Of a DNA stretch of 64,000 nt, positions 1-64,000 are shown one piece after another. The stretch's first letter is position 1, and every line of letters starts with the position of its first letter. The notes below the pieces were generated by a model. That model worked only from the letters and a program-made list of their open reading frames with translations. It was not told the DNA's origin and made no database searches. Source of the DNA: an uncultured Bacteroidota bacterium. GTDB lineage: Bacteria > Bacteroidota > Bacteroidia > Bacteroidales > P3. The translations under genes and the position numbers were made by a program. The stretch spans positions 1 through 64,000 of the forward strand of contig CADAWR010000007.1 of NCBI GenBank assembly GCA_902791695.1, in the 5' to 3' direction.

Positions 1-84
1 CTTCCCATTCCGAACAGAGAAGTTAAGCCTCACATCGCCGATGATACTGCACTTGTTTGTGGAAAAGTAGGTCGCCGCCAATCT
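1..84 (+). rRNA. rrf: 5S ribosomal RNA, 3' portion (5' end outside window)
   Basis: The first bases read as the central and 3' part of a bacterial 5S rRNA: the CCGAACAGAGAAGTTAAGC loop B/helix III region is present, followed by helix IV/V and a 3' strand ending near GGTCGCCGCC. The 5' strand lies before position 1. A strong intrinsic terminator follows directly, as expected at the end of an rRNA operon. The last ~57 bp with the terminator start are duplicated at 2841. Confidence 0.93.
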
Positions 85-88
85 TTTT

Positions 89-119
89 AAGAGCATTCCG
101 AGAGGGATGCTCTTTTTTT
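89..119 (+). terminator. Intrinsic terminator of the rRNA operon
   Basis: The stem AAGAGCAT pairs with ATGCTCTT around a short loop and is followed by a run of seven T residues. It stands about 5 bases after the 5S 3' end. The same stem with a different loop recurs at 2886-2917. Confidence 0.92.
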
Positions 120-372
120 GTTTTGATAGTTCGCATTTTCGCACGCTAAGGTAGAGATACGGCAATGTGAACCTTCGTCGCAGTTGTCTTATCGGTCTTT
201 CTTTCTTTCTGGAAACATTTAATTTACAGTAACGTCTGTACTGAACGTCTTTACTGCTCAATTCTCGCATATGTCTTTGCTCATGCTAATGGAGGCGAAT
301 GAGGATTGAGAGGTAAAGCCATGTATTGCAGTGATACTGCATCAATAAAGCGTGTGATTATATATTTTTTCG

Positions 373-380
373 TATCTTTG
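373..380 (+). promoter_or_regulatory. Bacteroides-type -7 element (TATCTTTG) for the sulfatase-family gene
   Basis: TATCTTTG matches the TAnnTTTG consensus and lies 28 bp before the ATG at 408. A clear -33 TTTG is not visible at the right distance. Apart from this box I see nothing recognisable in the roughly 290 bp between the rRNA terminator and the gene. Confidence 0.6.
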
Positions 381-407
381 CATCGCTTTTTTAAAGAGAA
401 TTGACGT

Positions 408-2819
408 ATGAGTAAGTTAAAGCAACTGCTGAAAACAAGGATTTTCACCAGCATGCGGCCCTTCTTCGCAGTGTCGGGGATATATATGTTGCTGCTGGTT
501 ATATTGAAGGTTGTCGAGTTCTGCCTTTTGGATATTAGTGCCGACAACCGTTTTCAGTTGCTCGTCAATGCAGAGGTCTATAATATTATCGTTGCATCTT
601 GGACAGTGCTGGGATTGTCTGTATTATATTATGTTGTGCAACTTCTCTCGCGCCGTGTGGCAATAGTCCTGTCTGCAATCATTTTCGCCATATTGTTTCT
701 TTCGGAGGTGGGGCTGTTGTTCTATTCTATGCACAATGGATTCCTTCTTGGTAGTGAATTGGTGGCCCGGCCATTATCCGAAACCTGGATGGCTATTCGT
801 GGCGCTGTGGGTATTGTGTTGCCAATCGTATTGCCTATTGTCCTGGTGGCAGGCTTTGTGGCCTTGGCGTTGTGGCGTGCAGGCAGGCCGTCAGGAGTTG
901 TATGGGTAGTCCCTGTGCTTGCTGTCATCTTCGCATTGTTGTCTCTGTGCTTCAAAACCTCAAATCTCGTCTATCCACAGTATAACTATTTTATTCTCAA
1001 TAAAACCCATTACTTGTGCGTTGATAGCTATAATTATATCCGCCACTCTAAGCATTTGGCAAATGGTGCAGTGGGGTACGACGAGGCTCTCGTGGCCGAG
1101 TTGCATGCCACTCATCCCGAATGGGGAATGCCCATAAATCATGTCTATCCATTAGAGCGTCAGTTTGCACCTGATACCTTTCTGAATACTTATTTCATGG
1201 ACCTCGAGCCAGGCGTCCAAAGCCCCAATGTCGTTGTTGTCATTGTCGAGTCGCTTGGGCATGAGTATATGGGCACTGGCGCAATGCCTTTCGTCGATTC
1301 GCTGGCGGCTACAGGGCTCTACTGGTCTAATTGTCTCTCTACAACCCAGCGCTCCTATGGCGCAATTCCGGCCATAACAGGCTCCGTGGGCGGCCCAAAA
1401 TGCTTCCAGTTCGGCAGCATGCCGGCACACAACAGTCTTGTTTCTCTCCTACGCAAGGCTGGCTATACCACGCGTTCCTATTTTTCCGGCGACTATACCT
1501 TCGACTGTATCTATGATTATCTTACGGCGCAGCACATCGACCGCATGGTCACTTCCTATGATGAGTATAGTGCCCTTCCTGCCAGCCGCCGCCCCAATTG
1601 GTGGGGTTACAACGACGACACCCTCTTTGCGCGTACCTTCCGTGACATGTGTGAGGACAAAAGCACTGATACATGTCCTCATTTCTCACTCATTACCACC
1701 CTCACCATGCACGACAACCTGCGTCTTGCCGACCAGACACTTCAGGCCAAATATGAGCGCCGTACGGCTAATCTGTCGGCATGCACACCCTTGGTCGCCG
1801 CTTCATTCCCGGCCGCTCTCTTTACCGACGACTGTCTCCGCAGTTTCTTCCAATCCTACAGCCGCCGTCCAGACTTTAGGAATACTATCTTTGTCGTCAC
1901 TGGCGATCACTCCTCCGGTCATCAAGGTGGCGACAAGCTTGCGTGCCACCATGTCCCGCTTATCATATGGTCGCCCCTTGTCAAGCGTCCGGCACATTTC
2001 AATCATGTCGTAACCCACAACGATATCGCCCCGGCGCTCTGCTCGTTGTTGGCTGGCCGCTATGGCCTTGAGCCCTACCCAACAATCCATTGGCTCGGTG
2101 ACGGTCTTGCCCCAACTCCCAAGACTCTCCTCATAGTGAACTATATGCGTGACATTACTGAAATAATCTATCACAACTACTACTATCAGGCGGCTTCCAC
2201 CCTTGGTTCGGAGGCTCTTTACTCCTTCGGCACCGATATGCAGCTCACTCCTTGTGACGATACCCTGGCTATGGCCGAATGCCGTAGGCAGCTGCAGCTG
2301 ATGAAGTATCTCTACGCGTACACCTACAATAGTGACCACCTCACGGCTCATCCGGTATATTCGAACCATTACACTCTTTTCTGCCATCTCAAACATACCG
2401 AGCCCATCGAGTACTTCAATCCCGATGCGCCGCCGTCGGTGACAGGCTGCATAGACTATCAGCTGTTGCCGCCGATGCTTCTGCGTGATGCCAAAGGCTA
2501 TTCGTCGGTACGCGTCAAGGTAGAGGCCGATGTGACAATCCGCGATAGCCTGCAGATATTACAGTTCCCAGACCTGCGCTTTTGCTTCGAGGGCGACCAA
2601 CCGGTATCTGAGCGTGAACGTCTCTCCAAGTTCCTCTCCGGCAACCCATGCCGCACCACCGGCACCTTCCATCTTGCGCTCGCCAAGGAATTCCGTCTTG
2701 GCGCAGCGCCGTCCACGCTTTCCGTACTGCTCACTACGCCTTGGAATGACGACGACTGGATCCCTGCGGCACATTTAACGCTCGACAACGTCAACATAAC
2801 TGTTGAGTATGCAAAATAA
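408..2819 (+). CDS. LTA synthase / sulfatase-family membrane phosphotransferase
   Basis: This 803-residue inner-membrane protein has five predicted membrane segments (about residues 19-43, 57-80, 84-106, 132-156 and 164-182) and a periplasmic sulfatase-fold domain from about residue 270. The metal-binding strand reads VVVVIVESLGHEYMG. The nucleophile region is TTQRSYGAIPA, where a Thr/Ser is expected to carry the phospho-intermediate. The second metal site is VVTGDHSSGHQGG followed by HHVPLIIW. Family members move phosphoglycerol or phosphoethanolamine onto envelope glycans; the substrate here is unknown. The C-terminal ~200 residues beyond the catalytic domain are not recognised. The start has a TATCTTTG promoter 28 bp upstream. 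The gene stands alone between two copies of the 5S rRNA end. Confidence 0.85.
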   Translation: MSKLKQLLKTRIFTSMRPFFAVSGIYMLLLVILKVVEFCLLDISADNRFQLLVNAEVYNIIVASWTVLGLSVLYYVVQLLSRRVAIVLSAIIFAILFLSEVGLLFYSMHNGFLLGSELVARPLSETWMAIRGAVGIVLPIVLPIVLVAGFVALALWRAGRPSGVVWVVPVLAVIFALLSLCFKTSNLVYPQYNYFILNKTHYLCVDSYNYIRHSKHLANGAVGYDEALVAELHATHPEWGMPINHVYPLERQFAPDTFLNTYFMDLEPGVQSPNVVVVIVESLGHEYMGTGAMPFVDSLAATGLYWSNCLSTTQRSYGAIPAITGSVGGPKCFQFGSMPAHNSLVSLLRKAGYTTRSYFSGDYTFDCIYDYLTAQHIDRMVTSYDEYSALPASRRPNWWGYNDDTLFARTFRDMCEDKSTDTCPHFSLITTLTMHDNLRLADQTLQAKYERRTANLSACTPLVAASFPAALFTDDCLRSFFQSYSRRPDFRNTIFVVTGDHSSGHQGGDKLACHHVPLIIWSPLVKRPAHFNHVVTHNDIAPALCSLLAGRYGLEPYPTIHWLGDGLAPTPKTLLIVNYMRDITEIIYHNYYYQAASTLGSEALYSFGTDMQLTPCDDTLAMAECRRQLQLMKYLYAYTYNSDHLTAHPVYSNHYTLFCHLKHTEPIEYFNPDAPPSVTGCIDYQLLPPMLLRDAKGYSSVRVKVEADVTIRDSLQILQFPDLRFCFEGDQPVSERERLSKFLSGNPCRTTGTFHLALAKEFRLGAAPSTLSVLLTTPWNDDDWIPAAHLTLDNVNITVEYAK

Positions 2820-2840
2820 ATGGAGCCGTGATGAGGCTCT

Positions 2841-2885
2841 GATACTGCACTTGTTTGTGGAAAAGTAGGTCGCCGCCAATCTTTT
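2841..2885 (+). repeat. Partial duplicate of the 5S rRNA 3' end
   Basis: From GATACTGCACTTGTTTGTGG onward this stretch repeats positions 43-88 almost exactly, with one T fewer in the T run. It has no upstream 5S sequence, so it cannot be a working rRNA. Immediately before it is a small hairpin (GAGCC/GGCTC at 2823-2839). The repeat continues into a copy of the rrn terminator and now supplies the terminator of the upstream gene. Confidence 0.9.
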
Positions 2886-2917
2886 AAGAGCATTCCAATA
2901 CGGGATGCTCTTTTTTT
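2886..2917 (+). terminator. Second copy of the rRNA-type terminator
   Basis: AAGAGCAT pairs with ATGCTCTT, with loop bases different from the copy at 89-119, followed by seven T. It ends the sulfatase-family transcript that stops at 2819. Confidence 0.88.
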
Positions 2918-2918
2918 G

Positions 2919-3140
2919 TCCTGTCGCATGTTGCGACAACGCGAAAAATTTCCCTCAATCAGCCGTCGCACTCTGCGAAACCTTGTTTTCGTTCCAAAAC
3001 GCCCTGTCGCAACCTACTAACCCAATTCTCAAAACCATTTGGCACATTCGCAGCCTGCGACAGCCATTTACAAAATTGATTGGTGCTTGCTACGCTCTTT
3101 TTAGCCTTTTTCAAAAATGATTATGGCTGGCGCAGGGGAA
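2919..3140. other. Intergenic stretch with recurring TGTCGCA / TGCGACA words
   Basis: There is no convincing gene here. The word TGTCGCA and its complement TGCGACA occur repeatedly: a hairpin with a 3-base loop at about 2923-2939, near-copies around 2960-2980, and further copies near 3004 and 3056. A short plus-strand open frame (2905-3120) lacks a promoter and any recognisable protein features, so it is not called. Confidence 0.5.
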
Positions 3141-3971
3141 TTATCTAATTGTGATTTTTAGTTTATAATAAACAGGGGTTCCCCATGGTGCGAGAGTTGT
3201 CGGTTTGTATCCGCCTACCCATCCCCACTCGCTGTTTCCGTTGGAGACCGCTGCCACCAACAATTCATTATTACTAATCCAGCAGATGTTGAAACCTTGT
3301 TCCACTCCGTCTTCGCTCCAGCGGTAGTCCATGTAGTGGCACAGTGGGACCATGTGGTGACGCTGCACGTCGTACCAGTAGAACCACAGGTCACCATGGA
3401 AGTCGCAGTCGTGACCTTGCTGTCCGACAAAAATACCGTTTGTTCCGTAGGTGTTCACCTCCGACTGCATAAAGGTAGAGTCGACAATGCCATCCTCGGT
3501 CATCATGAACGACTCGTAAGTCATCGGAGACCACAGAGCGAACTCGTACTGTTTAGTCTCGGGATAATGGATGATTGGAAGGTAATCATCACTCTCTGCA
3601 AGCACATTTTCCAGAACCACCTCATTTTCCATAAGCCCTCGCTCCAAGTAGTACCGAATAGCGTTCTGACTACCCTTTTGATACAACTCTGCATAGAGTG
3701 AAGAACCCGTATCGACGGTCACTGGTTGTACCGTGTATTTGTCGGTGAGCAGCCGTTCGTACTGCTCCCGCGTAATTTCCTCGGGGATGACGACCAATCT
3801 GCCGTCGGCCGAGAATGTGGAATATCCGTTGATGGAGTCCACCTTTAAGTGCTCATCGTCCGAAGCTGTGTACTCCTGGATATTGGCAAAGTCAATGCCG
3901 TTCTTGCAGGCGGACATCATTCCGAGAGAGCACACCATCGCGCCGAGCAAAATTATTTTTTTCATATTCAT
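3141..3971 (-). CDS. Secreted lipoprotein of unknown function
   Basis: A 276-residue protein. The N-terminus is a lipoprotein signal: Lys-rich start, hydrophobic segment and lipobox MSAC with Cys near residue 22. The mature part is acidic and aromatic-rich, with many Tyr and Trp. It contains an FALWSP stretch and a DLWFYWYDVQRHHMV stretch resembling beta-strand repeats of periplasmic or surface lipoproteins. I do not recognise a family. It stands alone on the minus strand, convergent with the 5S-flanked gene and downstream of the DUF1846 gene, from which a terminator separates it. Confidence 0.75.
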   Translation of the reverse strand: MNMKKIILLGAMVCSLGMMSACKNGIDFANIQEYTASDDEHLKVDSINGYSTFSADGRLVVIPEEITREQYERLLTDKYTVQPVTVDTGSSLYAELYQKGSQNAIRYYLERGLMENEVVLENVLAESDDYLPIIHYPETKQYEFALWSPMTYESFMMTEDGIVDSTFMQSEVNTYGTNGIFVGQQGHDCDFHGDLWFYWYDVQRHHMVPLCHYMDYRWSEDGVEQGFNICWISNNELLVAAVSNGNSEWGWVGGYKPTTLAPWGTPVYYKLKITIR

Positions 3972-4044
3972 AATAGATTAGATAATACATGTACCATCTC
4001 TTTCGCCAGAATAACGGCAACCCCTTGATTTTATTGTCCTCACG

Positions 4045-4080
4045 CTCAACAAAAACCGCCACCTGGTTGGGGTGGCGGTG
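4045..4080 (-). terminator. Intrinsic terminator after the DUF1846 gene
   Basis: ACCGCCACC pairs with GGTGGCGGT (4054-4079). Read on the minus strand, the stem is followed by TTTTTG. It lies about 25 bp past the stop codon of the DUF1846 gene at 4104. Confidence 0.85.
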
Positions 4081-4103
4081 ATGTTTAAGATGTCGATGTG
4101 TAA

Positions 4104-5486
4104 TCAGTCCTTGCGGACAGGTTCAGAGGTGAGGCCGACGCCGAGTTTCTTGAAGATTTTGCGATCGACTTCGCTGGTCATCACCGTGGTATGGGCTTGG
4201 CAGCCGTCGAGCATCGGCAGGCAGTCGAGGGCGCGGCGGCAGTTGTCGTCGAGCAGGCTCAGTATTGAGAGCGTCACCAGCACCTCGTCGGTGTGCAGGC
4301 GCGGGTTGCTGCCATGGAGCATTGAGACCTTTGTGTGCTGTATTGGCTCAATCATTTTCTGCGAGATGAGCTTGACGCTGTGGTCGATGCCTGCCAAGTG
4401 CTTCAGTGCGTTGAGCAGCAGGGCGGCGCAGGCGCCGAGCAGGTCGGTGGTGTGGGCGGTGATGATGGTGCCGTCGGGCAGCTCGATGGCGGCTGCGGGT
4501 GTGCCTTCTTTGTCGCGGCGCTCCTTGGCGGCCACGGTGGTGCGGCGGTCGTCGGTGGATATCTTGGCCTGCTTCATCAGCAGGGCTATCTTGTTGACCT
4601 CGGTGGTGGATGACTTGCCGTTGGCGTAGTCGCAGAGGGCGGTGTAGTAGCGCCGGATTATCTCGTCCTTGGAGGCCTTGCAGCAGACGTCGTCGTCGCA
4701 GATGCAGAAGCCGGCCATGTTGACACCCATGTCGGTGGGCGACTTATAGGGGTTCTCGCCGTAGATGCCGTCGAATATGATCATGTTGACGTCGTTGAGG
4801 TCGGCGGTGGCGGCCTCGTAGGCGATGTTGACGGGGTGCTTCAGCGGTATGCTCCAGATGGGGAAGGTCTCGAACTTGGCGTAGCCGGCCTTGACGCCGC
4901 GCTTGTTCTCCTGATATAGTTGGCTGAGGCACACGGCCATCTTGCCGCTGCCGGGGCCGGGGGCTGTGACTACCACCAGCGGGCGGGTGGTCTCGACATA
5001 TTCGTTCTTGCCGAAGCCATTGTCCGAGTCGATGAGTTCCACATTGGTGGGGTATCCTTCAATGATATAGTGGTAGTAGGCCTTGATGCCGAGGCGCTCC
5101 AGGCGCTCGCGGTAGGCGGTGGCGCTGGGCTGGCCGCTGTAGTGGGTGATGACAACGCCGTTGACCACGAAGCCGCGCTCCATGAAGACGGAGCGAAGGC
5201 GCAGCACATCCTCGTCGTAGGTGATGCCCAGGTCGCCGCGCTTCTTGTTTTTCTCGATGTCAACAGCGCTGATGACGATAACGATTTCGGCATCGTCCTT
5301 CAGCTGGGTGAGCATCTTCAGTTTGCTGTCGGGCTCGAAGCCGGGCAGCACACGACTGGCGTGGTAGTCGTCGAACAGTTTACCGCCAAATTCTAGATAA
5401 AGCTTATTTCCGAACTTGGAGATGCGCTCCTTGATGTGTTCGGACTGTATCCGCAGATACTTTTCGTTGTCAAACCCGTATTTCAT
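4104..5486 (-). CDS. DUF1846 (UPF0371) family protein
   Basis: This 460-residue cytoplasmic protein starts MKYGFDNEKYLRIQSEHI, the typical opening of the DUF1846 family. Family features follow in order: a KLYLEFGGKLFDDYHASRVL segment near residue 30, an IVIVISAVDIE strand near 70, and a glycine-rich VTAPGPGSGK loop near 175 that resembles a nucleotide-binding loop. Family members are usually close to 500 residues, so this one is slightly short. The biochemical role of the family is not established. A consensus promoter lies upstream at 5534-5565 and a terminator follows, so the gene is monocistronic. Confidence 0.9.
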   Translation of the reverse strand: MKYGFDNEKYLRIQSEHIKERISKFGNKLYLEFGGKLFDDYHASRVLPGFEPDSKLKMLTQLKDDAEIVIVISAVDIEKNKKRGDLGITYDEDVLRLRSVFMERGFVVNGVVITHYSGQPSATAYRERLERLGIKAYYHYIIEGYPTNVELIDSDNGFGKNEYVETTRPLVVVTAPGPGSGKMAVCLSQLYQENKRGVKAGYAKFETFPIWSIPLKHPVNIAYEAATADLNDVNMIIFDGIYGENPYKSPTDMGVNMAGFCICDDDVCCKASKDEIIRRYYTALCDYANGKSSTTEVNKIALLMKQAKISTDDRRTTVAAKERRDKEGTPAAAIELPDGTIITAHTTDLLGACAALLLNALKHLAGIDHSVKLISQKMIEPIQHTKVSMLHGSNPRLHTDEVLVTLSILSLLDDNCRRALDCLPMLDGCQAHTTVMTSEVDRKIFKKLGVGLTSEPVRKD

Positions 5487-5533
5487 AATGATGTTTTGTA
5501 TATATGTGTGTTAAAAATGAAAAATACGGGATA

Positions 5534-5565
5534 CAAAAGTACAAATACTTTCCAATGTGGCAAAA
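5534..5565 (-). promoter_or_regulatory. Bacteroides-type promoter of the DUF1846 gene
   Basis: On the minus strand TTTTG is followed after 19 bp by TACTTTTG (plus-strand coordinates 5561-5565 and 5534-5541). Both boxes match the consensus, and the start codon lies about 48 bp downstream. Confidence 0.85.
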
Positions 5566-5689
5566 ATTATTTTTCGTCACACCGTGTATTGTGCTGAAAC
5601 AGTGGAGGTATTATTTTTCAACAAGGGTTGGCCGCACTGATGTGAAACATTTTTTTCACATTCTGAAGGCTGTTATTGCCACCTGTCGC

Positions 5690-5810
5690 GATGCGGTCCG
5701 TAGTCGCTCCGTATACTCTCCGACCTCTCTCCGACAAAAAACCGTTAAACAACCGGTGAACAGACGGAGCGGGTACGGAGCGGGTACGGGGCGGGTGCGG
5801 TGTGAAAACG
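5690..5810. repeat. 11-bp phased CG-ended repeat element, copy A
   Basis: Eleven consecutive 11-bp units, each ending in CG, run from 5690 to 5810. They include ACAAAAAACCG, the core TTAAACAACCG (5745-5755), GTGAACAGACG, two copies of GAGCGGGTACG, and GTGTGAAAACG. The element ends 5 bp before the stop codon of the minus-strand gene at 5816. Related copies lie at 12395, 33160, 42919 and 61709. Pyrimidine-rich CTCCG units on the left mirror purine-rich CGGAG units on the right, so the element is roughly an inverted repeat. Confidence 0.9.
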
Positions 5811-5815
5811 TGCTT

Positions 5816-6205
5816 TTAGTAGGTCGCAACTATCTCGGTGACGATGTACTGGCTGTTGCCGCGCCAGGGGAGGGTGCCGAGGTAGCGCTTCCAGCGGAGC
5901 TCGACGTGCTTGCCTGAGCAGCGCATCAGGCTGTCGGCCACGGCGTTGTCGGTGACGGAGAACTTGAATTCGTTGCTGTGGAGGCCGTCGACATCTTTGG
6001 TGGTCGACTTGAAGCCGCTCTGTATCATCTTGCCTTCGTAGGTCTTGAAGACCACGCCTTCGCGCTGGAAGTAGTTGATGTCGCCGGCGTTGACACCGCT
6101 GCTGTAGACGAAGCAGAAGCGGAAGTAGATGAAGAGGCCGAGGGCGATGACGGCGGTGATGATGATGATGGTGATAATCTTTGATTTAACGGTCATTTTT
6201 GCCAT
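5816..6205 (-). CDS. Small conserved single-pass membrane protein
   Basis: A 129-residue protein with a basic N-terminus (MAKMTVKSK), one membrane segment at about residues 10-29, and a periplasmic domain ending in ELRWKRYLGTLPWRGNSQYI, where the LPWRG part is typical of a small Bacteroidota family. I recall relatives carrying unreliable enzyme names in databases, so no function is assigned. The open frame extends upstream to 6289, but a TATCTTTG promoter box at 6229-6236 lies inside that extension. This fixes the start at the ATG at 6205. Confidence 0.8.
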   Translation of the reverse strand: MAKMTVKSKIITIIIITAVIALGLFIYFRFCFVYSSGVNAGDINYFQREGVVFKTYEGKMIQSGFKSTTKDVDGLHSNEFKFSVTDNAVADSLMRCSGKHVELRWKRYLGTLPWRGNSQYIVTEIVATY

Positions 6206-6228
6206 GATGATGGTGCTTTTTTGTGATG

Positions 6229-6236
6229 CAAAGATA
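6229..6236 (-). promoter_or_regulatory. -7 element TATCTTTG of the small membrane protein gene
   Basis: A perfect TAnnTTTG match on the minus strand, about 23 bp before the ATG at 6205. The expected transcript start falls near 6224 and gives a leader of about 20 nt. The divergent ackA start is at 6309. Confidence 0.75.
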
Positions 6237-6308
6237 TGAAAAAATGCGCGTGTGGCAAAATAAAAAAGGCAGGTGCGCGTTATTAGCATAAATTAAGTTA
6301 TCTGCCTT

Positions 6309-7508
6309 ATGAAGATATTGGTTCTCAACTGCGGCAGTTCGTCGCTTAAGTATCAGCTCATTGACGTTGATACGCGTACGGTAATGACCAAAGGTTTGCT
6401 GGAGCGTATCGGTTTGGAGAGCGGCATTTTTACCTACACTTCGCGTGGCGAGAAGCACACCGTGGAGCGCCCCATAGCCAACCACACCGAGGGTTTGCGC
6501 ATGGTGATGGATGCGTTGACAGACCCGCAGACGGGCGTCATTTCCAGCATCAAGGAGTTGGGTGCAGTGGGTCACCGCTTTGCCCACGGCGGCGAGTATT
6601 TCACGCAGAGTGTGCAGATTACGCGCGACGTCATCAACAAGGAGGAGTCGCTCATCGACCTGGCGCCGTTGCACATACCGGGCAACATCATGGGCGCCGA
6701 GGCTATCAACAACGTGATGCCCGACGTGCCGCAGGTGGCTGTGTTCGACACCTCGTTCAACCTCAGCATCGAGCCCAAGAACTACCTCTACGGCATTCCT
6801 TATGAGTACTATGAGCAGTACGGCATACGCCGCTACGGCTTCCACGGCACGAGCCACCGCTTCGTGGCCAAGCGCGGCGCGAAGATGATTGGTAAATACT
6901 GGAAAGACTTGAAAATCATCACCTGCCACCTTGGCAGCGGCGCCTCGATATGCGCCATAGACCATGGCAAGAGCGTCAACAACTCGATGGGTATGACCTC
7001 GCTGGAGGGCCTCACCATGGGCTCGCGTTGCGGCGACATCGACGTGGGCGCGGTGCTCTACCTGATGGACAAGGCCAATATCAGTCCCAAGGAAATCAAC
7101 GACATACTGTATAAGAAGAGCGGCCTGACCGGTTTGACCGGTGCTTCGCCCGACATGCGCGACATCTGGGCCGGCGTGCAGCGCGGCGACAAGCGCAACA
7201 CCCTGGCTTTCGAGGTGTTTGCACAGCGCTGCAAAAAGTATATAGGTGCTTTCATGGCGCAGATGAACGGCTGCGACCTGCTCATTTTCACTGGCGGAAT
7301 AGGTGAGAATGCCTGGTTCATGCGCCACGCCATATTGCAGGATATGGACTGGCTGGGCGTGGATATAGACATGGAGCTCAACGACCGCACGGCAGGCGTC
7401 GACGCCGTCATCAGCAAGCCTGGCGCACGGGTGACCACCGCCGTGGTGCTCACCGACGAGGAGCTGGCCATTGCCGTCGATACCTACAAGATTGTTACCG
7501 GACAATAA
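6309..7508 (+). CDS. ackA: Acetate kinase
   Basis: A 399-residue ASKHA-fold kinase that converts acetyl phosphate and ADP to acetate and ATP. Family motifs are all visible: NCGSSSLKY at residue 7, GHRFAHGG near 92, FDTSF near 148, RRYGFHGTSH near 177, HLGSGASI near 208, and FTGGIGENAW near 323. Length is normal for the family. Phosphotransacetylase, its usual partner, is not adjacent. anmK follows 6 bp after the stop, so the two probably share a transcript. No consensus promoter is seen in the short gap to the divergent small membrane protein gene. Confidence 0.97.
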   Translation: MKILVLNCGSSSLKYQLIDVDTRTVMTKGLLERIGLESGIFTYTSRGEKHTVERPIANHTEGLRMVMDALTDPQTGVISSIKELGAVGHRFAHGGEYFTQSVQITRDVINKEESLIDLAPLHIPGNIMGAEAINNVMPDVPQVAVFDTSFNLSIEPKNYLYGIPYEYYEQYGIRRYGFHGTSHRFVAKRGAKMIGKYWKDLKIITCHLGSGASICAIDHGKSVNNSMGMTSLEGLTMGSRCGDIDVGAVLYLMDKANISPKEINDILYKKSGLTGLTGASPDMRDIWAGVQRGDKRNTLAFEVFAQRCKKYIGAFMAQMNGCDLLIFTGGIGENAWFMRHAILQDMDWLGVDIDMELNDRTAGVDAVISKPGARVTTAVVLTDEELAIAVDTYKIVTGQ

Positions 7509-7514
7509 CGCTGC

Positions 7515-8582
7515 ATGAGGATACTTGGGCTAATGTCGGGCACATCGCTCGACGGCATCGACCTTGCGCTGTGCGACATTGACGACCACGGCTATAGTGT
7601 TGTGGCGGCGGAGACCGTACCATATTTGGCAGAGTGGCGCCAACGCCTGTCGACCCTCGAGCATGCGACGGCCTATGAGTATGCCCTCGCCAATGTGGAG
7701 CTGGGGCATCACATGGGCAAAACCATAAGTGCATTCCTTAGGCGTAACAACTTTACAGCTGAGGCTGTTGCATCGCATGGACACACCATCTTCCATCAGC
7801 CGCACCTCGGCCTGACAACGCAGATAGGCGACGGCGACGCCATTGCCGCCGAGACCGGGCTGCCGGTGGTGAGCAATTTCCGTACGCTCGACGTGGCCCT
7901 TGGAGGGCAGGGGGCTCCGCTGGTGCCCATTGGCGACGAGCTTCTGTTTGGCCAGTACGACGCGTGCCTAAACCTCGGAGGTATAGCCAATATCTCGTAT
8001 CGTGCCGACGGCAAGCGTGTGGCGTTTGACATATGCCCGTGCAATATGGCGTTGAACCGACTGGCAGCCATGCTCGGCTATCCCTACGACAAGGGTGGCG
8101 TCAACGCCCGTGGAGGCCAGGTACATACCTGCTTGCTGCACGAGCTCGATGCGCTCGAATACTATGTTGCTTCGGGGCCCAAGTCGCTCGGCAAAGAGTG
8201 GTTTGTCGAACAGTTCTGGCCGGTGGTGAAGGCTTTCATAGGCGTGGTGCCTTCGCTGTCGAAGGTGCGCGATGCACTGGCCACGGTGTCTGCTCATATA
8301 GCCATGCAGATTGGCCGGGTGCTTGAGGCACAGAATATTGGCACACTGCTGGTGACTGGCGGCGGGGCATGGAACAGCTTTCTGATAGAGCAGATCGGCG
8401 AATATCGCCCATCGACCGCAATCACAGTCCCTGACGCGCTGACGGTGAACTACAAAGAGGCCATCATCTTCGCACTGCTTGGTTACCTGCGGATTACGGG
8501 GAAGGTGAATACATTGGCCTCCGTGACAGGGGCCAAATGTGACTCGACAGGGGGTGTGCTGTCAGGAATAATCGGTGGATGA
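7515..8582 (+). CDS. anmK: Anhydro-N-acetylmuramic acid kinase
   Basis: A 355-residue cytoplasmic sugar kinase that opens and phosphorylates 1,6-anhydroMurNAc released by lytic transglycosylases, giving MurNAc-6-phosphate for cell-wall recycling. Diagnostic segments are LGLMSGTSLDGIDLALCD at the N-terminus, ASHGHTIFHQP near residue 88, TQIGDGDAIA near 100, GGQGAPLVPIGDELLF near 136, NLGGIANI near 155 and VTGGGAWNSFL near 280. It lies 6 bp after ackA. The window also encodes an MltG transglycosylase (61826-62782), a source of anhydro-sugar ends. Confidence 0.95.
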   Translation: MRILGLMSGTSLDGIDLALCDIDDHGYSVVAAETVPYLAEWRQRLSTLEHATAYEYALANVELGHHMGKTISAFLRRNNFTAEAVASHGHTIFHQPHLGLTTQIGDGDAIAAETGLPVVSNFRTLDVALGGQGAPLVPIGDELLFGQYDACLNLGGIANISYRADGKRVAFDICPCNMALNRLAAMLGYPYDKGGVNARGGQVHTCLLHELDALEYYVASGPKSLGKEWFVEQFWPVVKAFIGVVPSLSKVRDALATVSAHIAMQIGRVLEAQNIGTLLVTGGGAWNSFLIEQIGEYRPSTAITVPDALTVNYKEAIIFALLGYLRITGKVNTLASVTGAKCDSTGGVLSGIIGG

Positions 8583-8647
8583 TGACGCAATTCTGCGATT
8601 GTTTCTTTTTGATAATTATGCTTTTGCAAAATATTTTGCACAATAAT

Positions 8648-8678
8648 TTGGCCATATCGGAAAATGTTAGTACTTTTG
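8648..8678 (+). promoter_or_regulatory. Promoter of the tRNA gene
   Basis: TTG (TTTG at 8647-8650) is followed after 20 bp by TACTTTTG (8671-8678). This fits the Bacteroides consensus and lies 35 bp before the mature tRNA 5' end. Confidence 0.85.
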
Positions 8679-8713
8679 CACCCGCTTTTGAGGGCACGAG
8701 AGGCCCCAGAGAT

Positions 8714-8790
8714 GGCGGGATAGCTCAGCTGGTTAGAGCGCTGGATTCATAACCCGGAGGTCATCAGTTCAAGTCTGATTCCCGCTACCA
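8714..8790 (+). tRNA. tRNA with CAU anticodon (elongator Met, possibly Ile2)
   Basis: A 77-nt cloverleaf: acceptor GGCGGGA pairs with TCCCGCT (one G-T at the end), D-stem GCTC/GAGC, anticodon loop TTCATAA with CAT at 8748-8750, T-stem ATCAG/CTGAT with loop TTCAAGT, discriminator A and an encoded CCA. One mismatch (A-C) closes the anticodon stem. The initiator-type C1-A72 mismatch is absent, so this is an elongator Met tRNA or the Ile2 tRNA whose C34 is modified to lysidine. Sequence alone does not separate the two with certainty. Confidence 0.93.
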
Positions 8791-8825
8791 AGAGGCACCA
8801 CAGCAATGAGGTGCTTCTTTTTTTT
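8791..8825 (+). terminator. Intrinsic terminator after the tRNA
   Basis: AGAGGCACC pairs imperfectly with GGTGCTTCT, followed by eight T residues, directly after the encoded CCA end. Confidence 0.88.
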
Positions 8826-8872
8826 ATGCCATTGTCGCAATAATTACGCTGCATTAGCGTTATCTGTTTACT

Positions 8873-9958
8873 ATGGACGACAAGCATCTTTATAGCAACT
8901 TCGAATATGATTCTGCGTTGAGTGTGCAGGAGGGGGTCAAGCAGCCGGAGCAGGTGAACAACAGCTATGTGGAGCGCATGCGTGCCAAGCGGCGCCAAGG
9001 CCCTACGACCGAGGAGCTGATCAGTGGCATACTGCATGGCGACCGCACATTGCTGAGCCGCGCCATCACCCTCGTCGAGAGTTCGCTTTACGCCCATCAG
9101 CAGCAGGCCCAGGAGGTGATAGAGCGTTGCCTGCCCTACAGTGGCAAGAGCGTTCGCCTCGGCATCACCGGCGTGCCGGGGGCGGGCAAGAGCACTACCA
9201 TCGAGGCACTTGGCAAGATGCTTACCGCCCATGGCCACAAGGTGGCTGTGCTGGCCATAGACCCCAGCAGCGAACGCAGCAAAGGCTCCATTCTCGGCGA
9301 CAAGACGCGCATGGAAGAGCTCAGTGTTGACCCCAATGCTTTCATACGTCCCAGCCCATCAGCAGGTTCGCTGGGCGGTGTGGCCCGCAAGACACGCGAG
9401 ATAATCACACTATGTGAGGCAGCAGGCTTCGACGTGGTGATTGTGGAGACTGTAGGTGTAGGCCAAAGCGAAGTGGCCGCGCATTCAATGGTAGACTTCT
9501 TCCTGCTGCTCCAGCTCGCCAACACCGGCGATGAGTTGCAGGGTATCAAGCGCGGCATCATGGAGATGGCCGACATGATAAGTATCAACAAATGCGAGCT
9601 TGACAAGCAGCGCTCCGAACTCGCCGCCGCGCAGTTCCGCAATGCCCTGCACCTCTTCCCGATGCCGGAGAGCGGTTGGACGGTCAAGGTGACGCTCTGC
9701 TCCGCCTACACCCACGAGGGCATCGAGGAACTGTGGAACTCAGTGATGGAGTATGTAACCTTCACAAAGCAGAACGGCTACTTCTACCATAAGCGCCAGC
9801 AGCAGAACCTGCGTATCATGACTGAGGCCTTGGAGAATGGTCTGCGCGAGCGCTTCTACAATACGCCGGGCATAGAGGAGCGCATCGAGGCCCTCAAGCA
9901 GGACATCCTCGACAATAAGATAAGCCCCTATGCGGCGGCAGACCAACTGCTGGCATGA
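8873..9958 (+). CDS. meaB: MeaB/ArgK-type G3E GTPase, chaperone of methylmalonyl-CoA mutase
   Basis: A 361-residue protein of the MeaB family, which gates cobalamin loading and protects methylmalonyl-CoA mutase in the succinate-propionate pathway. The P-loop is GVPGAGKST (about residue 101). The switch regions include IDPSSERSKGSILGDKTRM and ETVGVGQSE. The base-specificity motif is ISINKCE, a variant of NKxD in which Cys-Glu follows the Lys. A C-terminal helical dimerisation arm follows. The mutase genes are not in this window. The gene overlaps the hemW start by 4 bp (ATGA), so the two are cotranscribed. Confidence 0.93.
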   Translation: MDDKHLYSNFEYDSALSVQEGVKQPEQVNNSYVERMRAKRRQGPTTEELISGILHGDRTLLSRAITLVESSLYAHQQQAQEVIERCLPYSGKSVRLGITGVPGAGKSTTIEALGKMLTAHGHKVAVLAIDPSSERSKGSILGDKTRMEELSVDPNAFIRPSPSAGSLGGVARKTREIITLCEAAGFDVVIVETVGVGQSEVAAHSMVDFFLLLQLANTGDELQGIKRGIMEMADMISINKCELDKQRSELAAAQFRNALHLFPMPESGWTVKVTLCSAYTHEGIEELWNSVMEYVTFTKQNGYFYHKRQQQNLRIMTEALENGLRERFYNTPGIEERIEALKQDILDNKISPYAAADQLLA

Positions 9959-11047
9959 TATACGTCCACGTCCCTTTCTGTCATCGCAAGTGTACCTACT
10001 GTGCGTTCTATTCCAAAGTAGGCACAGGAAACGCTGCAGCATATGTTGATGCCATATTGGAGGAGATGGAGCGGCGTAAAGATGAGCAGGCACACCCCAT
10101 ACAGACCGTTTACTTCGGCGGAGGCACGCCGTCAATATTGCCTATCGAGCATCTTGCACGCATTGTGGAAGGGCTGCGCCGATGCTTCGATCTGTCGCAG
10201 GTGCAAGAGCTGACCATCGAGGCCAATCCAGAGGACCTCACGCCCGACTACCTTCAGGCTCTTGCAGGGTTGCGCTTCTTTAATCGCATAAGCATAGGCA
10301 TACAGAGTCTCGACGACGGCATGCTGCGGCTCCTCAACCGCCGACACACGGCACAGCAGGCCCTCGATGCCGTCGCCAACGCCCATGCCGCAGGCTTCAG
10401 CAACATCAGCGTCGACTTCATCTATGGGGTTAATGACCTTAGGGACCTTATTGACCTTAGGGACCTTAATGACCTTAGGGACCTTAATGACCTTAGGGAC
10501 CTTAATGACCTTAGGGACCTTAATGACCTTAGGGACCTTAATGACCTTAGCGGCGCTGGCTGTGCAGGTGGAGAAGGGTAGGGTTGCGCTGCCTAGCGAA
10601 TATGAGGTTGTACAACAGTACCATGCCATGCGCCAGTGGCTTGTCTCCATGGGCTTCGAACAGTATGAGGTGAGCAACTACGCCCGCCCCGGCTACCGCT
10701 CGCGCCACAACAGCCGCTACTGGAACCGCACGCCATACCTCGGTCTCGGTCCGGGGGCGCACAGCTTCGACGGCAAGTGCCGCATGTGGAACAACCCCGA
10801 CGGCACTGTCGGTATGGAAACGCTCACCGACGCCGATGCATTCAATGAACTGCTCATGACCGCCCTGCGTACTACCGACGGCCTCGCTGTCCGCAATGTG
10901 CCGGAAGGGCAAAGAGAAAGGCTGCACCACATGATGCAGCCCTATGTTGATTGCGGTTGGATTATATCTGCTGATAATCGTTATGTGCCCACTGCCGAAG
11001 GCCTTCTGCATGCCGACGGCATTGCTGCGGCGCTATTCGTCGCCTGA
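9955..11047 (+). pseudogene. hemW: hemW-type radical SAM protein, disrupted by a tandem repeat and frameshift
   Basis: The N-terminal half (9955 to about 10430) carries the HemW signature VPFCHRKCTYCAF with the CxxxCxxC cluster ligands and YFGGGTPS. The C-terminal half (about 10550-11047) carries QYEVSNYARPGYRSRHN, YWNRTPYLGLGPGAHSF and a normal end. They are in different frames. Between them, where HemW should read IYGxPxQT...YxLTxExGT, there are instead 6.6 copies of an 18-bp repeat (10432-10550), after which the first frame stops at 10581. About 45 conserved residues are lost. HemW family members bind heme or handle its trafficking. A working protein is unlikely unless the frame is restored. 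The 3' end overlaps the convergent SPOR gene by 15 bp. Confidence 0.85.
10432..10550 (+). repeat. 18-bp tandem repeat inside hemW
   Basis: Six full units of AATGACCTTAGGGACCTT, with one A-to-T change in unit 2, plus 11 bp of a seventh. Each is made of two 9-bp halves of the form RRNGACCTT. In the hemW N-terminal frame the tract encodes repeated Asn-Asp-Leu-Arg-Asp-Leu. Related 9-bp units occur inside mltG at 62215-62259. Confidence 0.95.
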
Positions 11048-11464
11048 CTCCTCGTCGTCCGGGGCTAATTCAAGCTGCTCCGGCGGTTCGGGGTAGATAT
11101 TGTCCTTGGCTATATATCCCTTGTAGAACTCCTTGATTTGCTGCAGGAACGCGTATGCCTCCAGGCGTGTGCGGAAGTCACCCACCTTGACCTTGAAGTT
11201 CGGCTCGTCGAAGACGATGTATGCCTGCACCTCGGGGTAGTCCTCCACGAACTTGTCTCGCAGCGCAAAGGCGTTGGCCTTGGAGCTGGTGCCGGAGAAA
11301 GAGCCTATCTGCACGCGGTAGCCCGGTATGGTCTTCACCTTGTTGTTGAGTTCAATATGCTTCTCAACCATCTGCTCCACAGCCACGTCGCCCACAACGC
11401 GCACCTGCGCCTGCAGTGCTGCGCCAAGGATCAGTACGGATAGAAGGATGAGAGTCTTTTTCAT
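11033..11464 (-). CDS. Secreted SPOR-domain protein
   Basis: A 143-residue protein with an N-terminal signal peptide (MKKTLILLSVLILGAALQAQ, cleavage after Ala-Gln near 20) and a SPOR domain at about residues 45-120: YRVQIGSFSG, a helix, then VYIVFDEPNFKVKVGDFRT-like strands (read AYIVFDEPNFKVKV here). SPOR domains bind denuded peptidoglycan at division sites. The tail is acidic. An ATG 15 bp upstream exists, but the start at 11464 gives a clean signal peptide and lies 1 bp after the universal stress gene stop, so the two form an operon. Confidence 0.88.
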   Translation of the reverse strand: MKKTLILLSVLILGAALQAQVRVVGDVAVEQMVEKHIELNNKVKTIPGYRVQIGSFSGTSSKANAFALRDKFVEDYPEVQAYIVFDEPNFKVKVGDFRTRLEAYAFLQQIKEFYKGYIAKDNIYPEPPEQLELAPDDEESGDE

Positions 11465-11465
11465 A

Positions 11466-12287
11466 TCATTTTTCAGCACTGTTGGCCATCACGTCCTTGG
11501 GACGCACCGAAAGCACGGGGATGCGCGACTGGTTGATCATCTGTTGCGCGTAGGTGCCGAGGATGAGGCTCGAGAGGTTCTTCTCCTGCTCGGTCATGAT
11601 GGCTATCATGTCGGCATTCACGGCATTGGCGTATTCCAGCGTGTCGGCGGTGACGTTCTTGCTTACGTCAATGAATTTTGTGGTATATTTAACCTCGTTT
11701 TTGTCCAGGAATTTCTCCACCATCTTGACATAGTTGTCAACAATGCCGCGCACATCGGCCGCCTTGGCGGTGTAGAGGCCCAGCAGGTGTATTGTGGAGC
11801 CAAAAGCCTTGGCAAACATGGCGGCGGCGGCCACTTTCTGGCGCGTATCGTCGCTGTTGTCCAGCGGCACCACGATGGTCTCCAGTGCCTTGTTGAAGTT
11901 AAAGTCTTCGCGCACAATGAGTACGGGTACTGGCGACTGCTCTATTGTCTTGTAGCTGTTGCGTCCCAGCATGCTGGTTTTCATACCGCTCATGCCGTGG
12001 GTGCCGACTATGAGCAGTGCGGCATTGTCCTCGCGGGCCTGAGCCGTCAGCTCGTCGGCCGGATTGCCCTGGCGCAGCACATACTCCAGCTTGATGCCTT
12101 TCAGCAGCGGTGCCACTGCGGCGTTGCGCCGTTCAATCTCCTCGCGGATAGGCCCTTCGGCCTCGTTTTTCTCCTTCACATACACCAACCTTATGTCGCT
12201 TTCGAAACGGTTGGCGATATCAATGGCAAGGTCAACGGCATAGGCCGAGCCTGACGAAAAGTCAAATCCAACAACTACTTTATTCAT
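11466..12287 (-). CDS. Universal stress protein with two UspA domains
   Basis: A 273-residue cytoplasmic protein with tandem UspA folds. The first starts at MNKVVVGFDFSSGSAYAVDL and has the nucleotide-loop pattern IVGTHGMSGMKTSMLGRNSY near residue 105. The second begins IVVPLDNSDDTRQKV near 145 and ends with a degenerate loop ending LSSLILGTYAQQMI. The frame is open upstream to 12458, but a TAATTTTG box at 12315-12322 shows that the start is the ATG at 12287. Such tandem proteins usually bind ATP and respond to stress or energy state. The SPOR gene follows 1 bp downstream. Confidence 0.9.
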   Translation of the reverse strand: MNKVVVGFDFSSGSAYAVDLAIDIANRFESDIRLVYVKEKNEAEGPIREEIERRNAAVAPLLKGIKLEYVLRQGNPADELTAQAREDNAALLIVGTHGMSGMKTSMLGRNSYKTIEQSPVPVLIVREDFNFNKALETIVVPLDNSDDTRQKVAAAAMFAKAFGSTIHLLGLYTAKAADVRGIVDNYVKMVEKFLDKNEVKYTTKFIDVSKNVTADTLEYANAVNADMIAIMTEQEKNLSSLILGTYAQQMINQSRIPVLSVRPKDVMANSAEK

Positions 12288-12314
12288 GGTGTTTCTTTTT
12301 TGTTTTTGCAGGTG

Positions 12315-12322
12315 CAAAATTA
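12315..12322 (-). promoter_or_regulatory. -7 element TAATTTTG of the universal stress gene
   Basis: A TAnnTTTG match on the minus strand, 28 bp before the ATG at 12287. A good -33 box is not evident in the A/T-rich DNA beyond it. Confidence 0.65.
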
Positions 12323-12394
12323 CGCAATAAATTTCATTGTTGAAAAAAATTATTTTAACAATTTGTAAATTGTTGATAATCAGTCGTAGAATGC

Positions 12395-12526
12395 AAGCCC
12401 CTTCGTACCCGCTCCGTACCCGCTCCGACTCCGCACCGACAAAAGGCCGGAAAATCAACGCTTAAGGGTCGATGAAAAGACGGAGTTGAGACGGAGTTGA
12501 GACGGAGGGAAGACGGAGCGGAGTCG
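12395..12526. repeat. 11-bp phased CG-ended repeat element, copy B
   Basis: Twelve successive 11-bp units, each ending in CG, fill 12395-12526. They include TACCCGCTCCG twice, ACAAAAGGCCG, CTTAAGGGTCG, GAGTTGAGACG twice, and GAGCGGAGTCG. The canonical core unit is replaced by GAAAATCAACG and CTTAAGGGTCG, so sequence has drifted while the 11-bp spacing is intact. It lies in the divergent gap between the universal stress gene and rnfB, outside both promoters. The rest of this 387-bp gap holds only those promoters and A/T-rich sequence. Confidence 0.88.
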
Positions 12527-12588
12527 GCCTGCCGATGCCGTTGGCGGGGTGTGTTTCGGTGCTGTTTGCACAGCTGTGGAAAAAAAAA

Positions 12589-12619
12589 TTTTGCCATGTT
12601 GTAAAAAAGATGTATTTTT
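12589..12619 (+). promoter_or_regulatory. Promoter of the rnf operon
   Basis: TTTTG (12589-12593) is followed after 18 bp by TATTTTTG (12612-12619). The predicted transcript start near 12624 gives a leader of about 50 nt before rnfB. Confidence 0.8.
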
Positions 12620-12674
12620 GCACTCGTTTATTATAGAATAAATATTGCGATAATCCTAAAATAAAAATAACAAT

Positions 12675-13592
12675 ATGACTCAACAAATCCTGATTGCGGT
12701 AATTGTTCTCGGCGCCCTCGGCATACTGTTTGCCGTGGTGCTGTACATTGTGGCGCAGAAGTTTAAGGTGGTGGAAGACCCGCTCATCGACGAGGTTGCC
12801 GAGGTGCTTCCCGGTGCCAACTGCGGCGGCTGCGGCAAGGCCGGCTGCCGTGCGTTTGCCGAGGCTTGTGTGTCGCAGCACAGTCTCGAAGGCCTGCGTT
12901 GTGCCCCCGGTGGCGATGCTGTGGCAGCCAAGATTGCCGAGCTGCTCGGCTGCGCCGTTGAGCAAGGCGAGCCCCAGGTGGCTGTGGTGCGTTGCAACCC
13001 CGCCAACTGCGGCGACAAACGTAAGTCGAACTACGACGGACTGCGCAGCTGCGCTTTCCAGAACACTGTCTACACCGGCGAGAGCGGCTGCCCGTTCGGT
13101 TGCCTCGGCTGTGGCGACTGTGTGGCGGCCTGCCAGTTCGACGCCATCCATATGGGCGAGAACGGTGTGCCCGTGGTCGATGCCGACAAGTGCACGGCCT
13201 GCGGTGCCTGCGCCAAAGCCTGTCCGCGCCGCATCATAGAGCTGCGCAACAAGGGCAAGAAGGACCGCCGTGTGTATGTGAGCTGCGTCAACAAGGAGAA
13301 AGGTGCTGTGGCCATGAAGACCTGCGCCAATGCCTGCATAGGCTGCGGCAAGTGCGCCAAGGTGTGCCCCATGGAGGCCATCACTGTCGAGGGCAACGTC
13401 TCGTACATCGACTACAAGAAGTGCATAGCCTGCCGCAAGTGCGTCACCGAGTGCCCCACCAAGGCCATCAAGGATGTGGGCTTCCCGGCGCCCGCCGTCA
13501 AGCCGGCCCCCAAGCCCGCCGAGGCTCCTGCCGCCCCCGCCGCAGAGAAGGTGGAGATACCCGTGGCCGAAAAGGTGGAGGTAAAGAACTGA
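12675..13592 (+). CDS. rnfB: Rnf complex subunit B (multi-cluster ferredoxin-like subunit)
   Basis: This 305-residue subunit passes electrons between soluble ferredoxin and the membrane Rnf complex. It has one N-terminal membrane helix (residues 5-27) and a Fe-S domain with Cys ligands in NCGGCGKAGC near residue 50. Below are four ferredoxin-type motifs: CLGCGDCVAAC near 146, CTACGACAKAC near 174, CIGCGKCAKVC near 220 and CIACRKCVTEC near 249. The tail is an Ala/Pro/Lys-rich linker ending in repeated EKVE words. It is the first gene of the operon, under the promoter at 12589-12619. Confidence 0.96.
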   Translation: MTQQILIAVIVLGALGILFAVVLYIVAQKFKVVEDPLIDEVAEVLPGANCGGCGKAGCRAFAEACVSQHSLEGLRCAPGGDAVAAKIAELLGCAVEQGEPQVAVVRCNPANCGDKRKSNYDGLRSCAFQNTVYTGESGCPFGCLGCGDCVAACQFDAIHMGENGVPVVDADKCTACGACAKACPRRIIELRNKGKKDRRVYVSCVNKEKGAVAMKTCANACIGCGKCAKVCPMEAITVEGNVSYIDYKKCIACRKCVTECPTKAIKDVGFPAPAVKPAPKPAEAPAAPAAEKVEIPVAEKVEVKN

Positions 13593-13619
13593 ACACAGAA
13601 CACTAAACACAGAACACTG

Positions 13620-14948
13620 ATGAAGACATTCCGAATGGGTGGTGTACACCCCGAAGAGAACAAGATATCCAACGACGCCGCCATCGAGGTGATGCCCGTG
13701 GGCAAGCAGATGGTGGTGCTGATGAACCAGCACCTCGGCGCCCCCGCCACACCGGTGGTGCAGAAGGGCGACAAGGTGAAAGTGGGTCAGCTGATTGGCG
13801 AGGCCCAGACATTCATGTGTGCCAATGTGCACTCGCCCGTGAGCGGCACGGTGCTGAAGGTAGACACCTGCAAAGACGCTTTCGGCATGGCCAAGCCCGC
13901 CGTATATATCACCGTCGAGGGTGACGAGTGGATGGAGACCATCGACCGTACGCCCGACATCAAGCGCGAATGCACTCTGGAGCCCAAGGAGATTGTTGCC
14001 AAGATGAAAGAGATGGGCATCGTGGGCCTTGGCGGAGCCACCTTCCCCGCACACATCAAGTACAGCATTCCCGAGGGCAAGAAGGCCGAATACCTCATCA
14101 TCAACGCCGCCGAGTGCGAGCCGTACCTGACGAGCGACTACCGCGTGATGATGGAGCATGCCGAAGAGGTGTGCATAGGCGTGAGCATTCTGCGCAAAGC
14201 CTTGGGTGTGCCCAACGCCTACATAGGCATCGAGAGCAACAAGCCGCTGGCCATAAAGAAGATGCAGGAGATGGCCAAGCAGTTCGAGGGCATCATCATC
14301 GAACCCCTGAAGGTGAAGTACCCGCAGGGCGCCGAGAAGCAGCTCATCAACGCTGTCACCGGCCGCAAGGTGGGTAGCGGCAAGCTGCCTATCGACTCGG
14401 GCTGCGTGGTGAGCAACCTAGGCACCTCGTTCGCTGTCTACGAGGCAATACAGAAGAACAAGCCCCTTATCGAGAACATACTTACCGTCACCGGCAAAGA
14501 GCTCAAGACGCAGCACAACTGCCTGGTGCGCATAGGTACCACCTACAACGAGATTATCAGTCACACCATAGGCCAGCTGCCGGAGACCACCGGCAAGGTC
14601 ATCAGCGGCGGCACCATGATGGGCAAGGCTGTGGTGAACCTTGACGCCCCGACGGTGAAGGGTAACAGCAGTGTGTTGGTGATGGGCGAGAAGGAAGCCC
14701 GCCGCCAGCCGGAGACCAACTGCATACGCTGCGGCAAGTGCGCCAGCGCCTGCCCCATGGGCTTGGAGCCCTACCTCTTCTCGCTGCTGGTGAAGAACAA
14801 CCGCGTGGAGGAGTCGAAGGAACACAATATCCTCGACTGCATCGAGTGCGGCTGCTGCTTCTTCAGCTGCCCGGCCAACAAGCCGCTGACCGACGAGATA
14901 CGCCTTGGCAAGAACCGCGTACGTGCCATGATGGCGGCCAAGAAATGA
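13620..14948 (+). CDS. rnfC: Rnf complex subunit C (NADH/flavin subunit)
   Basis: This 442-residue peripheral subunit, homologous to the NADH-binding Nqo1 fold, is where NAD+ is reduced. It begins with the RnfC N-terminal barrel motif GGVHPEENK. The flavin/NAD region has GLGGATFPAHIK and NAAECEPYLTSDYRVMMEH near residues 140-180. The C-terminal cluster ligands are CIRCGKCASACPMGLEP near 370 and CIECGCCFFSCPANKPL near 408. The spacer after rnfB holds a 14-bp tandem duplication (AACACAGAACACTA-like). Confidence 0.96.
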   Translation: MKTFRMGGVHPEENKISNDAAIEVMPVGKQMVVLMNQHLGAPATPVVQKGDKVKVGQLIGEAQTFMCANVHSPVSGTVLKVDTCKDAFGMAKPAVYITVEGDEWMETIDRTPDIKRECTLEPKEIVAKMKEMGIVGLGGATFPAHIKYSIPEGKKAEYLIINAAECEPYLTSDYRVMMEHAEEVCIGVSILRKALGVPNAYIGIESNKPLAIKKMQEMAKQFEGIIIEPLKVKYPQGAEKQLINAVTGRKVGSGKLPIDSGCVVSNLGTSFAVYEAIQKNKPLIENILTVTGKELKTQHNCLVRIGTTYNEIISHTIGQLPETTGKVISGGTMMGKAVVNLDAPTVKGNSSVLVMGEKEARRQPETNCIRCGKCASACPMGLEPYLFSLLVKNNRVEESKEHNILDCIECGCCFFSCPANKPLTDEIRLGKNRVRAMMAAKK

Positions 14949-14954
14949 AGTCAA

Positions 14955-15035
14955 TGCTTGATTGCTTGATTGCGTGAATGCTTGAGTGGATTCGCAATCA
15001 GGTAATCAAGCAGTCAAACAATCAAGCAATCAAAC
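14955..15035 (+). repeat. Inverted pair of 8-bp microsatellites between rnfC and rnfD
   Basis: Four 8-bp units (TGCTTGAT twice, TGCGTGAA, TGCTTGAG; 14955-14986) are followed, after 17 bp, by four units of the complementary type (AATCAAGC, AGTCAAAC, AATCAAGC, AATCAAAC; 15004-15035). The transcript can fold into a long hairpin just before the rnfD start at 15047. Confidence 0.9.
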
Positions 15036-15046
15036 AATAATAATAT

Positions 15047-16006
15047 ATGAATTTACTGAATATATCGGGCTCGCCCCATGTGCACAGTGACGAGTCGACA
15101 AAGAAAATCATGTGGCGAGTCAACGCGGCCTTGGTGCCAGCGTTGCTCTGCGCCATAGCCTACTTCGGTATCAATGCTCTGTTGGTGAGCATCGTGTCGG
15201 TGCTGGCCTGCGTGCTGTTCCAGTGGCTGATTGAGAAGTTTATCATGAAAGTGCCCAGCACCGTTAGCGACGGCTCGGCCGTTGTCACCGGCTTGCTGCT
15301 GGCCTTCAATGTGCCCGCCACGGTCGACATGCTGTGGATAGTGGTCATCGGTGCCTTGGTGGCCATCGGCATTGGCAAGATGAGCTTCGGCGGCTTGGGC
15401 AAGAACCCCTTCAACCCCGCCATCGTGGGACGTATCTTCCTGCTCATATCGTTCCCTGTGCAGATGACTACATGGCCTCAAGTCGGTGGCCTGTTCCCCA
15501 TGACTTTCGATGTCCCCACGGGTGCCACACCTCTGGGTGCTTTCAAGGAGGGTGCCCTCGGCGAGGGTGTCACCTTCATGGATGCCTTCCTCGGTCACAT
15601 CGGTGGTTCGATGGGTGAGGTGAGCGCCATAGCCATACTGCTCGGCGCGGCCTACCTCTGCTGGAAGAAAATCATCACATGGCACATTCCGGTGACCTTC
15701 ATTGGCACCGCCTTTGTGTTCAGCGCCATACTGTGGCTTGTGAACCCCGAGACCTACATGGATCCCCTGATGACCATCCTCACCGGCGGTATCATGCTCG
15801 GCGCCTGCTTCATGGCCACCGACATGGTGACAAGTCCCATGGCCAAGAGCGGCCAGCTTATCTTCGGCTTTGGCTGCGGTCTGCTGACCATCATCATCCG
15901 TAACTGGGGCTCCTATCCCGAAGGCGTGAGTTTCGCCATACTCATCATGAACAGCGTCACACCGCTGCTCAACCGCTGGTGCAAACCCAAACGCTTCGCG
16001 GAATAA
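15047..16006 (+). CDS. rnfD: Rnf complex subunit D (integral membrane, covalent FMN)
   Basis: A 319-residue integral membrane subunit with about 9-10 hydrophobic segments. The motif TGATPLGAF near residue 162 contains the Thr that receives covalent FMN in RnfD/NqrB proteins. LGKNPFNPAIVGR near residue 120 and MATDMVTSPM near 262 are family hallmarks. Upstream is the 8-bp inverted repeat that may influence translation. It lies between rnfC and rnfG as in other Bacteroidota operons. Confidence 0.95.
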   Translation: MNLLNISGSPHVHSDESTKKIMWRVNAALVPALLCAIAYFGINALLVSIVSVLACVLFQWLIEKFIMKVPSTVSDGSAVVTGLLLAFNVPATVDMLWIVVIGALVAIGIGKMSFGGLGKNPFNPAIVGRIFLLISFPVQMTTWPQVGGLFPMTFDVPTGATPLGAFKEGALGEGVTFMDAFLGHIGGSMGEVSAIAILLGAAYLCWKKIITWHIPVTFIGTAFVFSAILWLVNPETYMDPLMTILTGGIMLGACFMATDMVTSPMAKSGQLIFGFGCGLLTIIIRNWGSYPEGVSFAILIMNSVTPLLNRWCKPKRFAE

Positions 16007-16038
16007 AGGTTAATGTTTAATGGTAAAAGTTTAATGTT

Positions 16039-16626
16039 ATGGCAAAGAAAGCAGAATCGACATTACCCAATATGCTGCTCTCGCTGACGGCGATAGCCCT
16101 CGTGGCCGCCGCTGCGCTGGCAGCCCTCAACGGAGTGACCAAGGAACCCATAGCCGCCGCCCAGCAGGCCAAGGTGGAGAACGCCATCAGCGCCGTGCTG
16201 CCGGCTTTCGACAATTTGGAAGACCGTGACGTGGACGGCCATCTGTGCCATGTAGGCCTCGATGCCGAGGGCAACATGGTGGGTGCCGCCATCGAGGCCG
16301 GCAACGACAAAGGCTTCGGCGGACACCTGCAGCTCATGGTGGGCTTCGATGCCCAGGGCAACGTGAGCGGCTACCAGATACTGGAGACCCACGAAACCCC
16401 CGGTCTCGGCGCCAAGGCCGACCAGTGGTTCCAGAAGGATGGCAAGGGCTGTGTGGTGGGAACCAATCCCGCCGAGAACGCCCTCACTGTCAAGAAGGAC
16501 GGCGGCAGCGTGGACGCCATCAGCGGCTCCACAATCACCTCGCGTGCCTTCCTCGGTATCGTGAACGACGCCTCGGCAGTCTTCGCACAGATTAACAATG
16601 CAAACACTACGGATTATGAAGACTAA
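16039..16626 (+). CDS. rnfG: Rnf complex subunit G (covalent FMN subunit)
   Basis: A 195-residue protein with one N-terminal membrane helix (about residues 12-32) and a periplasmic FMN-binding domain. The motif SGSTITSRAF near residue 157 supplies the Thr for the phosphoester-linked FMN. ILETHETPGLGAK near 115 is the conserved family segment. The gap to rnfD contains a short duplicated TTTAATG word. rnfE starts within its last codons. Confidence 0.94.
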   Translation: MAKKAESTLPNMLLSLTAIALVAAAALAALNGVTKEPIAAAQQAKVENAISAVLPAFDNLEDRDVDGHLCHVGLDAEGNMVGAAIEAGNDKGFGGHLQLMVGFDAQGNVSGYQILETHETPGLGAKADQWFQKDGKGCVVGTNPAENALTVKKDGGSVDAISGSTITSRAFLGIVNDASAVFAQINNANTTDYED

Positions 16627-17218
16627 AGATATTATCAAGAACGGCCTTATCAAGGAGAACCCCACATGGGTGCTCATTCTCGGCATGTGCCCCACTCTGG
16701 CCACCACAACCAGCGCCATCAACGGCATGAGCATGGGTTTGGCAACAACCTTTGTGCTCATGATGTCTAACATAGTCATATCGCTTCTCAAGAGCGTGAT
16801 ACCCGACAAGGTGCGTATACCGGCGTTCATAGTCATCATAGCCACCTTCGTGACCATGGTGGAGATGGTTATGAAAGCCTACCTGCCCGCACTGTACGAC
16901 AGTCTGGGTCTGTTCATTGCCCTTATCGTGGTGAACTGCATCGTGCTTGGCCGCGCCGAGGCTTTCGCCTCGAAGAACAATGTGGGCCAGTCGTTCCTCG
17001 ACGGTCTCTTCATGGGACTCGGCTTCACCTGGGCACTGACACTGCTGGGTATGGTGCGCGAGCTACTGGGCACCGGATGTTTCTTCGGCCACAGCCTGAT
17101 AGGCGGTGCCGACGGCATGCTGATGATGATACTGCCCCCGGGAGGTTTCCTTGCTCTCGGCCTGCTCATGGCACTGATTAACCACATCAGAAGCAAAAAT
17201 AAAGTTAAAAAGAGTTAA
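16616..17218 (+). CDS. rnfE: Rnf complex subunit E (integral membrane)
   Basis: A polytopic subunit of about 200 residues. It carries the RnfE-type segments LGMCPTLATTTSAINGMSMG near residue 20 and NCIVLGRAEAFASKNNVG near 100. The first contains the membrane Cys found in RnfA and RnfE that can bind a cluster between the paired subunits. The start at 16616 (MKTKDII) overlaps the rnfG end by 11 bp; an earlier ATG at 16598 is less likely. No rnfA follows: the next gene is unrelated. Confidence 0.93.
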   Translation: MKTKDIIKNGLIKENPTWVLILGMCPTLATTTSAINGMSMGLATTFVLMMSNIVISLLKSVIPDKVRIPAFIVIIATFVTMVEMVMKAYLPALYDSLGLFIALIVVNCIVLGRAEAFASKNNVGQSFLDGLFMGLGFTWALTLLGMVRELLGTGCFFGHSLIGGADGMLMMILPPGGFLALGLLMALINHIRSKNKVKKS

Positions 17219-17278
17219 AGTTTGATCGTTTTTGACCACTTCTCCGTCATATATATAGAAGCCCCAAAATGTAGACTT

Positions 17279-17725
17279 ATGAAAAGGTTTGTTTTTTTAG
17301 CTGCCCTCTTTATATGGGCTATGAGCGTGAAAGCTCAGAGTTGTGAGACAATTATGTTGCCGTATTTCAACGGAGATGTGGATGCAATGAACTCGTATCC
17401 GGAAGAGAAGTTTGAGTGGCGATGCGCTTTCGGGCGCGCGGCATTCTATGTGTCGGATGCCATCCCCGCCGGTGCCGAGGTGTATTCCATCACGGCTGTG
17501 GCGGGCAAGACCGACGGCCAGCACCTGGCAGAGAACTATCAGGTGGACTTGACCACGTTGAGTTACTATGCCTACAACTTCAAGGAACTGCAGCAACAAT
17601 ATCCCAATGTCAATGTGACCATCTGTTTTACCACGCCGGCATCGGAGCATCCGTATCTGGTGTTAAGGTCAATAGACGAGATGTTCAAAATGGCAGACAG
17701 TATTGTAAACGATAAAACCAGATAG
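17279..17725 (+). CDS. Secreted protein of unknown function
   Basis: A 148-residue protein with a signal peptide (MKRFVFLAALFIWAMSVKAQ). The mature domain is alpha/beta in appearance, with Tyr-rich helices and one Cys near the mature N-terminus. The frame is open upstream to 17222, but the start at 17279 gives the signal peptide. No family is recognised. It is 2 bp from the T9SS protein that follows, so cotranscription and an envelope role are likely. Confidence 0.75.
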   Translation: MKRFVFLAALFIWAMSVKAQSCETIMLPYFNGDVDAMNSYPEEKFEWRCAFGRAAFYVSDAIPAGAEVYSITAVAGKTDGQHLAENYQVDLTTLSYYAYNFKELQQQYPNVNVTICFTTPASEHPYLVLRSIDEMFKMADSIVNDKTR

Positions 17726-17727
17726 TT

Positions 17728-20700
17728 ATGAAAAAGTATTGTTTATTATTGGCTATATTGCTTGGCTGCGCCACAGCAGTCATGTCGCAGGATATTGAGC
17801 AGTACCCGCTGGATGCCAGCACCCATGGCATGGTAATCAACAAGTCGCCTGCCGGTACCCGTATATGGTGCACAGGTGTTGACAGCGCGCACAGTGTCGG
17901 CCGCGGCTATGACTACTGGGTGACAGTGGTCGGCGACTGCACCGAACCGTATACTATGGCATTCGTTATCGAAAACCTTGACATGCGTTTCAGCGCCAGC
18001 GGCAACCCTTGTGCCGACACGTTGTTTATCTATGACGGTCTGGATACCTCGGCACCGGTTATCTGGTATGCCACAGGAAGCGTCATGATGCCGTCGGTGA
18101 CAGAGATATTTGCAAGCCCGAACAATGCTGTACAAGCCCTGACGGTGCGCATGAAGGTGTGTAACGACTGCGGCCCGTGGGATTATTCGACAGGTTCCGG
18201 TTTCCGCATGGTGGCCGACTGCCGTATGCCGTGCGAAACATTCACGCCGGTACTCGACAGTATTTTCTATAAGACCCGAAACGGTGTTGTCTATGAGGCT
18301 GGCATGATCAAGCACCTGTTCGATTACGATTCCATAAAGGCTTGGGATTCCATCTTGAACGATTCGGTTATGGTTCTGGATTCCACTCCTTTCGATGGCG
18401 TGAACCTCTGTATAGGTGATGGTGTCATCTTCACGGCACATTGTGATTACAATTACTCGACAGGATGGTACTATCCCAGCGACAACACATCGACCTTCAC
18501 ATGGTCTATGGGTAACGGCGACACGATAGAGGGGGTTGGCCTTACCAGTATCTATTATGACCTGTATTATAAAGTATCGTGCAATGAGATGATACTAAGT
18601 GTTGTTGATACAGCAGGATGTGGAGCTACCATATTACCGCAAGTAAGGGTGCGACTAGCCCAAAACCCGATGAAGACGGTGTTTACATTGAGGGATATAT
18701 GTAATCGCGACAGCCTATTGGTGAACATGGGTTATGGCGGTGATGATGCCACGCTGGTGCTCGACTCGATTAAATACGAGGACGGTGTGTCCAAGACCAA
18801 TTATAAACGAGAGTTTATCCCCGACGGACCCGCCTGTGGTACGGGTAGTTCAAACTGCTATGAGGCTTCTGTGGTATTCAACGAGTTTCCCAATGGCAGA
18901 GTTGTGACCAGCAAGGATGATATATGCTCGATATGTGTAAATTATGAGCATACATATATGGGTGACTATGACTTGGCCATCATTTGTCCCAACGGCAGTA
19001 GGGCAGTGTTGAAGTACAAAAATGCACCGTCTGGTGGCAGCAGTGGCGGACACCCCATCCCTGACGGCACCTCGGGTGGCGGAGGCCGTTACACCGGTAT
19101 TCCGTATGACACTTCTGTGGGTGGCTTGACATGGGATAGCGGATGTGATTCAACCAACAATCCTTATGGCATAGGCTGGAACTACTGTTTCTCGCGTAAT
19201 CACGAATACACTCTTGTGAACGGTCAGCCTGCTGATACCCCGAATCCAGTTGGCGCGGGTATGGCTTCAGGTCCAATGCACAGTCATACGGTGACAATGC
19301 CTCCTGTTCCGGCAGGATATATCCATGCAGGCCAGACAATTACTCAGAGTGTCAGCACTCTCGACTCGTCGAACCATGCAGATAAGGAGATGTACTACAC
19401 TCCTGCCGACGATTTCTCGCAGCTTGTCGGTTGCCCGCTCAACGGCGAATGGAGCATCCAGGTTTGCGACTTTCTCTACGCCGATAACGGCTGGGTGTTC
19501 AGCTTCAGTGTGGATATCTGCAACCTTAACACCGACGGATGCCGGTATCAGGTTGGTATCGACAGCCTGATATGGGCTCCCGATACTTCGTCGCAGTACC
19601 ATGACTATGAACTCGGCCACTACCGTGGCTTGGAGGTGCACCGTGCCAACGACATTGAGTCGTATGTCCTCACACCCGACACTGCCGGAACATTCCCCAT
19701 CATCGTGACCATCTACGACGAGTTCGGCTGCGTGTGGGACACCAACACGAGCATCACTTCCTATTGGACACCTACGCCCCATCTGGGCAACGACACGACC
19801 CTCTGCGGTGTCACCACCACGTTGCTTGACGCCACCGACCGCCACACGGCTACCGAGAACTATACCTTCCTTTGGGAGCCTTTCGGTCAGGATTCCAGTC
19901 AGATTATGACCAAGTATGAGCCGGGCAGTGACCTGACCTATATAGCCCAGGTGACAAACACTCAGAAGAGCACTGTCTGCGTAACACGCGACACTATCAA
20001 CGTCAAGCTTCGCAGCCAACCGTTCCCCAGCTTTGTGCCCATACCCTTCAGCCTTGAGGGTTGCAGCCCCTACACGCTCACTTTCGACAACAAGACCGTT
20101 AATGCCGTGTCGCACCTGTGGTTGTTCGGCGACGGCCAGTATTCGGAACAGGAAAGCCCTACGCATACATATACCGAGGGTGTGTATGACCTGAAGTACT
20201 ATGTCACGTCGGCCGACGGCTGTAAGGATTCGCTGATATTCGACAGCGTCATTGCCGTTTACGCCTCACCGAAGGCAGCCTTCGTGTGGGAACCCAACTA
20301 TCCGTCGGTGTTGCAGCCTACCATCTTGCTGACCAACACAACGGAAAATGTTAACGAGAACACCCACTTCTTTTGGGAGATGCAGTATGACAGAAACAAT
20401 CTGTTGTCGGTGCAGACACTCACCAACGACAGCCCTGTGCATGACTTCTCGACCTACGTTGAGCCTACCGACCTGGCCGGCTCCTATACTGTGCGTCTCA
20501 TAGCACGTAGCGACAATATGGCTCCCTCGGGCAACATTATTTACTGTCGAGACACCACCGAGAACACGATACTTCTCGTCAACGACTTCTTGCAGTTCCC
20601 CAATGTTGTGACGCCGAATGGTGACGGTATCAACGACAAGTTTATCATTGGCAACCTTGTAGGTGGCATGGCCTACCCGGTGAATACATTTGATGTTTAT

Positions 20701-20862
20701 AACAAATGGGGTACGCGTGTGTTCCACAAAGAGAACATAGCTGCGGAAGCGGACTTCTGGGATCCCTCGGATGTGCCGGCGGGCACTTACTTCTACCGCT
20801 TCTCGGCACGTGGCTATAACGGTAATATAGAACACAACGGTGCGGTGGAGGTTATCAAATAG
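17728..20862 (+). CDS. Large T9SS-secreted surface protein (CUB-like, P-domain-like and PKD regions)
   Basis: A 1044-residue protein with a signal peptide (cleavage near residue 20). A CUB-like region at about 60-170 includes DTLFIYDGLDTSAPV and a conserved Cys pair. A proprotein-convertase P-domain-like region at about 370-600 has Gly/Ser-rich loops and GEWSIQVCDF...DNGWVFSFSVDIC. A PKD domain at about 770-845 has HLWLFGDGQYSEQESPTHTY. The C-terminal ~95 residues match the gliding-motility-associated (CHU_C, type B) sorting domain: FPNVVTPNGDGINDKF, then FDVYNKWGTRVF and PAGTYFYRF. This tail directs export by the type IX system and attachment at the surface. Its natural ligand is unknown. 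Confidence 0.88.
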   Translation: MKKYCLLLAILLGCATAVMSQDIEQYPLDASTHGMVINKSPAGTRIWCTGVDSAHSVGRGYDYWVTVVGDCTEPYTMAFVIENLDMRFSASGNPCADTLFIYDGLDTSAPVIWYATGSVMMPSVTEIFASPNNAVQALTVRMKVCNDCGPWDYSTGSGFRMVADCRMPCETFTPVLDSIFYKTRNGVVYEAGMIKHLFDYDSIKAWDSILNDSVMVLDSTPFDGVNLCIGDGVIFTAHCDYNYSTGWYYPSDNTSTFTWSMGNGDTIEGVGLTSIYYDLYYKVSCNEMILSVVDTAGCGATILPQVRVRLAQNPMKTVFTLRDICNRDSLLVNMGYGGDDATLVLDSIKYEDGVSKTNYKREFIPDGPACGTGSSNCYEASVVFNEFPNGRVVTSKDDICSICVNYEHTYMGDYDLAIICPNGSRAVLKYKNAPSGGSSGGHPIPDGTSGGGGRYTGIPYDTSVGGLTWDSGCDSTNNPYGIGWNYCFSRNHEYTLVNGQPADTPNPVGAGMASGPMHSHTVTMPPVPAGYIHAGQTITQSVSTLDSSNHADKEMYYTPADDFSQLVGCPLNGEWSIQVCDFLYADNGWVFSFSVDICNLNTDGCRYQVGIDSLIWAPDTSSQYHDYELGHYRGLEVHRANDIESYVLTPDTAGTFPIIVTIYDEFGCVWDTNTSITSYWTPTPHLGNDTTLCGVTTTLLDATDRHTATENYTFLWEPFGQDSSQIMTKYEPGSDLTYIAQVTNTQKSTVCVTRDTINVKLRSQPFPSFVPIPFSLEGCSPYTLTFDNKTVNAVSHLWLFGDGQYSEQESPTHTYTEGVYDLKYYVTSADGCKDSLIFDSVIAVYASPKAAFVWEPNYPSVLQPTILLTNTTENVNENTHFFWEMQYDRNNLLSVQTLTNDSPVHDFSTYVEPTDLAGSYTVRLIARSDNMAPSGNIIYCRDTTENTILLVNDFLQFPNVVTPNGDGINDKFIIGNLVGGMAYPVNTFDVYNKWGTRVFHKENIAAEADFWDPSDVPAGTYFYRFSARGYNGNIEHNGAVEVIK

Positions 20863-20863
20863 C

Positions 20864-21535
20864 ATGATATCACAGAACATAGAACGAGTCAAAGCCTCAC
20901 TTCCTAAGGGAGTGGGGCTTGTGGCTGTATCTAAGCTTAAGCCTGTGGAAGACATTATGGAGGCTTACAATGCCGGGCAGCGAGCTTTCGGCGAGAACTA
21001 TGCAACTGAGTTGCGCGACAAAGCAGCCGTGCTGCCCAAGGACATAGAATGGCACTTCATAGGCCACCTGCAGGCCAAGCAAATCAAATACTACATAGAC
21101 TTTGTGAGCCTGATACATGGAGTGGACTCGGTGGAGCATCTGGAGGACGTAGATCGTGCGGCAGAAAAGGCCGGGCGTGTGGTTGACGTGTTGCTGCAGG
21201 TGCATGTGGCTCAGGAGGCGACCAAGTTTGGCTTTGCTCCGGAGGACCTTGACGAGCCCCATGAGTTGGCTCAGTTGGTGCTGCCACATGTGAGGGTGAG
21301 AGGACTGATGGGCATGGCATCGCATACTGACGACGAGGCCCGTGTGCGTGAAGACTTTCATAAAGTCAAGATGTTCTATGACAAACTAAAGGCTCTGGCC
21401 TTTGCCAACAAGCCTTATTTTGACACCATATCAATGGGCATGAGCCACGACTACAAATTGGCCGTTGCCGAGGGCAGTACACTCGTACGCATAGGTAGCA
21501 GCATATTTGGGGCAAGAGACTACAGTAAAAAGTAA
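20864..21535 (+). CDS. YggS/PLPBP-family pyridoxal phosphate homeostasis protein
   Basis: A 223-residue PLP-binding single-domain protein of the PLP homeostasis family. The PLP lysine lies in LVAVSKLKP (near residue 24). AFGENYATEL, EWHFIGHLQAKQIKYY near 63 and GLMGMASHTDD near 147 are family motifs. The end, MSMGMSHDYKLAV...LVRIGSSIFG, is typical. The start at 20864 is 2 bp after the T9SS gene stop; the longer frame to 20840 would overlap that gene. Confidence 0.93.
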   Translation: MISQNIERVKASLPKGVGLVAVSKLKPVEDIMEAYNAGQRAFGENYATELRDKAAVLPKDIEWHFIGHLQAKQIKYYIDFVSLIHGVDSVEHLEDVDRAAEKAGRVVDVLLQVHVAQEATKFGFAPEDLDEPHELAQLVLPHVRVRGLMGMASHTDDEARVREDFHKVKMFYDKLKALAFANKPYFDTISMGMSHDYKLAVAEGSTLVRIGSSIFGARDYSKK

Positions 21536-21549
21536 TAATACTCACAGTA

Positions 21550-22434
21550 ATGCAGATATTCACCAAAAGCAAACACATCGTCATGTCCTACGTGATAATC
21601 ACGCTTGGGTTGATGCTCTACACCTTTGGCTGGTCGGCGTTCATGCTGCCGATGAAGATTGTCGGTGGCGGCGTGAGCGGTATGTCGGCCATCCTTTACT
21701 ATGCTGTAGGCATACATGTGCCTATAGGTGTTCTCAACTTTATCTTTAATGCCATCCTGGTGGCAATAGGTTTCAAGATGCTGGGCTCGAAGTTCGGCGC
21801 TAACACTATCTATGGCATCATTATGTCGTCGATTTGCTTCATCCTGTGGCAGCAGGTGTTGCATGTGGATACTTGGTTCGATGTGGAGCACTTCGGCGTA
21901 TTCATGTGCGCGGTTTTGGGTGGTGCATGCTGCGGTGCCGGTATTGGCCTGAGTTTCATTATGGGTGGTAACAGTGGTGGCACGGATATCATAGCGCTTA
22001 TTGTATGCAAGCATCATAATGTATCGCCGGGACGTGTCATTATGCTCCTCGATGTGGTCATCATAGGATGTTCCTACTTTGTCAGCCATAAGATTGACAA
22101 TGTGGTCTGCGGTTATGTTGTGATGGTTGTGATGACGTATGTCCTCGATATGGTCCTCGACGGCAACAAGCAGAGCTATCAGATAATGGTCTTCTCGCAA
22201 AAGAACGAGGAGATAGCCGATACGATAACCAAGGAGGTTGGACGTGGGGCCACGTTGCTCGATGCAGAGGGATGCTACACTAAGCAGAACCAGAAGGTGT
22301 TGCTGATGATGGTGCACCGTACGGACAAACCCCATGTGATGCAGATAATCCACCGCATCGACGATAATGCCTTTATCAGTGTGAACAAGGCTCAGGGTGT
22401 CTATGGTAAGAATTTTGAAAAACTTAAACTATGA
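21550..22434 (+). CDS. YitT-family membrane protein (DUF161 + DUF2179)
   Basis: A 294-residue protein with five to six membrane segments in the first ~195 residues, including the family motif MKIVGGGVSGMSAILYY near residue 35 and MGGNSGGTDIIALIV near 137. A cytoplasmic DUF2179 domain follows at about 215-290 (HRTDKPHVMQIIHRIDDNAF). The physiological substrate of the family is not established. It overlaps rpe by 4 bp. Confidence 0.9.
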   Translation: MQIFTKSKHIVMSYVIITLGLMLYTFGWSAFMLPMKIVGGGVSGMSAILYYAVGIHVPIGVLNFIFNAILVAIGFKMLGSKFGANTIYGIIMSSICFILWQQVLHVDTWFDVEHFGVFMCAVLGGACCGAGIGLSFIMGGNSGGTDIIALIVCKHHNVSPGRVIMLLDVVIIGCSYFVSHKIDNVVCGYVVMVVMTYVLDMVLDGNKQSYQIMVFSQKNEEIADTITKEVGRGATLLDAEGCYTKQNQKVLLMMVHRTDKPHVMQIIHRIDDNAFISVNKAQGVYGKNFEKLKL

Positions 22435-23075
22435 AACTGGTATCACCCTCATTGCTCAGTGCCGATTTTGGCAATCTGCGGCGCGACATAGAGATGCTCA
22501 ACCAGAGCGAGTGTGATTGGCTGCATGTTGACGTTATGGACGGCATCTTCGTGCCCAATATATCGTTTGGCCAACCTGTAATCAAACATATCAAAAAGCA
22601 TGCGCAAAAACCGCTTGACGTGCATCTGATGATTATGGATCCAAACCGGTACATCAATGACTTCAAGGATGCGGGAGCTGATATACTCACCGTTCATTAT
22701 GAGGCTTGTACACACCTCGACCGTACTATTCATGCAATTCATGGTGCCGGTATGAAAGCCGGTGTTGTGCTTAATCCCCACACTGCGGTCTGCCTGCTTG
22801 AAGACATAGTGCAGGAATGCGATGTAGTTCTGCTTATGAGTGTCAATCCAGGTTTTGGTGGTCAGAAGTTTATAGAAAACACCTACAACAAGGTGCGACA
22901 GCTGCGTGCTCTTTGTGGCCGCAAGAATCCCCAGTGCCTCATTGAGGTCGACGGTGGTGTGAACTTGCAGAACGCATCGCTGCTTTATGAGGCTGGAGCC
23001 GATGTGCTTGTGGCAGGAAACGCTGTCTTCAAAAGCGCTGACCCGAAGCAAACAATACACGACATGAAGCAATGA
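22431..23075 (+). CDS. rpe: Ribulose-phosphate 3-epimerase
   Basis: A 214-residue TIM-barrel enzyme that interconverts ribulose-5-phosphate and xylulose-5-phosphate in the pentose phosphate pathway. Motifs are SLLSADFGNL, WLHVDVMDGIFVPNISFG (metal His and Asp) near residue 32, DVHLMI near 66, LMSVNPGFGGQKF near 138 and EVDGGV near 173. It overlaps neighbours by 4 bp on both sides, which shows tight coupling with the YitT and methyltransferase genes. Confidence 0.96.
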   Translation: MKLVSPSLLSADFGNLRRDIEMLNQSECDWLHVDVMDGIFVPNISFGQPVIKHIKKHAQKPLDVHLMIMDPNRYINDFKDAGADILTVHYEACTHLDRTIHAIHGAGMKAGVVLNPHTAVCLLEDIVQECDVVLLMSVNPGFGGQKFIENTYNKVRQLRALCGRKNPQCLIEVDGGVNLQNASLLYEAGADVLVAGNAVFKSADPKQTIHDMKQ

Positions 23076-24247
23076 CGCGTCCTCGCCTGATAATAGCCCC
23101 CGGTAAGGAGAAAGCCATTCTGCGACGCCACCCCTGGATTTTCAGTGGTGCGGTGAAGTGTATCGACGGCACTCCGAACGAAGGCGATATCGTTGATGTG
23201 GTAGCTTCCGACGGCAAATGGATGGCTGCTGGGCACTATCAGGAAGATAGCATCATTTGTAAGGTATTGTCGTTTGACACACGCGACATAGACGAAACTT
23301 TTTTCCGTGCCCGCGTTCATTCCGCTGTTGCCTATCGTGAGCGGCTCGGCTTCTTCTGCATGCAGGATACCAATGTCTTTCGTATTGTCCACGCTGAGGG
23401 CGACTACCTTCCCGGTCTGGTGTGCGACTGGTACAACGGTGTGCTTGTGATGCAAGCTCATTCTGTGGGTATGCATCGCTTATTCCCAATGCTTTTGCCT
23501 ATTTTCCAAAACGAACTTAAACCCTTCGGCATTAAGGCTATTTTTGATAAAAGTTCTGCCACTGTCCCAGGTGGTTGCAATGATGGCTACATTTGGGGTA
23601 TTACTCCCGACGAATGGGAGATTTGCGAGCACAGCAACCGTATGTTCATCAACTTCTATGAAGGCCAGAAGACAGGCTTCTTCATCGACCAGCGAGAGAA
23701 CCGTGCTCTCGTGCAGCAATTGGCCAATGGACACCGAGTGCTCAACTGTTTCGGCTACACTGGCGGTTTCTCGCTTGCAGCATTACGTGGCGGTGCTGAA
23801 TATGTGGAGACAGTAGACATCAGTCGCAAGGCTATAGAGCTTTGCAATCGCAATGTAGATCTCAACTTTGGTGCTGACGACAGGCATCATGGCACAGTTG
23901 CCGACGTGCTACAGTATCTCCAGCATAAGGATACCTTTGATTTCATCATCCTCGACCCTCCGGCTTTCGCCAAAAATCACCGTTCGCTGCAGCATGGTCT
24001 TAAAGGCTACCGATCCATCAACCAGCGCGCCCTAGAAAGCCTACCGGTGGGTGGAATGCTGATGACTTTCAGTTGTTCACAGGCGGTGTCTAAGGATGAC
24101 TTCCGCACCATGATATTCACTTCGGCAGCTCTGTCTGGCCGTCGTGTGCGTGTCGTGCGTGAGTTGCCTCATGCTATGGATCACCCTGTGAGTATCTACC
24201 ATCCTGAAGGTGAATACCTGAAGGGGTTGATGCTGCAGGTGGAATAG
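23072..24247 (+). CDS. rlmI: RlmI-family 23S rRNA (cytosine-C5) methyltransferase
   Basis: A 391-residue SAM-dependent methyltransferase with an N-terminal PUA-like domain (PGKEKAILRRHPWIFSGAV), a central GFFIDQRENR segment near residue 204, and the SAM site VLNCFGYTGGFSLAALRGG near 226. The catalytic region is FIILDPPAFAKN near 293, and FSCSQAVSKD near 330 is also present. The family methylates C1962 of 23S rRNA in E. coli. The exact target here is inferred. Confidence 0.9.
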   Translation: MTRPRLIIAPGKEKAILRRHPWIFSGAVKCIDGTPNEGDIVDVVASDGKWMAAGHYQEDSIICKVLSFDTRDIDETFFRARVHSAVAYRERLGFFCMQDTNVFRIVHAEGDYLPGLVCDWYNGVLVMQAHSVGMHRLFPMLLPIFQNELKPFGIKAIFDKSSATVPGGCNDGYIWGITPDEWEICEHSNRMFINFYEGQKTGFFIDQRENRALVQQLANGHRVLNCFGYTGGFSLAALRGGAEYVETVDISRKAIELCNRNVDLNFGADDRHHGTVADVLQYLQHKDTFDFIILDPPAFAKNHRSLQHGLKGYRSINQRALESLPVGGMLMTFSCSQAVSKDDFRTMIFTSAALSGRRVRVVRELPHAMDHPVSIYHPEGEYLKGLMLQVE

Positions 24248-24277
24248 AAAAAAGAAACAAGTTAAGATTAAAGAAAT

Positions 24278-25276
24278 ATGAAACGCAAGCTATTTATACT
24301 TACAATCGCCGCCATAATTGTTGCGGCATTCGTCGTTTCCTGCTCCAAGGAAAACACTTTTGTCCTTGACGAATGGCTCGAACTGTCGCAGGACCGTACT
24401 GAGGGCGGCTCGTTCAACCTTATGAAACAGAGCATCAAAGTGCCTGGTAGCGATGCCTCAGTGGACATTGTCTTCGTCTTGAAGGGTGAATTCGACATGG
24501 GGGCAGAAGATTTTGACTATGATGCTTTCGGCTATGAGAAACCTATGCATCATGTCATTATTTCCAATGATTTCGGTATGGCTGTTACTCCTGTCACACA
24601 GGCTCTCTATGAAGCTGTCATGGATACCAATCCTGTACGTACTTGGGCCGAGTCTAATCCCACCTTACAAGGTTTTCTGGGTCCAGATAAACCCATCGTG
24701 TGGGTCTCCTACGACGATGCTGTTGAGTTCTGTAACCGTCTCAGTGCCAAGACAGGCAAACATTTCTATCTGCCAAGTGAGGCGCAGTGGGAGTATGCCG
24801 CACGCGGTGGTCACGTTGCTTCCGGACGAACCAAATACTGTGGCAGCGATATCATTAATAAAGTAGGCTGGTATACTGATAATATTCCACTTGATACAGT
24901 TGAGTATTACACTGAAGAATATGACGAGGAAACCGGATTGGTTTACACTGATACACATCGGGTGTCTACCCGCCATATCATGCCTGTGCGTGGCAAGGAT
25001 TGCAATGTTATAGACATCTATGATATGACTGGCAATGTATGGGAATGGTGTTCCGACTATTTCTACTATTACTCAACTGAAGAGCAGACCGATCCCGTTG
25101 GACTTGATACGTTGACTTACCATGGTCAGGAATTGCACTATCATGTGTACCGTGGCGGTGCTTGGAATGCCAAAGAAATCAAATGCCGAGTAACCTATCG
25201 TTATCCACATGAGATTGCACCGGAAAACTTCACCTGCGATAGTACCATCGGTTTCCGTGTGGCTATGGAATTATAG
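24278..25276 (+). CDS. SUMF1/formylglycine-generating-enzyme-family lipoprotein
   Basis: A 332-residue lipoprotein (lipobox VVSC, Cys near 22) with an FGE-sulfatase (SUMF1) domain over about residues 55-330. It shows FVLKGEFDMGAEDFD, VTPVTQALYEAVM, LPSEAQWEYAARGG, DMTGNVWEWCSDYF and a terminal YRGGAWN...STIGFRVAM. Many Bacteroidota members (GldJ/GldK-like and others) are structural lipoproteins, not sulfatase-modifying enzymes. The catalytic Cys pair of true FGEs is not evident, so a structural or binding role is more likely. It probably belongs to the plus-strand operon that continues with folE. Confidence 0.85.
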   Translation: MKRKLFILTIAAIIVAAFVVSCSKENTFVLDEWLELSQDRTEGGSFNLMKQSIKVPGSDASVDIVFVLKGEFDMGAEDFDYDAFGYEKPMHHVIISNDFGMAVTPVTQALYEAVMDTNPVRTWAESNPTLQGFLGPDKPIVWVSYDDAVEFCNRLSAKTGKHFYLPSEAQWEYAARGGHVASGRTKYCGSDIINKVGWYTDNIPLDTVEYYTEEYDEETGLVYTDTHRVSTRHIMPVRGKDCNVIDIYDMTGNVWEWCSDYFYYYSTEEQTDPVGLDTLTYHGQELHYHVYRGGAWNAKEIKCRVTYRYPHEIAPENFTCDSTIGFRVAMEL

Positions 25277-25319
25277 AAGGAGACAATAAATGCAAGACTC
25301 GAGATACTAATAATACGAT

Positions 25320-25928
25320 ATGTCAGAATTAGGATACCAGAAAATTGACAAATACGACGAGCAGTGTGTGGCCGAGTTGGCCGAGCACTATAAAGCCATC
25401 CTTCGCCTGCTGGGCGAGGATCCTGAGCGTGAAGGGCTGCTAAAGAGCCCTGAGCGTATTGCCAAGGCTATGCTCTTCTTCACCAATGGCTACGACCTCA
25501 ATCCAGAAGATATTTTGCGCTCGGCCATGTTTCATGAGGATTACAAACAGATGGTCGTTGTCAAGGACATTGAGCTCTACTCGCTATGCGAGCATCACAT
25601 GGTGCCCTTCGTGGGCAAGGCTCATGTGGCTTATATTCCCAATGGCACAATTGTCGGACTGAGCAAAATCCCCCGTATTGTGGACGCCTATGCACGCCGT
25701 CTACAGGTACAGGAACGTCTCACAAAGCAGATTAAGGACTGCATACAGAATACCCTCAATCCACTTGGTGTTGCTGTTGTAATTGAGGCACAGCACATGT
25801 GTATGAGCATGCGCGGTGTGCAAAAGCAGAACTCCGTGACCACCACCTCCGACTTTACCGGCGCTTTCATGAAAGATCCCAAGACCCGCGAGGAGTTCAT
25901 GAACATCATCGGCATGAAACTGCATTGA
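25320..25928 (+). CDS. folE: GTP cyclohydrolase I
   Basis: A 202-residue enzyme that converts GTP to 7,8-dihydroneopterin triphosphate, the first step of tetrahydrofolate synthesis. The zinc and catalytic motif [20 protein letters not shown] (near residue 85), [20 protein letters not shown] near 115, [10 protein letters not shown] near 160 (second zinc ligand) and the C-terminal TREEFMNII are complete. Length is normal. Confidence 0.97.
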
Positions 25929-25945
25929 TTTAGTAATTTAGACAT

Positions 25946-26596
25946 ATGAGAAAACTCTCTTTTATATTGTTTTTCTTTTCATTATTGTCTTTCGGTGCAA
26001 ATGCGCAGATTACCCACGCTTCGCAAGGCCGTCTTGATGAGAATGCCACCGAAGTACTTAAGAAGGCCGCGGCGCGTTTCGACAAGAACGTGAGTTTTAC
26101 GGTCACCATGACGGTGCTTGACAGCAAGAAACAGGAAAAAGCCCACCAGAGCGCTCAGGTGCGCTACAACAAAGGGAAATACCGCCTCACACTGCCTGAC
26201 CAGGAGCTTATATGCGACGGAACTACAGTGTGGCATTGGAACAAAACTGCCAAGGAAGTTACGATAAACAACATGGTGGACGATGATATTGACCTGTTAA
26301 ATCCTGGCCGCTTGTTGGCGGGCTATGGCAAGAGTTTCAAGGCCAAGTATATCCGCACCGATGATGATGGCACTGCCATTGTGGACCTCCAGCCGCGCTC
26401 CACGCGCAGTTTCCACAAGATACGCCTCTTCATCAATGAGGAGGACGGGCTGCTGCGTCGCATGGAGGTGCATAAATACGACTCAGGACGCGAGAATTAT
26501 GACATCACTGACTTCAAACGTGCCTCCAATGCCGCATCGCAGTTTACCTTCGACACTGCCAAGCACCCTGATGTTGAAGTAATAGACATGCGATGA
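25946..26596 (+). CDS. LolA-like periplasmic outer-membrane lipoprotein carrier
   Basis: A 216-residue protein with a signal peptide ending ANAQ near residue 21 and a LolA-like half-barrel. Segments are VSFTVTMTVLDSKKQ, YRLTLPDQELICDGTTVWHW, and a C-terminal TDFKRASNAASQFTFD. Proteins of this Bacteroidota group are taken to carry lipoproteins or lipids across the periplasm. The start codon is 18 bp after folE, and the end overlaps tsaB by 4 bp. Confidence 0.85.
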   Translation: MRKLSFILFFFSLLSFGANAQITHASQGRLDENATEVLKKAAARFDKNVSFTVTMTVLDSKKQEKAHQSAQVRYNKGKYRLTLPDQELICDGTTVWHWNKTAKEVTINNMVDDDIDLLNPGRLLAGYGKSFKAKYIRTDDDGTAIVDLQPRSTRSFHKIRLFINEEDGLLRRMEVHKYDSGRENYDITDFKRASNAASQFTFDTAKHPDVEVIDMR

Positions 26597-27270
26597 AGAT
26601 ACTGCTTATTGAGACTGCTACGCGTGTTTGTTCGGCGGCAATGTCTGTCGACGGCACTGTTACATTGCTCCGCGAGTGTTGCGATGCCGACGCTCACTCC
26701 ACACGCTTGCCACTTTTCCTCAAGGAATTGACCGATGCAGTCCGGCCTGATGCTGTATGTGTCTCATCTGGTCCCGGCAGCTACACCGGCTTGCGCATAG
26801 GTGTAAGCTCTGCCAAAGGTCTCTGCTACGGCTACGGTATACCTCTGCTTTCTGTACCCACACTGCTATCCATGGCAGCGCTCTACTATGCTCAGCATCC
26901 CGAGTACAAGGGACTTGTATGCCCGATGATTGACGCACGCCGCATGGAGTGTTATACAATGATTGTCGACCCTCAGCTTGCTGTGCTGCGCGATACACAG
27001 GCCGATGTAATTGCCGAGGGTTTTTACGACATGTGGCTCAATAATGGCAAGGTGACCTTCATAGGTGACGGCGCCGCCAAGACGCGTCCTCTGCTTGGCT
27101 CTAATGCCAATGCTCTCTATGACGACGCCTTCACTGTCTCTGCCAGTGGTATGGCGCAGCTTGCCGAGCAGCGTATCGCCGCCGGCAAGGTCGAGGATGT
27201 TGCCTATTTCGAGCCCTTCTATCTCAAGGATTTCGTCGCCAAGAAAAGCGTTGTTCACGGACTTAGGTAA
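26593..27270 (+). CDS. tsaB: tRNA threonylcarbamoyladenosine biosynthesis protein TsaB
   Basis: A 225-residue ASKHA-fold scaffold of the t6A-forming TsaBDE complex. Features are LIETATRVCSAAMSVDG at the N-terminus, VSSGPGSYTGLRIGVSSAKG near residue 57 and MIDARRMECYT near 115. TsaD and TsaE are elsewhere. The gene overlaps the lolA-like gene by 4 bp and the permease by 1 bp (TAATG). Confidence 0.93.
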   Translation: MKILLIETATRVCSAAMSVDGTVTLLRECCDADAHSTRLPLFLKELTDAVRPDAVCVSSGPGSYTGLRIGVSSAKGLCYGYGIPLLSVPTLLSMAALYYAQHPEYKGLVCPMIDARRMECYTMIVDPQLAVLRDTQADVIAEGFYDMWLNNGKVTFIGDGAAKTRPLLGSNANALYDDAFTVSASGMAQLAEQRIAAGKVEDVAYFEPFYLKDFVAKKSVVHGLR

Positions 27271-28349
27271 TGATTAGGTATGTTGGTAAACGGCTTATGT
27301 ATGGCCTCCTGGTTCTGCTGGGAGTGGTCACGCTGGTGTTCTTTCTTTTCAACATCTTACCTGGCGACCCAGCCCGCATGATGCTTGGCCAGCGTGCCGA
27401 CCAGGAGAGCATCGACATCATCAACCGTGACCTTGGACGCGACAAGCCCGTCGGCCTGCAGTACCTCAATTACCTCAACGATCTTGTGCCAATATCGGTG
27501 CATAACAACGCCGACAGTACCAATTATTTCTTCCTGTCGGAAGACAAATATGCCCCCTATACAACTCTGTTACGCTTGGGCTCCACCTCCGTCGTGCTCA
27601 AGGCTCCTTACCTCCGCCGCTCCTATCAGAGCCAACGCCGCGTGAGCGAGATTATTGGCTCGGCGTTCCCTCAGACAGCCCTTTTGGCTGTGGTGGCTAT
27701 GCTTTTTGCACTCATCGTGGGCGTTGCTCTGGGCGTGATATCTGCCCTCCACAAGGACACATGGATTGACCGCACCACATTGGTGTTATCCACACTCGGC
27801 ATGTCGCTGCCATCCTTCTTCGCCGCCATCCTCATTGCGTGGCTCTTCGCCTATGTTATGGCAGGCTGGACGCATCTCAACATGTTCGGCAACCTCTATT
27901 CGGTCGACGACTACGGCTGCGGCGAATACCTCGACCTCAAGAATCTCATCCTTCCGGCTCTCACTCTTGGCATACGTCCTTTGGCAACGCTTACGCAGCT
28001 CACCAAGAACTCCATGCTCGAGGCCCTCTCGCAGGATTATATACGTACCGCGCGTGCCAAAGGGTTGAGCTATCGCCGTGTGGTGGTAAAACATGCATTG
28101 CGCAACGCTCTCAACCCGGTGGTGACATCTGCCAGTGGATGGCTCGCCGGTCTGCTGGCAGGTGCAGTCTTCGTGGAATATGTCTTCGACTGGAAGGGCA
28201 TGGGTGTCGTCATTGTCGATGGTCTGGAGAAGTACGACTTCCCCGTTGTTATGGGCACTATCCTCTTTATCTGCATCCTGCTGGTGGTTATCAACATCCT
28301 CACAGATATCCTCTACGCCGTCCTCGACCCGCGTGTGCGGCTCTCATAA
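27270..28349 (+). CDS. Orphan DppB/OppB-type ABC transporter permease
   Basis: A 359-residue inner-membrane permease with six membrane segments. It has the N-terminal GDPARMML family motif near residue 32 and the EAA loop SQDYIRTARAKGLSYRRVVVKHALRNA near 250-275. The family imports peptides or nickel. No ATPase, second permease or binding protein lies nearby, so partners must be encoded elsewhere. Its start overlaps the tsaB stop, which suggests translational coupling. Confidence 0.9.
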   Translation: MIRYVGKRLMYGLLVLLGVVTLVFFLFNILPGDPARMMLGQRADQESIDIINRDLGRDKPVGLQYLNYLNDLVPISVHNNADSTNYFFLSEDKYAPYTTLLRLGSTSVVLKAPYLRRSYQSQRRVSEIIGSAFPQTALLAVVAMLFALIVGVALGVISALHKDTWIDRTTLVLSTLGMSLPSFFAAILIAWLFAYVMAGWTHLNMFGNLYSVDDYGCGEYLDLKNLILPALTLGIRPLATLTQLTKNSMLEALSQDYIRTARAKGLSYRRVVVKHALRNALNPVVTSASGWLAGLLAGAVFVEYVFDWKGMGVVIVDGLEKYDFPVVMGTILFICILLVVINILTDILYAVLDPRVRLS

Positions 28350-28382
28350 AAAAAGCCGGCCACATTGACCGGCTTTTCTTTT
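28350..28382. terminator. Bidirectional terminator between the permease gene and pepD
   Basis: AAAAGCCGGCC...GACCGGCTTTT forms a GC-rich stem with A runs on the left and T runs on the right. It can stop both converging transcripts. Confidence 0.88.
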
Positions 28383-28396
28383 CCGTTGTTTATTGC

Positions 28397-29854
28397 TTAT
28401 TTCTTCACAGGTATTGCTTCCAGTGTGGCAAGCAGGTACTCGTAGAACTTCTTGGTGCTCGGAATGTAGCAGCGTTCGTCGGGACTGTGTGGGCTCTGCA
28501 GCGTCGGGCCGAAGCTGATCATCTCCATGTCGGGATATTTGCCACCGAGCAGGCCGCACTCAAGACCGGCGTGGATGGCCACGACGGCGGGCTCTTTCTT
28601 GTAGAGTTTCTTGTAGGTGGCCTTCATGGTCTTCAGCAGCTGGCTCTCCATGTTGGGCTTCCATCCGGGATAAGCGCCGCTGAGCTGGCATTTGCCACCG
28701 GCCAGTTCGGCCAGGCACACCAGACGCTCGGCAAGAGCCTCCTTGGCGGTGTCAACGCTGCTGCGCAGCAGAGCGTACACGACGAACTTCTTGCTGGCGG
28801 TGGTCTTGGCTATGGCCAGGTTCAGCGAAGTCTCCACCAAGCCTTCCATGTCCTTGCTCATGCGGATGACTCCGTTCGGGGCAACCATCATCAGGTTGAT
28901 GATAGTCTGGGTGCCCTTCTCATCGATGACGGTGGGGTTCATGCGAACCTTCTCATATTTCATGAAGAAGTCGGGCTCCACGTTGGCGAGCTCTTTCTTC
29001 ACCCATCCGGCCACTTTGTCGAATTCCTTGAGGATGCACTCCTCGTGCTCCTTGGGCATTGCGATGACGGCTTCGGCATCACGCGGTATGGCGTTGCGCA
29101 TGTTGCCGCCCTCGAGGCTGATGAGGCGGATGCCGCATTCGGCAACCCAGCGCAGGTGACGGAACAGCAGTTTGTTGGCGTTGGCGCGGCCAGTGTTGAT
29201 TTCCATGCCGCTGTGACCGCCCTTCAGGCCGCCGATGGTGAGCTTGTAGGCCACCATGCCTTTTGGGGCTTTCTCAGTCTTGTAAGGTATACTGATGGCA
29301 GCGTCGATACCGCCAGCGCAGCCTACATAGAGCTCACCCTCGGTCTCGCTGTCGAGGTTCAGCAGGTAGTCGCCGTGCAACTCGCCTTTCTTCAGACCGA
29401 AGGCACCGGTCATGCCGGTCTCCTCGTCGGTGGTGATGAGGGCCTCCAGCGGACCGTGCTTTGCGGTCTTGCTGGCAAAGACAGCCATGATGGCGGCCAC
29501 GCCCATGCCGTCGTCGGCACCCAGCGTGGTGTCGCAGGCGTACACCCAGTCGCCCACTATCTTGGTTTCAATGGGGTCTTTCTCAAAATCATGCTTCTTG
29601 CCGGCACGTGCTTGGGGCACCATGTCCATGTGGGCCTGCAGCACCACCGGGTGCACTTTCTCCATACCCTTGGTGGCGGGCTTGCTCATTATCACGTTGC
29701 CGACACCGTCCACGCGGCAGTCTATCTTGTTCTTTTTCGCCCAGTCGACAAGGAATTTGCGCACTTTCTCCTCATGCTTTGAGGGGCGGGGCTGGCGGGT
29801 GAGTGAGTAGAAATTCTCCCACAACTCTTTAGGTTCAAGGTCTTTGATTGTCAT
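28397..29854 (-). CDS. pepD: Aminoacyl-histidine dipeptidase (PepD, M20 family)
   Basis: A 485-residue metallopeptidase that cleaves Xaa-His and related dipeptides. Motifs are VLQAHMDMVPQ (metal His/Asp near residue 75), TTLGADDGMGVAA near 115, ITTDEETGMTGAFG near 145 (catalytic and metal Glu), GGHSGMEI near 213, and a C-terminal AIHAGLECG near 423. Length and layout are normal. It has its own promoter at 29901-29931 and shares the bidirectional terminator with the permease gene. Confidence 0.96.
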   Translation of the reverse strand: MTIKDLEPKELWENFYSLTRQPRPSKHEEKVRKFLVDWAKKNKIDCRVDGVGNVIMSKPATKGMEKVHPVVLQAHMDMVPQARAGKKHDFEKDPIETKIVGDWVYACDTTLGADDGMGVAAIMAVFASKTAKHGPLEALITTDEETGMTGAFGLKKGELHGDYLLNLDSETEGELYVGCAGGIDAAISIPYKTEKAPKGMVAYKLTIGGLKGGHSGMEINTGRANANKLLFRHLRWVAECGIRLISLEGGNMRNAIPRDAEAVIAMPKEHEECILKEFDKVAGWVKKELANVEPDFFMKYEKVRMNPTVIDEKGTQTIINLMMVAPNGVIRMSKDMEGLVETSLNLAIAKTTASKKFVVYALLRSSVDTAKEALAERLVCLAELAGGKCQLSGAYPGWKPNMESQLLKTMKATYKKLYKKEPAVVAIHAGLECGLLGGKYPDMEMISFGPTLQSPHSPDERCYIPSTKKFYEYLLATLEAIPVKK

Positions 29855-29900
29855 AATGTATTTGTTTTTAGTTGTTATTGTTTCTGCGAAAAGGCGACTG

Positions 29901-29931
29901 CAAATGTACTAATATTTTTGCAATCTACAAA
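29901..29931 (-). promoter_or_regulatory. Promoter of pepD
   Basis: On the minus strand TTTG (29928-29931) is followed after 19 bp by TACATTTG (29901-29908), a full consensus match. The ATG lies 47 bp downstream. Confidence 0.88.
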
Positions 29932-29936
29932 ATAAT

Positions 29937-30506
29937 TTATTGATCTGCTATATCAAGCCGCTGTATTTCAATGTATGCGTGTATTGCTGCGCACATCTGT
30001 TCCAGCGTCATGCGCTCTTGCACCGTCCGCCGTTTCTGTGTTGGCGGCGGTGTGGCGCCTAGGTCAAGACGGGTGACCACGGTGAAGTCGGCCAGCATCT
30101 CGTCTCGCAGGCGTGCATGCTCCTCGGCCAGCAGGTTGCCGCTTTCGGCAGGCAGCGGGTCGCTGAACTCTTCGCAGATGTACTCGGCCATCTCCTGAGC
30201 CCCTTCGCCTTTTATTATCAGCAGTTTGTCGCCTATTCCCCATGCCGACCCCGGCGTTGCCGTGCGCGGCTTCTCTATCAGGTAGTACTTCAGGTGGTCT
30301 ATGGTGTCGGTGTACGTGTAGAAGGGCCACATGGTGCCGTCGAGTTCCATGTCTTCTATACGGTGCAGGCCGAAGCCGTAAAGCCTGTTCATGTTGTCGG
30401 TGAAGAGGTAGCCTGGCTGCGGTGAGCGGAAGAGCAGGTGGGCTACATCTTCCTGCATGCAGTCGTCCTCTAAATCCAATGTAATAATGTTCTTCTTTTT
30501 GCTCAT
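29937..30506 (-). CDS. Uncharacterised cytoplasmic protein
   Basis: A 189-residue protein starting MSKKKNIITLDLEDD, with no signal or membrane segment. It is acidic and contains LLFRSPQPGYLFTDNMNRLY and EGAQEMAEYICEEF. No family is recognised. The start is set at 30506, overlapping the radical SAM gene stop by 4 bp, although the frame is open much further upstream inside that gene. Tight coupling suggests a common role with the radical SAM protein. Confidence 0.7.
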   Translation of the reverse strand: MSKKKNIITLDLEDDCMQEDVAHLLFRSPQPGYLFTDNMNRLYGFGLHRIEDMELDGTMWPFYTYTDTIDHLKYYLIEKPRTATPGSAWGIGDKLLIIKGEGAQEMAEYICEEFSDPLPAESGNLLAEEHARLRDEMLADFTVVTRLDLGATPPPTQKRRTVQERMTLEQMCAAIHAYIEIQRLDIADQ

Positions 30507-31417
30507 TTCTCGAATGGATTGTTTTCCTGTGTGAAATCTGGCCTGTAGTTGTCCTGAGCCGTGAGCTCCTGTGTCCAGCCTTCTGTCAGGCACAGCTCCG
30601 CCGCACGGTCGGTGACGGTGCGATATTCTTCCTCGGTCAGTGTACGGTTCAGCGGTGCCGGCAAGTCTTCGCGCGGTGGGAAATACTGTGCCATCAGCGA
30701 CAGGTGGAGACTGAAAGGGTTGAAGTTGTCCGCCAGCCACTCCAGGCAGCACAGAGAGTTGTCCGTATGTCCGGGGAGCACCAGATGTCGCACAATGATG
30801 CCGCGGTAGGCTCTGCCGTCATCGTCGGTCATCAGTCCACCGCCTACTTGCCGCTTCATCTCTTTCAGCGCTGCCGCCGCCACCTCTGGATAGTCCGGTG
30901 CGTGGCTGTAGCGTGCCGCAATGTCAGAGTCCATGTATTTAAGGTCGGGTAGATATATGTCCACCACTCCCTCGAGGCTGCGCAACGTCTCCACGCTCTC
31001 GTATCCGCCACTGTTGTAAACCACCGTGGGGTTGAGGCCACTGTGCCTCACCTCATCCACGATAGCCGCCAGCCTGTCGGCATAGTGTGCCGCCGTCACG
31101 AAGCCCAGCATGCCGCCGCTCTCCGGCAGTAGACGGCATATCCTCTCGGCCAATTCTGCGACAGTATACCTGTAGCACGCAACCGTTAATCCATCGCCTT
31201 TGCTTATTTGCCAGTTCTGGCAGTAGATGCACTGCAGGTTGCAGTGGGTGAAGAAAACGTTGACTATGGGGTTGAGCGGAGGCTCCTCGCCGCGGTGCAC
31301 GCACACACTGCTCACCTCCAACGCATCGGTGGCGCCGCAGAAGCCACAGGCTTCTGCGCGCCGCACACCGCAGTGGCGTGGACACAGGTGACATGTGCCG
31401 TCTAATCCCATTGGCAT
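30503..31417 (-). CDS. Radical SAM protein of the PflX/PflA-like family
   Basis: A 304-residue radical SAM protein. The N-terminus has extra Cys in CHLCPRHCGVRRAEACGFCG, as in the PflX (COG1313) group. The cluster motif is THCNLQCIYCQN near residue 56. VVYNSGGYESVE near 127, YLPDLKYMDSDIA near 152 and VRHLVLPGH near 206 also match that group. The activating target is unknown. The gene overlaps the small lipoprotein gene upstream by 16 bp and the 189-residue protein gene downstream by 4 bp. Confidence 0.85.
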   Translation of the reverse strand: MPMGLDGTCHLCPRHCGVRRAEACGFCGATDALEVSSVCVHRGEEPPLNPIVNVFFTHCNLQCIYCQNWQISKGDGLTVACYRYTVAELAERICRLLPESGGMLGFVTAAHYADRLAAIVDEVRHSGLNPTVVYNSGGYESVETLRSLEGVVDIYLPDLKYMDSDIAARYSHAPDYPEVAAAALKEMKRQVGGGLMTDDDGRAYRGIIVRHLVLPGHTDNSLCCLEWLADNFNPFSLHLSLMAQYFPPREDLPAPLNRTLTEEEYRTVTDRAAELCLTEGWTQELTAQDNYRPDFTQENNPFEK

Positions 31418-31629
31418 ACAGAGTAGTAGCTTACCGTCGGGTTGACGGTGCCGTCGCTATACATGTATTTCATGTTTTGGCAGGTGCCGTTCTGGGCCTT
31501 CACCTCCTCGGCCGTGAACGTGTGGCTCGTGCCGTTGTTCTTTATGCACGTGCAGGTCTTCCTGCACCCCGTCATTGTTAACGACAGCAGCGACAACAAT
31601 GACAATAATATGATTGTACGACGTTTCAT
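31402..31629 (-). CDS. Small Cys-rich lipoprotein
   Basis: A 75-residue protein with a signal peptide and lipobox TMTGC (Cys near residue 22). The mature part is short and carries four further Cys (RKTCTCIK, GTCQN and SVCQWD). The start codon (31629) overlaps the flippase stop by 4 bp. The 3' end overlaps the radical SAM gene by 16 bp. Function is unknown. The call rests on the clear lipoprotein signal and operon packing. Confidence 0.7.
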   Translation of the reverse strand: MKRRTIILLSLLSLLSLTMTGCRKTCTCIKNNGTSHTFTAEEVKAQNGTCQNMKYMYSDGTVNPTVSYYSVCQWD

Positions 31630-33113
31630 TGCTTGCGGTGTTTTAGGCGGTTTACTACTTGTGTCACAAGCTTGCGTTCGCCGTAGAGGACCACGGCGAG
31701 GTAGACGAGTATCAGCACTGTGTTCCACGTCAGCCTCAGCCACAGCGCCTCGGGGTGCACCACCACCGTGAGGGCGTAGAGCACATGCGCCAGCAGCATG
31801 TAGCCGAGGATGGTCCACACGGGGTAGGGCACAGGGTTCTTCTTCTGCCCTATGAAGTAGCTCAGCAGCACGCAGACGCCATAGCCCACCAGGCCGCCCC
31901 AGGCGCAGGCCATGTAGCCCACCTTGGGCACGAAGACGACGTTCACCGCCACCAGCGCCGCGCACCCTATGGCGCTCATCACGGCGCCCCACCAGGTCTG
32001 CCCGTTGAGCTTGTACCAGAAGCTCAGGTTGAAGTAGATGCCCATCAGTATCTCGGCCATCATCACTATCGGCACCGCAGGCAGCGCCTCCCAGTAGTCG
32101 GGGCTCACCAGATAGCGGAACACATCCATATAGCACATCACGGCCAGGAACGCCAGCAGCGTGAACATGACGAAATACTTTGTCGCCTGCGCCTGCGTCT
32201 CTTTGCTCTGCTTGTCGCGCTGCCCGCCAAAGACGAACGGCTCGTAGGCATAGCGGAACGCCTGTGTGATAATGGCCATAATCATGGCAATCTTCACGCA
32301 GGCACCGTAGAGGCCAAGCTGTACGCGCCCCTCGTCGCCAGGCAGCAACCACGGCAGCAGTATCTTGTCGGCCACCTGGTTGAAGATGCCCACGATGCCG
32401 AACAGCAGCAGCGGCCAGGCATATCTCAACATGGGTTTCAGTGTCTGCAGGCTGAACGTCGACGGCCTGTAGTCGCGAAGCTCGCTGGCGAATCCGAAGG
32501 TGACGAGCGCAGTGCACAGCAGGTTGATATAGAAGATGTAGCCTACGTTGTCGGCTGCGTCGTACCAGCCCATCCACGAGTGGGAGGTCCAGTGTGGAGC
32601 CACGACAAAGACAAACAAGTTCAGCGCGAGGCTGGCGACGATGAATCCCAACTTGAGCCCGGCGAAGTGCCACGCCTTGCCCTTCTGGCGCAGGCGGGCG
32701 AAGAGTATGGCCTGGAAGGCGTCGAGCGCCACTACGCAAGCCATCACGCGGATGTACTCCGGGTGGTCGGCGTAGCCCATGACGCCGCTTATGGAGCCCG
32801 TGAACGTCATCACCAGCGCCACAAACGCCAGTGCCACAGTGCCCACAGCCGTCAGCGCGGTGCTGAACACCTGCCGCTCGTCGCGGTCGCTCTTGTTGGC
32901 GAAGTAGAAGTAGGTCGTCTCCATGCCGAAAGTCAGTATCACCAGCAGCAGCGCCGTGTAGGCGTAGACGTTGGTCACCACACCGTAGCCGCCCGAAGCG
33001 GCGCTTATGTGGTAGGTATATACCGGGACGAGCAGATAGTTCAGGAACCTGCCCACGATGCTGCTGAGGCCGTAAACGACCGAATCCGAGAGAAGTTTCT
33101 TCAGTGAAGCCAT
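31626..33113 (-). CDS. Wzx/MATE-like polysaccharide flippase
   Basis: A 495-residue polytopic protein with about 12-14 membrane segments. The N-terminal MASLKKLLSDSVVYGLSSIVGRF is the classic opening of polysaccharide biosynthesis (Wzx-type) exporters of the MOP superfamily. They flip lipid-linked oligosaccharides to the periplasmic face. It leads a minus-strand operon with the small lipoprotein, radical SAM and 189-residue genes. No glycan synthesis cluster is adjacent, so the substrate is undefined. Copy C of the 11-bp element lies directly upstream. Confidence 0.9.
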   Translation of the reverse strand: MASLKKLLSDSVVYGLSSIVGRFLNYLLVPVYTYHISAASGGYGVVTNVYAYTALLLVILTFGMETTYFYFANKSDRDERQVFSTALTAVGTVALAFVALVMTFTGSISGVMGYADHPEYIRVMACVVALDAFQAILFARLRQKGKAWHFAGLKLGFIVASLALNLFVFVVAPHWTSHSWMGWYDAADNVGYIFYINLLCTALVTFGFASELRDYRPSTFSLQTLKPMLRYAWPLLLFGIVGIFNQVADKILLPWLLPGDEGRVQLGLYGACVKIAMIMAIITQAFRYAYEPFVFGGQRDKQSKETQAQATKYFVMFTLLAFLAVMCYMDVFRYLVSPDYWEALPAVPIVMMAEILMGIYFNLSFWYKLNGQTWWGAVMSAIGCAALVAVNVVFVPKVGYMACAWGGLVGYGVCVLLSYFIGQKKNPVPYPVWTILGYMLLAHVLYALTVVVHPEALWLRLTWNTVLILVYLAVVLYGERKLVTQVVNRLKHRKQ

Positions 33114-33159
33114 AATGTTCTCCTAACGCGCGTATGCGAAAAAAATTGTGTCCCGTCCC

Positions 33160-33334
33160 ACATTTCGCCGTCCCCGCTCCGTATCCCCTCCGTTTCCGCT
33201 CCGACTGTTCACCGGTTGTTCTACGACTGTTCGACGGTTTAAACCGTTAAACAACCGGTGAACAACCGGTGAACAGACGGAGAAGGTACGGAGAGGGTAG
33301 GGCGAGGGGGCGGAGAGGGGTAAAATTGTCGGCG
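33160..33334. repeat. 11-bp phased CG-ended repeat element, copy C (long palindromic form)
   Basis: Sixteen units run from 33160 to 33334. All are 11 bp except one central 10-bp unit, GTTTAAACCG (33237-33246). The left arm has CTCCG units and GTTGTTCTACG. The right arm has TTAAACAACCG, GTGAACAACCG, GTGAACAGACG and purine-rich CGGAG units. The two arms are inverted copies around GGTTTAAACC. It fills the divergent gap between the flippase operon and the GH20 gene, where no consensus promoter is visible. Confidence 0.92.
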
Positions 33335-33388
33335 GGGGCGCAATATTTCGCGCGCGAGACCGTTATTTGGAGATAAAAGGTTAACGAT

Positions 33389-34735
33389 ATGAGAAAATGG
33401 ATAATTGCGGCGATGGGGCTGCTGGTGATGTGGGGCTGCGGTCGTACGGCGACGGTGACGGAGCTGGACATTGTGCCGGAGCCGGTCTTCATGGTGCAGA
33501 AGGAGGGCGGCTTCACGTTGCATTCGACGCTGAAGATGAGTATCACGGGCGTGGGGCAGAATTCACCGACGCTGAAGTGCATGATGAAGACGTTTCGGTC
33601 GGCGCACCTGCATCCGTCGCTGGTGCCTTCGTCGTCGGCCAGCGACATAGAGCTGGTGTTGAACGACACGGTGAATACGGAGCTGGGTGCAGAGGGCTAC
33701 CTGCTGGAGGTGCGAGGCGACGGCATCCACCTGTCGGCCAACAGCGAGGTGGGCTTGCTGTACGGTGTGCAGACTTTGATGCTGATGCTGCCGCCCGACG
33801 TGACGAAGGTCTCGTACTCGGCAGTGACGCTGCCAGAGTGCACGATACTGGATCATCCGCGCTTCGAGTGGCGCGGGCTGGCGGTGGACGACAGTGCCGG
33901 CGTACTGGGGAAGAAGTTTGTGAAGCGGCTGGTAGACGTGATGTCGCAGTACAAGCTGAACCGCCTGCAGCTGGCGTCGCCGTGTGTGACGGATACCGAC
34001 GAGAGGGCTGAGCTGTGCGAGTATGCCGCTGCGCGCAATGTGGCGCTGATGGTTGTGGACAGTGGCGGCTGGGAGTTCGAGACGGACACTGTGTATTGCC
34101 GCCGTGGGTTCTATGAGGGTTTGGAACGTGCCCGCGAGGGCTGCAGGGTGGTGATGAGTCCGGCCGACTACTGTTCGTTTGACCGCTACCAGGCCGACCC
34201 GCGCTACCAGCCGAAAGCGGAGGCTGGGGTGGTGACGCTGGCGCGTACATACAGCTTCGAGCCGGTGCCCGACGGTACATCGGGTCACTTGGCGGAGGCC
34301 ATCGTGGGTGGCTGCGGACGCTATACGGCCATTGTGGGCAGTGATGCGCGCAGGGCCGAATATATGCTGCTGCCGCGCATGTTGGCGCTGGCTGAGGCGT
34401 TGTGGTCGCCGAGTGAGAAGCGCGACTGGAGCCTGTTCCGCCGCAAGACGGAGATGCAGAAGGAGCGTCTGTCGGCCCGAGGCTACAACTACTGCGAGGG
34501 CTCGTTCACGCCGCTCTTCACGGCACGCCGTGTGGACGACGCGACGATGAACATAGAGATAACCACCGAGGTGCCGAACACCTACATTTTCTACACCACT
34601 GACGGGAGCACACCGACGCGCGCAAGCTCGGTGTACATAGGCCCGGTGAACATGACGCGCGGCACCCACATCAAGATACTGCCCGTATACAAGGGCGAGG
34701 AACGCGATTCGGTGTATGAGTTTGTGATTAAATGA
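33389..34735 (+). CDS. Degenerate GH20 (beta-hexosaminidase-like) lipoprotein
   Basis: A 448-residue lipoprotein (lipobox MWGC, Cys17). The N-terminal GH20b domain and barrel start are visible: SNSEVGLLYGVQTL-like NSEVGLLYGVQTLMLML near residue 120 and HPRFEWRGLAVDDS near 153. The late barrel and end are also there: GCRVVMSPADYCSFD near 250, EYMLLPRMLALAEALWSP near 330, and a chitobiase C-terminal domain (TTDGSTPTR). The middle third of the barrel is missing, including the HxGGDE catalytic Asp-Glu pair. It is likely a non-catalytic or differently acting lipoprotein. It overlaps hydE by 4 bp. Confidence 0.82.
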   Translation: MRKWIIAAMGLLVMWGCGRTATVTELDIVPEPVFMVQKEGGFTLHSTLKMSITGVGQNSPTLKCMMKTFRSAHLHPSLVPSSSASDIELVLNDTVNTELGAEGYLLEVRGDGIHLSANSEVGLLYGVQTLMLMLPPDVTKVSYSAVTLPECTILDHPRFEWRGLAVDDSAGVLGKKFVKRLVDVMSQYKLNRLQLASPCVTDTDERAELCEYAAARNVALMVVDSGGWEFETDTVYCRRGFYEGLERAREGCRVVMSPADYCSFDRYQADPRYQPKAEAGVVTLARTYSFEPVPDGTSGHLAEAIVGGCGRYTAIVGSDARRAEYMLLPRMLALAEALWSPSEKRDWSLFRRKTEMQKERLSARGYNYCEGSFTPLFTARRVDDATMNIEITTEVPNTYIFYTTDGSTPTRASSVYIGPVNMTRGTHIKILPVYKGEERDSVYEFVIK

Positions 34736-35721
34736 GTATGGATATTGAATATTTGCTGACGACGAGCGACCCTGTGGCTGTTGATAAACTGAAGGAGGAG
34801 GCCTGCCGCGTGAGGGACGAGGTGTACGGACGGCGCGTGTTCATGCGCGGCCTGATAGAGATAAGCAACCACTGCAAGAACAACTGCCTCTACTGCGGCA
34901 TTAGGCGCGACGCCAAATGCCGCCGCTACCGTCTGAGCAAGGAACAGATAATGGACTGCTGCCGAACGGGCTACGGGCTTGGCTTCCGCACCTTTGTGAT
35001 GCAGGGCGGCGAGGATGCGTGGTTCACCGACGAGGTGATGTGCGACATTGTGGAGACGGTGAAGCGGGAGTTCCCCGACTGCGCTGTGACCCTGTCGCTC
35101 GGGGAGCGAGGGCGCGAGAGTTTCCGCCGGTTGCGCGACGCCGGTGCCGACCGCTACCTGTTGCGCCATGAGACCGCCGACGCCGACCACTACCGCCATC
35201 TGCACCCCGCCGAGATGACGCTTGAGCACCGTATGCAGTGCCTGCATGACCTGCGCGAGCTGGGCTACCAAGTGGGCGCGGGCTTCATGGTGGGTTCGCC
35301 TGGACAGACCGTCGAGACGTTGAAGAAGGACCTGGCGTTTATCGAGGAGTTCAAGCCCGAGATGGTTGGCATAGGCCCTTTCATACCGGCGGCCGGAACG
35401 CCTTTCGAGGGCGAGAGGGCAGGGAGCGTGGAGATTACGCTACGCCTCCTGGCCATGATACGCGTGATGCACCCTCACGTGCTGCTGCCCGCCACATCGG
35501 CCCTCGGCACCATGCACCCGCAGGGACGCGAGCGTGCCATCGCCGCCGGTGCCAACGTGGTGATGCCTAACCTCAGTCCGCAGGATACGAGGGCGCTCTA
35601 CAGCATCTACAACAACAAGCTCTCCACTGGCAGCGAGGCTGCGGAGAGCGCCGCCGACATAAGGCTGAGGATGGCTGCCATAGGCATGGAAGTGCCTATG
35701 GATAGGGGAGATTACAAATAA
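34732..35721 (+). CDS. hydE: [FeFe]-hydrogenase maturase HydE (radical SAM)
   Basis: A 329-residue radical SAM enzyme that helps build the diiron subcluster of the hydrogenase H-cluster. The cluster motif is ISNHCKNNCLYCGIRR near residue 45. VMQGGEDAWFTDE near 88, TLSLGERGRESF near 119, DRYLLRHETADADHY near 137, GAGFMVGSPGQT near 182 and GANVVMPNLSPQDTR near 275 all match HydE, not BioB. HydF, HydG and a hydrogenase are not in the window. The ATG at 34738 is an alternative start. Confidence 0.9.
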   Translation: MSMDIEYLLTTSDPVAVDKLKEEACRVRDEVYGRRVFMRGLIEISNHCKNNCLYCGIRRDAKCRRYRLSKEQIMDCCRTGYGLGFRTFVMQGGEDAWFTDEVMCDIVETVKREFPDCAVTLSLGERGRESFRRLRDAGADRYLLRHETADADHYRHLHPAEMTLEHRMQCLHDLRELGYQVGAGFMVGSPGQTVETLKKDLAFIEEFKPEMVGIGPFIPAAGTPFEGERAGSVEITLRLLAMIRVMHPHVLLPATSALGTMHPQGRERAIAAGANVVMPNLSPQDTRALYSIYNNKLSTGSEAAESAADIRLRMAAIGMEVPMDRGDYK

Positions 35722-35754
35722 TTTTGGCTGTATCGGGGATTTTGTGTATCTTTG
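35722..35754 (+). promoter_or_regulatory. Promoter of dnaG operon giving a very short leader
   Basis: TTTTG (35722-35726) is followed after 20 bp by TATCTTTG (35747-35754), both perfect. The dnaG ATG begins at 35763, only 9 bp past the -7 box, so the transcript leader should be at most a few bases. Confidence 0.88.
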
Positions 35755-35762
35755 CAGTTTGA

Positions 35763-37736
35763 ATGATTGACCAGGAGACCATACAGCGCATCCTTGACGC
35801 CGCCCGAATAGAGGAGGTGATAGGTGAGTTTGTATCGTTGAAGAAACGAGGTGCCAACCATATTGGGTGCTGCCCGTTCCACAACGAGAAGACGCCGTCG
35901 TTCTATGTGTCGCCGTCGAAGGGCATATTCAAGTGCTTCGGCTGCGGCGAGGCAGGCGACGTGGTGAAGTTCCTGATGAAGCACGAGCACTACACCTACC
36001 CCGAGGCGCTGCGTTGGCTGGCCGACAAATACCACATTGAGATTAAGGAAGAGGAGCAGACCGAGGAGGAGAAGCAGCGGCAGACAGAGAGGGACGGACT
36101 CTTCCATGTGAGCGAGTTTGCGCAGAAATACTTTGCCGACCTGCTCTATAACGACGAGATGGGGCGTGCTGTGGGACTGAGCTACTTCCACGAACGTGGC
36201 CTGAGCGACGAGGTGATAAAGCGCTTCGGGTTGGGATACTGCTTGGATGAATGGAGCAACTTCACCGACCATGCGCTGAAGGCGGGCTACAGCGACAGCG
36301 TGCTTGAGAAGACGGGCCTGACGGTTTACAAAGAGGATACCGGCAAGAAATACGACCGTTTCCGCGGACGCGTGATGTTCCCTATCTACAGCATCAGCGG
36401 ACGTGTGCTGGGCTTCAGCGGGCGTGTGCTCTCGAAAGAGAAGCAGGCGGCCAAATATGTCAATTCGCCCGACTCGGACATCTACAACAAGAGCCGCATA
36501 CTATATGGCTTGTATCAGGCACGTGCCGCCATAGCGAAGGCCGACAAATGCTACCTGGTGGAGGGCAACGTGGACGTGATATCGATGCACCAGAGCGGGG
36601 TGGAGAACACCGTGGCCAGTTGTGGCACGAGCCTGACGACGGAACAGATAAAGCTCATCAAGCGCTACACGTCGAATGTCACGGTGCTCTATGACGGCGA
36701 CAAGGCGGGCGTGAAGGCGGCGCTCAGGGCCATAGACCTGCTTTTTGCCGAAGGCATGCATGTGAGGCTGGTGCTCTTCCCCGACGACGAAGACCCCGAC
36801 AGCTACGCCCAGAAGTACGGAAGCACCAAGCTGCAGGAGTTCCTTGCCACGCACGAGGACAACTTTATCATGTACAAGACGCGCGTGTTGCTCGACGAGG
36901 TGAAGGACGACCCGATACGCAAGGCTGAATTGGTAAGCGAGACGGCGCGCAGCATAGCGCTGGTGACCGACATGCTGGAGCGCAGCGAATACATACGGCA
37001 GTGCTCGCACATGCTGAAAGTGAGCGAAGAGGTGCTGGCAACGGCTGTGGCGAGGACTATGGGGGCAGCACGGCAGAAGGCGGCAGAGTCTGACGCCCAG
37101 CATACGGACGCCCGGCAACCAGAGGTGGTAGAGGCGACGAAACAACAGGTGGCAGAGACAGTGAGGCCGCTCACGGCTCCGCCGGAGGTTGAGCGGCACT
37201 TGGTACAGCTGCTGCTGAACTATGGCAACGAAACGTTGAGCCAGACCTTTACCGCCGAAGACGGCAGCCAGCAGGAGACTAACTACACGCTGGCGCAGAT
37301 TGTGGTGAGCGAGATAAGGGGTGAGCAGCTAGCCTTCTCGCATCCGCTGTGCCAGCGCGTGCTGGAACAGTGCGGCCTGATGGTGGATATGACAGGCAAG
37401 ATTGACACACAGTACTTCATAGACTCGAACGACGACGCTCTGCGCACTTTCTGCGCCACAGTGATGATGGATACCTACAGCCTTTGCGAAGAATCGTGGC
37501 GTAAGAAAGGCATCTATCCGCCCAAGATAGAGGATGCGCTGCTGCAGGATGTAAGCGACAGCCTCAACACTTTCAAGTCGATACGTATAGCACAGATGAT
37601 AGAGGAACGCCGCGAACGTCTTATCGGTGCATCGGAAGAGGAGCAGATGGAGTTGCTGGTGGAGATTAAGCATTACTCCGATATAGCGCACCAGATTGGA
37701 CGCGCATTAGGTTTTGTGATAACACCGAAACATTGA
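35763..37736 (+). CDS. dnaG: DNA primase
   Basis: A 657-residue replication primase. The zinc-binding domain reads CCPFHNEKTPSF and later FKCFGCGEAGDVV (residues 38-68, CHC2 type). The TOPRIM core has VEGNVDVISMHQSG near 265, VTVLYDGDKAGVKAALRA near 305 and LFPDDEDPDSY near 340. The C-terminal helicase-interaction domain is present. The start MIDQETIQRILDAARIEEVI matches the family. It begins an operon with the sigma-54 activator, aroA and miaA, which are packed with gaps of 3 bp or overlaps. Confidence 0.96.
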   Translation: MIDQETIQRILDAARIEEVIGEFVSLKKRGANHIGCCPFHNEKTPSFYVSPSKGIFKCFGCGEAGDVVKFLMKHEHYTYPEALRWLADKYHIEIKEEEQTEEEKQRQTERDGLFHVSEFAQKYFADLLYNDEMGRAVGLSYFHERGLSDEVIKRFGLGYCLDEWSNFTDHALKAGYSDSVLEKTGLTVYKEDTGKKYDRFRGRVMFPIYSISGRVLGFSGRVLSKEKQAAKYVNSPDSDIYNKSRILYGLYQARAAIAKADKCYLVEGNVDVISMHQSGVENTVASCGTSLTTEQIKLIKRYTSNVTVLYDGDKAGVKAALRAIDLLFAEGMHVRLVLFPDDEDPDSYAQKYGSTKLQEFLATHEDNFIMYKTRVLLDEVKDDPIRKAELVSETARSIALVTDMLERSEYIRQCSHMLKVSEEVLATAVARTMGAARQKAAESDAQHTDARQPEVVEATKQQVAETVRPLTAPPEVERHLVQLLLNYGNETLSQTFTAEDGSQQETNYTLAQIVVSEIRGEQLAFSHPLCQRVLEQCGLMVDMTGKIDTQYFIDSNDDALRTFCATVMMDTYSLCEESWRKKGIYPPKIEDALLQDVSDSLNTFKSIRIAQMIEERRERLIGASEEEQMELLVEIKHYSDIAHQIGRALGFVITPKH

Positions 37737-37739
37737 GAA

Positions 37740-38963
37740 ATGGACATACAGACACTAAAGCAACGATACGATATAATAGGCAACGACCCACGCTTGATGC
37801 TGGCACTGAACAAAGCCATCCAGGTGGCGCCGACGGACTTGAGCATCCTCATAACCGGTGAGAGCGGCGTGGGTAAGGATGTTTTCTCGCGCATAATCCA
37901 CGAGAACAGTCTGCGCAAGCATGTACGGCAGGGGAGAGGGCTCATCTCGGTTAACTGTGGCGCTATACCAGAAGGTACCATAGAAAGCGAGCTGTTTGGT
38001 CACGTGAAGGGTGCTTTCACCGGTGCCGACCGCAGTCGCAAGGGCTACTTTGAAGAGGCTGACGGCGGTACTATATTCCTCGACGAGATTGGCGAGTTGC
38101 CGTTAGCGATGCAGGTTAAGCTGCTGCGTGTGCTCGAGAACGGCGAGATAATACCGGTGGGAAGCAGTACGGCGCAGAAGATAAACGTGCGCGTGGTGGC
38201 CGCCACTAACGTGGATATTGTGGAGGCTGTGCGCAGTGGCCGTTTCCGCGAGGACCTATACTACCGCCTGAACCAGATAAGCATTTATCTGCCGCCGTTG
38301 CGCGAACGCAAGGACGACATACCGTTGCTGTTCCGCAAGTTCTCGAGCGATGTGGCGGAGAAGTACCACATGCCGCCGATAGTGCTTACCGACGACGCCA
38401 AACACATGATGATGGACTATCCTTGGTATGGCAATGTGCGTGAGTTGAAGAATATCACCGAGCAGATTGCTGTGGTGGAAACTGAACGTACCATCACTTC
38501 GGCCATACTGCAGAACTACCTCTCCTATGTGCCGACGGAGCGTATGCCGGCGGTGGTAGACAATGGGGTACCTGCCGGAGGAGCCATAAGCGACCGTGAA
38601 CTGCTGTTGAAAGCCCTCAGCATGGGTCAGATGATAAGTGAGATGCGGAAGGAGATAAACGACCTGCGGCAGATGGTAAGCCGTATGGCACAAGGAGCGC
38701 AGATGCAGGTGGAGCAGCCGCAGGTGGTATCACCGTCGTACCTCCCAGCCAAAGTGCATAACGGCTCTGCGCATACAGAAGAAGAGGAATTCCTTACGCC
38801 GGAGATCATTGAGGACGAGTCGATAGCCCTAGAGGACAGGGAGCGTGTGGCCATAACACGCGCATTGGAGAAGCACCACGGAAGTCGCAAACTCGCCGCT
38901 GCCGACTTGCACATATCCGAGCGCACCCTCTACCGTAAACTGAAAGAGTACAACATCGAATGA
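37740..38963 (+). CDS. Sigma-54-dependent transcriptional activator without receiver domain
   Basis: A 407-residue regulator. It starts directly with an AAA+ domain: Walker A GESGVGKDVF near residue 41, the sigma-54 loop GHVKGAFTGAD near 90, Walker B GGTIFLDEIGELP near 112, and an arginine region GRFREDLYYRLNQ near 170. A C-terminal Fis-type helix-turn-helix ends the protein (SRKLAAADLHISERTLYRKL). No sensory domain is present, so control must come from another protein or from expression level. It lies 3 bp after dnaG and overlaps aroA by 4 bp. Confidence 0.94.
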   Translation: MDIQTLKQRYDIIGNDPRLMLALNKAIQVAPTDLSILITGESGVGKDVFSRIIHENSLRKHVRQGRGLISVNCGAIPEGTIESELFGHVKGAFTGADRSRKGYFEEADGGTIFLDEIGELPLAMQVKLLRVLENGEIIPVGSSTAQKINVRVVAATNVDIVEAVRSGRFREDLYYRLNQISIYLPPLRERKDDIPLLFRKFSSDVAEKYHMPPIVLTDDAKHMMMDYPWYGNVRELKNITEQIAVVETERTITSAILQNYLSYVPTERMPAVVDNGVPAGGAISDRELLLKALSMGQMISEMRKEINDLRQMVSRMAQGAQMQVEQPQVVSPSYLPAKVHNGSAHTEEEEFLTPEIIEDESIALEDRERVAITRALEKHHGSRKLAAADLHISERTLYRKLKEYNIE

Positions 38964-40186
38964 ATACTAACGATATCCGCATAAACCTACCTGCCTCCAA
39001 GAGCTTGAGCAACCGCTGGATGATGATAAACCATCTCACTGGTAGCCGTTTCCGTATCAGCAAACTCTCTACGTCGGGCGACACACGTCTGCTGCGGCAG
39101 TTGCTCAGTCAGCTTGAGGATGGCACTTCAGACCTCTTCTACTGCAATAATGCCGGTTCGGTGGCGCGCTTTCTGATGCCCCTGCTGGCAATAACCCAAG
39201 GGCATCATGTGCTCACCGGCGACGCGCGCCTGTGCCAGCGTCCCATGGCCCCCATCATAGACTCGTTGCGCCAGATGGGCTTGCGTGTGGAATGCACTGA
39301 GCAAGAGGGTTTCCTGCCGGTACACATACAGGGTGGTATCCCCACCAAACGCACCGTGCAGGTGGATCCGCTGCTCAGCAGTCAGTTTGTGAGTGCTTTG
39401 TTGCTCATAGCGCCAGTGATGCCGGAGGGTATATCCCTCACGATGACGTCGCGTCCCACGTCGCGTCCTTACATCGAGATGACCGCCGACGTGCTGCGCC
39501 AGGCTGGGGTCGATGTGCGCCGCTCGTCAAACGGCCGTACCTACTATGTGCAGCCTCTGGGCAAGAAGCCCAAGCCGACGGCTGTTACTATAGAGCGTGA
39601 CTGGTCGGCCGCTTCGTATTTCTATACTATGGCGTTGCTCAAGCCCGAACTCCGTATTCGTCTGCTCGGCCTGCAGCTCGAGTCTTGTCAGGGTGACAGC
39701 GCCGCCGACACCTTCTTCCGTCAGCTTGGAGTACATAGTACCGAGGTAAGATCGCCCTATCGTGCCGCCGGTCGCAGTGTTACCTTACAGGGTGGTTTCG
39801 AACACGGTAAAACAGTGCAGTTCAACTGTCTCGACTGCCCCGACCTTGTGCCCACCTTTGCCGTTGCGGCAGCCGCTGCCGGGGTGAAAGCAACCCTCAA
39901 GGGTGTCAGCAACATAGCCCTCAAGGAGAGCGACCGCATGGTGGCCATCACCACCGAGCTGCAGCGTATGGGCGGTAATGTGAGCGGCAATGGCGAAGAG
40001 ATGACCATACTGCCATCTACGCTGAAGCCCATGGAGCCCGTGCGCACCTATGGCGACCACCGCATAGCTATGGCTTTTGCGCCATTAAGGCTCCTGTTCC
40101 CTGACCTTCAGATTGAGGCCCCCGAGGTGGTGGACAAGTCGTTCCCCGAGTTCTGGGACGAATTCGACAAGGTCCTGAATGCATGA
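38960..40186 (+). CDS. aroA: 3-phosphoshikimate 1-carboxyvinyltransferase (EPSP synthase)
   Basis: A 408-residue shikimate-pathway enzyme. The motifs are LPASKSLSNRWMM near residue 10, NNAGSVARFLMPLLA near 62, DARLCQRPM near 90, SSQFVSALLL near 142, IERDWSAASYFY near 210, and NIALKESDRMVAI near 315. The C-terminal region YGDHRIAMAFAPL near 360 is complete. The first strand is shorter than in E. coli AroA, as usual in Bacteroidota. It overlaps both neighbours by 4 bp. Confidence 0.95.
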   Translation: MNTNDIRINLPASKSLSNRWMMINHLTGSRFRISKLSTSGDTRLLRQLLSQLEDGTSDLFYCNNAGSVARFLMPLLAITQGHHVLTGDARLCQRPMAPIIDSLRQMGLRVECTEQEGFLPVHIQGGIPTKRTVQVDPLLSSQFVSALLLIAPVMPEGISLTMTSRPTSRPYIEMTADVLRQAGVDVRRSSNGRTYYVQPLGKKPKPTAVTIERDWSAASYFYTMALLKPELRIRLLGLQLESCQGDSAADTFFRQLGVHSTEVRSPYRAAGRSVTLQGGFEHGKTVQFNCLDCPDLVPTFAVAAAAAGVKATLKGVSNIALKESDRMVAITTELQRMGGNVSGNGEEMTILPSTLKPMEPVRTYGDHRIAMAFAPLRLLFPDLQIEAPEVVDKSFPEFWDEFDKVLNA

Positions 40187-41043
40187 ATCCGCAAGAACTT
40201 AAGGACTCAAAGTCTCATAGGCTTATTATCATAGCCGGGCCTACGGCTGTGGGCAAAACCGCCCATGCTGTGCGGCTGGCGCAAGAGCTCGGTACCGAGA
40301 TTATATCATGCGACTCGCGCCAGTTCTACCGCGAAATGAGCATCGGCGTGGCACGTCCCACCGACGACGAGCTTGCCGCCGCAAAGCACCACTTCATCGC
40401 CTGCCGTTCGGTCACCGAGCCGTACAACATCTACGACTACGAGCACGACGCAATGGCCGTCATTGAGCATTTGTTTGAGACACACGATACCGTCGTCGCC
40501 GTTGGCGGCAGCGGCCTGTATATCGACGCTTTGCGCGCCAAGCCCGCCGTGCTGCCGTCGCCCAGCGACGAGCTGCGCGCCATGCTGCAGCAGATGCCCA
40601 TCGAGGAAAAGCGCTCGCAGCTGCGGTTGCTCGACCCCGAATATTACGCCCGTGTCGACCTCCGCAACCCTGTCCGCCTGCAGCGTGCACTTGAGGTGTG
40701 CCTCACCGCAGGGCGCCCTTACAGCGACATCATCGCCGAGCAGGAGTCCAAGCCGCGTCCCTTCAGCGTTGAGGTGCGCGTGCTGCAGATGGAGCCTGCC
40801 GCATTGCGCGAGTGCATAGACCGCCGTGTCGACCAGATGGTGGCCGACGGCCTCCTCGACGAGGTCCGCTCGCTGATGCCCTATCGTCACCTAAACACCC
40901 TTAACACCGTCGGCTACCGCGAGCTCTTCCCGGTAATAGAAGGCAACGGCACCCTTGAGGATGCCGTTGCCATGATTAAGCTCAACACTTGGCACTACGC
41001 CCGCAAGCAGCTGACGTGGTGCCGCCGTTATCAATACTTGTAG
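40183..41043 (+). CDS. miaA: tRNA dimethylallyltransferase
   Basis: A 286-residue prenyltransferase that puts the isopentenyl group on A37 of tRNAs reading UNN codons. Motifs are the P-loop [13 protein letters not shown] near residue 18, [18 protein letters not shown] near 46, [14 protein letters not shown] near 74, [11 protein letters not shown] near 107 and a terminal [11 protein letters not shown]. It is the last gene of the dnaG operon and overlaps the convergent hbd gene by 13 bp. Confidence 0.95.
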
Positions 41044-41867
41044 AAGCCCTCGCCGGTCTTGCGGCCGAGCAGGCCTGCACGGACCATCTTGCGGAGCAGG
41101 GGGTGCGGACGATACTTCGGGTCGCCGAACTCCTTGTAGAGCACCTCCATGATGGCCAGGTTCACATCGTTGCCGATGAGGTCGGCCAGAGCCAGCGGGC
41201 CCATGGGGTGGTTGGCACCGAGCATCATGCACTTGTCGATGTCCTCTGCGCTGGCGATACCGTCGGCCAGGATGCCGACAGCCTCGTTGATCATCGGGAT
41301 GAGGATGCGGTTGACCACAAAGCCGGGGGCTTCCTTCACCTCGACGGGCTGCTTGCCGATTTCGGTGCTGAGGTCAATGACGCATTTGGTCACCTCGTCG
41401 CTCGTCAGCTGGCCGCGGATCACCTCCACGAGGGCCATACGGTCGGCGGGGTTGAAGAAGTGCATGCCGATGAACTGGGCCGGACGCTTGGTGCAGGCGG
41501 CAATCTCGGTTATGCTCAGGCTCGAGCTGTTGGTGGCGAAGATAGTCTCGGGCTTGCAGATGCCGTCGAGCTCGGTGAAGACATCCTTCTTCAGCTGCAT
41601 CTCCTCCACGGCGGCCTCGATGACCAGGTCGGCATCGGCGAAGGTGGCGTAGTCGGTGGTGGTGGTGATGTTCTTGAGGAGGGCGTCGACCTGATCCTGG
41701 GTCATCTTGCCTTTCTCAACCAGTTTGCCGTAGCCTTTGGCAATGGAAGCCATAGCCTTGTCGAGGCTGGCCTGCGTGCGGCTCTTCATAGTGACGGGCA
41801 TCTTGGCGGCGAAGGCCTTCACAATGCCTTTGGCCATCGTGCCGGTTCCAATAACACAGATTTTCAT
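41031..41867 (-). CDS. hbd: 3-hydroxybutyryl-CoA dehydrogenase
   Basis: A 278-residue dehydrogenase of short-chain acyl-CoA metabolism (acetoacetyl-CoA to 3-hydroxybutyryl-CoA). The Rossmann motif is [16 protein letters not shown] at residue 4. The catalytic region [19 protein letters not shown] near 137 and the C-terminal domain ([16 protein letters not shown] near 180) are normal. It lies downstream of crotonase, with a 120-bp A/T-rich spacer of repeated words. Confidence 0.93.
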
Positions 41868-41987
41868 GTTTACGTGAATTTTTTATTGATTTATTATACG
41901 TGAATTATCGTAAATTAGTCCGTGAATTGCCGTAAATTTATTTCTGACAATTAACGAAATCAAGTCACGGCAATTAATGTTAAATAC
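41868..41987. repeat. A/T-rich spacer with repeated CGTGAATT...CGTAAATT words
   Basis: Words of the form CGTGAATTATCGTAAATTA recur with variation three to four times between crt and hbd (for example ACGTGAATT at about 41872 and 41909, and CGTAAATT at about 41919 and 41934). Related words appear again near 43077-43110 and 43424. No promoter box is convincing here, so hbd may be read from the crt promoter. Confidence 0.6.
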
Positions 41988-42764
41988 TTACCGTCCCTGG
42001 AATTCGTATTTCCCCTTCTCGAGGAAGGCCTTCATGCCGCCCTTCTGGTCCTCGGTGGCGAAGCAGCGGCCGAAGGCGTGGTTCTCGTAGGCTATGGCCT
42101 CGTCGGCCGTCATGTCGTACTCGGCGTTGATGCACTCCTTGGCGGCGCGCACTGCCAGCGGTGCCTGTGCGGCAATCTGGGTGGCCATCTCAATGGCCTT
42201 GTCCATCAGCTCGGCCTGAGTATAGACGGCGTTCACCAAGCCGATGCGCAGAGCCTCGTCGGCGCGTATGGCCTTGCCGGTGTATATCAGCTGTTTGGCC
42301 ATGCCCATGCCCACCAGTCGTGCCAGGCGCACTGTGCCGCTGAAGCCGGGGATGATGCCCAAGCCCACCTCAGGCTGGCCGAACTTTGCGTTATCGGAGC
42401 AGATGCGTATGTCGCAAGCCATTGCCAGCTCGCAGCCACCGCCGAGGGCGAAGCCGTTGACGGCGGCAATCACCGGCACCGGCAGAGTCTCCAGCTTGCG
42501 GAACACCGCGGCGCCGCGCTTGCCGAAAGCCTCGCCCTGGCCCTCGTCGAGGCCGGCCATCTCGCTGATGTCGGCTCCCGCCACAAAGCTCTTCTCGCCG
42601 TCGCCCGTGATGATGAGGCAACGGTACTTCTGGCTGTCGAAATGGTCGAGATAGTCGCCCATCTCGTTCAGTATTTTGCTGTTGAGAGCATTGAGGCTCT
42701 TCGGTGCGCTGATGGTCAGTATGGCCACATTGCCGCGCTCTTCTGTCTTCAAATGTTCGTACAT
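41988..42764 (-). CDS. crt: Enoyl-CoA hydratase / crotonase
   Basis: A 258-residue crotonase-fold enzyme that hydrates crotonyl-CoA to 3-hydroxybutyryl-CoA. Oxyanion-hole segments are VAGADISEMAGL near residue 64 and NGFALGGGCELAMACD near 100. The catalytic-Glu region is GQPEVGLGIIPGFSGTVRL near 128. It stands next to hbd, which acts on its product. A full promoter lies upstream at 42785-42815. Confidence 0.93.
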   Translation of the reverse strand: MYEHLKTEERGNVAILTISAPKSLNALNSKILNEMGDYLDHFDSQKYRCLIITGDGEKSFVAGADISEMAGLDEGQGEAFGKRGAAVFRKLETLPVPVIAAVNGFALGGGCELAMACDIRICSDNAKFGQPEVGLGIIPGFSGTVRLARLVGMGMAKQLIYTGKAIRADEALRIGLVNAVYTQAELMDKAIEMATQIAAQAPLAVRAAKECINAEYDMTADEAIAYENHAFGRCFATEDQKGGMKAFLEKGKYEFQGR

Positions 42765-42784
42765 GATGTTTCTTTTTGAGATTG

Positions 42785-42815
42785 CAAAATTACGAAATAA
42801 TATTTACACAGCAAA
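42785..42815 (-). promoter_or_regulatory. Promoter of crt (and probably hbd)
   Basis: On the minus strand TTTG (42812-42815) is followed after 19 bp by TAATTTTG (42785-42792), an exact consensus pair. The ATG lies about 20 bp downstream. Confidence 0.85.
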
Positions 42816-42918
42816 AATATTTTTCAACGTCCTGTTGAAGCCCCGCTTCCTCCATATCCACTCCGTCCCCGCTCCTCCTCCATTAAGTTAGGGGAGGACC
42901 CACAGGGCGGAGTGTGTC

Positions 42919-43050
42919 GAACCCCTACCTACCCCCTATCTACCCCCTACCTACCCCCTACGCCCCCTCTCCGACAAAAAACCGTTAAACAACCGGTGAA
43001 CAGTCGGAGCGGGTACGGAGCGGGTACGGACCGGCTGCGATGCTCCAACG
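42919..43050. repeat. 11-bp phased CG-ended repeat element, copy D
   Basis: The element starts with 11-bp units TACCCCCTACC, TACCCCCTATC and TACCCCCTACG. It continues in phase with CCCCCTCTCCG, ACAAAAAACCG, the core TTAAACAACCG (42985-42995), GTGAACAGTCG, two GAGCGGGTACG units, GACCGGCTGCG and ATGCTCCAACG. About 120 bp stay in register. It lies upstream of the crt promoter in the gene-poor stretch 42765-43858. Confidence 0.9.
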
Positions 43051-43146
43051 GAGTGGGGCAGTGTTTTTTTTTGAACGCGAATTACCGTGAATGGACGTGA
43101 ATTATCATAGGGCAAGCGCATTGAATCTTACATCAACTAACCATAA

Positions 43147-43377
43147 GAGCCCCGGAGAGGCTCAATCTCAATGACACCATACAAGCGACAGCGTCGCGCA
43201 GTGTGGTGAAGATGCCACAGCCAGCCCATGCGTCCCGGAGAGACGCGAATTCTTTTGAGGCAGGTTTGAAATCGCGTCTCTCCGAGACGCATGGGACAAG
43301 GTGGTTTTTCCTTGCCCCAGACTGCATTACATTTGTCTGGGGTTACTGAGATTCAGCCTCTGCGAGGCTGTGTCTTC
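43147..43377. repeat. Nested inverted-repeat element
   Basis: Outer arms: GAGCCCCGGAGAGGCTC at 43148 onward is partnered by a complementary arm ending in GCCTCTGCGAGGCTG near 43370, with AATCTCA on the inner side of each. Inner arms: 43225-43248 and 43272-43295 are complementary over 24 bp with one mismatch and contain CGGAGAGACGCG. A further hairpin CCCCAGAC...GTCTGGGG is at about 43315-43342. No open frame fits. It looks like a small palindromic mobile or structural repeat. Confidence 0.8.
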
Positions 43378-43610
43378 AACGATTCTCTAGTGTGAATGAA
43401 TGTCAAAATTGATGCTTTTGCCCTGTGAATTATCGTAGTGTTAAAGTTTGTTAAAAATGCACCCTCCGTGAGCCTTTTTGCCGATTATTTGAGTTTATAT
43501 TAATGCGTATGTATGCATGGAGAAATGTCAGGGATTTTGTAAATAATGTTAAATCGACAGAGAGGTGCACCTTTTGGGGGAGAAAAGCGTTTTTATTATA
43601 GAGGAAGGAA

Positions 43611-43644
43611 TTTTTTGTCAGATAAAAAATTATTTGTATCTTTG
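43611..43644 (+). promoter_or_regulatory. Strong promoter upstream of a decayed gene
   Basis: TTTG (ending 43617) is followed after 19 bp by TATCTTTG (43637-43644), an exact consensus. It now drives the gene remnant at 43701 and probably the lipoprotein at 43859. Confidence 0.88.
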
Positions 43645-43700
43645 CATCGACGGAAAGATGTGTAATAATAAACAATCTGTCGTTTGAAAAACAACATGTT

Positions 43701-43825
43701 ATGAAAAAGAATTGGGTTATTGCTTACAAACTGTGGATGTTAATGGGCTTACTGCCGGTACCTACACTGTTTACTTGCTCTCCTCCGGGGTACCTGTGGA
43801 TGCGACAACTTTGATTGTAAGATGA
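43701..43825 (+). pseudogene. Remnant of a T9SS type A cargo gene (start joined to tail)
   Basis: An ATG with a MKKNWVIAYK-like start at 43701 is followed after about 8 codons, in another frame, by 33 codons (43724-43825). These read like the end of a type A T9SS sorting domain: DVNGLTAGTYTVYLL, then a short tail ending LIVR and a stop. The body of the gene is gone. The consensus promoter and a roughly 50-nt leader in front are intact, which supports a collapsed real gene, not chance sequence. Confidence 0.65.
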
Positions 43826-43858
43826 AACAAATGCTTATTAACCATAAAAAACAATACT

Positions 43859-44440
43859 ATGAAAAAACAAGGATTAAGAATACTAATGGCGGCTGTGCTT
43901 TGCGGCCTGTGCATGGCTGCGTGCAGCAAGGAGGAGGTGCAGAACAATGTGTTAGCGGAACCTCAGGTTACGGCTTCTGCCGGGACAGGCCTAATTGACG
44001 GTTCGTCGCAACAGGCAGGCGATACACTGGCGGGCTATCAGTTCATACCACTCGAGCAGTACCTGCTTGGCGAGTGGCGGCTAGACCCAAGGTACGTTAC
44101 GGTCTCCGGTGATATGGATCATGGTTGGACACGATTTCATGACACATACGAGATGCATGTGCCAGGGGAAGAGCCCGCATGCGGCAATACGGAAGAGGGC
44201 ATTGTCTTCGATACCGCAGGAAACATAATATACAGGGTGACTGGAGAGGAGGATTTTGCTACAGCTTATGCTGTTAGCGACAGCATTGTAATACAGACAG
44301 TGTATCCCGGTGAGGCTGAACTGAGGGCTGTGCGGTGTTTCCAGATAAGCGCCGACAGTATGGCCATTTATGGATACGTGCCTAAATGTGACTATCTGTG
44401 TATGGTGCAGGCATACCTTTTCCTCCGTGTGAGGGAATAA
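43859..44440 (+). CDS. Lipoprotein of unknown function
   Basis: A 193-residue lipoprotein (signal MKKQGLRILMAAVLCGLC, lipobox MAAC, Cys near 21). The mature protein contains LGEWRLDPRYV, resembling lipocalin-like small Bacteroidota lipoproteins that open with GEW. It has several paired Cys later in the chain. No firm family is assigned. It is probably transcribed from the promoter at 43611-43644 through the remnant gene. Confidence 0.75.
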   Translation: MKKQGLRILMAAVLCGLCMAACSKEEVQNNVLAEPQVTASAGTGLIDGSSQQAGDTLAGYQFIPLEQYLLGEWRLDPRYVTVSGDMDHGWTRFHDTYEMHVPGEEPACGNTEEGIVFDTAGNIIYRVTGEEDFATAYAVSDSIVIQTVYPGEAELRAVRCFQISADSMAIYGYVPKCDYLCMVQAYLFLRVRE

Positions 44441-44451
44441 GGTCATGAAAC

Positions 44452-44569
44452 GTTAAAGTTTAGTTAAAAAAGGCCCTGTCCGCTTGGAGGGGCCTTATAT
44501 TATATATGCGCCACTTCTTCAGGTGAGGTGGCGCGAGTGTTCTTTGACATGTTGAGAAGATTGGTTTAT
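44452..44569 (-). terminator. 3'-UTR module with terminator after cca (copy 1 of a conserved pair)
   Basis: Read on the minus strand from the cca stop: a conserved lead of about 31 nt (ATAAACCAATCTTCTC, then AACATGTCAAAGAAC), a hairpin GCGCCAC/GTGGCGC (44508-44534), ATATAATATA, a terminator stem AAGGCCC.../...GGGCCTT (44470-44496) with six T, then AACTAAACTTTAAC. The module at 55455-55568 has the same flanks and order but different stem sequences. Confidence 0.88.
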
Positions 44570-46011
44570 TGTCCGGCGACGGGGGTGAGGCCGAGGCCTT
44601 TGGCGAGGTCGAGCATCATCTGCCAGGCGGCGTCGCGCTCGTTGGGTATCTGGCCGTCGAGGATGGCATCCTTGATGGCGTCCTTGATAGTGCCTATCTC
44701 GCGGCAGGGGCCTATGCCGAAGGTGGTCATGATGTCTTCGCCGCTCACCGGGGGCTGGAAATTGCGTATGCGGTCGCGTTCCTCGAGCTCGACGAGTTTG
44801 CGCTTCACCAGCTCGAAGTTGGCGCGGTGGCGGCGCTGCTTCTCCTCGTTGCGTGTGGTGATGTCGGCATTGCAGAGGAGCATGAGGTCTTCGATGTCGT
44901 CGCCAGCCTCGAAGAGGAGGCGGCGCACGGCGCTGTCGGTGACAACGTCCTCGGCAAGGATGATGGGGCGCATGTGGAGCATGACGAGCTTCTCGACGTA
45001 GCGCATCTCTTCGCCCAGCGGCAGGCGCAGGCGCTTGAAGATACGCTTCACCATATGGGCGCCGCGGGCCTCGTGGCCGTGGAACGACCAGCCCTGCTTG
45101 GGGTCGTAGTGCTTGACGCCGGGCTTGCCGACGTCGTGCAGCAGAGCCGCCCAGCGGAGCCAGAGGCTGTCGGCGGTCGAGGCAACATTGTCGAGCACCT
45201 GCATGGTGTGGTAGAAGATGTCCTTGTGGCCGCGGCCGTCGACTGTTTCAACGCCTTGCAGGGCGCTGATTTCTGGTAGGATGAGTTGCATGAGGCCGCA
45301 TTTCTGCATCAGCTTGAGTCCCACGGATGGGGTGGGGGAGAGCATTATCTTGTTGAGCTCCACCATGACGCGCTCGGCGCTGACTATCTCGATGCGCTTG
45401 GCGTTGCGGGTGATGGCCTCGAAGGTGTCGTCGGCTATGCGGAAGCCAAGCTGCGAGGCAAAGCGTACGGCGCGCATCATGCGGAGAGGGTCATCGCTGA
45501 AAGTGATGTCGGGGTCGAGGGGTGTGCGGAGGATGCCCGCGTCGAGGTCGGCGATGCCGCCGAAGGGGTCCATGAGCTCGCCGTAGCGTTCGGCGTTGAG
45601 GCATACGGCGAGGGCGTTGACGGTGAAGTCGCGCCGCCGTTGGTCGTCTTCGAGGGTGCCGTTCTCCACAACCGGCTTGCGGCTGTCGTGGGAGTAGCTC
45701 TCGCGTCGTGCGCCGACGAATTCCAGCTCGTATTCATGTCCGTCGACGGTGTGGCGGAAGCTGGCGGTGCCGAAGGTTTTGAAGACCGATACCTTGCTGC
45801 CGCCGAGAGCTTGCGAGGCTGCATGGGCAAGCTCTATACCTATGTGCACCTCGCCGCCTTCGGTATTGCCGATGCAGACTACGTCGATGTCGGTGCAAGG
45901 GCGCTGTAGGAAATAGTCGCGCACCACCCCGCCCACGGCGTAGGCGTCGATGCCGAGCCTGTCGGCACACTGGCCGATGGTGCGGTAGAGGTCAAGCCCA
46001 AGGTCTATCAT
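44566..46011 (-). CDS. cca: CCA tRNA nucleotidyltransferase with HD domain
   Basis: This 481-residue enzyme adds or repairs the 3'-CCA end of tRNAs. The nucleotidyltransferase motif is AYAVGGVVRDYFLQRPCTDIDVVC near residues 24-48. RRRDFTVNALAV near 125 and DPLRMMRAVRFASQLGF near 173 bind ATP and CTP. An HD domain follows (WAALLHDVGKPGVKH near 282, HGHEARGAHM near 305), giving phosphohydrolase activity in some relatives. The stop codon falls in the first bases of the conserved 3' module at 44452-44569. Confidence 0.95.
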   Translation of the reverse strand: MIDLGLDLYRTIGQCADRLGIDAYAVGGVVRDYFLQRPCTDIDVVCIGNTEGGEVHIGIELAHAASQALGGSKVSVFKTFGTASFRHTVDGHEYELEFVGARRESYSHDSRKPVVENGTLEDDQRRRDFTVNALAVCLNAERYGELMDPFGGIADLDAGILRTPLDPDITFSDDPLRMMRAVRFASQLGFRIADDTFEAITRNAKRIEIVSAERVMVELNKIMLSPTPSVGLKLMQKCGLMQLILPEISALQGVETVDGRGHKDIFYHTMQVLDNVASTADSLWLRWAALLHDVGKPGVKHYDPKQGWSFHGHEARGAHMVKRIFKRLRLPLGEEMRYVEKLVMLHMRPIILAEDVVTDSAVRRLLFEAGDDIEDLMLLCNADITTRNEEKQRRHRANFELVKRKLVELEERDRIRNFQPPVSGEDIMTTFGIGPCREIGTIKDAIKDAILDGQIPNERDAAWQMMLDLAKGLGLTPVAGQ

Positions 46012-46027
46012 TGGTAAAGGTTACGGG

Positions 46028-46570
46028 TTAGGAGTTGGGGGCGTCGTAGTTCTGTGTGGCTACAAGCTGGCCGCTTTCGTCGTATACTTCCCACGTGCCG
46101 GTGCGTTCGCCGTTGTGGTACTGGCCTATGTAGTAGGGGACGCCGTTTTCGCGGTAGACGCGGTAGGCGCCCTCTTCGCGGCCACCGATATATGTGGCTT
46201 CGGCCTGGATGTTGCCTGCGGGGTGATAGTAGACCCAGTGACCTTCGCGCAGGCCTCCAACGACGTCGCCTTGGCTGCGCAGGCGCATGGTGCTGTAGTA
46301 CTGCAGCCAGTGCTGCACGGCGCCGTTATAGTAGACAACGGTCATGGGGTGGCCGTCGGTACTCACCTCGGTGACACGCATAGAGTCGTATTCCGGCACC
46401 ACCTCTTGCCCATCGGGGCCTGTGATATGCCATTCGCCAGTGCGTTCATTGAGAGTGGCTTTTACGCTACCGTCAGCGGCGGCGTACTCTTGAGTCTTGT
46501 TGGTGCAGGCGGCGCCAAAAACAAGTAGCACCGCGAGTGAAAGGATGAATGAAATGTTATGTTTTTTCAT
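46028..46570 (-). CDS. MORN-repeat lipoprotein
   Basis: A 180-residue lipoprotein (lipobox GAAC, Cys near 22) with MORN-type repeats: GGLREGHWVYYHPAGN near residue 105, GREEGAYRVYRENG near 128 and NGERTGTWEVYDESGQL near 153. Such repeats form beta-meander surfaces on envelope proteins. The name antitoxin is sometimes given to relatives but has no support here. It lies between nudix and cca on the same strand with short gaps. Confidence 0.82.
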   Translation of the reverse strand: MKKHNISFILSLAVLLVFGAACTNKTQEYAAADGSVKATLNERTGEWHITGPDGQEVVPEYDSMRVTEVSTDGHPMTVVYYNGAVQHWLQYYSTMRLRSQGDVVGGLREGHWVYYHPAGNIQAEATYIGGREEGAYRVYRENGVPYYIGQYHNGERTGTWEVYDESGQLVATQNYDAPNS

Positions 46571-46571
46571 G

Positions 46572-47087
46572 TTATTTAATTGCTTTGAATGTTTCTGATA
46601 ATGTGCGGAGGGTGCCGTAGCTGCCTTCGAGGCGACGATGCCACTCGTTGGGCGAGACCCACTCGACGGCCGTGATGCCCTCCTCCTGCTGTGGATTGCC
46701 GACGGCGGTACTGTCGGCCACGGCCATTGGGAACCACGATGTCTGCTTCAGGTGCCAGCCTTTGGGGAAGTTCGCTCGACGAGCTCGCGGTCCCCATCTA
46801 AAGATGTGGTAGGTTTTGAGTGGCCGAGTGGCTGAGTGGCTGAGTGGCTTGGTTTTTATGCCCGTCTCCTCTTCCACTTCGCGAAGTGCGGCTTGCAGGA
46901 GCGTTTCGCTGGCTTCCACTTTGCCTTTAGGCAGATCCCAGCGGTTGTTGCGGAGAATGAGCAGCATTTTGCCGTCGTCGCGTGTCACAATGCCGCCGGC
47001 GGCGCGAATCCACCGCATGCGGCGTTTCAGCAGGCGCAGCAGCCAAATGGGTACGTTCCAGGTGTGGTATTTGTATGATAGTTTCAT
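46572..47087 (-). CDS. NUDIX hydrolase with an 8-bp repeat insertion
   Basis: A 171-residue cytoplasmic protein with a complete Nudix box near residue 54: GKVEASETLLQAALREVEEE followed by TGI. WDLPKGK precedes it. Substrate is unknown. Right after the box, four 8-bp units (46818-46849) encode KPLSHSATRPLK. Then an unusual basic stretch WGPRARRANFPKG interrupts what is normally a short loop before the LKQTSWFPM strand. The start overlaps the META lipoprotein stop by 1 bp (47087). Confidence 0.88.
   Translation of the reverse strand: MKLSYKYHTWNVPIWLLRLLKRRMRWIRAAGGIVTRDDGKMLLILRNNRWDLPKGKVEASETLLQAALREVEEETGIKTKPLSHSATRPLKTYHIFRWGPRARRANFPKGWHLKQTSWFPMAVADSTAVGNPQQEEGITAVEWVSPNEWHRRLEGSYGTLRTLSETFKAIK
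46818..46849 (-). repeat. 8-bp tandem repeat inside the NUDIX gene
   Basis: Four units of GAGTGGCT/GAGTGGCC type on the plus strand (minus CACTCAGC, CACTCAGC, CACTCGGC, CACTCAAA). The unit length is not a multiple of three, so gain or loss of a unit shifts the frame downstream of the Nudix box. Confidence 0.9.
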
Positions 47088-47557
47088 TATTGTAGCTCGT
47101 ATTTCAGTATCTCTTTGCCTTTCTGGTAGAGTGTCATGGTATAGGCGTCGATACGGAGTGCATCGGCTTTTGGTAGGAGACTTATGTAGCGCGACTCAGC
47201 GTTCATGTCGGCTTCGTTACAGTATACCTTTGTGCTGCCAATGTCGCTGAGCTTCAGTGTGTAGTTATCGCCTTCTGGCGTCTGGGAGTCGAGCCGCAGG
47301 CGGTAGTTGCCGTAGTAGCTGTTGCATGTGGCTTTACCACTGACGGTGCCAGCTTCGGGGTTGAACATCAGCGTGATAATGTTGTCTGTGCGGCTCACGG
47401 CCTTGCCGCGCATAGCCACCAGCTGCCACACTTGACCCTTCTCTGGGGCGAGGGTGATTTGTTGTGCGGTGTCTTTGGCGGCCGGTTTGCTGTTCCCGCA
47501 AGCGACCAGCAACAGGCAAACAATCAGTGTGATATATGTTGCAATAGATGCTTTCAT
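47087..47557 (-). CDS. META-domain lipoprotein (HslJ-like)
   Basis: A 156-residue lipoprotein (signal MKASIATYITLIVCLLLVAC, lipobox LVAC). The mature domain resembles META/HslJ proteins: VWQLVAMRGKAV near residue 45, ITLMFNPEAGTVSGKATCNSYYG near 63, then a KLSDIGSTKVYC strand. Such domains occur in heat-shock and envelope lipoproteins. The start at 47557 is chosen over 47572 because it gives a clean lipoprotein signal. It heads the minus-strand run META, NUDIX, MORN, cca. Confidence 0.82.
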   Translation of the reverse strand: MKASIATYITLIVCLLLVACGNSKPAAKDTAQQITLAPEKGQVWQLVAMRGKAVSRTDNIITLMFNPEAGTVSGKATCNSYYGNYRLRLDSQTPEGDNYTLKLSDIGSTKVYCNEADMNAESRYISLLPKADALRIDAYTMTLYQKGKEILKYELQ

Positions 47558-47625
47558 GTTCAAGCTAAACAAATTATATTAACGCGACATCATTTATTAT
47601 ATTGTGTGAGGAGCAAATATGGGTA

Positions 47626-47669
47626 AGAGAAGGGCGAGAGAAGGACGAGAGAAGGGTATGGGAAGAACG
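47626..47669. repeat. Short 11-bp phased tandem repeat (related style)
   Basis: Four 11-bp units: AGAGAAGGGCG, AGAGAAGGACG, AGAGAAGGGTA and TGGGAAGAACG. They share the 11-bp period and mostly the CG ending of the large elements, but lack the TTAAACAACCG core. It lies in the divergent gap between the META lipoprotein and glycosyltransferase genes. No consensus promoter was found in this gap. Confidence 0.8.
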
Positions 47670-47749
47670 GTTGATAACTTTTTTCCGGGGATGTAATACG
47701 ATATTTTATTTAATCGCGTTATTATGTAATTAAATTAAAAAGTAGCCGA

Positions 47750-48841
47750 ATGGTGGACGTTGACAAGGGCGCGCGGATTGTGATGGCGGTGAGCAACGAT
47801 TTGCTTACCGACCAGAGGGTTATGCGCCATGTGGCGGTGCTGAGAGAGGCTGGATATGAGGTGGAAACGGTGTGCAGGACGGACCTGCCGGTGAGGTGGC
47901 AGAAGGGGTGGCGCTTCTATGCGGCATTCAACTGGAGGCTGTGGAGAGAGATTAAAGGTGAAAGGTTAAAGGTGAAAGGTGAAAGGGTGATTGTGTGGGC
48001 GAATGATACGGACACGTTGCTCGGCTGCTGGCTGGCGGCGCATGGTAGGTGCAAGCTGGTGATGGATGCGCACGAGTTGTTTCCGGAGGTGCCTGAGATA
48101 CAGGAGAAGCCGCTGGTGAAGTGGGTGTGGAGGACGATAGAGAAGTGGCTGATGCCAAAGTGTGACGCGCTGATAACGGTTTGCCAGAGTATTGCTGACT
48201 ACTATAGAGAGAAGTTGGGAGTGCAGATGACGGTGGTGAGGAACTTGAGCAGTTATGAGTTAGGAGTTAGGAGTTATGAGTTAGGAGTTATGAGTTATGA
48301 GTTGGGGGATAATGTTTTGCTTTACGCGGGGAAGGTGAATGTGGGTAGGGGGGTAGATTGGGCGATAGATGCTTTGGAGTGGCTGCCTGAATGCCGCCTT
48401 ATAGTTGCCGGAGATGGCGACCTGTTGGAAGAAATGAAGGCGTATGCTGCGCAGAAGGCGTGGAGTGACCGTGTGGAGTTCACAGGCCGACTGCTGCCGG
48501 AGGCAATGACGGCACTGGCTGCAAAGGCCGATGTTGGGCTAGTGATGTTGGAGGATAAAGGTTTGAGTTACCACTTTGCGTTGCCCAACAGGGTTGGGAC
48601 CTTCGTGCAGGCTGGTGTGCCGATGGTGGTGAGCGATTTGCCAGAGATGGCGCGTGTGGTGAGAACCTTTGGCGTTGGCGCGGTAATGGAACGGCAGGGA
48701 ACTCTTGGACTTGTCGATGCAGTCAAAGCTGTGCTGGCAAGGAATTGGAAGGATGATGACTTCGCCGCTGCGCGCGAAGATATGGATTGGAACAAAGAAA
48801 AACAAAAACTGATTGATTTATGCTATACGATTTGCTGTTAG
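47750..48841 (+). CDS. GT4-type glycosyltransferase with heptanucleotide repeats
   Basis: A 363-residue GT-B fold transferase. The N-terminal domain has SNDLLTDQRVMRHVAVLREAGYEV (two overlapping family segments), VMDAHELFPEV near residue 104 and an LITVCQSIADYY strand near 142. The C-terminal nucleotide-sugar domain has LLYAGKVNVGRGVDWAIDAL near 186 and FALPNRVGTFVQAGVPMVVSDLPEM near 275 (usual E motif partly changed). Two in-frame tracts of 7-bp repeats interrupt it: 47954-47988 (KGERLKVKGER) and 48251-48306 (SYELGVR-like). Both fall in loops. The end overlaps lepB by 22 bp. Confidence 0.88.
   Translation: MVDVDKGARIVMAVSNDLLTDQRVMRHVAVLREAGYEVETVCRTDLPVRWQKGWRFYAAFNWRLWREIKGERLKVKGERVIVWANDTDTLLGCWLAAHGRCKLVMDAHELFPEVPEIQEKPLVKWVWRTIEKWLMPKCDALITVCQSIADYYREKLGVQMTVVRNLSSYELGVRSYELGVMSYELGDNVLLYAGKVNVGRGVDWAIDALEWLPECRLIVAGDGDLLEEMKAYAAQKAWSDRVEFTGRLLPEAMTALAAKADVGLVMLEDKGLSYHFALPNRVGTFVQAGVPMVVSDLPEMARVVRTFGVGAVMERQGTLGLVDAVKAVLARNWKDDDFAAAREDMDWNKEKQKLIDLCYTICC
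47954..47988 (+). repeat. Heptanucleotide tract 1 in the glycosyltransferase gene
   Basis: Units AAAGGTG, AAAGGTT, AAAGGTG, AAAGGTG and a final AAAGGGT(G). Slippage by one unit would shift the reading frame. Confidence 0.9.
48251..48306 (+). repeat. Heptanucleotide tract 2 in the glycosyltransferase gene
   Basis: Eight perfect-length 7-bp units (AGTTATG, AGTTAGG and one AGTTGGG). Three units make 21 bp, hence the repeated seven-residue word SYELGVx in the protein. Confidence 0.95.
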
Positions 48842-50358
48842 CACTCTATTTCGTGGGTCCCATAGTGGGCTTATGGTTTATCTTCAAGAAGGCCGGTGTG
48901 GCGCCGTGGAAGGCTGTGGTTCCACTGTACAACATCGTTGTGTGGATTAAGGTATGTGGCAAAAGTTGGAAGTGGTACATCTATTTCCTGGTGCCGGCAC
49001 TTAACATATTCACCTATCTGTTGATGGTTGTGGAGACGGCCAAGGTTTTTCGCCGCTACGGCTTCTGGGAGCAGTTCTTCGCTGTGGTGTTCCCCTGGGT
49101 GTATTTGCCGATACTTGGTTTGTCAAAAGGCACAACGTACCATGACCCTAAGACCGACCCACCGCAAAAAGTCGGCGAGGTGCGCGACTGGCTCGACGCC
49201 ATCGTCTTCGCCATTGTGGCTGCTGTCATAATACGTGGCTTCACATGCGAGCTGTACAACATACCGTCGAGCTCGATGGAGGGAAGCCTGATGACCGGTG
49301 ACTACTTGCTGGTGAGCAAGTTGGCATATGGACCGAGAGTGATGATGACGCCTCTTGCATTGCCGTTGATGCATAACACTATACCCGGTACTGGTGACAA
49401 GGTGGAGAGTTACTTGCGCTGGCCGCAGCTGCCCTATCACCGCTATCCGGGACTCTCGAAGGTTAAGCGCTACGACGCTGTGGTGTTCAACTTCCCCGCC
49501 GGTGACACTACCCTCAAGGCCAGCCCTGGTAACCAGTACACTTATTACGACGCTGTGCGCAACAATAGTCTGGAACTTCTGCGCGACGGCTGGTTTGTGC
49601 GGCCTGTGGATAGAAGGACGAACTATATCAAGCGCTGCATTGGCCTGCCGGGCGAAAATCTGCAGATTGTTAACCAGCAAGTGTTCATCGATGGCAAGCC
49701 CATAGCCAACCCAAAGGATGCGCAGACGACATATGGTTTCCTTACCAACAGTCGCGGTCTACCGCCGCAGATGATCCAGCAGGAACTCGACAGACTCGGT
49801 CTCAGTTATCAGGATATTGAGAATGCCGGTCCTTACGTCGTCGATTCCACTGGGGTGCTGTTTGCCTACGATGTGCCGTTGAACAAGCGTCAGCTCTATG
49901 CTCTAGAGCAGTGGGCTCAGGCTCAGGGGGTGAGAATTGTAGCAGACACGATGCCTGCCACCGATGACATCAACCTTTTCCCACACCGCATGGGTCAGAT
50001 GCAGAGTGTGGACAATTTCGGCCCAGTGCATATTCCCGCTAAGGGCGAAGTGCTTGAATTGAATGACAGCACACTGCCGATGTACCGTCGCTTAATAACT
50101 GTTTACGAGCATAATACGCTGGAAGTGAAAGCCGGCAAGATTTTTATCAACGGTGAACAGACAGACAGATACACGGTAAAGCAGAACTACTACTGGATGA
50201 TGGGCGACAACCGTCACCATAGTCAGGATTGCCGCTTCTGGGGCTTCGTCCCCGAGGACCACATAGTTGGTAAAGCCAAGTGGGTGCTTTTCAGTCGCGA
50301 TAAAGACCGTGGTATTTTCCGCAAGGGACGCTGGTTCATAGACGCCTGCGCATATTGA
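48820..50358 (+). CDS. lepB: Signal peptidase I
   Basis: A 512-residue Bacteroidota-type leader peptidase, longer than proteobacterial enzymes. Membrane helices lie at about residues 3-22, 50-68 and 83-97, and another precedes the catalytic domain. The nucleophile Ser is in YNIPSSSMEGSLMTGDYLLV near residue 150. The general-base Lys is in TNYIKRCIGLPGENL near 270. The C-terminal box is YYWMMGDNRHHSQDCRFWGF near 462. A large insertion separates the last two, as in this phylum. It starts inside the glycosyltransferase gene. Confidence 0.95.
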   Translation: MLYDLLLALYFVGPIVGLWFIFKKAGVAPWKAVVPLYNIVVWIKVCGKSWKWYIYFLVPALNIFTYLLMVVETAKVFRRYGFWEQFFAVVFPWVYLPILGLSKGTTYHDPKTDPPQKVGEVRDWLDAIVFAIVAAVIIRGFTCELYNIPSSSMEGSLMTGDYLLVSKLAYGPRVMMTPLALPLMHNTIPGTGDKVESYLRWPQLPYHRYPGLSKVKRYDAVVFNFPAGDTTLKASPGNQYTYYDAVRNNSLELLRDGWFVRPVDRRTNYIKRCIGLPGENLQIVNQQVFIDGKPIANPKDAQTTYGFLTNSRGLPPQMIQQELDRLGLSYQDIENAGPYVVDSTGVLFAYDVPLNKRQLYALEQWAQAQGVRIVADTMPATDDINLFPHRMGQMQSVDNFGPVHIPAKGEVLELNDSTLPMYRRLITVYEHNTLEVKAGKIFINGEQTDRYTVKQNYYWMMGDNRHHSQDCRFWGFVPEDHIVGKAKWVLFSRDKDRGIFRKGRWFIDACAY

Positions 50359-50398
50359 CAGCGCAACTTAAAGGCTGAGCCACTAAACAAACTATTGA

Positions 50399-53020
50399 AT
50401 GATGGAAGCAAAAGAAGATATTACACAAGAAGCGGTCGTTGAACAGATGGAAGGCGGCACGATGTCGCTCGACGGGATGTTCAAGGACTACTGGATAGAT
50501 TATGCGAGTGATGTAATTCTTGACCGCTCGGTGCCGGATATTGACGACGGCCTGAAGCCTGTGCAACGCCGCATTCTCCATGCTATGAAGGAGACGGATG
50601 ACGGACGCTACACCAAAGTCGCCAACATCGTGGGTAACACCATGCAGTACCATCCTCACGGCGACATGAGTATCAAGGATGCCCTGGTGAATCTGGGTCA
50701 GAAAGAACTGCTAATAGACTGCCAAGGTAACTGGGGCAACATTCTGACTGGTGACGATGCTGCCGCAGGCCGTTACATAGAGGCACGCCTTTCTAAGTTT
50801 GCCAAAGAGGTGGTCTTCAACCCCAAAACCACACAATGGAAGCCCAGCTACGACGGCCGTAAGCAGGAACCTGTGAGTCTCCCGATAAAGTTCCCGCTGC
50901 TTCTGGCACAGGGCACCAAGGGCATTGCCGTTACACTCACCAGCGTCATACTGCCCTACAATTTCTGCGAACTTATGGAGGCCAGCGTGAGCATTCTCAA
51001 AGATGAGCCGTTCGAGATATACCCGGACTTCCCCACGGGTGGCCTGATCGATGTGAGTAAATACAACGACGCTGCATTAGGAGGTCGTCTGCGTATACGT
51101 GCAAAAATGCACTATGATGAGAAGCGCAAGGCAATAGTTATTACCGAATTGCCCTATACCGTGACTACCGATGTGCTGATAGACAGCATAGTAAAGGCCA
51201 ACGAGAAGGGCAAGATAAAAATCAAGAAGGTCGATGACAACACTGCTGCTGAGGTGGAGATTGTTGTTTATCTTCCAACGGGTGTTAGTCCAGACCAGAC
51301 TATTGACGCTCTTTATGCGTTCACAAACTGCCAGATAAGCTTCTCACCCCAGACCTGCGTAATCGTGGACGAGAAGCCTGTCTTCATGACTGCTAGCGAC
51401 ATACTTCGCCACAACACTATGCGTACCAAAGATCTCCTTCGTCAGGAACTGGAGATTCAGCTCGCAGAGTTAGAGGATCGCTGGCATTGGGTGAGCCTTG
51501 AAAAGATATTCTTCGAGAAGGGCATCTATAAGAAGATGGAGAAGAAAGACAGTAGCACGTGGGATGAGCAGGTTGATGAAATGCTAAATGCTTTCGCTCC
51601 TTACAAGAAACGCTTTAAACGCGAGATAACTCGCGACGATGTGCTTAAACTCACCGAAAAGCCTGTGCGCAAAATCTCCAAATTTGATATAAAGAAAGCT
51701 GCTGAAGAGATTGAGAGCATAGAGATGACCATCGATGAAGTGAAAAACCACTTGGCACACCTGACCGACTATGCGATACGCTATTTTCGGGACATACTTA
51801 AGAAATACGGTAAAGGCCGTGAGCGCAAGACGGAAATCCGCAGTTTCGAGGATATCGAGTCGACGTCTGTGGCTTTGGCCAGCGAGAAGCTGTATGTCAA
51901 CTACCAGACGGGCTTTGCCGGATGGGGTCTCAAGCGAGAGGAAGGAGTTGAGGTGGCTTGCGAATGCTCTAAGATGGATGACATCATTGTGTTCCGCAAA
52001 GACGGCACTTTCATGGTTACAAAGGTGCAAGAGAAGGTATTTGTGGGCACGCAGGATTGCAAGGAAATACTCTTTATCAACGTGTTCCGCAAGCGCGACG
52101 AACGCACGGTGTACAACATGATATACCGCGACGGCCCCAGCGGCTACGCAATGGTTAAGCGCTTCAATGTCACAGCCATCACGCGCGACCGCGACTACCC
52201 CCTCACAAAGGGAACCAAGGGCAGCAAGGTGCTATACTTCACCGCCAACCCCAATGGTGAGGCCGAAGTGGTAACTGTGCACCATGTGAGCAGCCCCAAG
52301 ATTAAGAAAGTGAGCTTCGACTTCGACTTCAAGACACTCGCTATAAAGGGTCGTCAGAGCATGGGCAACATACTTACACGTAATGCCGTGCGCAGTATCA
52401 ACCTCAAGGACGAGGGTGTCAGCACTCTTAGCGCGCGCAAAATATGGTTCGACGAGAGCGTCAAACGCCTCAATGTCACCGAAGCCGGACGCTACCTTGG
52501 CGAGTTCATGGGCAGTGACAAGATACTGGCGGTTATGCAGAGCGGCACCTATCGCACCACCACTTTCGACTTGGCCAACCATTATGACGACGACCTCATT
52601 GAGTTGCGCAAGTTCAATCCCGAGGGCATCGTTACAGTGCTCTACCGTTCTGCCGACGGCTATCCTTACCTCAAACGTTTTACTCCGGAGCCCACCGACC
52701 GCAAGACGCCGTTCCTCGACGACGACGGCTCAGTGCTCATGGAGATTTGCATGGATTACTATCCACGCCTTGAGGTGACCTATACCGAGGGCAGCGGCAA
52801 GAAGATACAGAGCGAGATTATCGAGGTGGAGGACTTCATAGGCGTCAAAAGCAACAAGGCCAAAGGCAAGCGCATCACCACCTTCGCGGTGGATAAGTTT
52901 ACCTGGCTCGCACCACTGAAGCCAGATCCAGAACCGGCTGCCGAACCGGATGAAATAGAGATGGCAGAACCTGACGAACGTCAAGGCTTTGCCGAAGGTA
53001 CACAAACACAACTGTTCTGA
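50399..53020 (+). CDS. parC: DNA topoisomerase IV subunit A
   Basis: This 873-residue type IIA topoisomerase subunit cleaves and rejoins DNA to decatenate chromosomes. The breakage-reunion domain starts YASDVILDRSVPDIDDGLKP near residue 40. It has QYHPHGDMSIKDALVNLGQ near 85 and the active-site region AAAGRYIEARLSKFA with the catalytic Tyr near 123. A beta-pinwheel C-terminal domain follows, ending in an acidic Pro/Glu tail. Two adjacent ATGs (50399, 50402) are possible starts. The partner parE is not adjacent. Confidence 0.93.
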   Translation: MMEAKEDITQEAVVEQMEGGTMSLDGMFKDYWIDYASDVILDRSVPDIDDGLKPVQRRILHAMKETDDGRYTKVANIVGNTMQYHPHGDMSIKDALVNLGQKELLIDCQGNWGNILTGDDAAAGRYIEARLSKFAKEVVFNPKTTQWKPSYDGRKQEPVSLPIKFPLLLAQGTKGIAVTLTSVILPYNFCELMEASVSILKDEPFEIYPDFPTGGLIDVSKYNDAALGGRLRIRAKMHYDEKRKAIVITELPYTVTTDVLIDSIVKANEKGKIKIKKVDDNTAAEVEIVVYLPTGVSPDQTIDALYAFTNCQISFSPQTCVIVDEKPVFMTASDILRHNTMRTKDLLRQELEIQLAELEDRWHWVSLEKIFFEKGIYKKMEKKDSSTWDEQVDEMLNAFAPYKKRFKREITRDDVLKLTEKPVRKISKFDIKKAAEEIESIEMTIDEVKNHLAHLTDYAIRYFRDILKKYGKGRERKTEIRSFEDIESTSVALASEKLYVNYQTGFAGWGLKREEGVEVACECSKMDDIIVFRKDGTFMVTKVQEKVFVGTQDCKEILFINVFRKRDERTVYNMIYRDGPSGYAMVKRFNVTAITRDRDYPLTKGTKGSKVLYFTANPNGEAEVVTVHHVSSPKIKKVSFDFDFKTLAIKGRQSMGNILTRNAVRSINLKDEGVSTLSARKIWFDESVKRLNVTEAGRYLGEFMGSDKILAVMQSGTYRTTTFDLANHYDDDLIELRKFNPEGIVTVLYRSADGYPYLKRFTPEPTDRKTPFLDDDGSVLMEICMDYYPRLEVTYTEGSGKKIQSEIIEVEDFIGVKSNKAKGKRITTFAVDKFTWLAPLKPDPEPAAEPDEIEMAEPDERQGFAEGTQTQLF

Positions 53021-53022
53021 AT

Positions 53023-54204
53023 ATGAAAATACTTGTAGTATTGCCACGTTTCCCTTATCCGCTTGAGAAGGGCGACAAGCTTCGCGCCTATCACCAGATA
53101 GTGGAACTCTCTAAACGGCATGATATATATCTATTCTGTGTAAGCCACATGAAGGTGACGCCGGAATCCATAGAGGCTTTGCGCCCCTACTGCAAGGATA
53201 TCCGTGTGCTTCGGCTCAACAAGGTCATGTGTGCGATTAACATTGTACGCAACTGGTTTTCTTCCAAATCGCTCCAGATGGGCTATTGGAACACCAGTCA
53301 TTCCAAACGTGTCTACAAAGCGTATGAACGCGAGGTGCAGCCCGACGTTGTGTACAACCAGATGGTGCGCACGATGCCGCTCGTGGCCCGCTCCAAATAC
53401 CCCAAGGTGATGGACTTCCAGGATGCGCTGTCGATGAACACCGAGCGCCGCATGGAGCGCTCGCGCGGCTTGTGGCACTATGTGCTGCACTATGAGTTCA
53501 AGATGTTGCGTTCGTCCGAGTACAATGCATTCTCGTTCTTCGATGCACTCACCATTATCAGCGAAGCCGACAGTGAGGCTATACCCCACAAGAAGAACGG
53601 CGAGATTAAGATTGTACCTAACGGTGTTGATTTCGACTTCTTCCGTCCCGATGCCGTCACTGTGCCAAAAGAGCATGATATCGTCTTCTGTGGTAACATG
53701 TCCTATGCCCCCAATGTCAGCGCTGCGCGCTACCTTGTCGAGAAGGTGATGCCGCTGGTTTGGGCCCAACGGCCCTCCACCACGCTGCTGCTTGCCGGAG
53801 CTTCGCCTAAGCACAGCATCTGGCGTTTGGGCTTGGAAGACCGCGTTACTGTCAGCGGCTGGGTCGACGACATACGCACTGCCTACGCTTCGTCACGCCT
53901 TTTCGTGGCTCCCATGCTCATAGGCTCAGGCTTGCAGAACAAGCTGCTGGAAGCTATGGCTATGCAGATGCCATGTGTAACCACGTCGTTGGCCAATATT
54001 CCGTTGGGCGCTACGAATGGCGACCAGTTGTTTGTCGGCGACGATGCCGAAACGCTGGCTGAGCATATTGTCTCTCTGCTTGACAATACAGAATTGAGTA
54101 CTCGCATTGCCGACTCTGGCCACAGGTTTGTGCATGAAAACTACTCCTGGTCAGCAGCTGTAAAACCGTTAGAAGAACTCCTCAATGCAGTGGTCTCCAA
54201 ATAA
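53023..54204 (+). CDS. GT4-type glycosyltransferase (Stp1/TIGR03087-like)
   Basis: A 393-residue GT-B glycosyltransferase. The N-terminus MKILVVLPRFPYPLEKGDKLR is typical of the sugar-transferase group first noted with PEP-CTERM/exosortase loci. Segments IVPNGVDFDFFRP near residue 203, DIVFCGNMSYAPNVSAARYLV near 225 and VAPMLIGSGLQNKLLEAMAMQ near 300 (donor-binding GxGxxxKxxEA pattern) follow. It starts 2 bp after parC and overlaps hflX by 20 bp. The acceptor is unknown. Confidence 0.9.
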   Translation: MKILVVLPRFPYPLEKGDKLRAYHQIVELSKRHDIYLFCVSHMKVTPESIEALRPYCKDIRVLRLNKVMCAINIVRNWFSSKSLQMGYWNTSHSKRVYKAYEREVQPDVVYNQMVRTMPLVARSKYPKVMDFQDALSMNTERRMERSRGLWHYVLHYEFKMLRSSEYNAFSFFDALTIISEADSEAIPHKKNGEIKIVPNGVDFDFFRPDAVTVPKEHDIVFCGNMSYAPNVSAARYLVEKVMPLVWAQRPSTTLLLAGASPKHSIWRLGLEDRVTVSGWVDDIRTAYASSRLFVAPMLIGSGLQNKLLEAMAMQMPCVTTSLANIPLGATNGDQLFVGDDAETLAEHIVSLLDNTELSTRIADSGHRFVHENYSWSAAVKPLEELLNAVVSK

Positions 54205-55453
54205 ACAGGGGAAGTTCCGTAATTCTTTGGGAGAAGAGACAGCCAAGCGCCCCACGCCGCAGGAACGCAATACGTTCAGTACCGATGTGGTACCAGAGAA
54301 GGCTCTGCTTGTGGCTGTATGTCCCAATGGGCAGACTATGGAGCGCACCGAAGAGTACCTCGATGAATTGGCTTTCTTGCTCGAGACGGCAGGAGGCGTC
54401 ACCATGAAGCGCGTGATACAGAAGCTTGAGCGCCCCGATACACGTACATACGTCGGCAGCGGCAAGCTTGAGGAAATCAAGGAGTACAAGAATGCCTTTG
54501 AGGTCGACTTTGTGGTTTTCGACGATGAACTCTCGCCTGCACAGCTCCGCAACCTTGAGAAAGAGCTTGAGTGCCGTATACTCGACCGCACCACACTTAT
54601 TCTGGATATCTTCGCCAAACGGGCTCGCACCTCGACGGCAAAGACGCAGGTTGAGCTGGCACAGCTGCAGTACATGCTGCCGCGCCTCACCCGCATGTGG
54701 ACACACCTTGAGCGACAGCGAGGTGGTATCGGAATGCGCGGACCGGGCGAAACTCAGATAGAGACCGACCGCCGCCTCATCAAGGAGAAGATAAGCCTGC
54801 TCAAGGAGCAACTAGCCTCCATCGACAAACAGAAGACCCTACAGCGCAAGAACCGCGAGTCGCTGGTGCGTGTGGCACTGGTGGGGTATACCAATGTCGG
54901 CAAGAGTACCCTGATGAACCTGCTCAGCAAGAGCGACGTGCTGGCAGAGAACAAACTCTTCGCCACCCTAGACACCACGGTACGTAAGGTTGTCATTGGT
55001 AACCTGCCGTTCCTACTCTCCGACACCGTAGGCTTTATCCGCAAACTGCCCACACAGCTTGTGGAGAGCTTCAAGAGTACCCTCGACGAGGTGGTGGAAG
55101 CCGACCTTCTGCTGCATGTGGTCGACATCTCTCACCCCGACCATGAAGCGCAGATGGCTTCCGTCAACAAGACCCTCGAGGAGATTGGTGCTGCCGACAA
55201 GCCCACAATAATCGTCTTCAACAAGATTGATGCCTATACCTACGTGGAGAAAGAGGAAGACGATCTTAGTCCTGTGACGCGCGCCAACTGGAGCCTCGAG
55301 ATGCTGCAGGAGAGCTGGATGTCCAAGCAGGGAAAGACCATCTTCATCTCGGCTGCCGCCAAACGCAATATCGACGCTCTGCGCGACATGCTCTACGACG
55401 AGGTAAAGCGCATACATGCCGTGCGTTATCCCTACAACAATTTCCTTTACTGA
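54185..55453 (+). CDS. hflX: Ribosome-splitting GTPase HflX
   Basis: A 422-residue GTPase. The N-terminal HflX domain contains TRTYVGSGKLEEIKEY near residue 95 and QLQYMLPRLTRMW near 160. The glycine-rich linker is GGIGMRGPGETQIETDRR near 182. The G domain has VGYTNVGKSTLMN (G1) near 237, DTVGFIRKLP (G3) near 283 and FNKIDAY (G4) near 343. It rescues stalled 70S ribosomes in E. coli. It overlaps the glycosyltransferase end by 20 bp. The stop codon is directly followed by conserved 3' module copy 2. Confidence 0.95.
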   Translation: MQWSPNKQGKFRNSLGEETAKRPTPQERNTFSTDVVPEKALLVAVCPNGQTMERTEEYLDELAFLLETAGGVTMKRVIQKLERPDTRTYVGSGKLEEIKEYKNAFEVDFVVFDDELSPAQLRNLEKELECRILDRTTLILDIFAKRARTSTAKTQVELAQLQYMLPRLTRMWTHLERQRGGIGMRGPGETQIETDRRLIKEKISLLKEQLASIDKQKTLQRKNRESLVRVALVGYTNVGKSTLMNLLSKSDVLAENKLFATLDTTVRKVVIGNLPFLLSDTVGFIRKLPTQLVESFKSTLDEVVEADLLLHVVDISHPDHEAQMASVNKTLEEIGAADKPTIIVFNKIDAYTYVEKEEDDLSPVTRANWSLEMLQESWMSKQGKTIFISAAAKRNIDALRDMLYDEVKRIHAVRYPYNNFLY

Positions 55454-55454
55454 T

Positions 55455-55568
55455 ATAAACCAATCTTCTCAACATGTCAAAGAACGCACCCACCCTCGTT
55501 TCCGGAAGTGGGTGCATATAATATACGGCCCTTTTGGGCGGAAGATGCTTTTTTAACTAAACTTTAAC
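55455..55568 (+). terminator. 3'-UTR module with terminator after hflX (copy 2 of a conserved pair)
   Basis: Directly after the hflX stop come the lead ATAAACCAATCTTCTC and AACATGTCAAAGAAC, a hairpin GCACCCAC/GTGGGTGC (55486-55515), ATATAATATA, a second GC-rich stem with GCCC/GGGC and outer GCAT/ATGC, TTTTTT, then AACTAAACTTTAAC. Flanks match the module at 44452-44569 base for base while the stems differ and still pair. The end overlaps the last codon of uvrC. Confidence 0.88.
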
Positions 55569-57384
55569 TATCCTGTCCGCGCAAGTGGTTGTAAACCAAT
55601 GCTGCCTTTGCGGGGCCTATGGCTGCTGTCAGGTCGTCGAGCGTCTGCAGCTGCACCTGTTTCACGCTACCGAATCGTAGCAGCAGTTCGTGGGCGGTCT
55701 TCTCGCCTATGCCAGGGATGTCTGTTAGCGCTGTTCTGAAGGTCCCTTTGCTCCGCTTGTCTTTGTGGAAAGAGATGGCAAAGCGGTGCACTTCGTTTTG
55801 AATCTGTTCCAGAAGGTGGAAGACTGCATCCGTTGGCTTGAGCCCCACCACGGCAATCTCGCCTTGTTTGTCGAAGCGCAGCAGTTCGTTGGTGCGGTGC
55901 CTGTCGTCCTTGGCGAGGCCCGCTATCGGTATGCTCAGTTCCAGTTTCCGCATCACCCCTTGTGCCATGTGCATCTGCCCTTCGCCGCCGTCGACTATGA
56001 GCAGGTCGGGCAGGGGAGAACCCTCATCGTGCAGACGGCGGTAGCGCCGCTCAATGACCTCGGCCATCGAGGCGTAGTCGTCTGGTCCCTCGACACTCTT
56101 TATATTGAACTTGCGGTACTCGTTGCGGTTCGGCTTGCCACCGGTGAAGTGCACCATTCCGGCAACAGGGTAGGCCCCCTGTATGTTCGAGTTGTCGAAG
56201 CATTCAATCTCCATGGGCAATGTCGGCAATCCGAGGGCTTTCTGTAGACGCTCTAGCAGCTTCACAGCCTGCGGTGCCGCGTCGCCCTGTGTCAATGCCC
56301 GCTGGTGACGGCACTGCTTTTGATAGCTCTCCACGTTCCTCTGCGAAAGCTCCAGCAGCTTGCGGCGGTCGCCACGCGGCTCCGTGGTCTGTTTCAGGTA
56401 CTCCTCCGGCAGGTCGGGCACAGCTATGGGTACAATCACCTCGGTTGCGGTGCTTTTCGACTGCTCGTGCAATGTGGGTATAGCGGTGGCTAGTATCTCG
56501 GCGTCGCTCTCGTCGAGCTGTTTCTTCACCTCGTTGCTGATGCTATATATTATGGCGCCGTGCTTTATGCGCATGAAGTTCACGTATGCGTAGCGCTCGT
56601 CGCTCGCTATGCTCACCACGTCCACATCCTTTACATTGGTGTCCACTACCGTGCTCCGCCCCTGGTATTCCTCCAGCAAGCGTATCTTGCCTTTGAGGGC
56701 TTCGGCATCCTCGAAGCGCAACTCCTCGGCGGCGGTGTACATCTGCCGCTTCATCTCGTCGAGTATGTCGCCGAAGTCGCCCTTCAGCAAGCGTCTGATG
56801 CTCTCGAATGTCGCTTGGTACTCTTCTTTGCTTTGCTTGCCAGCACAGGGCGCGCCGCAGAGGCCAATCTGGTGTTTCATGCACGGGCGGTTGCCCATGA
56901 CGTTGCATGTGCGGTAGGTGAACAGTTGCCGTATGATATCTTGCAGCTCGCGCAGTATGCGCCCGTTTGGGTAGGGGCCGTAGTACTGCCCGCGTATATT
57001 ATGCCGCCGTGTGTAGAGCAGCCGCGGATATTCTTCGTCGGTGATGCAAAGGTAGGGATAACTCTTGTCGTCCTTGAGCATCGAATTGTAGCGCGGCTGA
57101 TAGCGCTTTATCAGGCTATTCTCCAGCAACAGGGCGTCCACTTCGGTGGCCACCACCGTGACACGGATGTCGCACACCGAGCGTACGAGCATCTTTATCT
57201 TGGCGCTCTTGTCGTCGTAGTGCGAGAAGTAGCTGCTCACCCTGCGCTGCAGGTTGCGGGCTTTGCCAACATAAATTACTTTGCCCTCGCTGTCAAGATG
57301 CTGATACACCCCCGGGTTTTCCGGTATGGTCTTCAGCCGCAGGGCAATTCGCTCAATGTTCGGATTTATGGATGCGTCAATCAA
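55564..57384 (-). CDS. uvrC: Excinuclease ABC subunit C
   Basis: This 606-residue nucleotide-excision-repair nuclease makes both incisions. It has a GIY-YIG domain (NPGVYQHLDSEGKVIYVGKA near residue 23, KARNLQRRV), a Cys-containing region with the UVR helix following, and an RNase H-like domain (IECFDNSNIQGAYPVAGMV near 392, LLIVDGGEGQMHMA near 457). A terminal helix-hairpin-helix ends the protein (LTDIPGIGEKTAHELLLRFG). It overlaps the gldH-like gene by 4 bp. Confidence 0.96.
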   Translation of the reverse strand: MIDASINPNIERIALRLKTIPENPGVYQHLDSEGKVIYVGKARNLQRRVSSYFSHYDDKSAKIKMLVRSVCDIRVTVVATEVDALLLENSLIKRYQPRYNSMLKDDKSYPYLCITDEEYPRLLYTRRHNIRGQYYGPYPNGRILRELQDIIRQLFTYRTCNVMGNRPCMKHQIGLCGAPCAGKQSKEEYQATFESIRRLLKGDFGDILDEMKRQMYTAAEELRFEDAEALKGKIRLLEEYQGRSTVVDTNVKDVDVVSIASDERYAYVNFMRIKHGAIIYSISNEVKKQLDESDAEILATAIPTLHEQSKSTATEVIVPIAVPDLPEEYLKQTTEPRGDRRKLLELSQRNVESYQKQCRHQRALTQGDAAPQAVKLLERLQKALGLPTLPMEIECFDNSNIQGAYPVAGMVHFTGGKPNRNEYRKFNIKSVEGPDDYASMAEVIERRYRRLHDEGSPLPDLLIVDGGEGQMHMAQGVMRKLELSIPIAGLAKDDRHRTNELLRFDKQGEIAVVGLKPTDAVFHLLEQIQNEVHRFAISFHKDKRSKGTFRTALTDIPGIGEKTAHELLLRFGSVKQVQLQTLDDLTAAIGPAKAALVYNHLRGQDS

Positions 57385-57860
57385 AGGTCGCCGTAGTCTA
57401 TCTCCGTATTCTCAATGGTTAGCCGGAAACTGCCGATACCTTCCAGGTCATATTGACTGGTGGCTTGGGCAACCTCTATGCGGTGCGTGCCTGTGCTGTT
57501 GAAACTAAAGAAAGTGCGCACACGTGCCGTAATCTCTCGCTTGTCGCCCTTCATCTCCCCCTTCCAGCGACCGCTTTCCTTGGTTGGTATAGAGGCGTAG
57601 AACATTCGCCTTTCGCCGTTGGGTGAGTAGATGTTCACTGTCAGCGGCAATATCTGGTAACGGAACAGGCTGGTGTCCACCGTTGCCGTCATGTCTATGT
57701 TATAGTAGTCCTCCGTGTTGCTCACGTTCACCTCGAACACCTCGGGCGTGAAGTGGTTCCATACGCCTTTGCTGAAGGTGCGTTCCTCGTCAATGACGTT
57801 CTTTTTACCACACGAACACAGCAGTAATACTCCCAATACGGCAATATATATCTTTCTCAT
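57381..57860 (-). CDS. gldH: GldH-like lipoprotein
   Basis: A 159-residue lipoprotein (lipobox LCSC, Cys near 17). The pattern resembles GldH: an N-terminal W-x-F segment (GVWNHFTPEVFEV), a YYNIDMTATVD strand near residue 55, ILPLTVNIYSPNGERRMF near 75, a Trp-Gly turn (GRWKGEMKG) and a C-terminal QATSQYDLEGIGSFRL. GldH is a gliding/T9SS-associated lipoprotein. Together with the T9SS cargo genes in this window this fits a working type IX system. It overlaps both neighbours by 4 bp in the asd-gldH-uvrC operon. Confidence 0.65.
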   Translation of the reverse strand: MRKIYIAVLGVLLLCSCGKKNVIDEERTFSKGVWNHFTPEVFEVNVSNTEDYYNIDMTATVDTSLFRYQILPLTVNIYSPNGERRMFYASIPTKESGRWKGEMKGDKREITARVRTFFSFNSTGTHRIEVAQATSQYDLEGIGSFRLTIENTEIDYGDL

Positions 57861-58855
57861 TTCGTTTCACCTTTCTTCTTTATCAGTGCCTCCATTATCT
57901 GCACAGCGTTGGTGGCGGCACCTTTGCGTATGTTGTCGGCCACCACCCACATGTTCAGGCTGTTTGGCTGCGAGAAGTCGCGTCGCAGGCGCCCCACCCA
58001 TACCTCGTCGTGGTGGTGCGCAAGTATCGGCATCGGGTATTTGTTCTCCGATGGGTTGTCGTAGAGTATCACCCCCGGCGTGGCGGCAACAAGGCGCCGC
58101 ACCTCGTCTAGGTCATAGTCCCTCTTCAGCTCCACATTTACCGCCTCGCTGTGGCCTCCAACCACGGGCACTCGCACTACGGTAGCGGTTATCTGTATCG
58201 ACGGGTCGCCGAATATCTTGCGCGTCTCGTCCACCAGCTTTTGCTCCTCAGTGGTGTAGCCGTCGTCCTGAAAGTCTCCCCCGTGGGGGAAGAGGTTGCG
58301 GTGTATGCTATAGTTGTAGGCCATCTCTGACGGCTTCTCGCCGCGCTCTTCAGCCTCCAGCTGTCTCACGGCCTTTATGCCTGTGCCGGTGATGCTCTGG
58401 TAGGTGGCTATCACCAGACGCCGTATGCCGTATTCGCGCTGCAACGCCGATAGGGCCAGCACCATCTGTATCGTCGAGCAGTTGGGGTTAGCTATTATGC
58501 GGTCGCCGGCTTTCACGGCACCTATGTTTATCTCCGGCACCACCAGCGGCTTGTCGGCGTCTTTGCGCCAGGCCGAGCTGTTGTCAATCACCGTGGTGCC
58601 CGCTTCGGCGAACAGTGGCGCGTATTGCCGCGAGGCTGCGGCGCCTGCCGAGAAGATGGCATATTGCGGACGGGCCTTAATGGCGTCCTCCACGCTGCTC
58701 ACTGTCAGCGTGGAGGATGCGAACTCTATCTTTTTGCCTACGCTCTTAGGCGATGCGGCGGCTATTATCTCTTCTTTGGCGAAACCTCTCTCTTCGAGCA
58801 CGGTGAGCATTTCGCGCCCCACCAGCCCTGTGGCTCCCACTACTGCTATTTTCAT
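57857..58855 (-). CDS. asd: Aspartate-semialdehyde dehydrogenase
   Basis: This 332-residue enzyme reduces aspartyl phosphate to the semialdehyde for lysine/DAP, threonine and methionine. The NADP-binding start is VVGATGLVGREML. SAGAAASRQYAP near residue 70, the catalytic Cys in IANPNCSTIQMVLAL near 128 and RVPVVGGHSEAVNVEL near 228 complete the family set. It begins 6 bp after the T9SS gene stop. Confidence 0.96.
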   Translation of the reverse strand: MKIAVVGATGLVGREMLTVLEERGFAKEEIIAAASPKSVGKKIEFASSTLTVSSVEDAIKARPQYAIFSAGAAASRQYAPLFAEAGTTVIDNSSAWRKDADKPLVVPEINIGAVKAGDRIIANPNCSTIQMVLALSALQREYGIRRLVIATYQSITGTGIKAVRQLEAEERGEKPSEMAYNYSIHRNLFPHGGDFQDDGYTTEEQKLVDETRKIFGDPSIQITATVVRVPVVGGHSEAVNVELKRDYDLDEVRRLVAATPGVILYDNPSENKYPMPILAHHHDEVWVGRLRRDFSQPNSLNMWVVADNIRKGAATNAVQIMEALIKKKGETK

Positions 58856-58861
58856 TCTTTG

Positions 58862-61414
58862 CTATCTTATCAACGTTACCGAGCCGTGTTTAGTAAGGGT
58901 CTTCGTGGGCTGGAATACTGTTGTGTACTTGATGACGTACACGTAGGCGCCCTGCGGGCAGGGGTTACCCTTCAGGTCGCGGCCGTTCCAGCCGCAGTCC
59001 ACTCCGGCGCAGTGCGCCACCAGGCGCCCGTTGCGGTCGTATATCCACATCTCCTGCTGCTCGGTGGCTATGCTGTGCGACTTGAAGATATTGTTGTTCG
59101 ATGCTTCGTCGGGCATGAAGGCCGTGGGTATCCACATCGTTTCTTTCTCCATCGGTATGTAGATGGTGGTGCTGTCCTGGCAGCCGTAGGGGCTGGTGGC
59201 TATAAGTTTGATGGTGGCTCCGTCGAGCTTGGCCGGCAGGTTGTAGTACACCATCGGGTCGGCGCTCTCTATTGTCGTCGAATCGCCGTTGGCGTCAAGC
59301 GCCGGCATACGCCAGAGGCGTGTGGCTTCAAGGCCTTGCGACACATCGTTCAGTTGGGCGTCGAGGTTGTCGTATGTGAACTTCTCCACGTCGCAGTCGA
59401 TGACAGCCTTCAGGGGGTATATGGTGAAGAACAGTTGCACTATCGAGTCGCAGTCGTACTGGTTCTTCAGCACCACGGTGTCGTTCGCCATGGTCTCCCA
59501 GTTGTTCGCCGTGTAGGTGTGGCCGTTGCGCCATGTGTATTCGCGGCAGCTGGCCACGGTGTCAATTGTCAGGCTCACGTCGTACACGGTCAGCTTCAGG
59601 CGCACCGTGCTGTCGCAGCCCGGGCGCGACAGCAGGTGCACGAGGTTGGCGGCCGGGTCGGTTTCTATGGTGTACGATATGTCGTGGCTGTTGCCGTGCG
59701 TGTCCGAGGGTCTCCAGTGGTAGGTCTCGCCGCGGCAGATACCGTCGATGTTGATGGTGTCGAAAATCGGGAACACACGGACGAGGAACGTGTCGTAGTT
59801 GTTCGAGCCGCTGATGAAGTCCACCGACGCCATTACGCGTATGGAGTCTATCTTGTTTTTCGGCAACGTGTTGAAGTTCGGGTCGGGCAGCACCGACACG
59901 GTGTTGGCCACCTCGTCAATCTCGTACATCGTCTCCGGCAGCTCTATGAGCTGGCCGTCCAGTATGCGGTGGAAGCGCCAGCGTATGTCGCGCGGCGTCA
60001 GCGTCTCGCCCCATGACAGGTCAAGTGTGGCCGTCTGACCGTTGCAGACATCCTTTATGCGCACGGTGTCGTCGGTGCTGGGCATGCCCGTGTGGTACTT
60101 CAGATACAGGTCGTTGGCCGTGTCAATGCCTATGCGGATAGTGTCGTAGAGCGTGTAGGCGTTCTGTTCGGCATCCTCGAAGTATAGCTTCATTACGTAG
60201 GTCGACGGTACGGTGGGCCTCACCCAGGCCTTGGTCAGCGTGGGGTGCACGGGGTCGTAGCCTGTGATGGCGGGATTGTCGTGCATCGGCTCATAGTAGC
60301 CGTTGGTGTCGTTGACGTTCTCCGTCAGCACCACCGAGTCGCGGCCATCGTCGAATACGCGGTACCACGTAATTGTCTTTTGGGTACTGCCCTGCGGCGT
60401 AAAGCGGTAGGCTACAGTGTCAAGGTCAACGACAAATCCACTTTGTCCACCAGTCCGAATTTGGGGCCAAAATGCTGCTGGCGAGCCGTTGACAACGTAC
60501 ATGTTTGGACTGCCTGGTGCGCCGCGCTGCTGGGGATTTCCTGTGGCGTTCTGTATGCCTATAAGGGCGTCGGAAGTGGAGGGACAGCATCTACGTTGTT
60601 TTACATGGACTTCAATGATGTTCGAACCTTCGTAGCATACAATCTGGTATGTGCCATGATTGTCGTAGTCGCCAAAGTTCGGTGCTTCTTTCCATGAGCA
60701 GATAATTTTGCGACAGGGATACTCATCCTGAATGCCATAAAAGATACCGTCAATAGTGTCGGAGGTTCCGCCATGACCTCCTACAAAGTGGCCCGGGTGG
60801 GTATCTTCATAGACACCATATATGGCATCATGCATGCGGTTGGTATACGATGTCCCATCGGGTGTTGCGTGGCCAGCGGGAACTTGGGCAGGCGGTGTCG
60901 GCCAGGGAAGCATGTTGCTAGTTGCACGGAAGCTGTACGGACACCAGTTGCTGGAGGCGTCAGCATTATAATCTGCTACGCTGCAGAATGTCACCATTCC
61001 GTTGGCTCCGATGCGGAACGACGTCTTGCGGATGCCAAAGAAATAGAATGGGTAATCAATAGCAGTCTGTTGGCTGGCAAAGACATCGTCCGTACCAATG
61101 GGCATGCGTGTGCCGAGGGAGAACGTTGGGTCAGCCGGATTGTAGGGAATCTGTTCCACGGTGTAGGTGCCGTTGAAATACTGCACCGGTATGTATGGCT
61201 CTGCGGTGAGCATTATCATGCCGTGGTTGTCTCGGTTGATGACGGTATCCCACCCCTGCTCCTGATAGACTTCGTATGGCACGTGGTCAACCCTCTCGTT
61301 GATAATAATATCTGGACATGGATTGAACACACCCTGTGCCTTGGCGCTTCCGCCAAGGGATGCCGCCGCTATAGCGGCGACAGTCATGGTTTTGAATATT
61401 AGTCTTTTGGTCAT
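58862..61414 (-). CDS. Large T9SS-secreted protein with type B sorting domain
   Basis: A protein of about 850 residues with a signal peptide (MTKRLIFKTMTVAAIAAASL..., ending AKAQ). A long ectodomain contains repeated beta-sandwich regions rich in Asp/Asn and Tyr, with Cys pairs such as CREYTWRNGHTYTANNW. The C-terminal CHU_C-type sorting domain starts near MWIPTAFMPDEASNNNIF and has WIYDRNGRLVA and GAYVYVIKYT. The start is set at 61414: a -7 promoter box at 61439-61446 leaves a 20-nt leader to it, but only about 2 nt to the upstream ATG at 61432. It is probably cotranscribed with asd. Confidence 0.85.
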   Translation of the reverse strand: MTKRLIFKTMTVAAIAAASLGGSAKAQGVFNPCPDIIINERVDHVPYEVYQEQGWDTVINRDNHGMIMLTAEPYIPVQYFNGTYTVEQIPYNPADPTFSLGTRMPIGTDDVFASQQTAIDYPFYFFGIRKTSFRIGANGMVTFCSVADYNADASSNWCPYSFRATSNMLPWPTPPAQVPAGHATPDGTSYTNRMHDAIYGVYEDTHPGHFVGGHGGTSDTIDGIFYGIQDEYPCRKIICSWKEAPNFGDYDNHGTYQIVCYEGSNIIEVHVKQRRCCPSTSDALIGIQNATGNPQQRGAPGSPNMYVVNGSPAAFWPQIRTGGQSGFVVDLDTVAYRFTPQGSTQKTITWYRVFDDGRDSVVLTENVNDTNGYYEPMHDNPAITGYDPVHPTLTKAWVRPTVPSTYVMKLYFEDAEQNAYTLYDTIRIGIDTANDLYLKYHTGMPSTDDTVRIKDVCNGQTATLDLSWGETLTPRDIRWRFHRILDGQLIELPETMYEIDEVANTVSVLPDPNFNTLPKNKIDSIRVMASVDFISGSNNYDTFLVRVFPIFDTINIDGICRGETYHWRPSDTHGNSHDISYTIETDPAANLVHLLSRPGCDSTVRLKLTVYDVSLTIDTVASCREYTWRNGHTYTANNWETMANDTVVLKNQYDCDSIVQLFFTIYPLKAVIDCDVEKFTYDNLDAQLNDVSQGLEATRLWRMPALDANGDSTTIESADPMVYYNLPAKLDGATIKLIATSPYGCQDSTTIYIPMEKETMWIPTAFMPDEASNNNIFKSHSIATEQQEMWIYDRNGRLVAHCAGVDCGWNGRDLKGNPCPQGAYVYVIKYTTVFQPTKTLTKHGSVTLIR

Positions 61415-61438
61415 AAACCTTATTGTTTTCATAACGTG

Positions 61439-61446
61439 CAAAATTA
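61439..61446 (-). promoter_or_regulatory. -7 element TAATTTTG of the T9SS protein gene
   Basis: A TAnnTTTG match on the minus strand, 25 bp from the ATG at 61414. It serves to decide between two candidate start codons. Confidence 0.7.
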
Positions 61447-61529
61447 CACTTTTTTCTGCACATTAGACGCATGCATCCCGTTTTTGTTACTCACGAAGTG
61501 CTTTTTTAACAATTTTTATGCTTCGTCAC

Positions 61530-61680
61530 CGGCCTGCCGCCCCTGTGGGGCTCATGATTTCCAAAGCGTCCGTTCCGTGGGCTCACGCCCACGGCTAGCA
61601 ACTGCCGCCCCTTCGGGGCTCACGAAAAGCCCTGTTAAGGGCGTCAGTCTTTAGCCGTGGGGCGTGAGCCCACGGTACGG
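61530..61680. repeat. Palindromic intergenic element with CCGTGGGC...GCCCACGG arms
   Basis: Arms at 61570-61596 and 61653-61680 are complementary over about 27 bp with one or two differences; each arm contains GTGGGCTCACGCCC. Between them lie two small hairpins (GCCCCTTCGGGGC and GCCCTGTTAAGGGC), and a related GCCCCTGTGGGGC hairpin lies just before. No open frame is present. The form suggests a dispersed palindromic repeat. Confidence 0.8.
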
Positions 61681-61708
61681 CGGACATGATTTGTACCTAT
61701 TCCCTCTG

Positions 61709-61817
61709 TACCCCCTCCGTACCCGCTCCGTCTGTTCTACGGTTGTTCACCGGTTGTTCGATGGTTTAAACCGTTAAACAACCGGTGAACAACCGTAGAA
61801 CAGTCGGAGCGGGTACG
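61709..61817. repeat. 11-bp phased CG-ended repeat element, copy E (near-perfect palindrome)
   Basis: Units: TACCCCCTCCG, TACCCGCTCCG, TCTGTTCTACG, GTTGTTCACCG, GTTGTTCGATG, a central 10-bp GTTTAAACCG, TTAAACAACCG, GTGAACAACCG, TAGAACAGTCG and GAGCGGGTACG. The arms 61720-61767 and 61768-61815 are complementary at 44 of 48 positions. The element ends 8 bp before the mltG stop codon at 61826. Nothing else is evident in the 390-bp gap besides this and the palindromic element before it. Confidence 0.93.
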
Positions 61818-61825
61818 GACTGGCG

Positions 61826-62782
61826 TCAGCGTATCGCCGCGTGGTAGCGGGCGGCGTTGCGGTTGTGTTCGGCAAGGGTGGTGGCGAAGCGATGGGTGCC
61901 GTCGAGTTTTTCGCTGGCGCAGAAGTAGTTGTACTGGGTCTCGGGGGCGTTGATGACGGCGTCGATGGTGGCCTTTGATGGCAGACAGATGGGTGCCGGC
62001 GGCAGACCGGTGTGGAGGTAGGTGTTGAAGGGACTCTCGACCTCCAGGTGCTTGTTGAGGATGCGGCGGAGGGTGAAGTCGCCTACGGCGTATTTAACCG
62101 TGGGGTCGGCCTGCAAGGGCATTCCGCGCTTGAGGCGGTTGAGGTATACGCTTGCTATCAGTGGCTTCTCGGGGCCGTAGTTGGTTTCCTCTTCGACGAT
62201 TGAGGCGAGGATGATAAGGTCTTTAAGGTCGTTAGGGTCGTTAGGGTCTTTAAGGTCGTTAAGGGCGCGGGTGCGCCAGAAGGCCTCGTATTCTTTCTCC
62301 ATGCGCTGCATGAACTGGTGGGGTGTGACGGTCCAGTAGACCTCGTAGGTGTCGGGGCGGATGAGGTGGAAGCTGTCGAGGGTGACGTTGAAGTCGTTGT
62401 GCATGAGCTTGGTGTTGAGGTATTCGTTTAGCTGCCCTGGCAGGCGGAACTTGCCGATGGTGAGCCGTATGGGGTCCTGCTGGCCGTTGCGCAGCTTGCG
62501 CACCAGGGCCAGGGTTCGCATGTGGGGTTCGACGACATAGGAACCGGGGCGCACGTCGTCGAGCCGTAGCAGGCTGGCTACGAGGCGGAAGGCTGTGGTG
62601 CTGTGCAGCACACCGTCGGCCACGAGGCTGTCGCACAGGGCGTCGCGGGTTGTGGTGTCGGGCAGGTAGAGGCGGCAGGGGTCGCCGTTGGCGGTGGGTT
62701 GGCGCAATCCGAGGGCGCCGGCAAGGCAGCCTGCCAGCACGGCGAGGACGATGATTGTCAGGGCTATGGCGTGTTTCTTCAT
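61826..62782 (-). CDS. mltG: Endolytic murein transglycosylase MltG with a repeat-derived loop
   Basis: A 318-residue single-pass membrane protein that cleaves nascent glycan strands. It has one N-terminal membrane helix (MKKHAIALTIIVLAVLAGC), a LysM-like region, and the YceG catalytic domain. The catalytic Glu lies in ASIVEEETNYGPEKP near residue 200, followed by GMPLQADPTVKYAVGD and FNTYLHTGLPPAPI. Directly before the catalytic strand, where the family has a helix of the IGLTPxE type, this protein reads ALNDLKDPNDPNDLKDLI, encoded by five 9-bp repeats. Frames upstream of the ATG at 62782 lie inside the GNAT gene and are not used. Confidence 0.93.
   Translation of the reverse strand: MKKHAIALTIIVLAVLAGCLAGALGLRQPTANGDPCRLYLPDTTTRDALCDSLVADGVLHSTTAFRLVASLLRLDDVRPGSYVVEPHMRTLALVRKLRNGQQDPIRLTIGKFRLPGQLNEYLNTKLMHNDFNVTLDSFHLIRPDTYEVYWTVTPHQFMQRMEKEYEAFWRTRALNDLKDPNDPNDLKDLIILASIVEEETNYGPEKPLIASVYLNRLKRGMPLQADPTVKYAVGDFTLRRILNKHLEVESPFNTYLHTGLPPAPICLPSKATIDAVINAPETQYNYFCASEKLDGTHRFATTLAEHNRNAARYHAAIR
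62215..62259 (-). repeat. 9-bp tandem repeat inside mltG
   Basis: Five 9-bp units on the minus strand of the form ARNGACCYT (for example AACGACCTT and AAAGACCCT) encode the Asn/Lys-Asp-Leu/Pro stretch beside the catalytic Glu. The same unit type makes up the 18-bp repeat in hemW. Confidence 0.92.
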
Positions 62783-63168
62783 AGTATCTTCTGCATTCGT
62801 ATGGTGTCGATGTAGTGGCTGTCGTATTCGAGCCACTCCTTGAAATGGCCGCACTGGGTGTAGCCTGCTTTACGGAAGAGGGCGAGGGAGGCGGTGTTGG
62901 GAGCCGCGATGTCGGCGTAGAGCGTATGTAGAGCCGTTTCATGAAGCGGCTCTGCATAATATAGGTTCTCGAGGGCTTTGAGCATGGCGAGGGCGTAGCC
63001 TTGGCGGCGGTATTCGGTGGCCACCATGATGCCGACGGCGGCGCGGTGGTTGACAGGGTCGTAGTTGTACAGATCTACGCATCCATAGGGCAATGCGTAG
63101 AGGCGTAGGCTGCCGCTCGACAGCGACGCCCCTTCTTCGGCCACTAGTGTCAGCTTATCTTTCCCCAT
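62779..63168 (-). CDS. GNAT-family N-acetyltransferase
   Basis: A 129-residue acetyltransferase, short for the family. The acetyl-CoA site is VGIMVATEYRRQGYALAMLKAL near residues 45-66 (two overlapping motif parts), then NTASLALFRKAGYTQCGHF near 92. The first strands of the fold are reduced. The start at 63168 overlaps the recG end by 19 bp, and the stop overlaps the mltG start by 4 bp. The substrate (protein or small molecule) is unknown. Confidence 0.85.
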   Translation of the reverse strand: MGKDKLTLVAEEGASLSSGSLRLYALPYGCVDLYNYDPVNHRAAVGIMVATEYRRQGYALAMLKALENLYYAEPLHETALHTLYADIAAPNTASLALFRKAGYTQCGHFKEWLEYDSHYIDTIRMQKIL

Positions 63169-64000
63169 AGCATCTTGTTTTTTGAGTGGCGTATGTAGTC
63201 CTGCAGCCTGGGGTATGCCGCGAGGGTGGGGTCGGTGGCGAGGAGGTCGCGCACTTCGTCGCGGGCGGCGGCCACGAGTGGCTCGTCGTCGACGATGGAG
63301 GCTATCTTGAGGTCGAGCATGCCGCTCTGCTGCAGGCCCTGCATGTCGCCGGGGCCTCGCAGGCGCAGGTCGGCTTCGGCAATCAGGAAGCCGTCGGTGG
63401 TGCTGCACATGGTGCGTATGCGCTCCTGCGAGCTGTAGCCGAGCTGGTCTTTGGTCATGAGGATGCAGTAGCTCTGTCCGGAGCCGCGGCCGACGCGGCC
63501 GCGGAGCTGGTGCAGCTGGCTGAGGCCGAAGTGCTCGGCGTTTTCGATGACCATGACGGTGGCGTTGGGCACGTCGACGCCCACCTCTATCACCGTGGTG
63601 GCCACCATGATGTGGGTCAGGCCGCGCTTGAAGCGGTCCATCTCGAAGGCCTTCTCGTCGGCGGTGAGGCCGCCGTGGAGCATGGAGACGTGGTATTGCG
63701 GACGCGGGAAGTAGCTCTGCACCATCTCGAGGCCGTCGATGAGGTCTTTGAGGTCCATCTTGTCGCTCTCGTGGATGAGGGGGTAGACGACATAGACCTG
63801 GCGGCCGGCGTCTATCTGCTGCTTGAGGAAGGCGAACACCTTGGGGCGGTTGGGCTCGGTGCGGTGGTAGGTGCGCACGGGCTGGCGTCCCGGTGGCAGC
63901 TCGTCGATGACCGAGCAGTCGAGGTCGCCATAGACGGTCATGGCCAGGGTGCGCGGTATGGGTGTGGCGGTCATCACCAGCACGTGGGGCGGGGGAGTGG
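63150..64000 (-). CDS. recG: ATP-dependent DNA helicase RecG, C-terminal part (5' end outside window)
   Basis: The visible 283 residues are the helicase core and end of RecG, which remodels stalled replication forks. Motif III reads VLVMTATPIPRTLA. VVYPLIHESDKMDLK follows, then motif V VATTVIEVGVDVPNA and motif VI LHQLRGRVGRGSGQSYC. RecG-specific ADLRLRGPGDMQGLQQSG is also present. The coding frame runs off the right edge, so the wedge domain and helicase motifs I-II are not seen. Confidence 0.95.
   Translation of the reverse strand, partial: TPPPHVLVMTATPIPRTLAMTVYGDLDCSVIDELPPGRQPVRTYHRTEPNRPKVFAFLKQQIDAGRQVYVVYPLIHESDKMDLKDLIDGLEMVQSYFPRPQYHVSMLHGGLTADEKAFEMDRFKRGLTHIMVATTVIEVGVDVPNATVMVIENAEHFGLSQLHQLRGRVGRGSGQSYCILMTKDQLGYSSQERIRTMCSTTDGFLIAEADLRLRGPGDMQGLQQSGMLDLKIASIVDDEPLVAAARDEVRDLLATDPTLAAYPRLQDYIRHSKNKMLWGKIS

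Follow-up and report, generated by a model that had tools for sequence, protein, structure and literature searches.

Does an 11-bp period carried by intergenic DNA of widely varying sequence mark a protein-binding array, an RNA structure or a mobile repeat? The question is raised by five elements in the window, the whole stretch of 64,000 nucleotides from an uncultured Bacteroidota bacterium that was analysed. An earlier note had described them as a dispersed intergenic family of 11-bp units mostly ending in CG, whose period is more conserved than its bases. The elements are as follows.

5690..5810, + strand: class II element (half dyad), outer stem CTCCG...CGGAG enclosing a conserved loop
12395..12526, no strand assigned: copy B, 12 CG-ended 11-bp units, without the common core
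33160..33334, no strand assigned: class I element (full dyad), palindrome 33165-33316, centre GGTTTAAACC
42919..43050, + strand: class II element, inside a 1.8-kb intergenic stretch (~42.8-44.6 kb)
61709..61819, no strand assigned: class I element, near-perfect 104-nt dyad 61716-61819

The genes beside them have unrelated functions. The first element lies 5 bp past the stop of a - strand gene ending at 5816 (5810 to 5816) and upstream of a DUF1846 gene (4104-5486, -), and the last lies 8 bp (61817 to 61826) from the stop of a YceG-like gene (61826-62854, -), both distances being those given in the earlier note. Copy B is flanked by divergent genes, one with a Usp domain (11466-12287, -) and one for a 4Fe-4S protein (12675-13592, +), and a divergent pair for polysaccharide synthesis (-) and a GH20 hexosaminidase (+) surrounds the 33160 element. 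For the intergenic stretch that holds the 42919-43050 element, the aligned segment of genome G023 has only a 38-bp gap.

Extent and architecture of the family

Exact lag-11 runs of CG in the window comprise 11 CGs at 5699-5810, 12 at 12404-12526, 9 at 42961-43050, 7 at 33169-33236 followed by 5 at 33245-33290, and 4 at 61718-61752 followed by 5 at 61772-61817. The count of up to 16 units in register given previously is reached only across a break, and the full dyads at 33160 and 61709 lose the CG register at the dyad. The five copies themselves are real: runs of at least six CGs, sought at lags 7-19, occurred in the window at lag 11 (four), lag 9 (two) and lag 18 (one) and at no other lag, and in 200 first-order Markov shuffles such lag-11 runs averaged 0.005 per shuffle, the longest being 6.

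The genome is an incomplete MAG, of which 1.26 of 2.17 Mb was read. Intergenic CG pairs in this part were enriched 3.53-fold at lag 11, 3.25-fold at 22, 2.83-fold at 33 and 2.34-fold at 44, with values of 0.66-1.71 at the other lags from 2 to 43. The core common to four window copies had 198 matches genome-wide at up to two mismatches, against one control match, and 74 core elements were found in the part read, so that the dispersed family, at about 127 per genome, is larger than had been claimed. Around the 74 core copies, CG-CG distances fell 732 times at 11 bp, 63 times at 10 bp and 11 times at 12 bp.

Nearly all elements are dyads of tandem 11-bp units, an architecture that the earlier note had missed: 70 of the 74 core copies contain a palindrome at threshold, with a span of 79-180 bp (median 112), and by eye both ends are made from the same units. 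In the four core copies without a palindrome at threshold, edges were placed 40 bp from the core. The part read held 89 clusters, 15 of them without a core match; seven of them fall within called genes and were taken as chance. Of the eight in intergenic DNA, four (copy B and three own-like dyads) were included, with three foreign-type dyads, in the distance test given below, and C3:79843, C9:74147, C4:38032 and C3:96854 were left out. The ends of contigs C3 and C9 share an element, as a 310-bp duplication at 95% in which no transposon was recognised.

Position relative to genes and promoters

Genes were called with a home-made hexamer caller, not a standard one, and scans were based on the core at up to three mismatches, so the occupancies are lower bounds. 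Core elements are present in 42 of 89 divergent intergenic regions, 23 of 185 tandem regions (divergent versus tandem, Fisher P 9e-10) and 6 of 32 convergent ones, divergent regions having 4-5 times the density of tandem ones; these 71 occupied regions leave out one core element within a called gene and a further two at contig ends. There are never two core elements in one intergenic region. Placement in divergent regions is central, with at least 50 bp left on either side in 42 of 42 cases (P 4e-10 against uniform placement), and in tandem regions the upstream stop codon is no more than 75 bp away for 20 of 23 core elements. Mapped against genes, then, the elements are placed non-randomly. 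In other species the divergent enrichment is weak (9/25, against a background of 23%).

Core elements sit upstream of predicted promoters. Of 107 sides, 79 have a sense-strand -7 box, here a consensus and not a mapped promoter, separating element from gene; an antisense box does so on 10, and no sense -7 box occurs inside the elements. The box nearest the gene is never less than 35 bp from the palindrome edge, and any box never less than 31 bp.

These positions bear on two alternatives, the first being that the elements are bidirectional terminators or long RNA hairpins acting post-transcriptionally, a regularly stacked hairpin having been among the earlier suggestions. Proximity to the upstream stop codon in tandem regions agrees with this, as do strong hairpins, with z values of -16.5 and -9.9 for the two class I window copies and of -2.3 to -3.0 for the other three (all folded as DNA). 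However, 42 of the 71 occupied regions are divergent, predicted promoters lie downstream of the element, and G-U pairing is not in excess: G-T mismatches are about as numerous as A-C ones (107 versus 97), and on the sense strand of tandem regions G-U (14) is rarer than A-C (29). We rejected terminators and RNA hairpins on these grounds and consider them very improbable. By eye, the listed flanks of 44 copies carry no consistent T-run, and the three window matches above the Rfam gathering score overlap no element, in keeping with the earlier statement that the copies fit no known riboswitch.

Alternatively, the elements could be operators of one global transcription factor on 11-bp direct repeats, of the CarH or OmpR/PhoB type, with no structural role. 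Their location upstream of predicted promoters accords with this, and tandem 11-bp direct repeats are indeed bound on one DNA face by known proteins, among them CarH, RepB and those of the OmpR/PhoB type. The CarH pattern nnnnTnnACAn, judged by eye, fits the GTG and TTA unit variants found here, but not TAG or TCG, and fits few other species. Against operators stand the roughly 127 copies, the unrelated functions of their window neighbours, and a minimum spacing and limit of one core per region that would be unexpected of a regulon. For CarH in particular, the genome gave a single MerR_1 match, in an open frame of 108 aa that could not accommodate a B12-binding CarH, and a CarH operator was rejected. 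We regard the operator explanation as improbable, though less so than terminators.

Spacing along the chromosome

The elements also keep their distance from one another, a property that, like the limit of one per region, the earlier note did not contain. In the initial set no spacing was below 5.9 kb. The G000 sample, which takes in the two contig-end core elements, has a single spacing under 6 kb among 65, where about 19 were expected; none of 63 is below 5 kb, against 13.4-13.9 for random draws of the same region kinds, and none of 5000 draws was as low. G023 has a family of unrelated sequence, and among its matches listed only one spacing in 50 falls short of 6 kb; the spacings of G019, G023 and G008, taken among the matches listed, are upper estimates. 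No core element comes within 6.7 kb of any of seven non-core elements, three of which have foreign units (P 0.003, or P 0.04 for the foreign ones by themselves), and three further phased arrays lie 9.3-16.8 kb from the nearest core (C3:79843, 16.8 kb; C9:74147, 9.3 kb; C4:38032, 12.7 kb). Exceptions exist. The intergenic phased array C3:96854, outside the distance test, is 217 bp from a core element, one non-core pair is 3.8 kb apart, and one G023 pair is 4.5 kb apart, so that the spacing rule is strong rather than absolute.

The same architecture in relatives

The CG phasing is this species' spelling of a wider family of 11-bp units, present in gut Bacteroidales of a single genus at about a hundred palindromes each. 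Periodicity of 11 bp was found in 22 of 31 palindromes from 464 kb of this genome, in 25 of 33 from G019 and in 22 of 60 from 80 loci of relatives; 555 kb sampled across 40 further families of the order gave 9 palindromes, none of them periodic at 11 bp; some G genomes and named loci appear to be identical assemblies, and the two sets are therefore not independent. The 5' arms share a weak unit motif, of 8.03 bits over 17 automatically extracted units, where control maxima were 7.32 bits (100 letter shuffles) and 7.80 bits (100 random arm choices). Units differ among G000, G019 and G023 in region 33113-33413, and between L042 and L047 in the region between the orthologues of 47087-47557 and 48820-50358. 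Change is concerted within a species: T stands at position 5 of the outer unit CGGAG[6]CGGAG in 64% in G000 and 6% in G019. Dyads of 11-bp period are also present in congeners, where they are built from different units and at times occupy the corresponding intergenic slot, so that period and dyad outlast the sequence. The earlier claim for the period thus holds across species, whereas CG is not an invariant, the units of several species lacking it; what does not vary is the 11-bp period and the dyad.

For 12 elements of G019 a position between adjacent orthologues could be assigned, and in G000 11 of these slots are filled, 10 of them by a core element. Congener slots are often empty (a palindrome was found in 5 of 77 regions upstream of one gene), and no single site is therefore essential. 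At the 33.1-kb slot, G015 has a short region without an element, the species being too diverged for target-site duplications to show.

The main rival to the reading that we propose below is a non-autonomous palindromic mobile repeat (REP/MITE-like), with transposition immunity near an existing copy and survival only in harmless gaps between transcription units. Mu-type transposition immunity gives an exclusion zone of several kb, like the one observed. Copy number is high, families are species-specific, a few foreign-type copies are present in G000, flanks have recombined between G023 and G000 (1140 bp at 95%), and G023, with its own family, has a Y1 transposase match. But a PF01797 search of 61 genomes, which addresses the Y1 family only and in which G019 is 81% complete, found matches in 46 of them and none in G000, G019 or G008, with one in G023. 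Slots conserved between species, spacing respected also by elements of other sequence types, and the higher density in divergent regions likewise argue against mobility, as does the absence of any match for the 33160 copy among plasmids or phages, on which a phage or plasmid origin was rejected; the core was found on one viral contig. We judge a mobile repeat unlikely, though more probable than operators. Its RAYT-REP form was rejected, no RAYT having been found in the two core-rich genomes and the span being 79-180 bp and not that of a 20-40 bp hairpin with a one-end tag; to this extent the earlier opinion that the copies are not REP elements was borne out.

Viral contigs scanned for CG(N9CG)6 gave at least 120 stretches, with 8 palindromes among the matches listed, 5 of them 11-bp periodic. 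By eye, 45 of the viral stretches were 11-bp minisatellites, high-GC chance matches and GTCCGC...GCGGAC arrays.

Discussion

We hypothesize that the elements are DNA-level nucleoprotein sites acting as evenly spaced chromosomal insulators, and hold this as our leading but tentative reading, at nearly even chances. A putative sequence-specific protein would load head-to-tail on one helix face, one protomer per 11-bp unit, from both sides toward the central dyad, and the resulting complex of 80-180 bp would occupy the gap between transcription units, just upstream of promoters, and part neighbouring units and supercoil domains. The specificity of the protein would drift between species while roughly a hundred sites were homogenised in place, presumably by gene conversion, so that bases would change and period, dyad and slot would stay. 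The one-face protein array suggested earlier is compatible with the observations.

The hypothesis should be interpreted with some caution. An oligomer at exactly 11 bp on B-DNA drifts by about half a base per turn, four core copies lack the palindrome, divergent enrichment is weak in other species, congener slots are often empty, and the spacing has exceptions (217 bp, 3.8 kb and 4.5 kb). Selection alone hardly accounts for a coordinated drift of some 100 sites; homogenisation is required, and a mobile element would provide it. Arm pairing could also be maintained by arm-to-arm gene conversion without function. A stronger form, possible but rather doubtful, would be a hard-wired partitioning code in which a fast-evolving, species-private protein binds the dyad arrays turn by turn and insulates divergent promoters, with domains of at least about 6 kb and array and protein co-evolving as at centromeres.

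Bacterial supercoil domains are usually described as stochastic. If the elements are insulators, those of this genus would have fixed, readable boundaries; if they are mobile, target immunity would exist in a repeat without its own transposase. In addition, with about 100 sites changing in concert, the family can serve to test how a binding protein and its full set of sites evolve jointly.

Comparison with known systems

We know of no bacterial repeat family that joins a fixed helical period, free sequence, a dyad, a pre-promoter slot, one core per region and a minimum spacing, and searches of the PMC open-access literature, a scope outside which subscription journals and preprints lie, gave no description of such elements in titles and opening lines of abstracts. 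The parC centromeres of ParMRC plasmids are 11-bp tandem repeats, like the units described here. RepB of pMV158 has 11-bp tandem repeat iterons, according to the available part of PMC9943647. Both are single plasmid loci, unlike the approximately 100 spaced chromosomal dyads found here. CarH/CarA operators likewise consist of tandem 11-bp direct repeats bound on one DNA face, with 3-5 repeats that overlap the -35 or -10 at few promoters, and no dyad array is described in the accessible portion of the source (PMC9304148), whereas our genome has about 100 dyad arrays and no MerR protein of CarH length.

REP/BIME sequences and RAYT-mobilised REPs resemble the elements in being dispersed, palindromic and intergenic, with about 100 or more copies and species-specific sequence. 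REPs measure 20-40 bp, however, in the extract of PMC3733652, and the present elements are 79-180 bp long, 11-bp-phased, divergent-preferring and evenly spaced, and no RAYT was found in the two core-rich genomes. The E. coli gyrase motif, BIME-2 sites and the Mu strong gyrase site are similar to the elements in length and in having helically phased flanks. As given in the part of PMC6379681 available, the E. coli motif is degenerate, with a footprint of about 130 bp and flanks phased at 10 bp around a centre, and gyrase accumulates downstream of active units; E. coli domains are reported to be near 10 kb in size, with a range of 2-66 kb (PMC3820752, in part). Gyrase and BIME-2 sites lie downstream of units, whereas the elements prefer divergent regions, and they differ from gyrase sites in having a period of 11 and not 10 bp, in being dyads, and in standing upstream of predicted promoters.

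Results

The five intergenic chains of 11-bp units, mostly ending in CG, that the earlier note had described are confirmed at its positions, far above chance: four runs of at least six CG at lag 11 were observed in the window, against 0.005 per Markov-shuffled window sequence. The autocorrelation extends beyond the window, and in the 1.26 Mb of the source genome (G000) that were read, intergenic CG pairs show a 3.5-fold excess at 11 bp, persisting at 22, 33 and 44 bp. The core TTAAACAACCGGTGAACA has 198 matches in the 2.17-Mb genome with at most two mismatches, versus 1 for a control. With at most three mismatches, 74 core elements were found over 1.26 Mb, from which ∼127 per genome are expected by extrapolation; CG-CG distances near these copies are 11 bp in 732 cases, 10 bp in 63 and 12 bp in 11.

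The 74 copies fall into two classes, assigned by the presence or absence of a core match on each of the two strands, such that some diverged class I copies may have been filed as class II (one was seen). Class I (n = 41) is a full dyad with the centre GGTTTAAACC or a variant thereof; its arms consist of inner units of the TTGTT[CAC/CTA/TAA/CGA]CGG type and outer units of the TACCCGCTCCG type, mirrored on the opposite side, and 1962 of 2373 arm pairs are complementary. Class II (n = 33) has outer arms of the same kind, lacks the left inner arm, and carries a conserved unpaired stretch as its right inner arm. A palindrome was detected in 70 of the 74 copies, spanning 79-180 bp (median 112).

Elements in the window
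5690-5810: class II
12395-12526: copy B, without the core, 11-bp units retained (as previously claimed)
33160-33334: class I
42919-43050: class II
61709-61819: class I

As single-stranded DNA, the window copies of class I fold with z-scores of -9.9 and -16.5, and the other window copies with -2.3 to -3.0.

Several other features were noted. An Acido-Lenti-1 RNA match (RF01687, 52.5 bits) at 61575-61620 precedes the 61709 element by ∼90 bp. The intergenic stretch at ∼42803-44588 (1.8 kb), skipped by the alignment of the related genome G023, holds another inverted repeat (43225-43295) besides its one element. Window and contig start inside a 5S rRNA (1-83), a typical assembly break, and two further G000 contig starts (C3:1-310 and C9:1-310; L111, L130) are identical at 95% over 310 bp with a class I element within.

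The 71 intergenic core elements occupy 42 divergent, 23 tandem and 6 convergent regions; among regions of at least 100 bp, occupancy is 47% for divergent and 12% for tandem ones. Bacteroidetes promoters carry the -7 box TAnnTTTG. At 79 of 107 gene-start sides a sense-strand box predicted by this consensus, as distinct from a mapped promoter, separates the element from the gene; antisense boxes do so at 10 sides, and no sense-strand box falls within an element. Divergent regions without a core element have a similar rate (66/94 sides). The gene-nearest box is never less than 35 bp from the palindrome edge (79 boxes), the closest of all predicted boxes being at 31 bp. Of the 23 elements in tandem regions, 20 are no more than 75 bp away from the stop codon of the upstream gene. 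The elements therefore take up the gaps between transcription units and stay clear of predicted core promoters. Location is similar in other species but with a weak divergent excess (9/25 vs 23%); there a sense box is found on 22 of 31 sides, the nearest at 48 bp.

In related genomes the earlier note's view that the period is conserved more than the bases held, whereas CG as the invariant feature was not borne out. Among 80 of 148 loci found, chosen as encoding one window protein, 11 bp was the strongest internal repeat in 22 of 60 palindromes, with units including TCGTTGTACTA, ATATGTACAGT, GTTGTCCAGTT, TTCTCCCATAT and GTTCTTATATC, several of which contain no CG. The proportion was 5/31 in ten congeners (429 kb) and 0/9 in 40 other families of the order (555 kb). 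The 18-base G000 core is abundant in G000 and its relative G019 (159 matches) only, and of the 99 genomes searched, 13, counting these two, contain at least one match; the G023 unit pair AGTTCTTCAGT has 242 matches in G023, 60 in G008 and 0 to 7 in the other 59 genomes. Along the 5' arm, units of different species have in common a weak motif, GTTsTTCrgTa. It carries 8.03 bits of information in 17 units, more than any of 100 letter shuffles (highest 7.32) or of 100 sets with randomly chosen arms (highest 7.80), and 8.79 bits in 19 units picked by hand. The invariant of the family is thus the 11-bp period and the dyad, and these, together with the weak common motif, make it look like one old family with a drifting unit.

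Other periodic repeats were also encountered. A second hairpin family in the clade has arms of 7-bp tandem units (AGTGTTT, GAAAGGT, AAATTGA, AAAGTTT and others; L031, L034, L036, L055, L059, L413, L415, L417, L421, L425, L426), several enclosing a loop that by eye resembles GGCTGCCGCAGTC; 7 bp was the strongest repeat in 13/60 palindromes of the 80 loci and 10/31 of the congeners. Viral metagenomic contigs (L158, L160, L231, L256, L262) carry sequence-unrelated 11-bp-phased GTCCGC...GCGGAC-like arrays, and L352 (12567-12695, another family of the order) a palindrome of 22-bp repeated units.

The same slot can be spelled differently. Divergent region 33113-33413 holds a class I element in G000, class II in G019, a dyad of unrelated TTCAGTAGTTC units in G023, and in G015 is short with no element. 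Between orthologues of 47087-47557 and 48820-50358, the relatives' loci L042 and L047 have different units. Five relatives have five different units ahead of their orthologue of the 50447 gene, their upstream neighbour there being unmatched to the window's. Twelve of 35 G019 elements in fetched stretches could be placed between two adjacent G000 orthologues; 11 of these G000 regions have an element (10 core), with class switched in at least two. Between such orthologues the inner units of both arms change jointly, judged by eye, and the outer units follow a spelling typical of each species: CGGGTA in G000 and CGGGGA/GGGGGA in G019, with T at position 5 in 64% and 6%, respectively. Three G000 dyads have foreign units, one with own-type outer units (by eye). 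Their match to families of other species suggests interspecies exchange.

Foreign-unit elements in G000, with units like those of other species (G008 type, L064 type and one more)
C2:145413 (L385 5413-5500)
C9:98789
C2:206473

Spacing averages 17.4 kb with a minimum of about 6 kb. Compared with random draws matched for region numbers and kinds, no region has two core elements (8 to 11 by chance; 0/5000 draws without any), none of 63 within-contig spacings is below 5 kb (13.4-13.9 in draws; 0/5000 as low), and the coefficient of variation is 0.59 versus 0.86-0.89. With two contig-end copies added, a single one of 65 spacings, at 5.9 kb, falls short of 6 kb, where an exponential distribution would give ∼19. 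Empty divergent regions lie a median 5.6 kb from an element, occupied ones 10.9 kb from their neighbour. Among elements listed, the smallest spacings in G019 (6.5 kb, n = 21) and G008 (6.1 kb, n = 14) agree with G000, and in G023, with its sequence-unrelated family, 1/50 is below 6 kb (4.5 kb; ∼10 expected). Within G000, seven non-core elements lie at least 6.7 kb (P 0.003), the three of them with foreign units at least 8.0 kb (P 0.04), and three further phased arrays 9.3-16.8 kb from core elements. There are two exceptions: a pair of non-core elements is separated by 3.8 kb, and one core element has a phased array at 217 bp.

Discussion

The strongest rival reading is that the elements are mobile palindromes showing target immunity. 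Counting against it, slots are conserved, spacing is mostly respected by other sequence types too, and no RAYT, the Y1 transposase that mobilises REP repeats (searched as PF01797), was found in the two core-rich genomes, G000 and G019; G023, bearing its own family, has one match.

The location of the elements argues against most roles at the RNA level and is consistent with a DNA complex between transcription units. The strict 11-bp step, the units pointing to the dyad and the free spelling suggest a putative protein that would bind once per helical turn, entering from both sides of the dyad, or alternatively DNA that would be wrapped on a surface.

Full-text searches of PMC's open library turned up no account of elements of this kind. 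Among known systems, REP/BIME, gyrase sites and CarH operators each have at least one defining trait that is either absent here or equivocal; for parC and RepB iterons the comparison draws on their known properties alone. In E. coli, supercoil domains measure about 10 kb (range 2-66 kb; PMC3820752). Element spacing is of the same order. Taking location, architecture and spacing together, we favor reading the elements as putative spaced insulators or domain sites.
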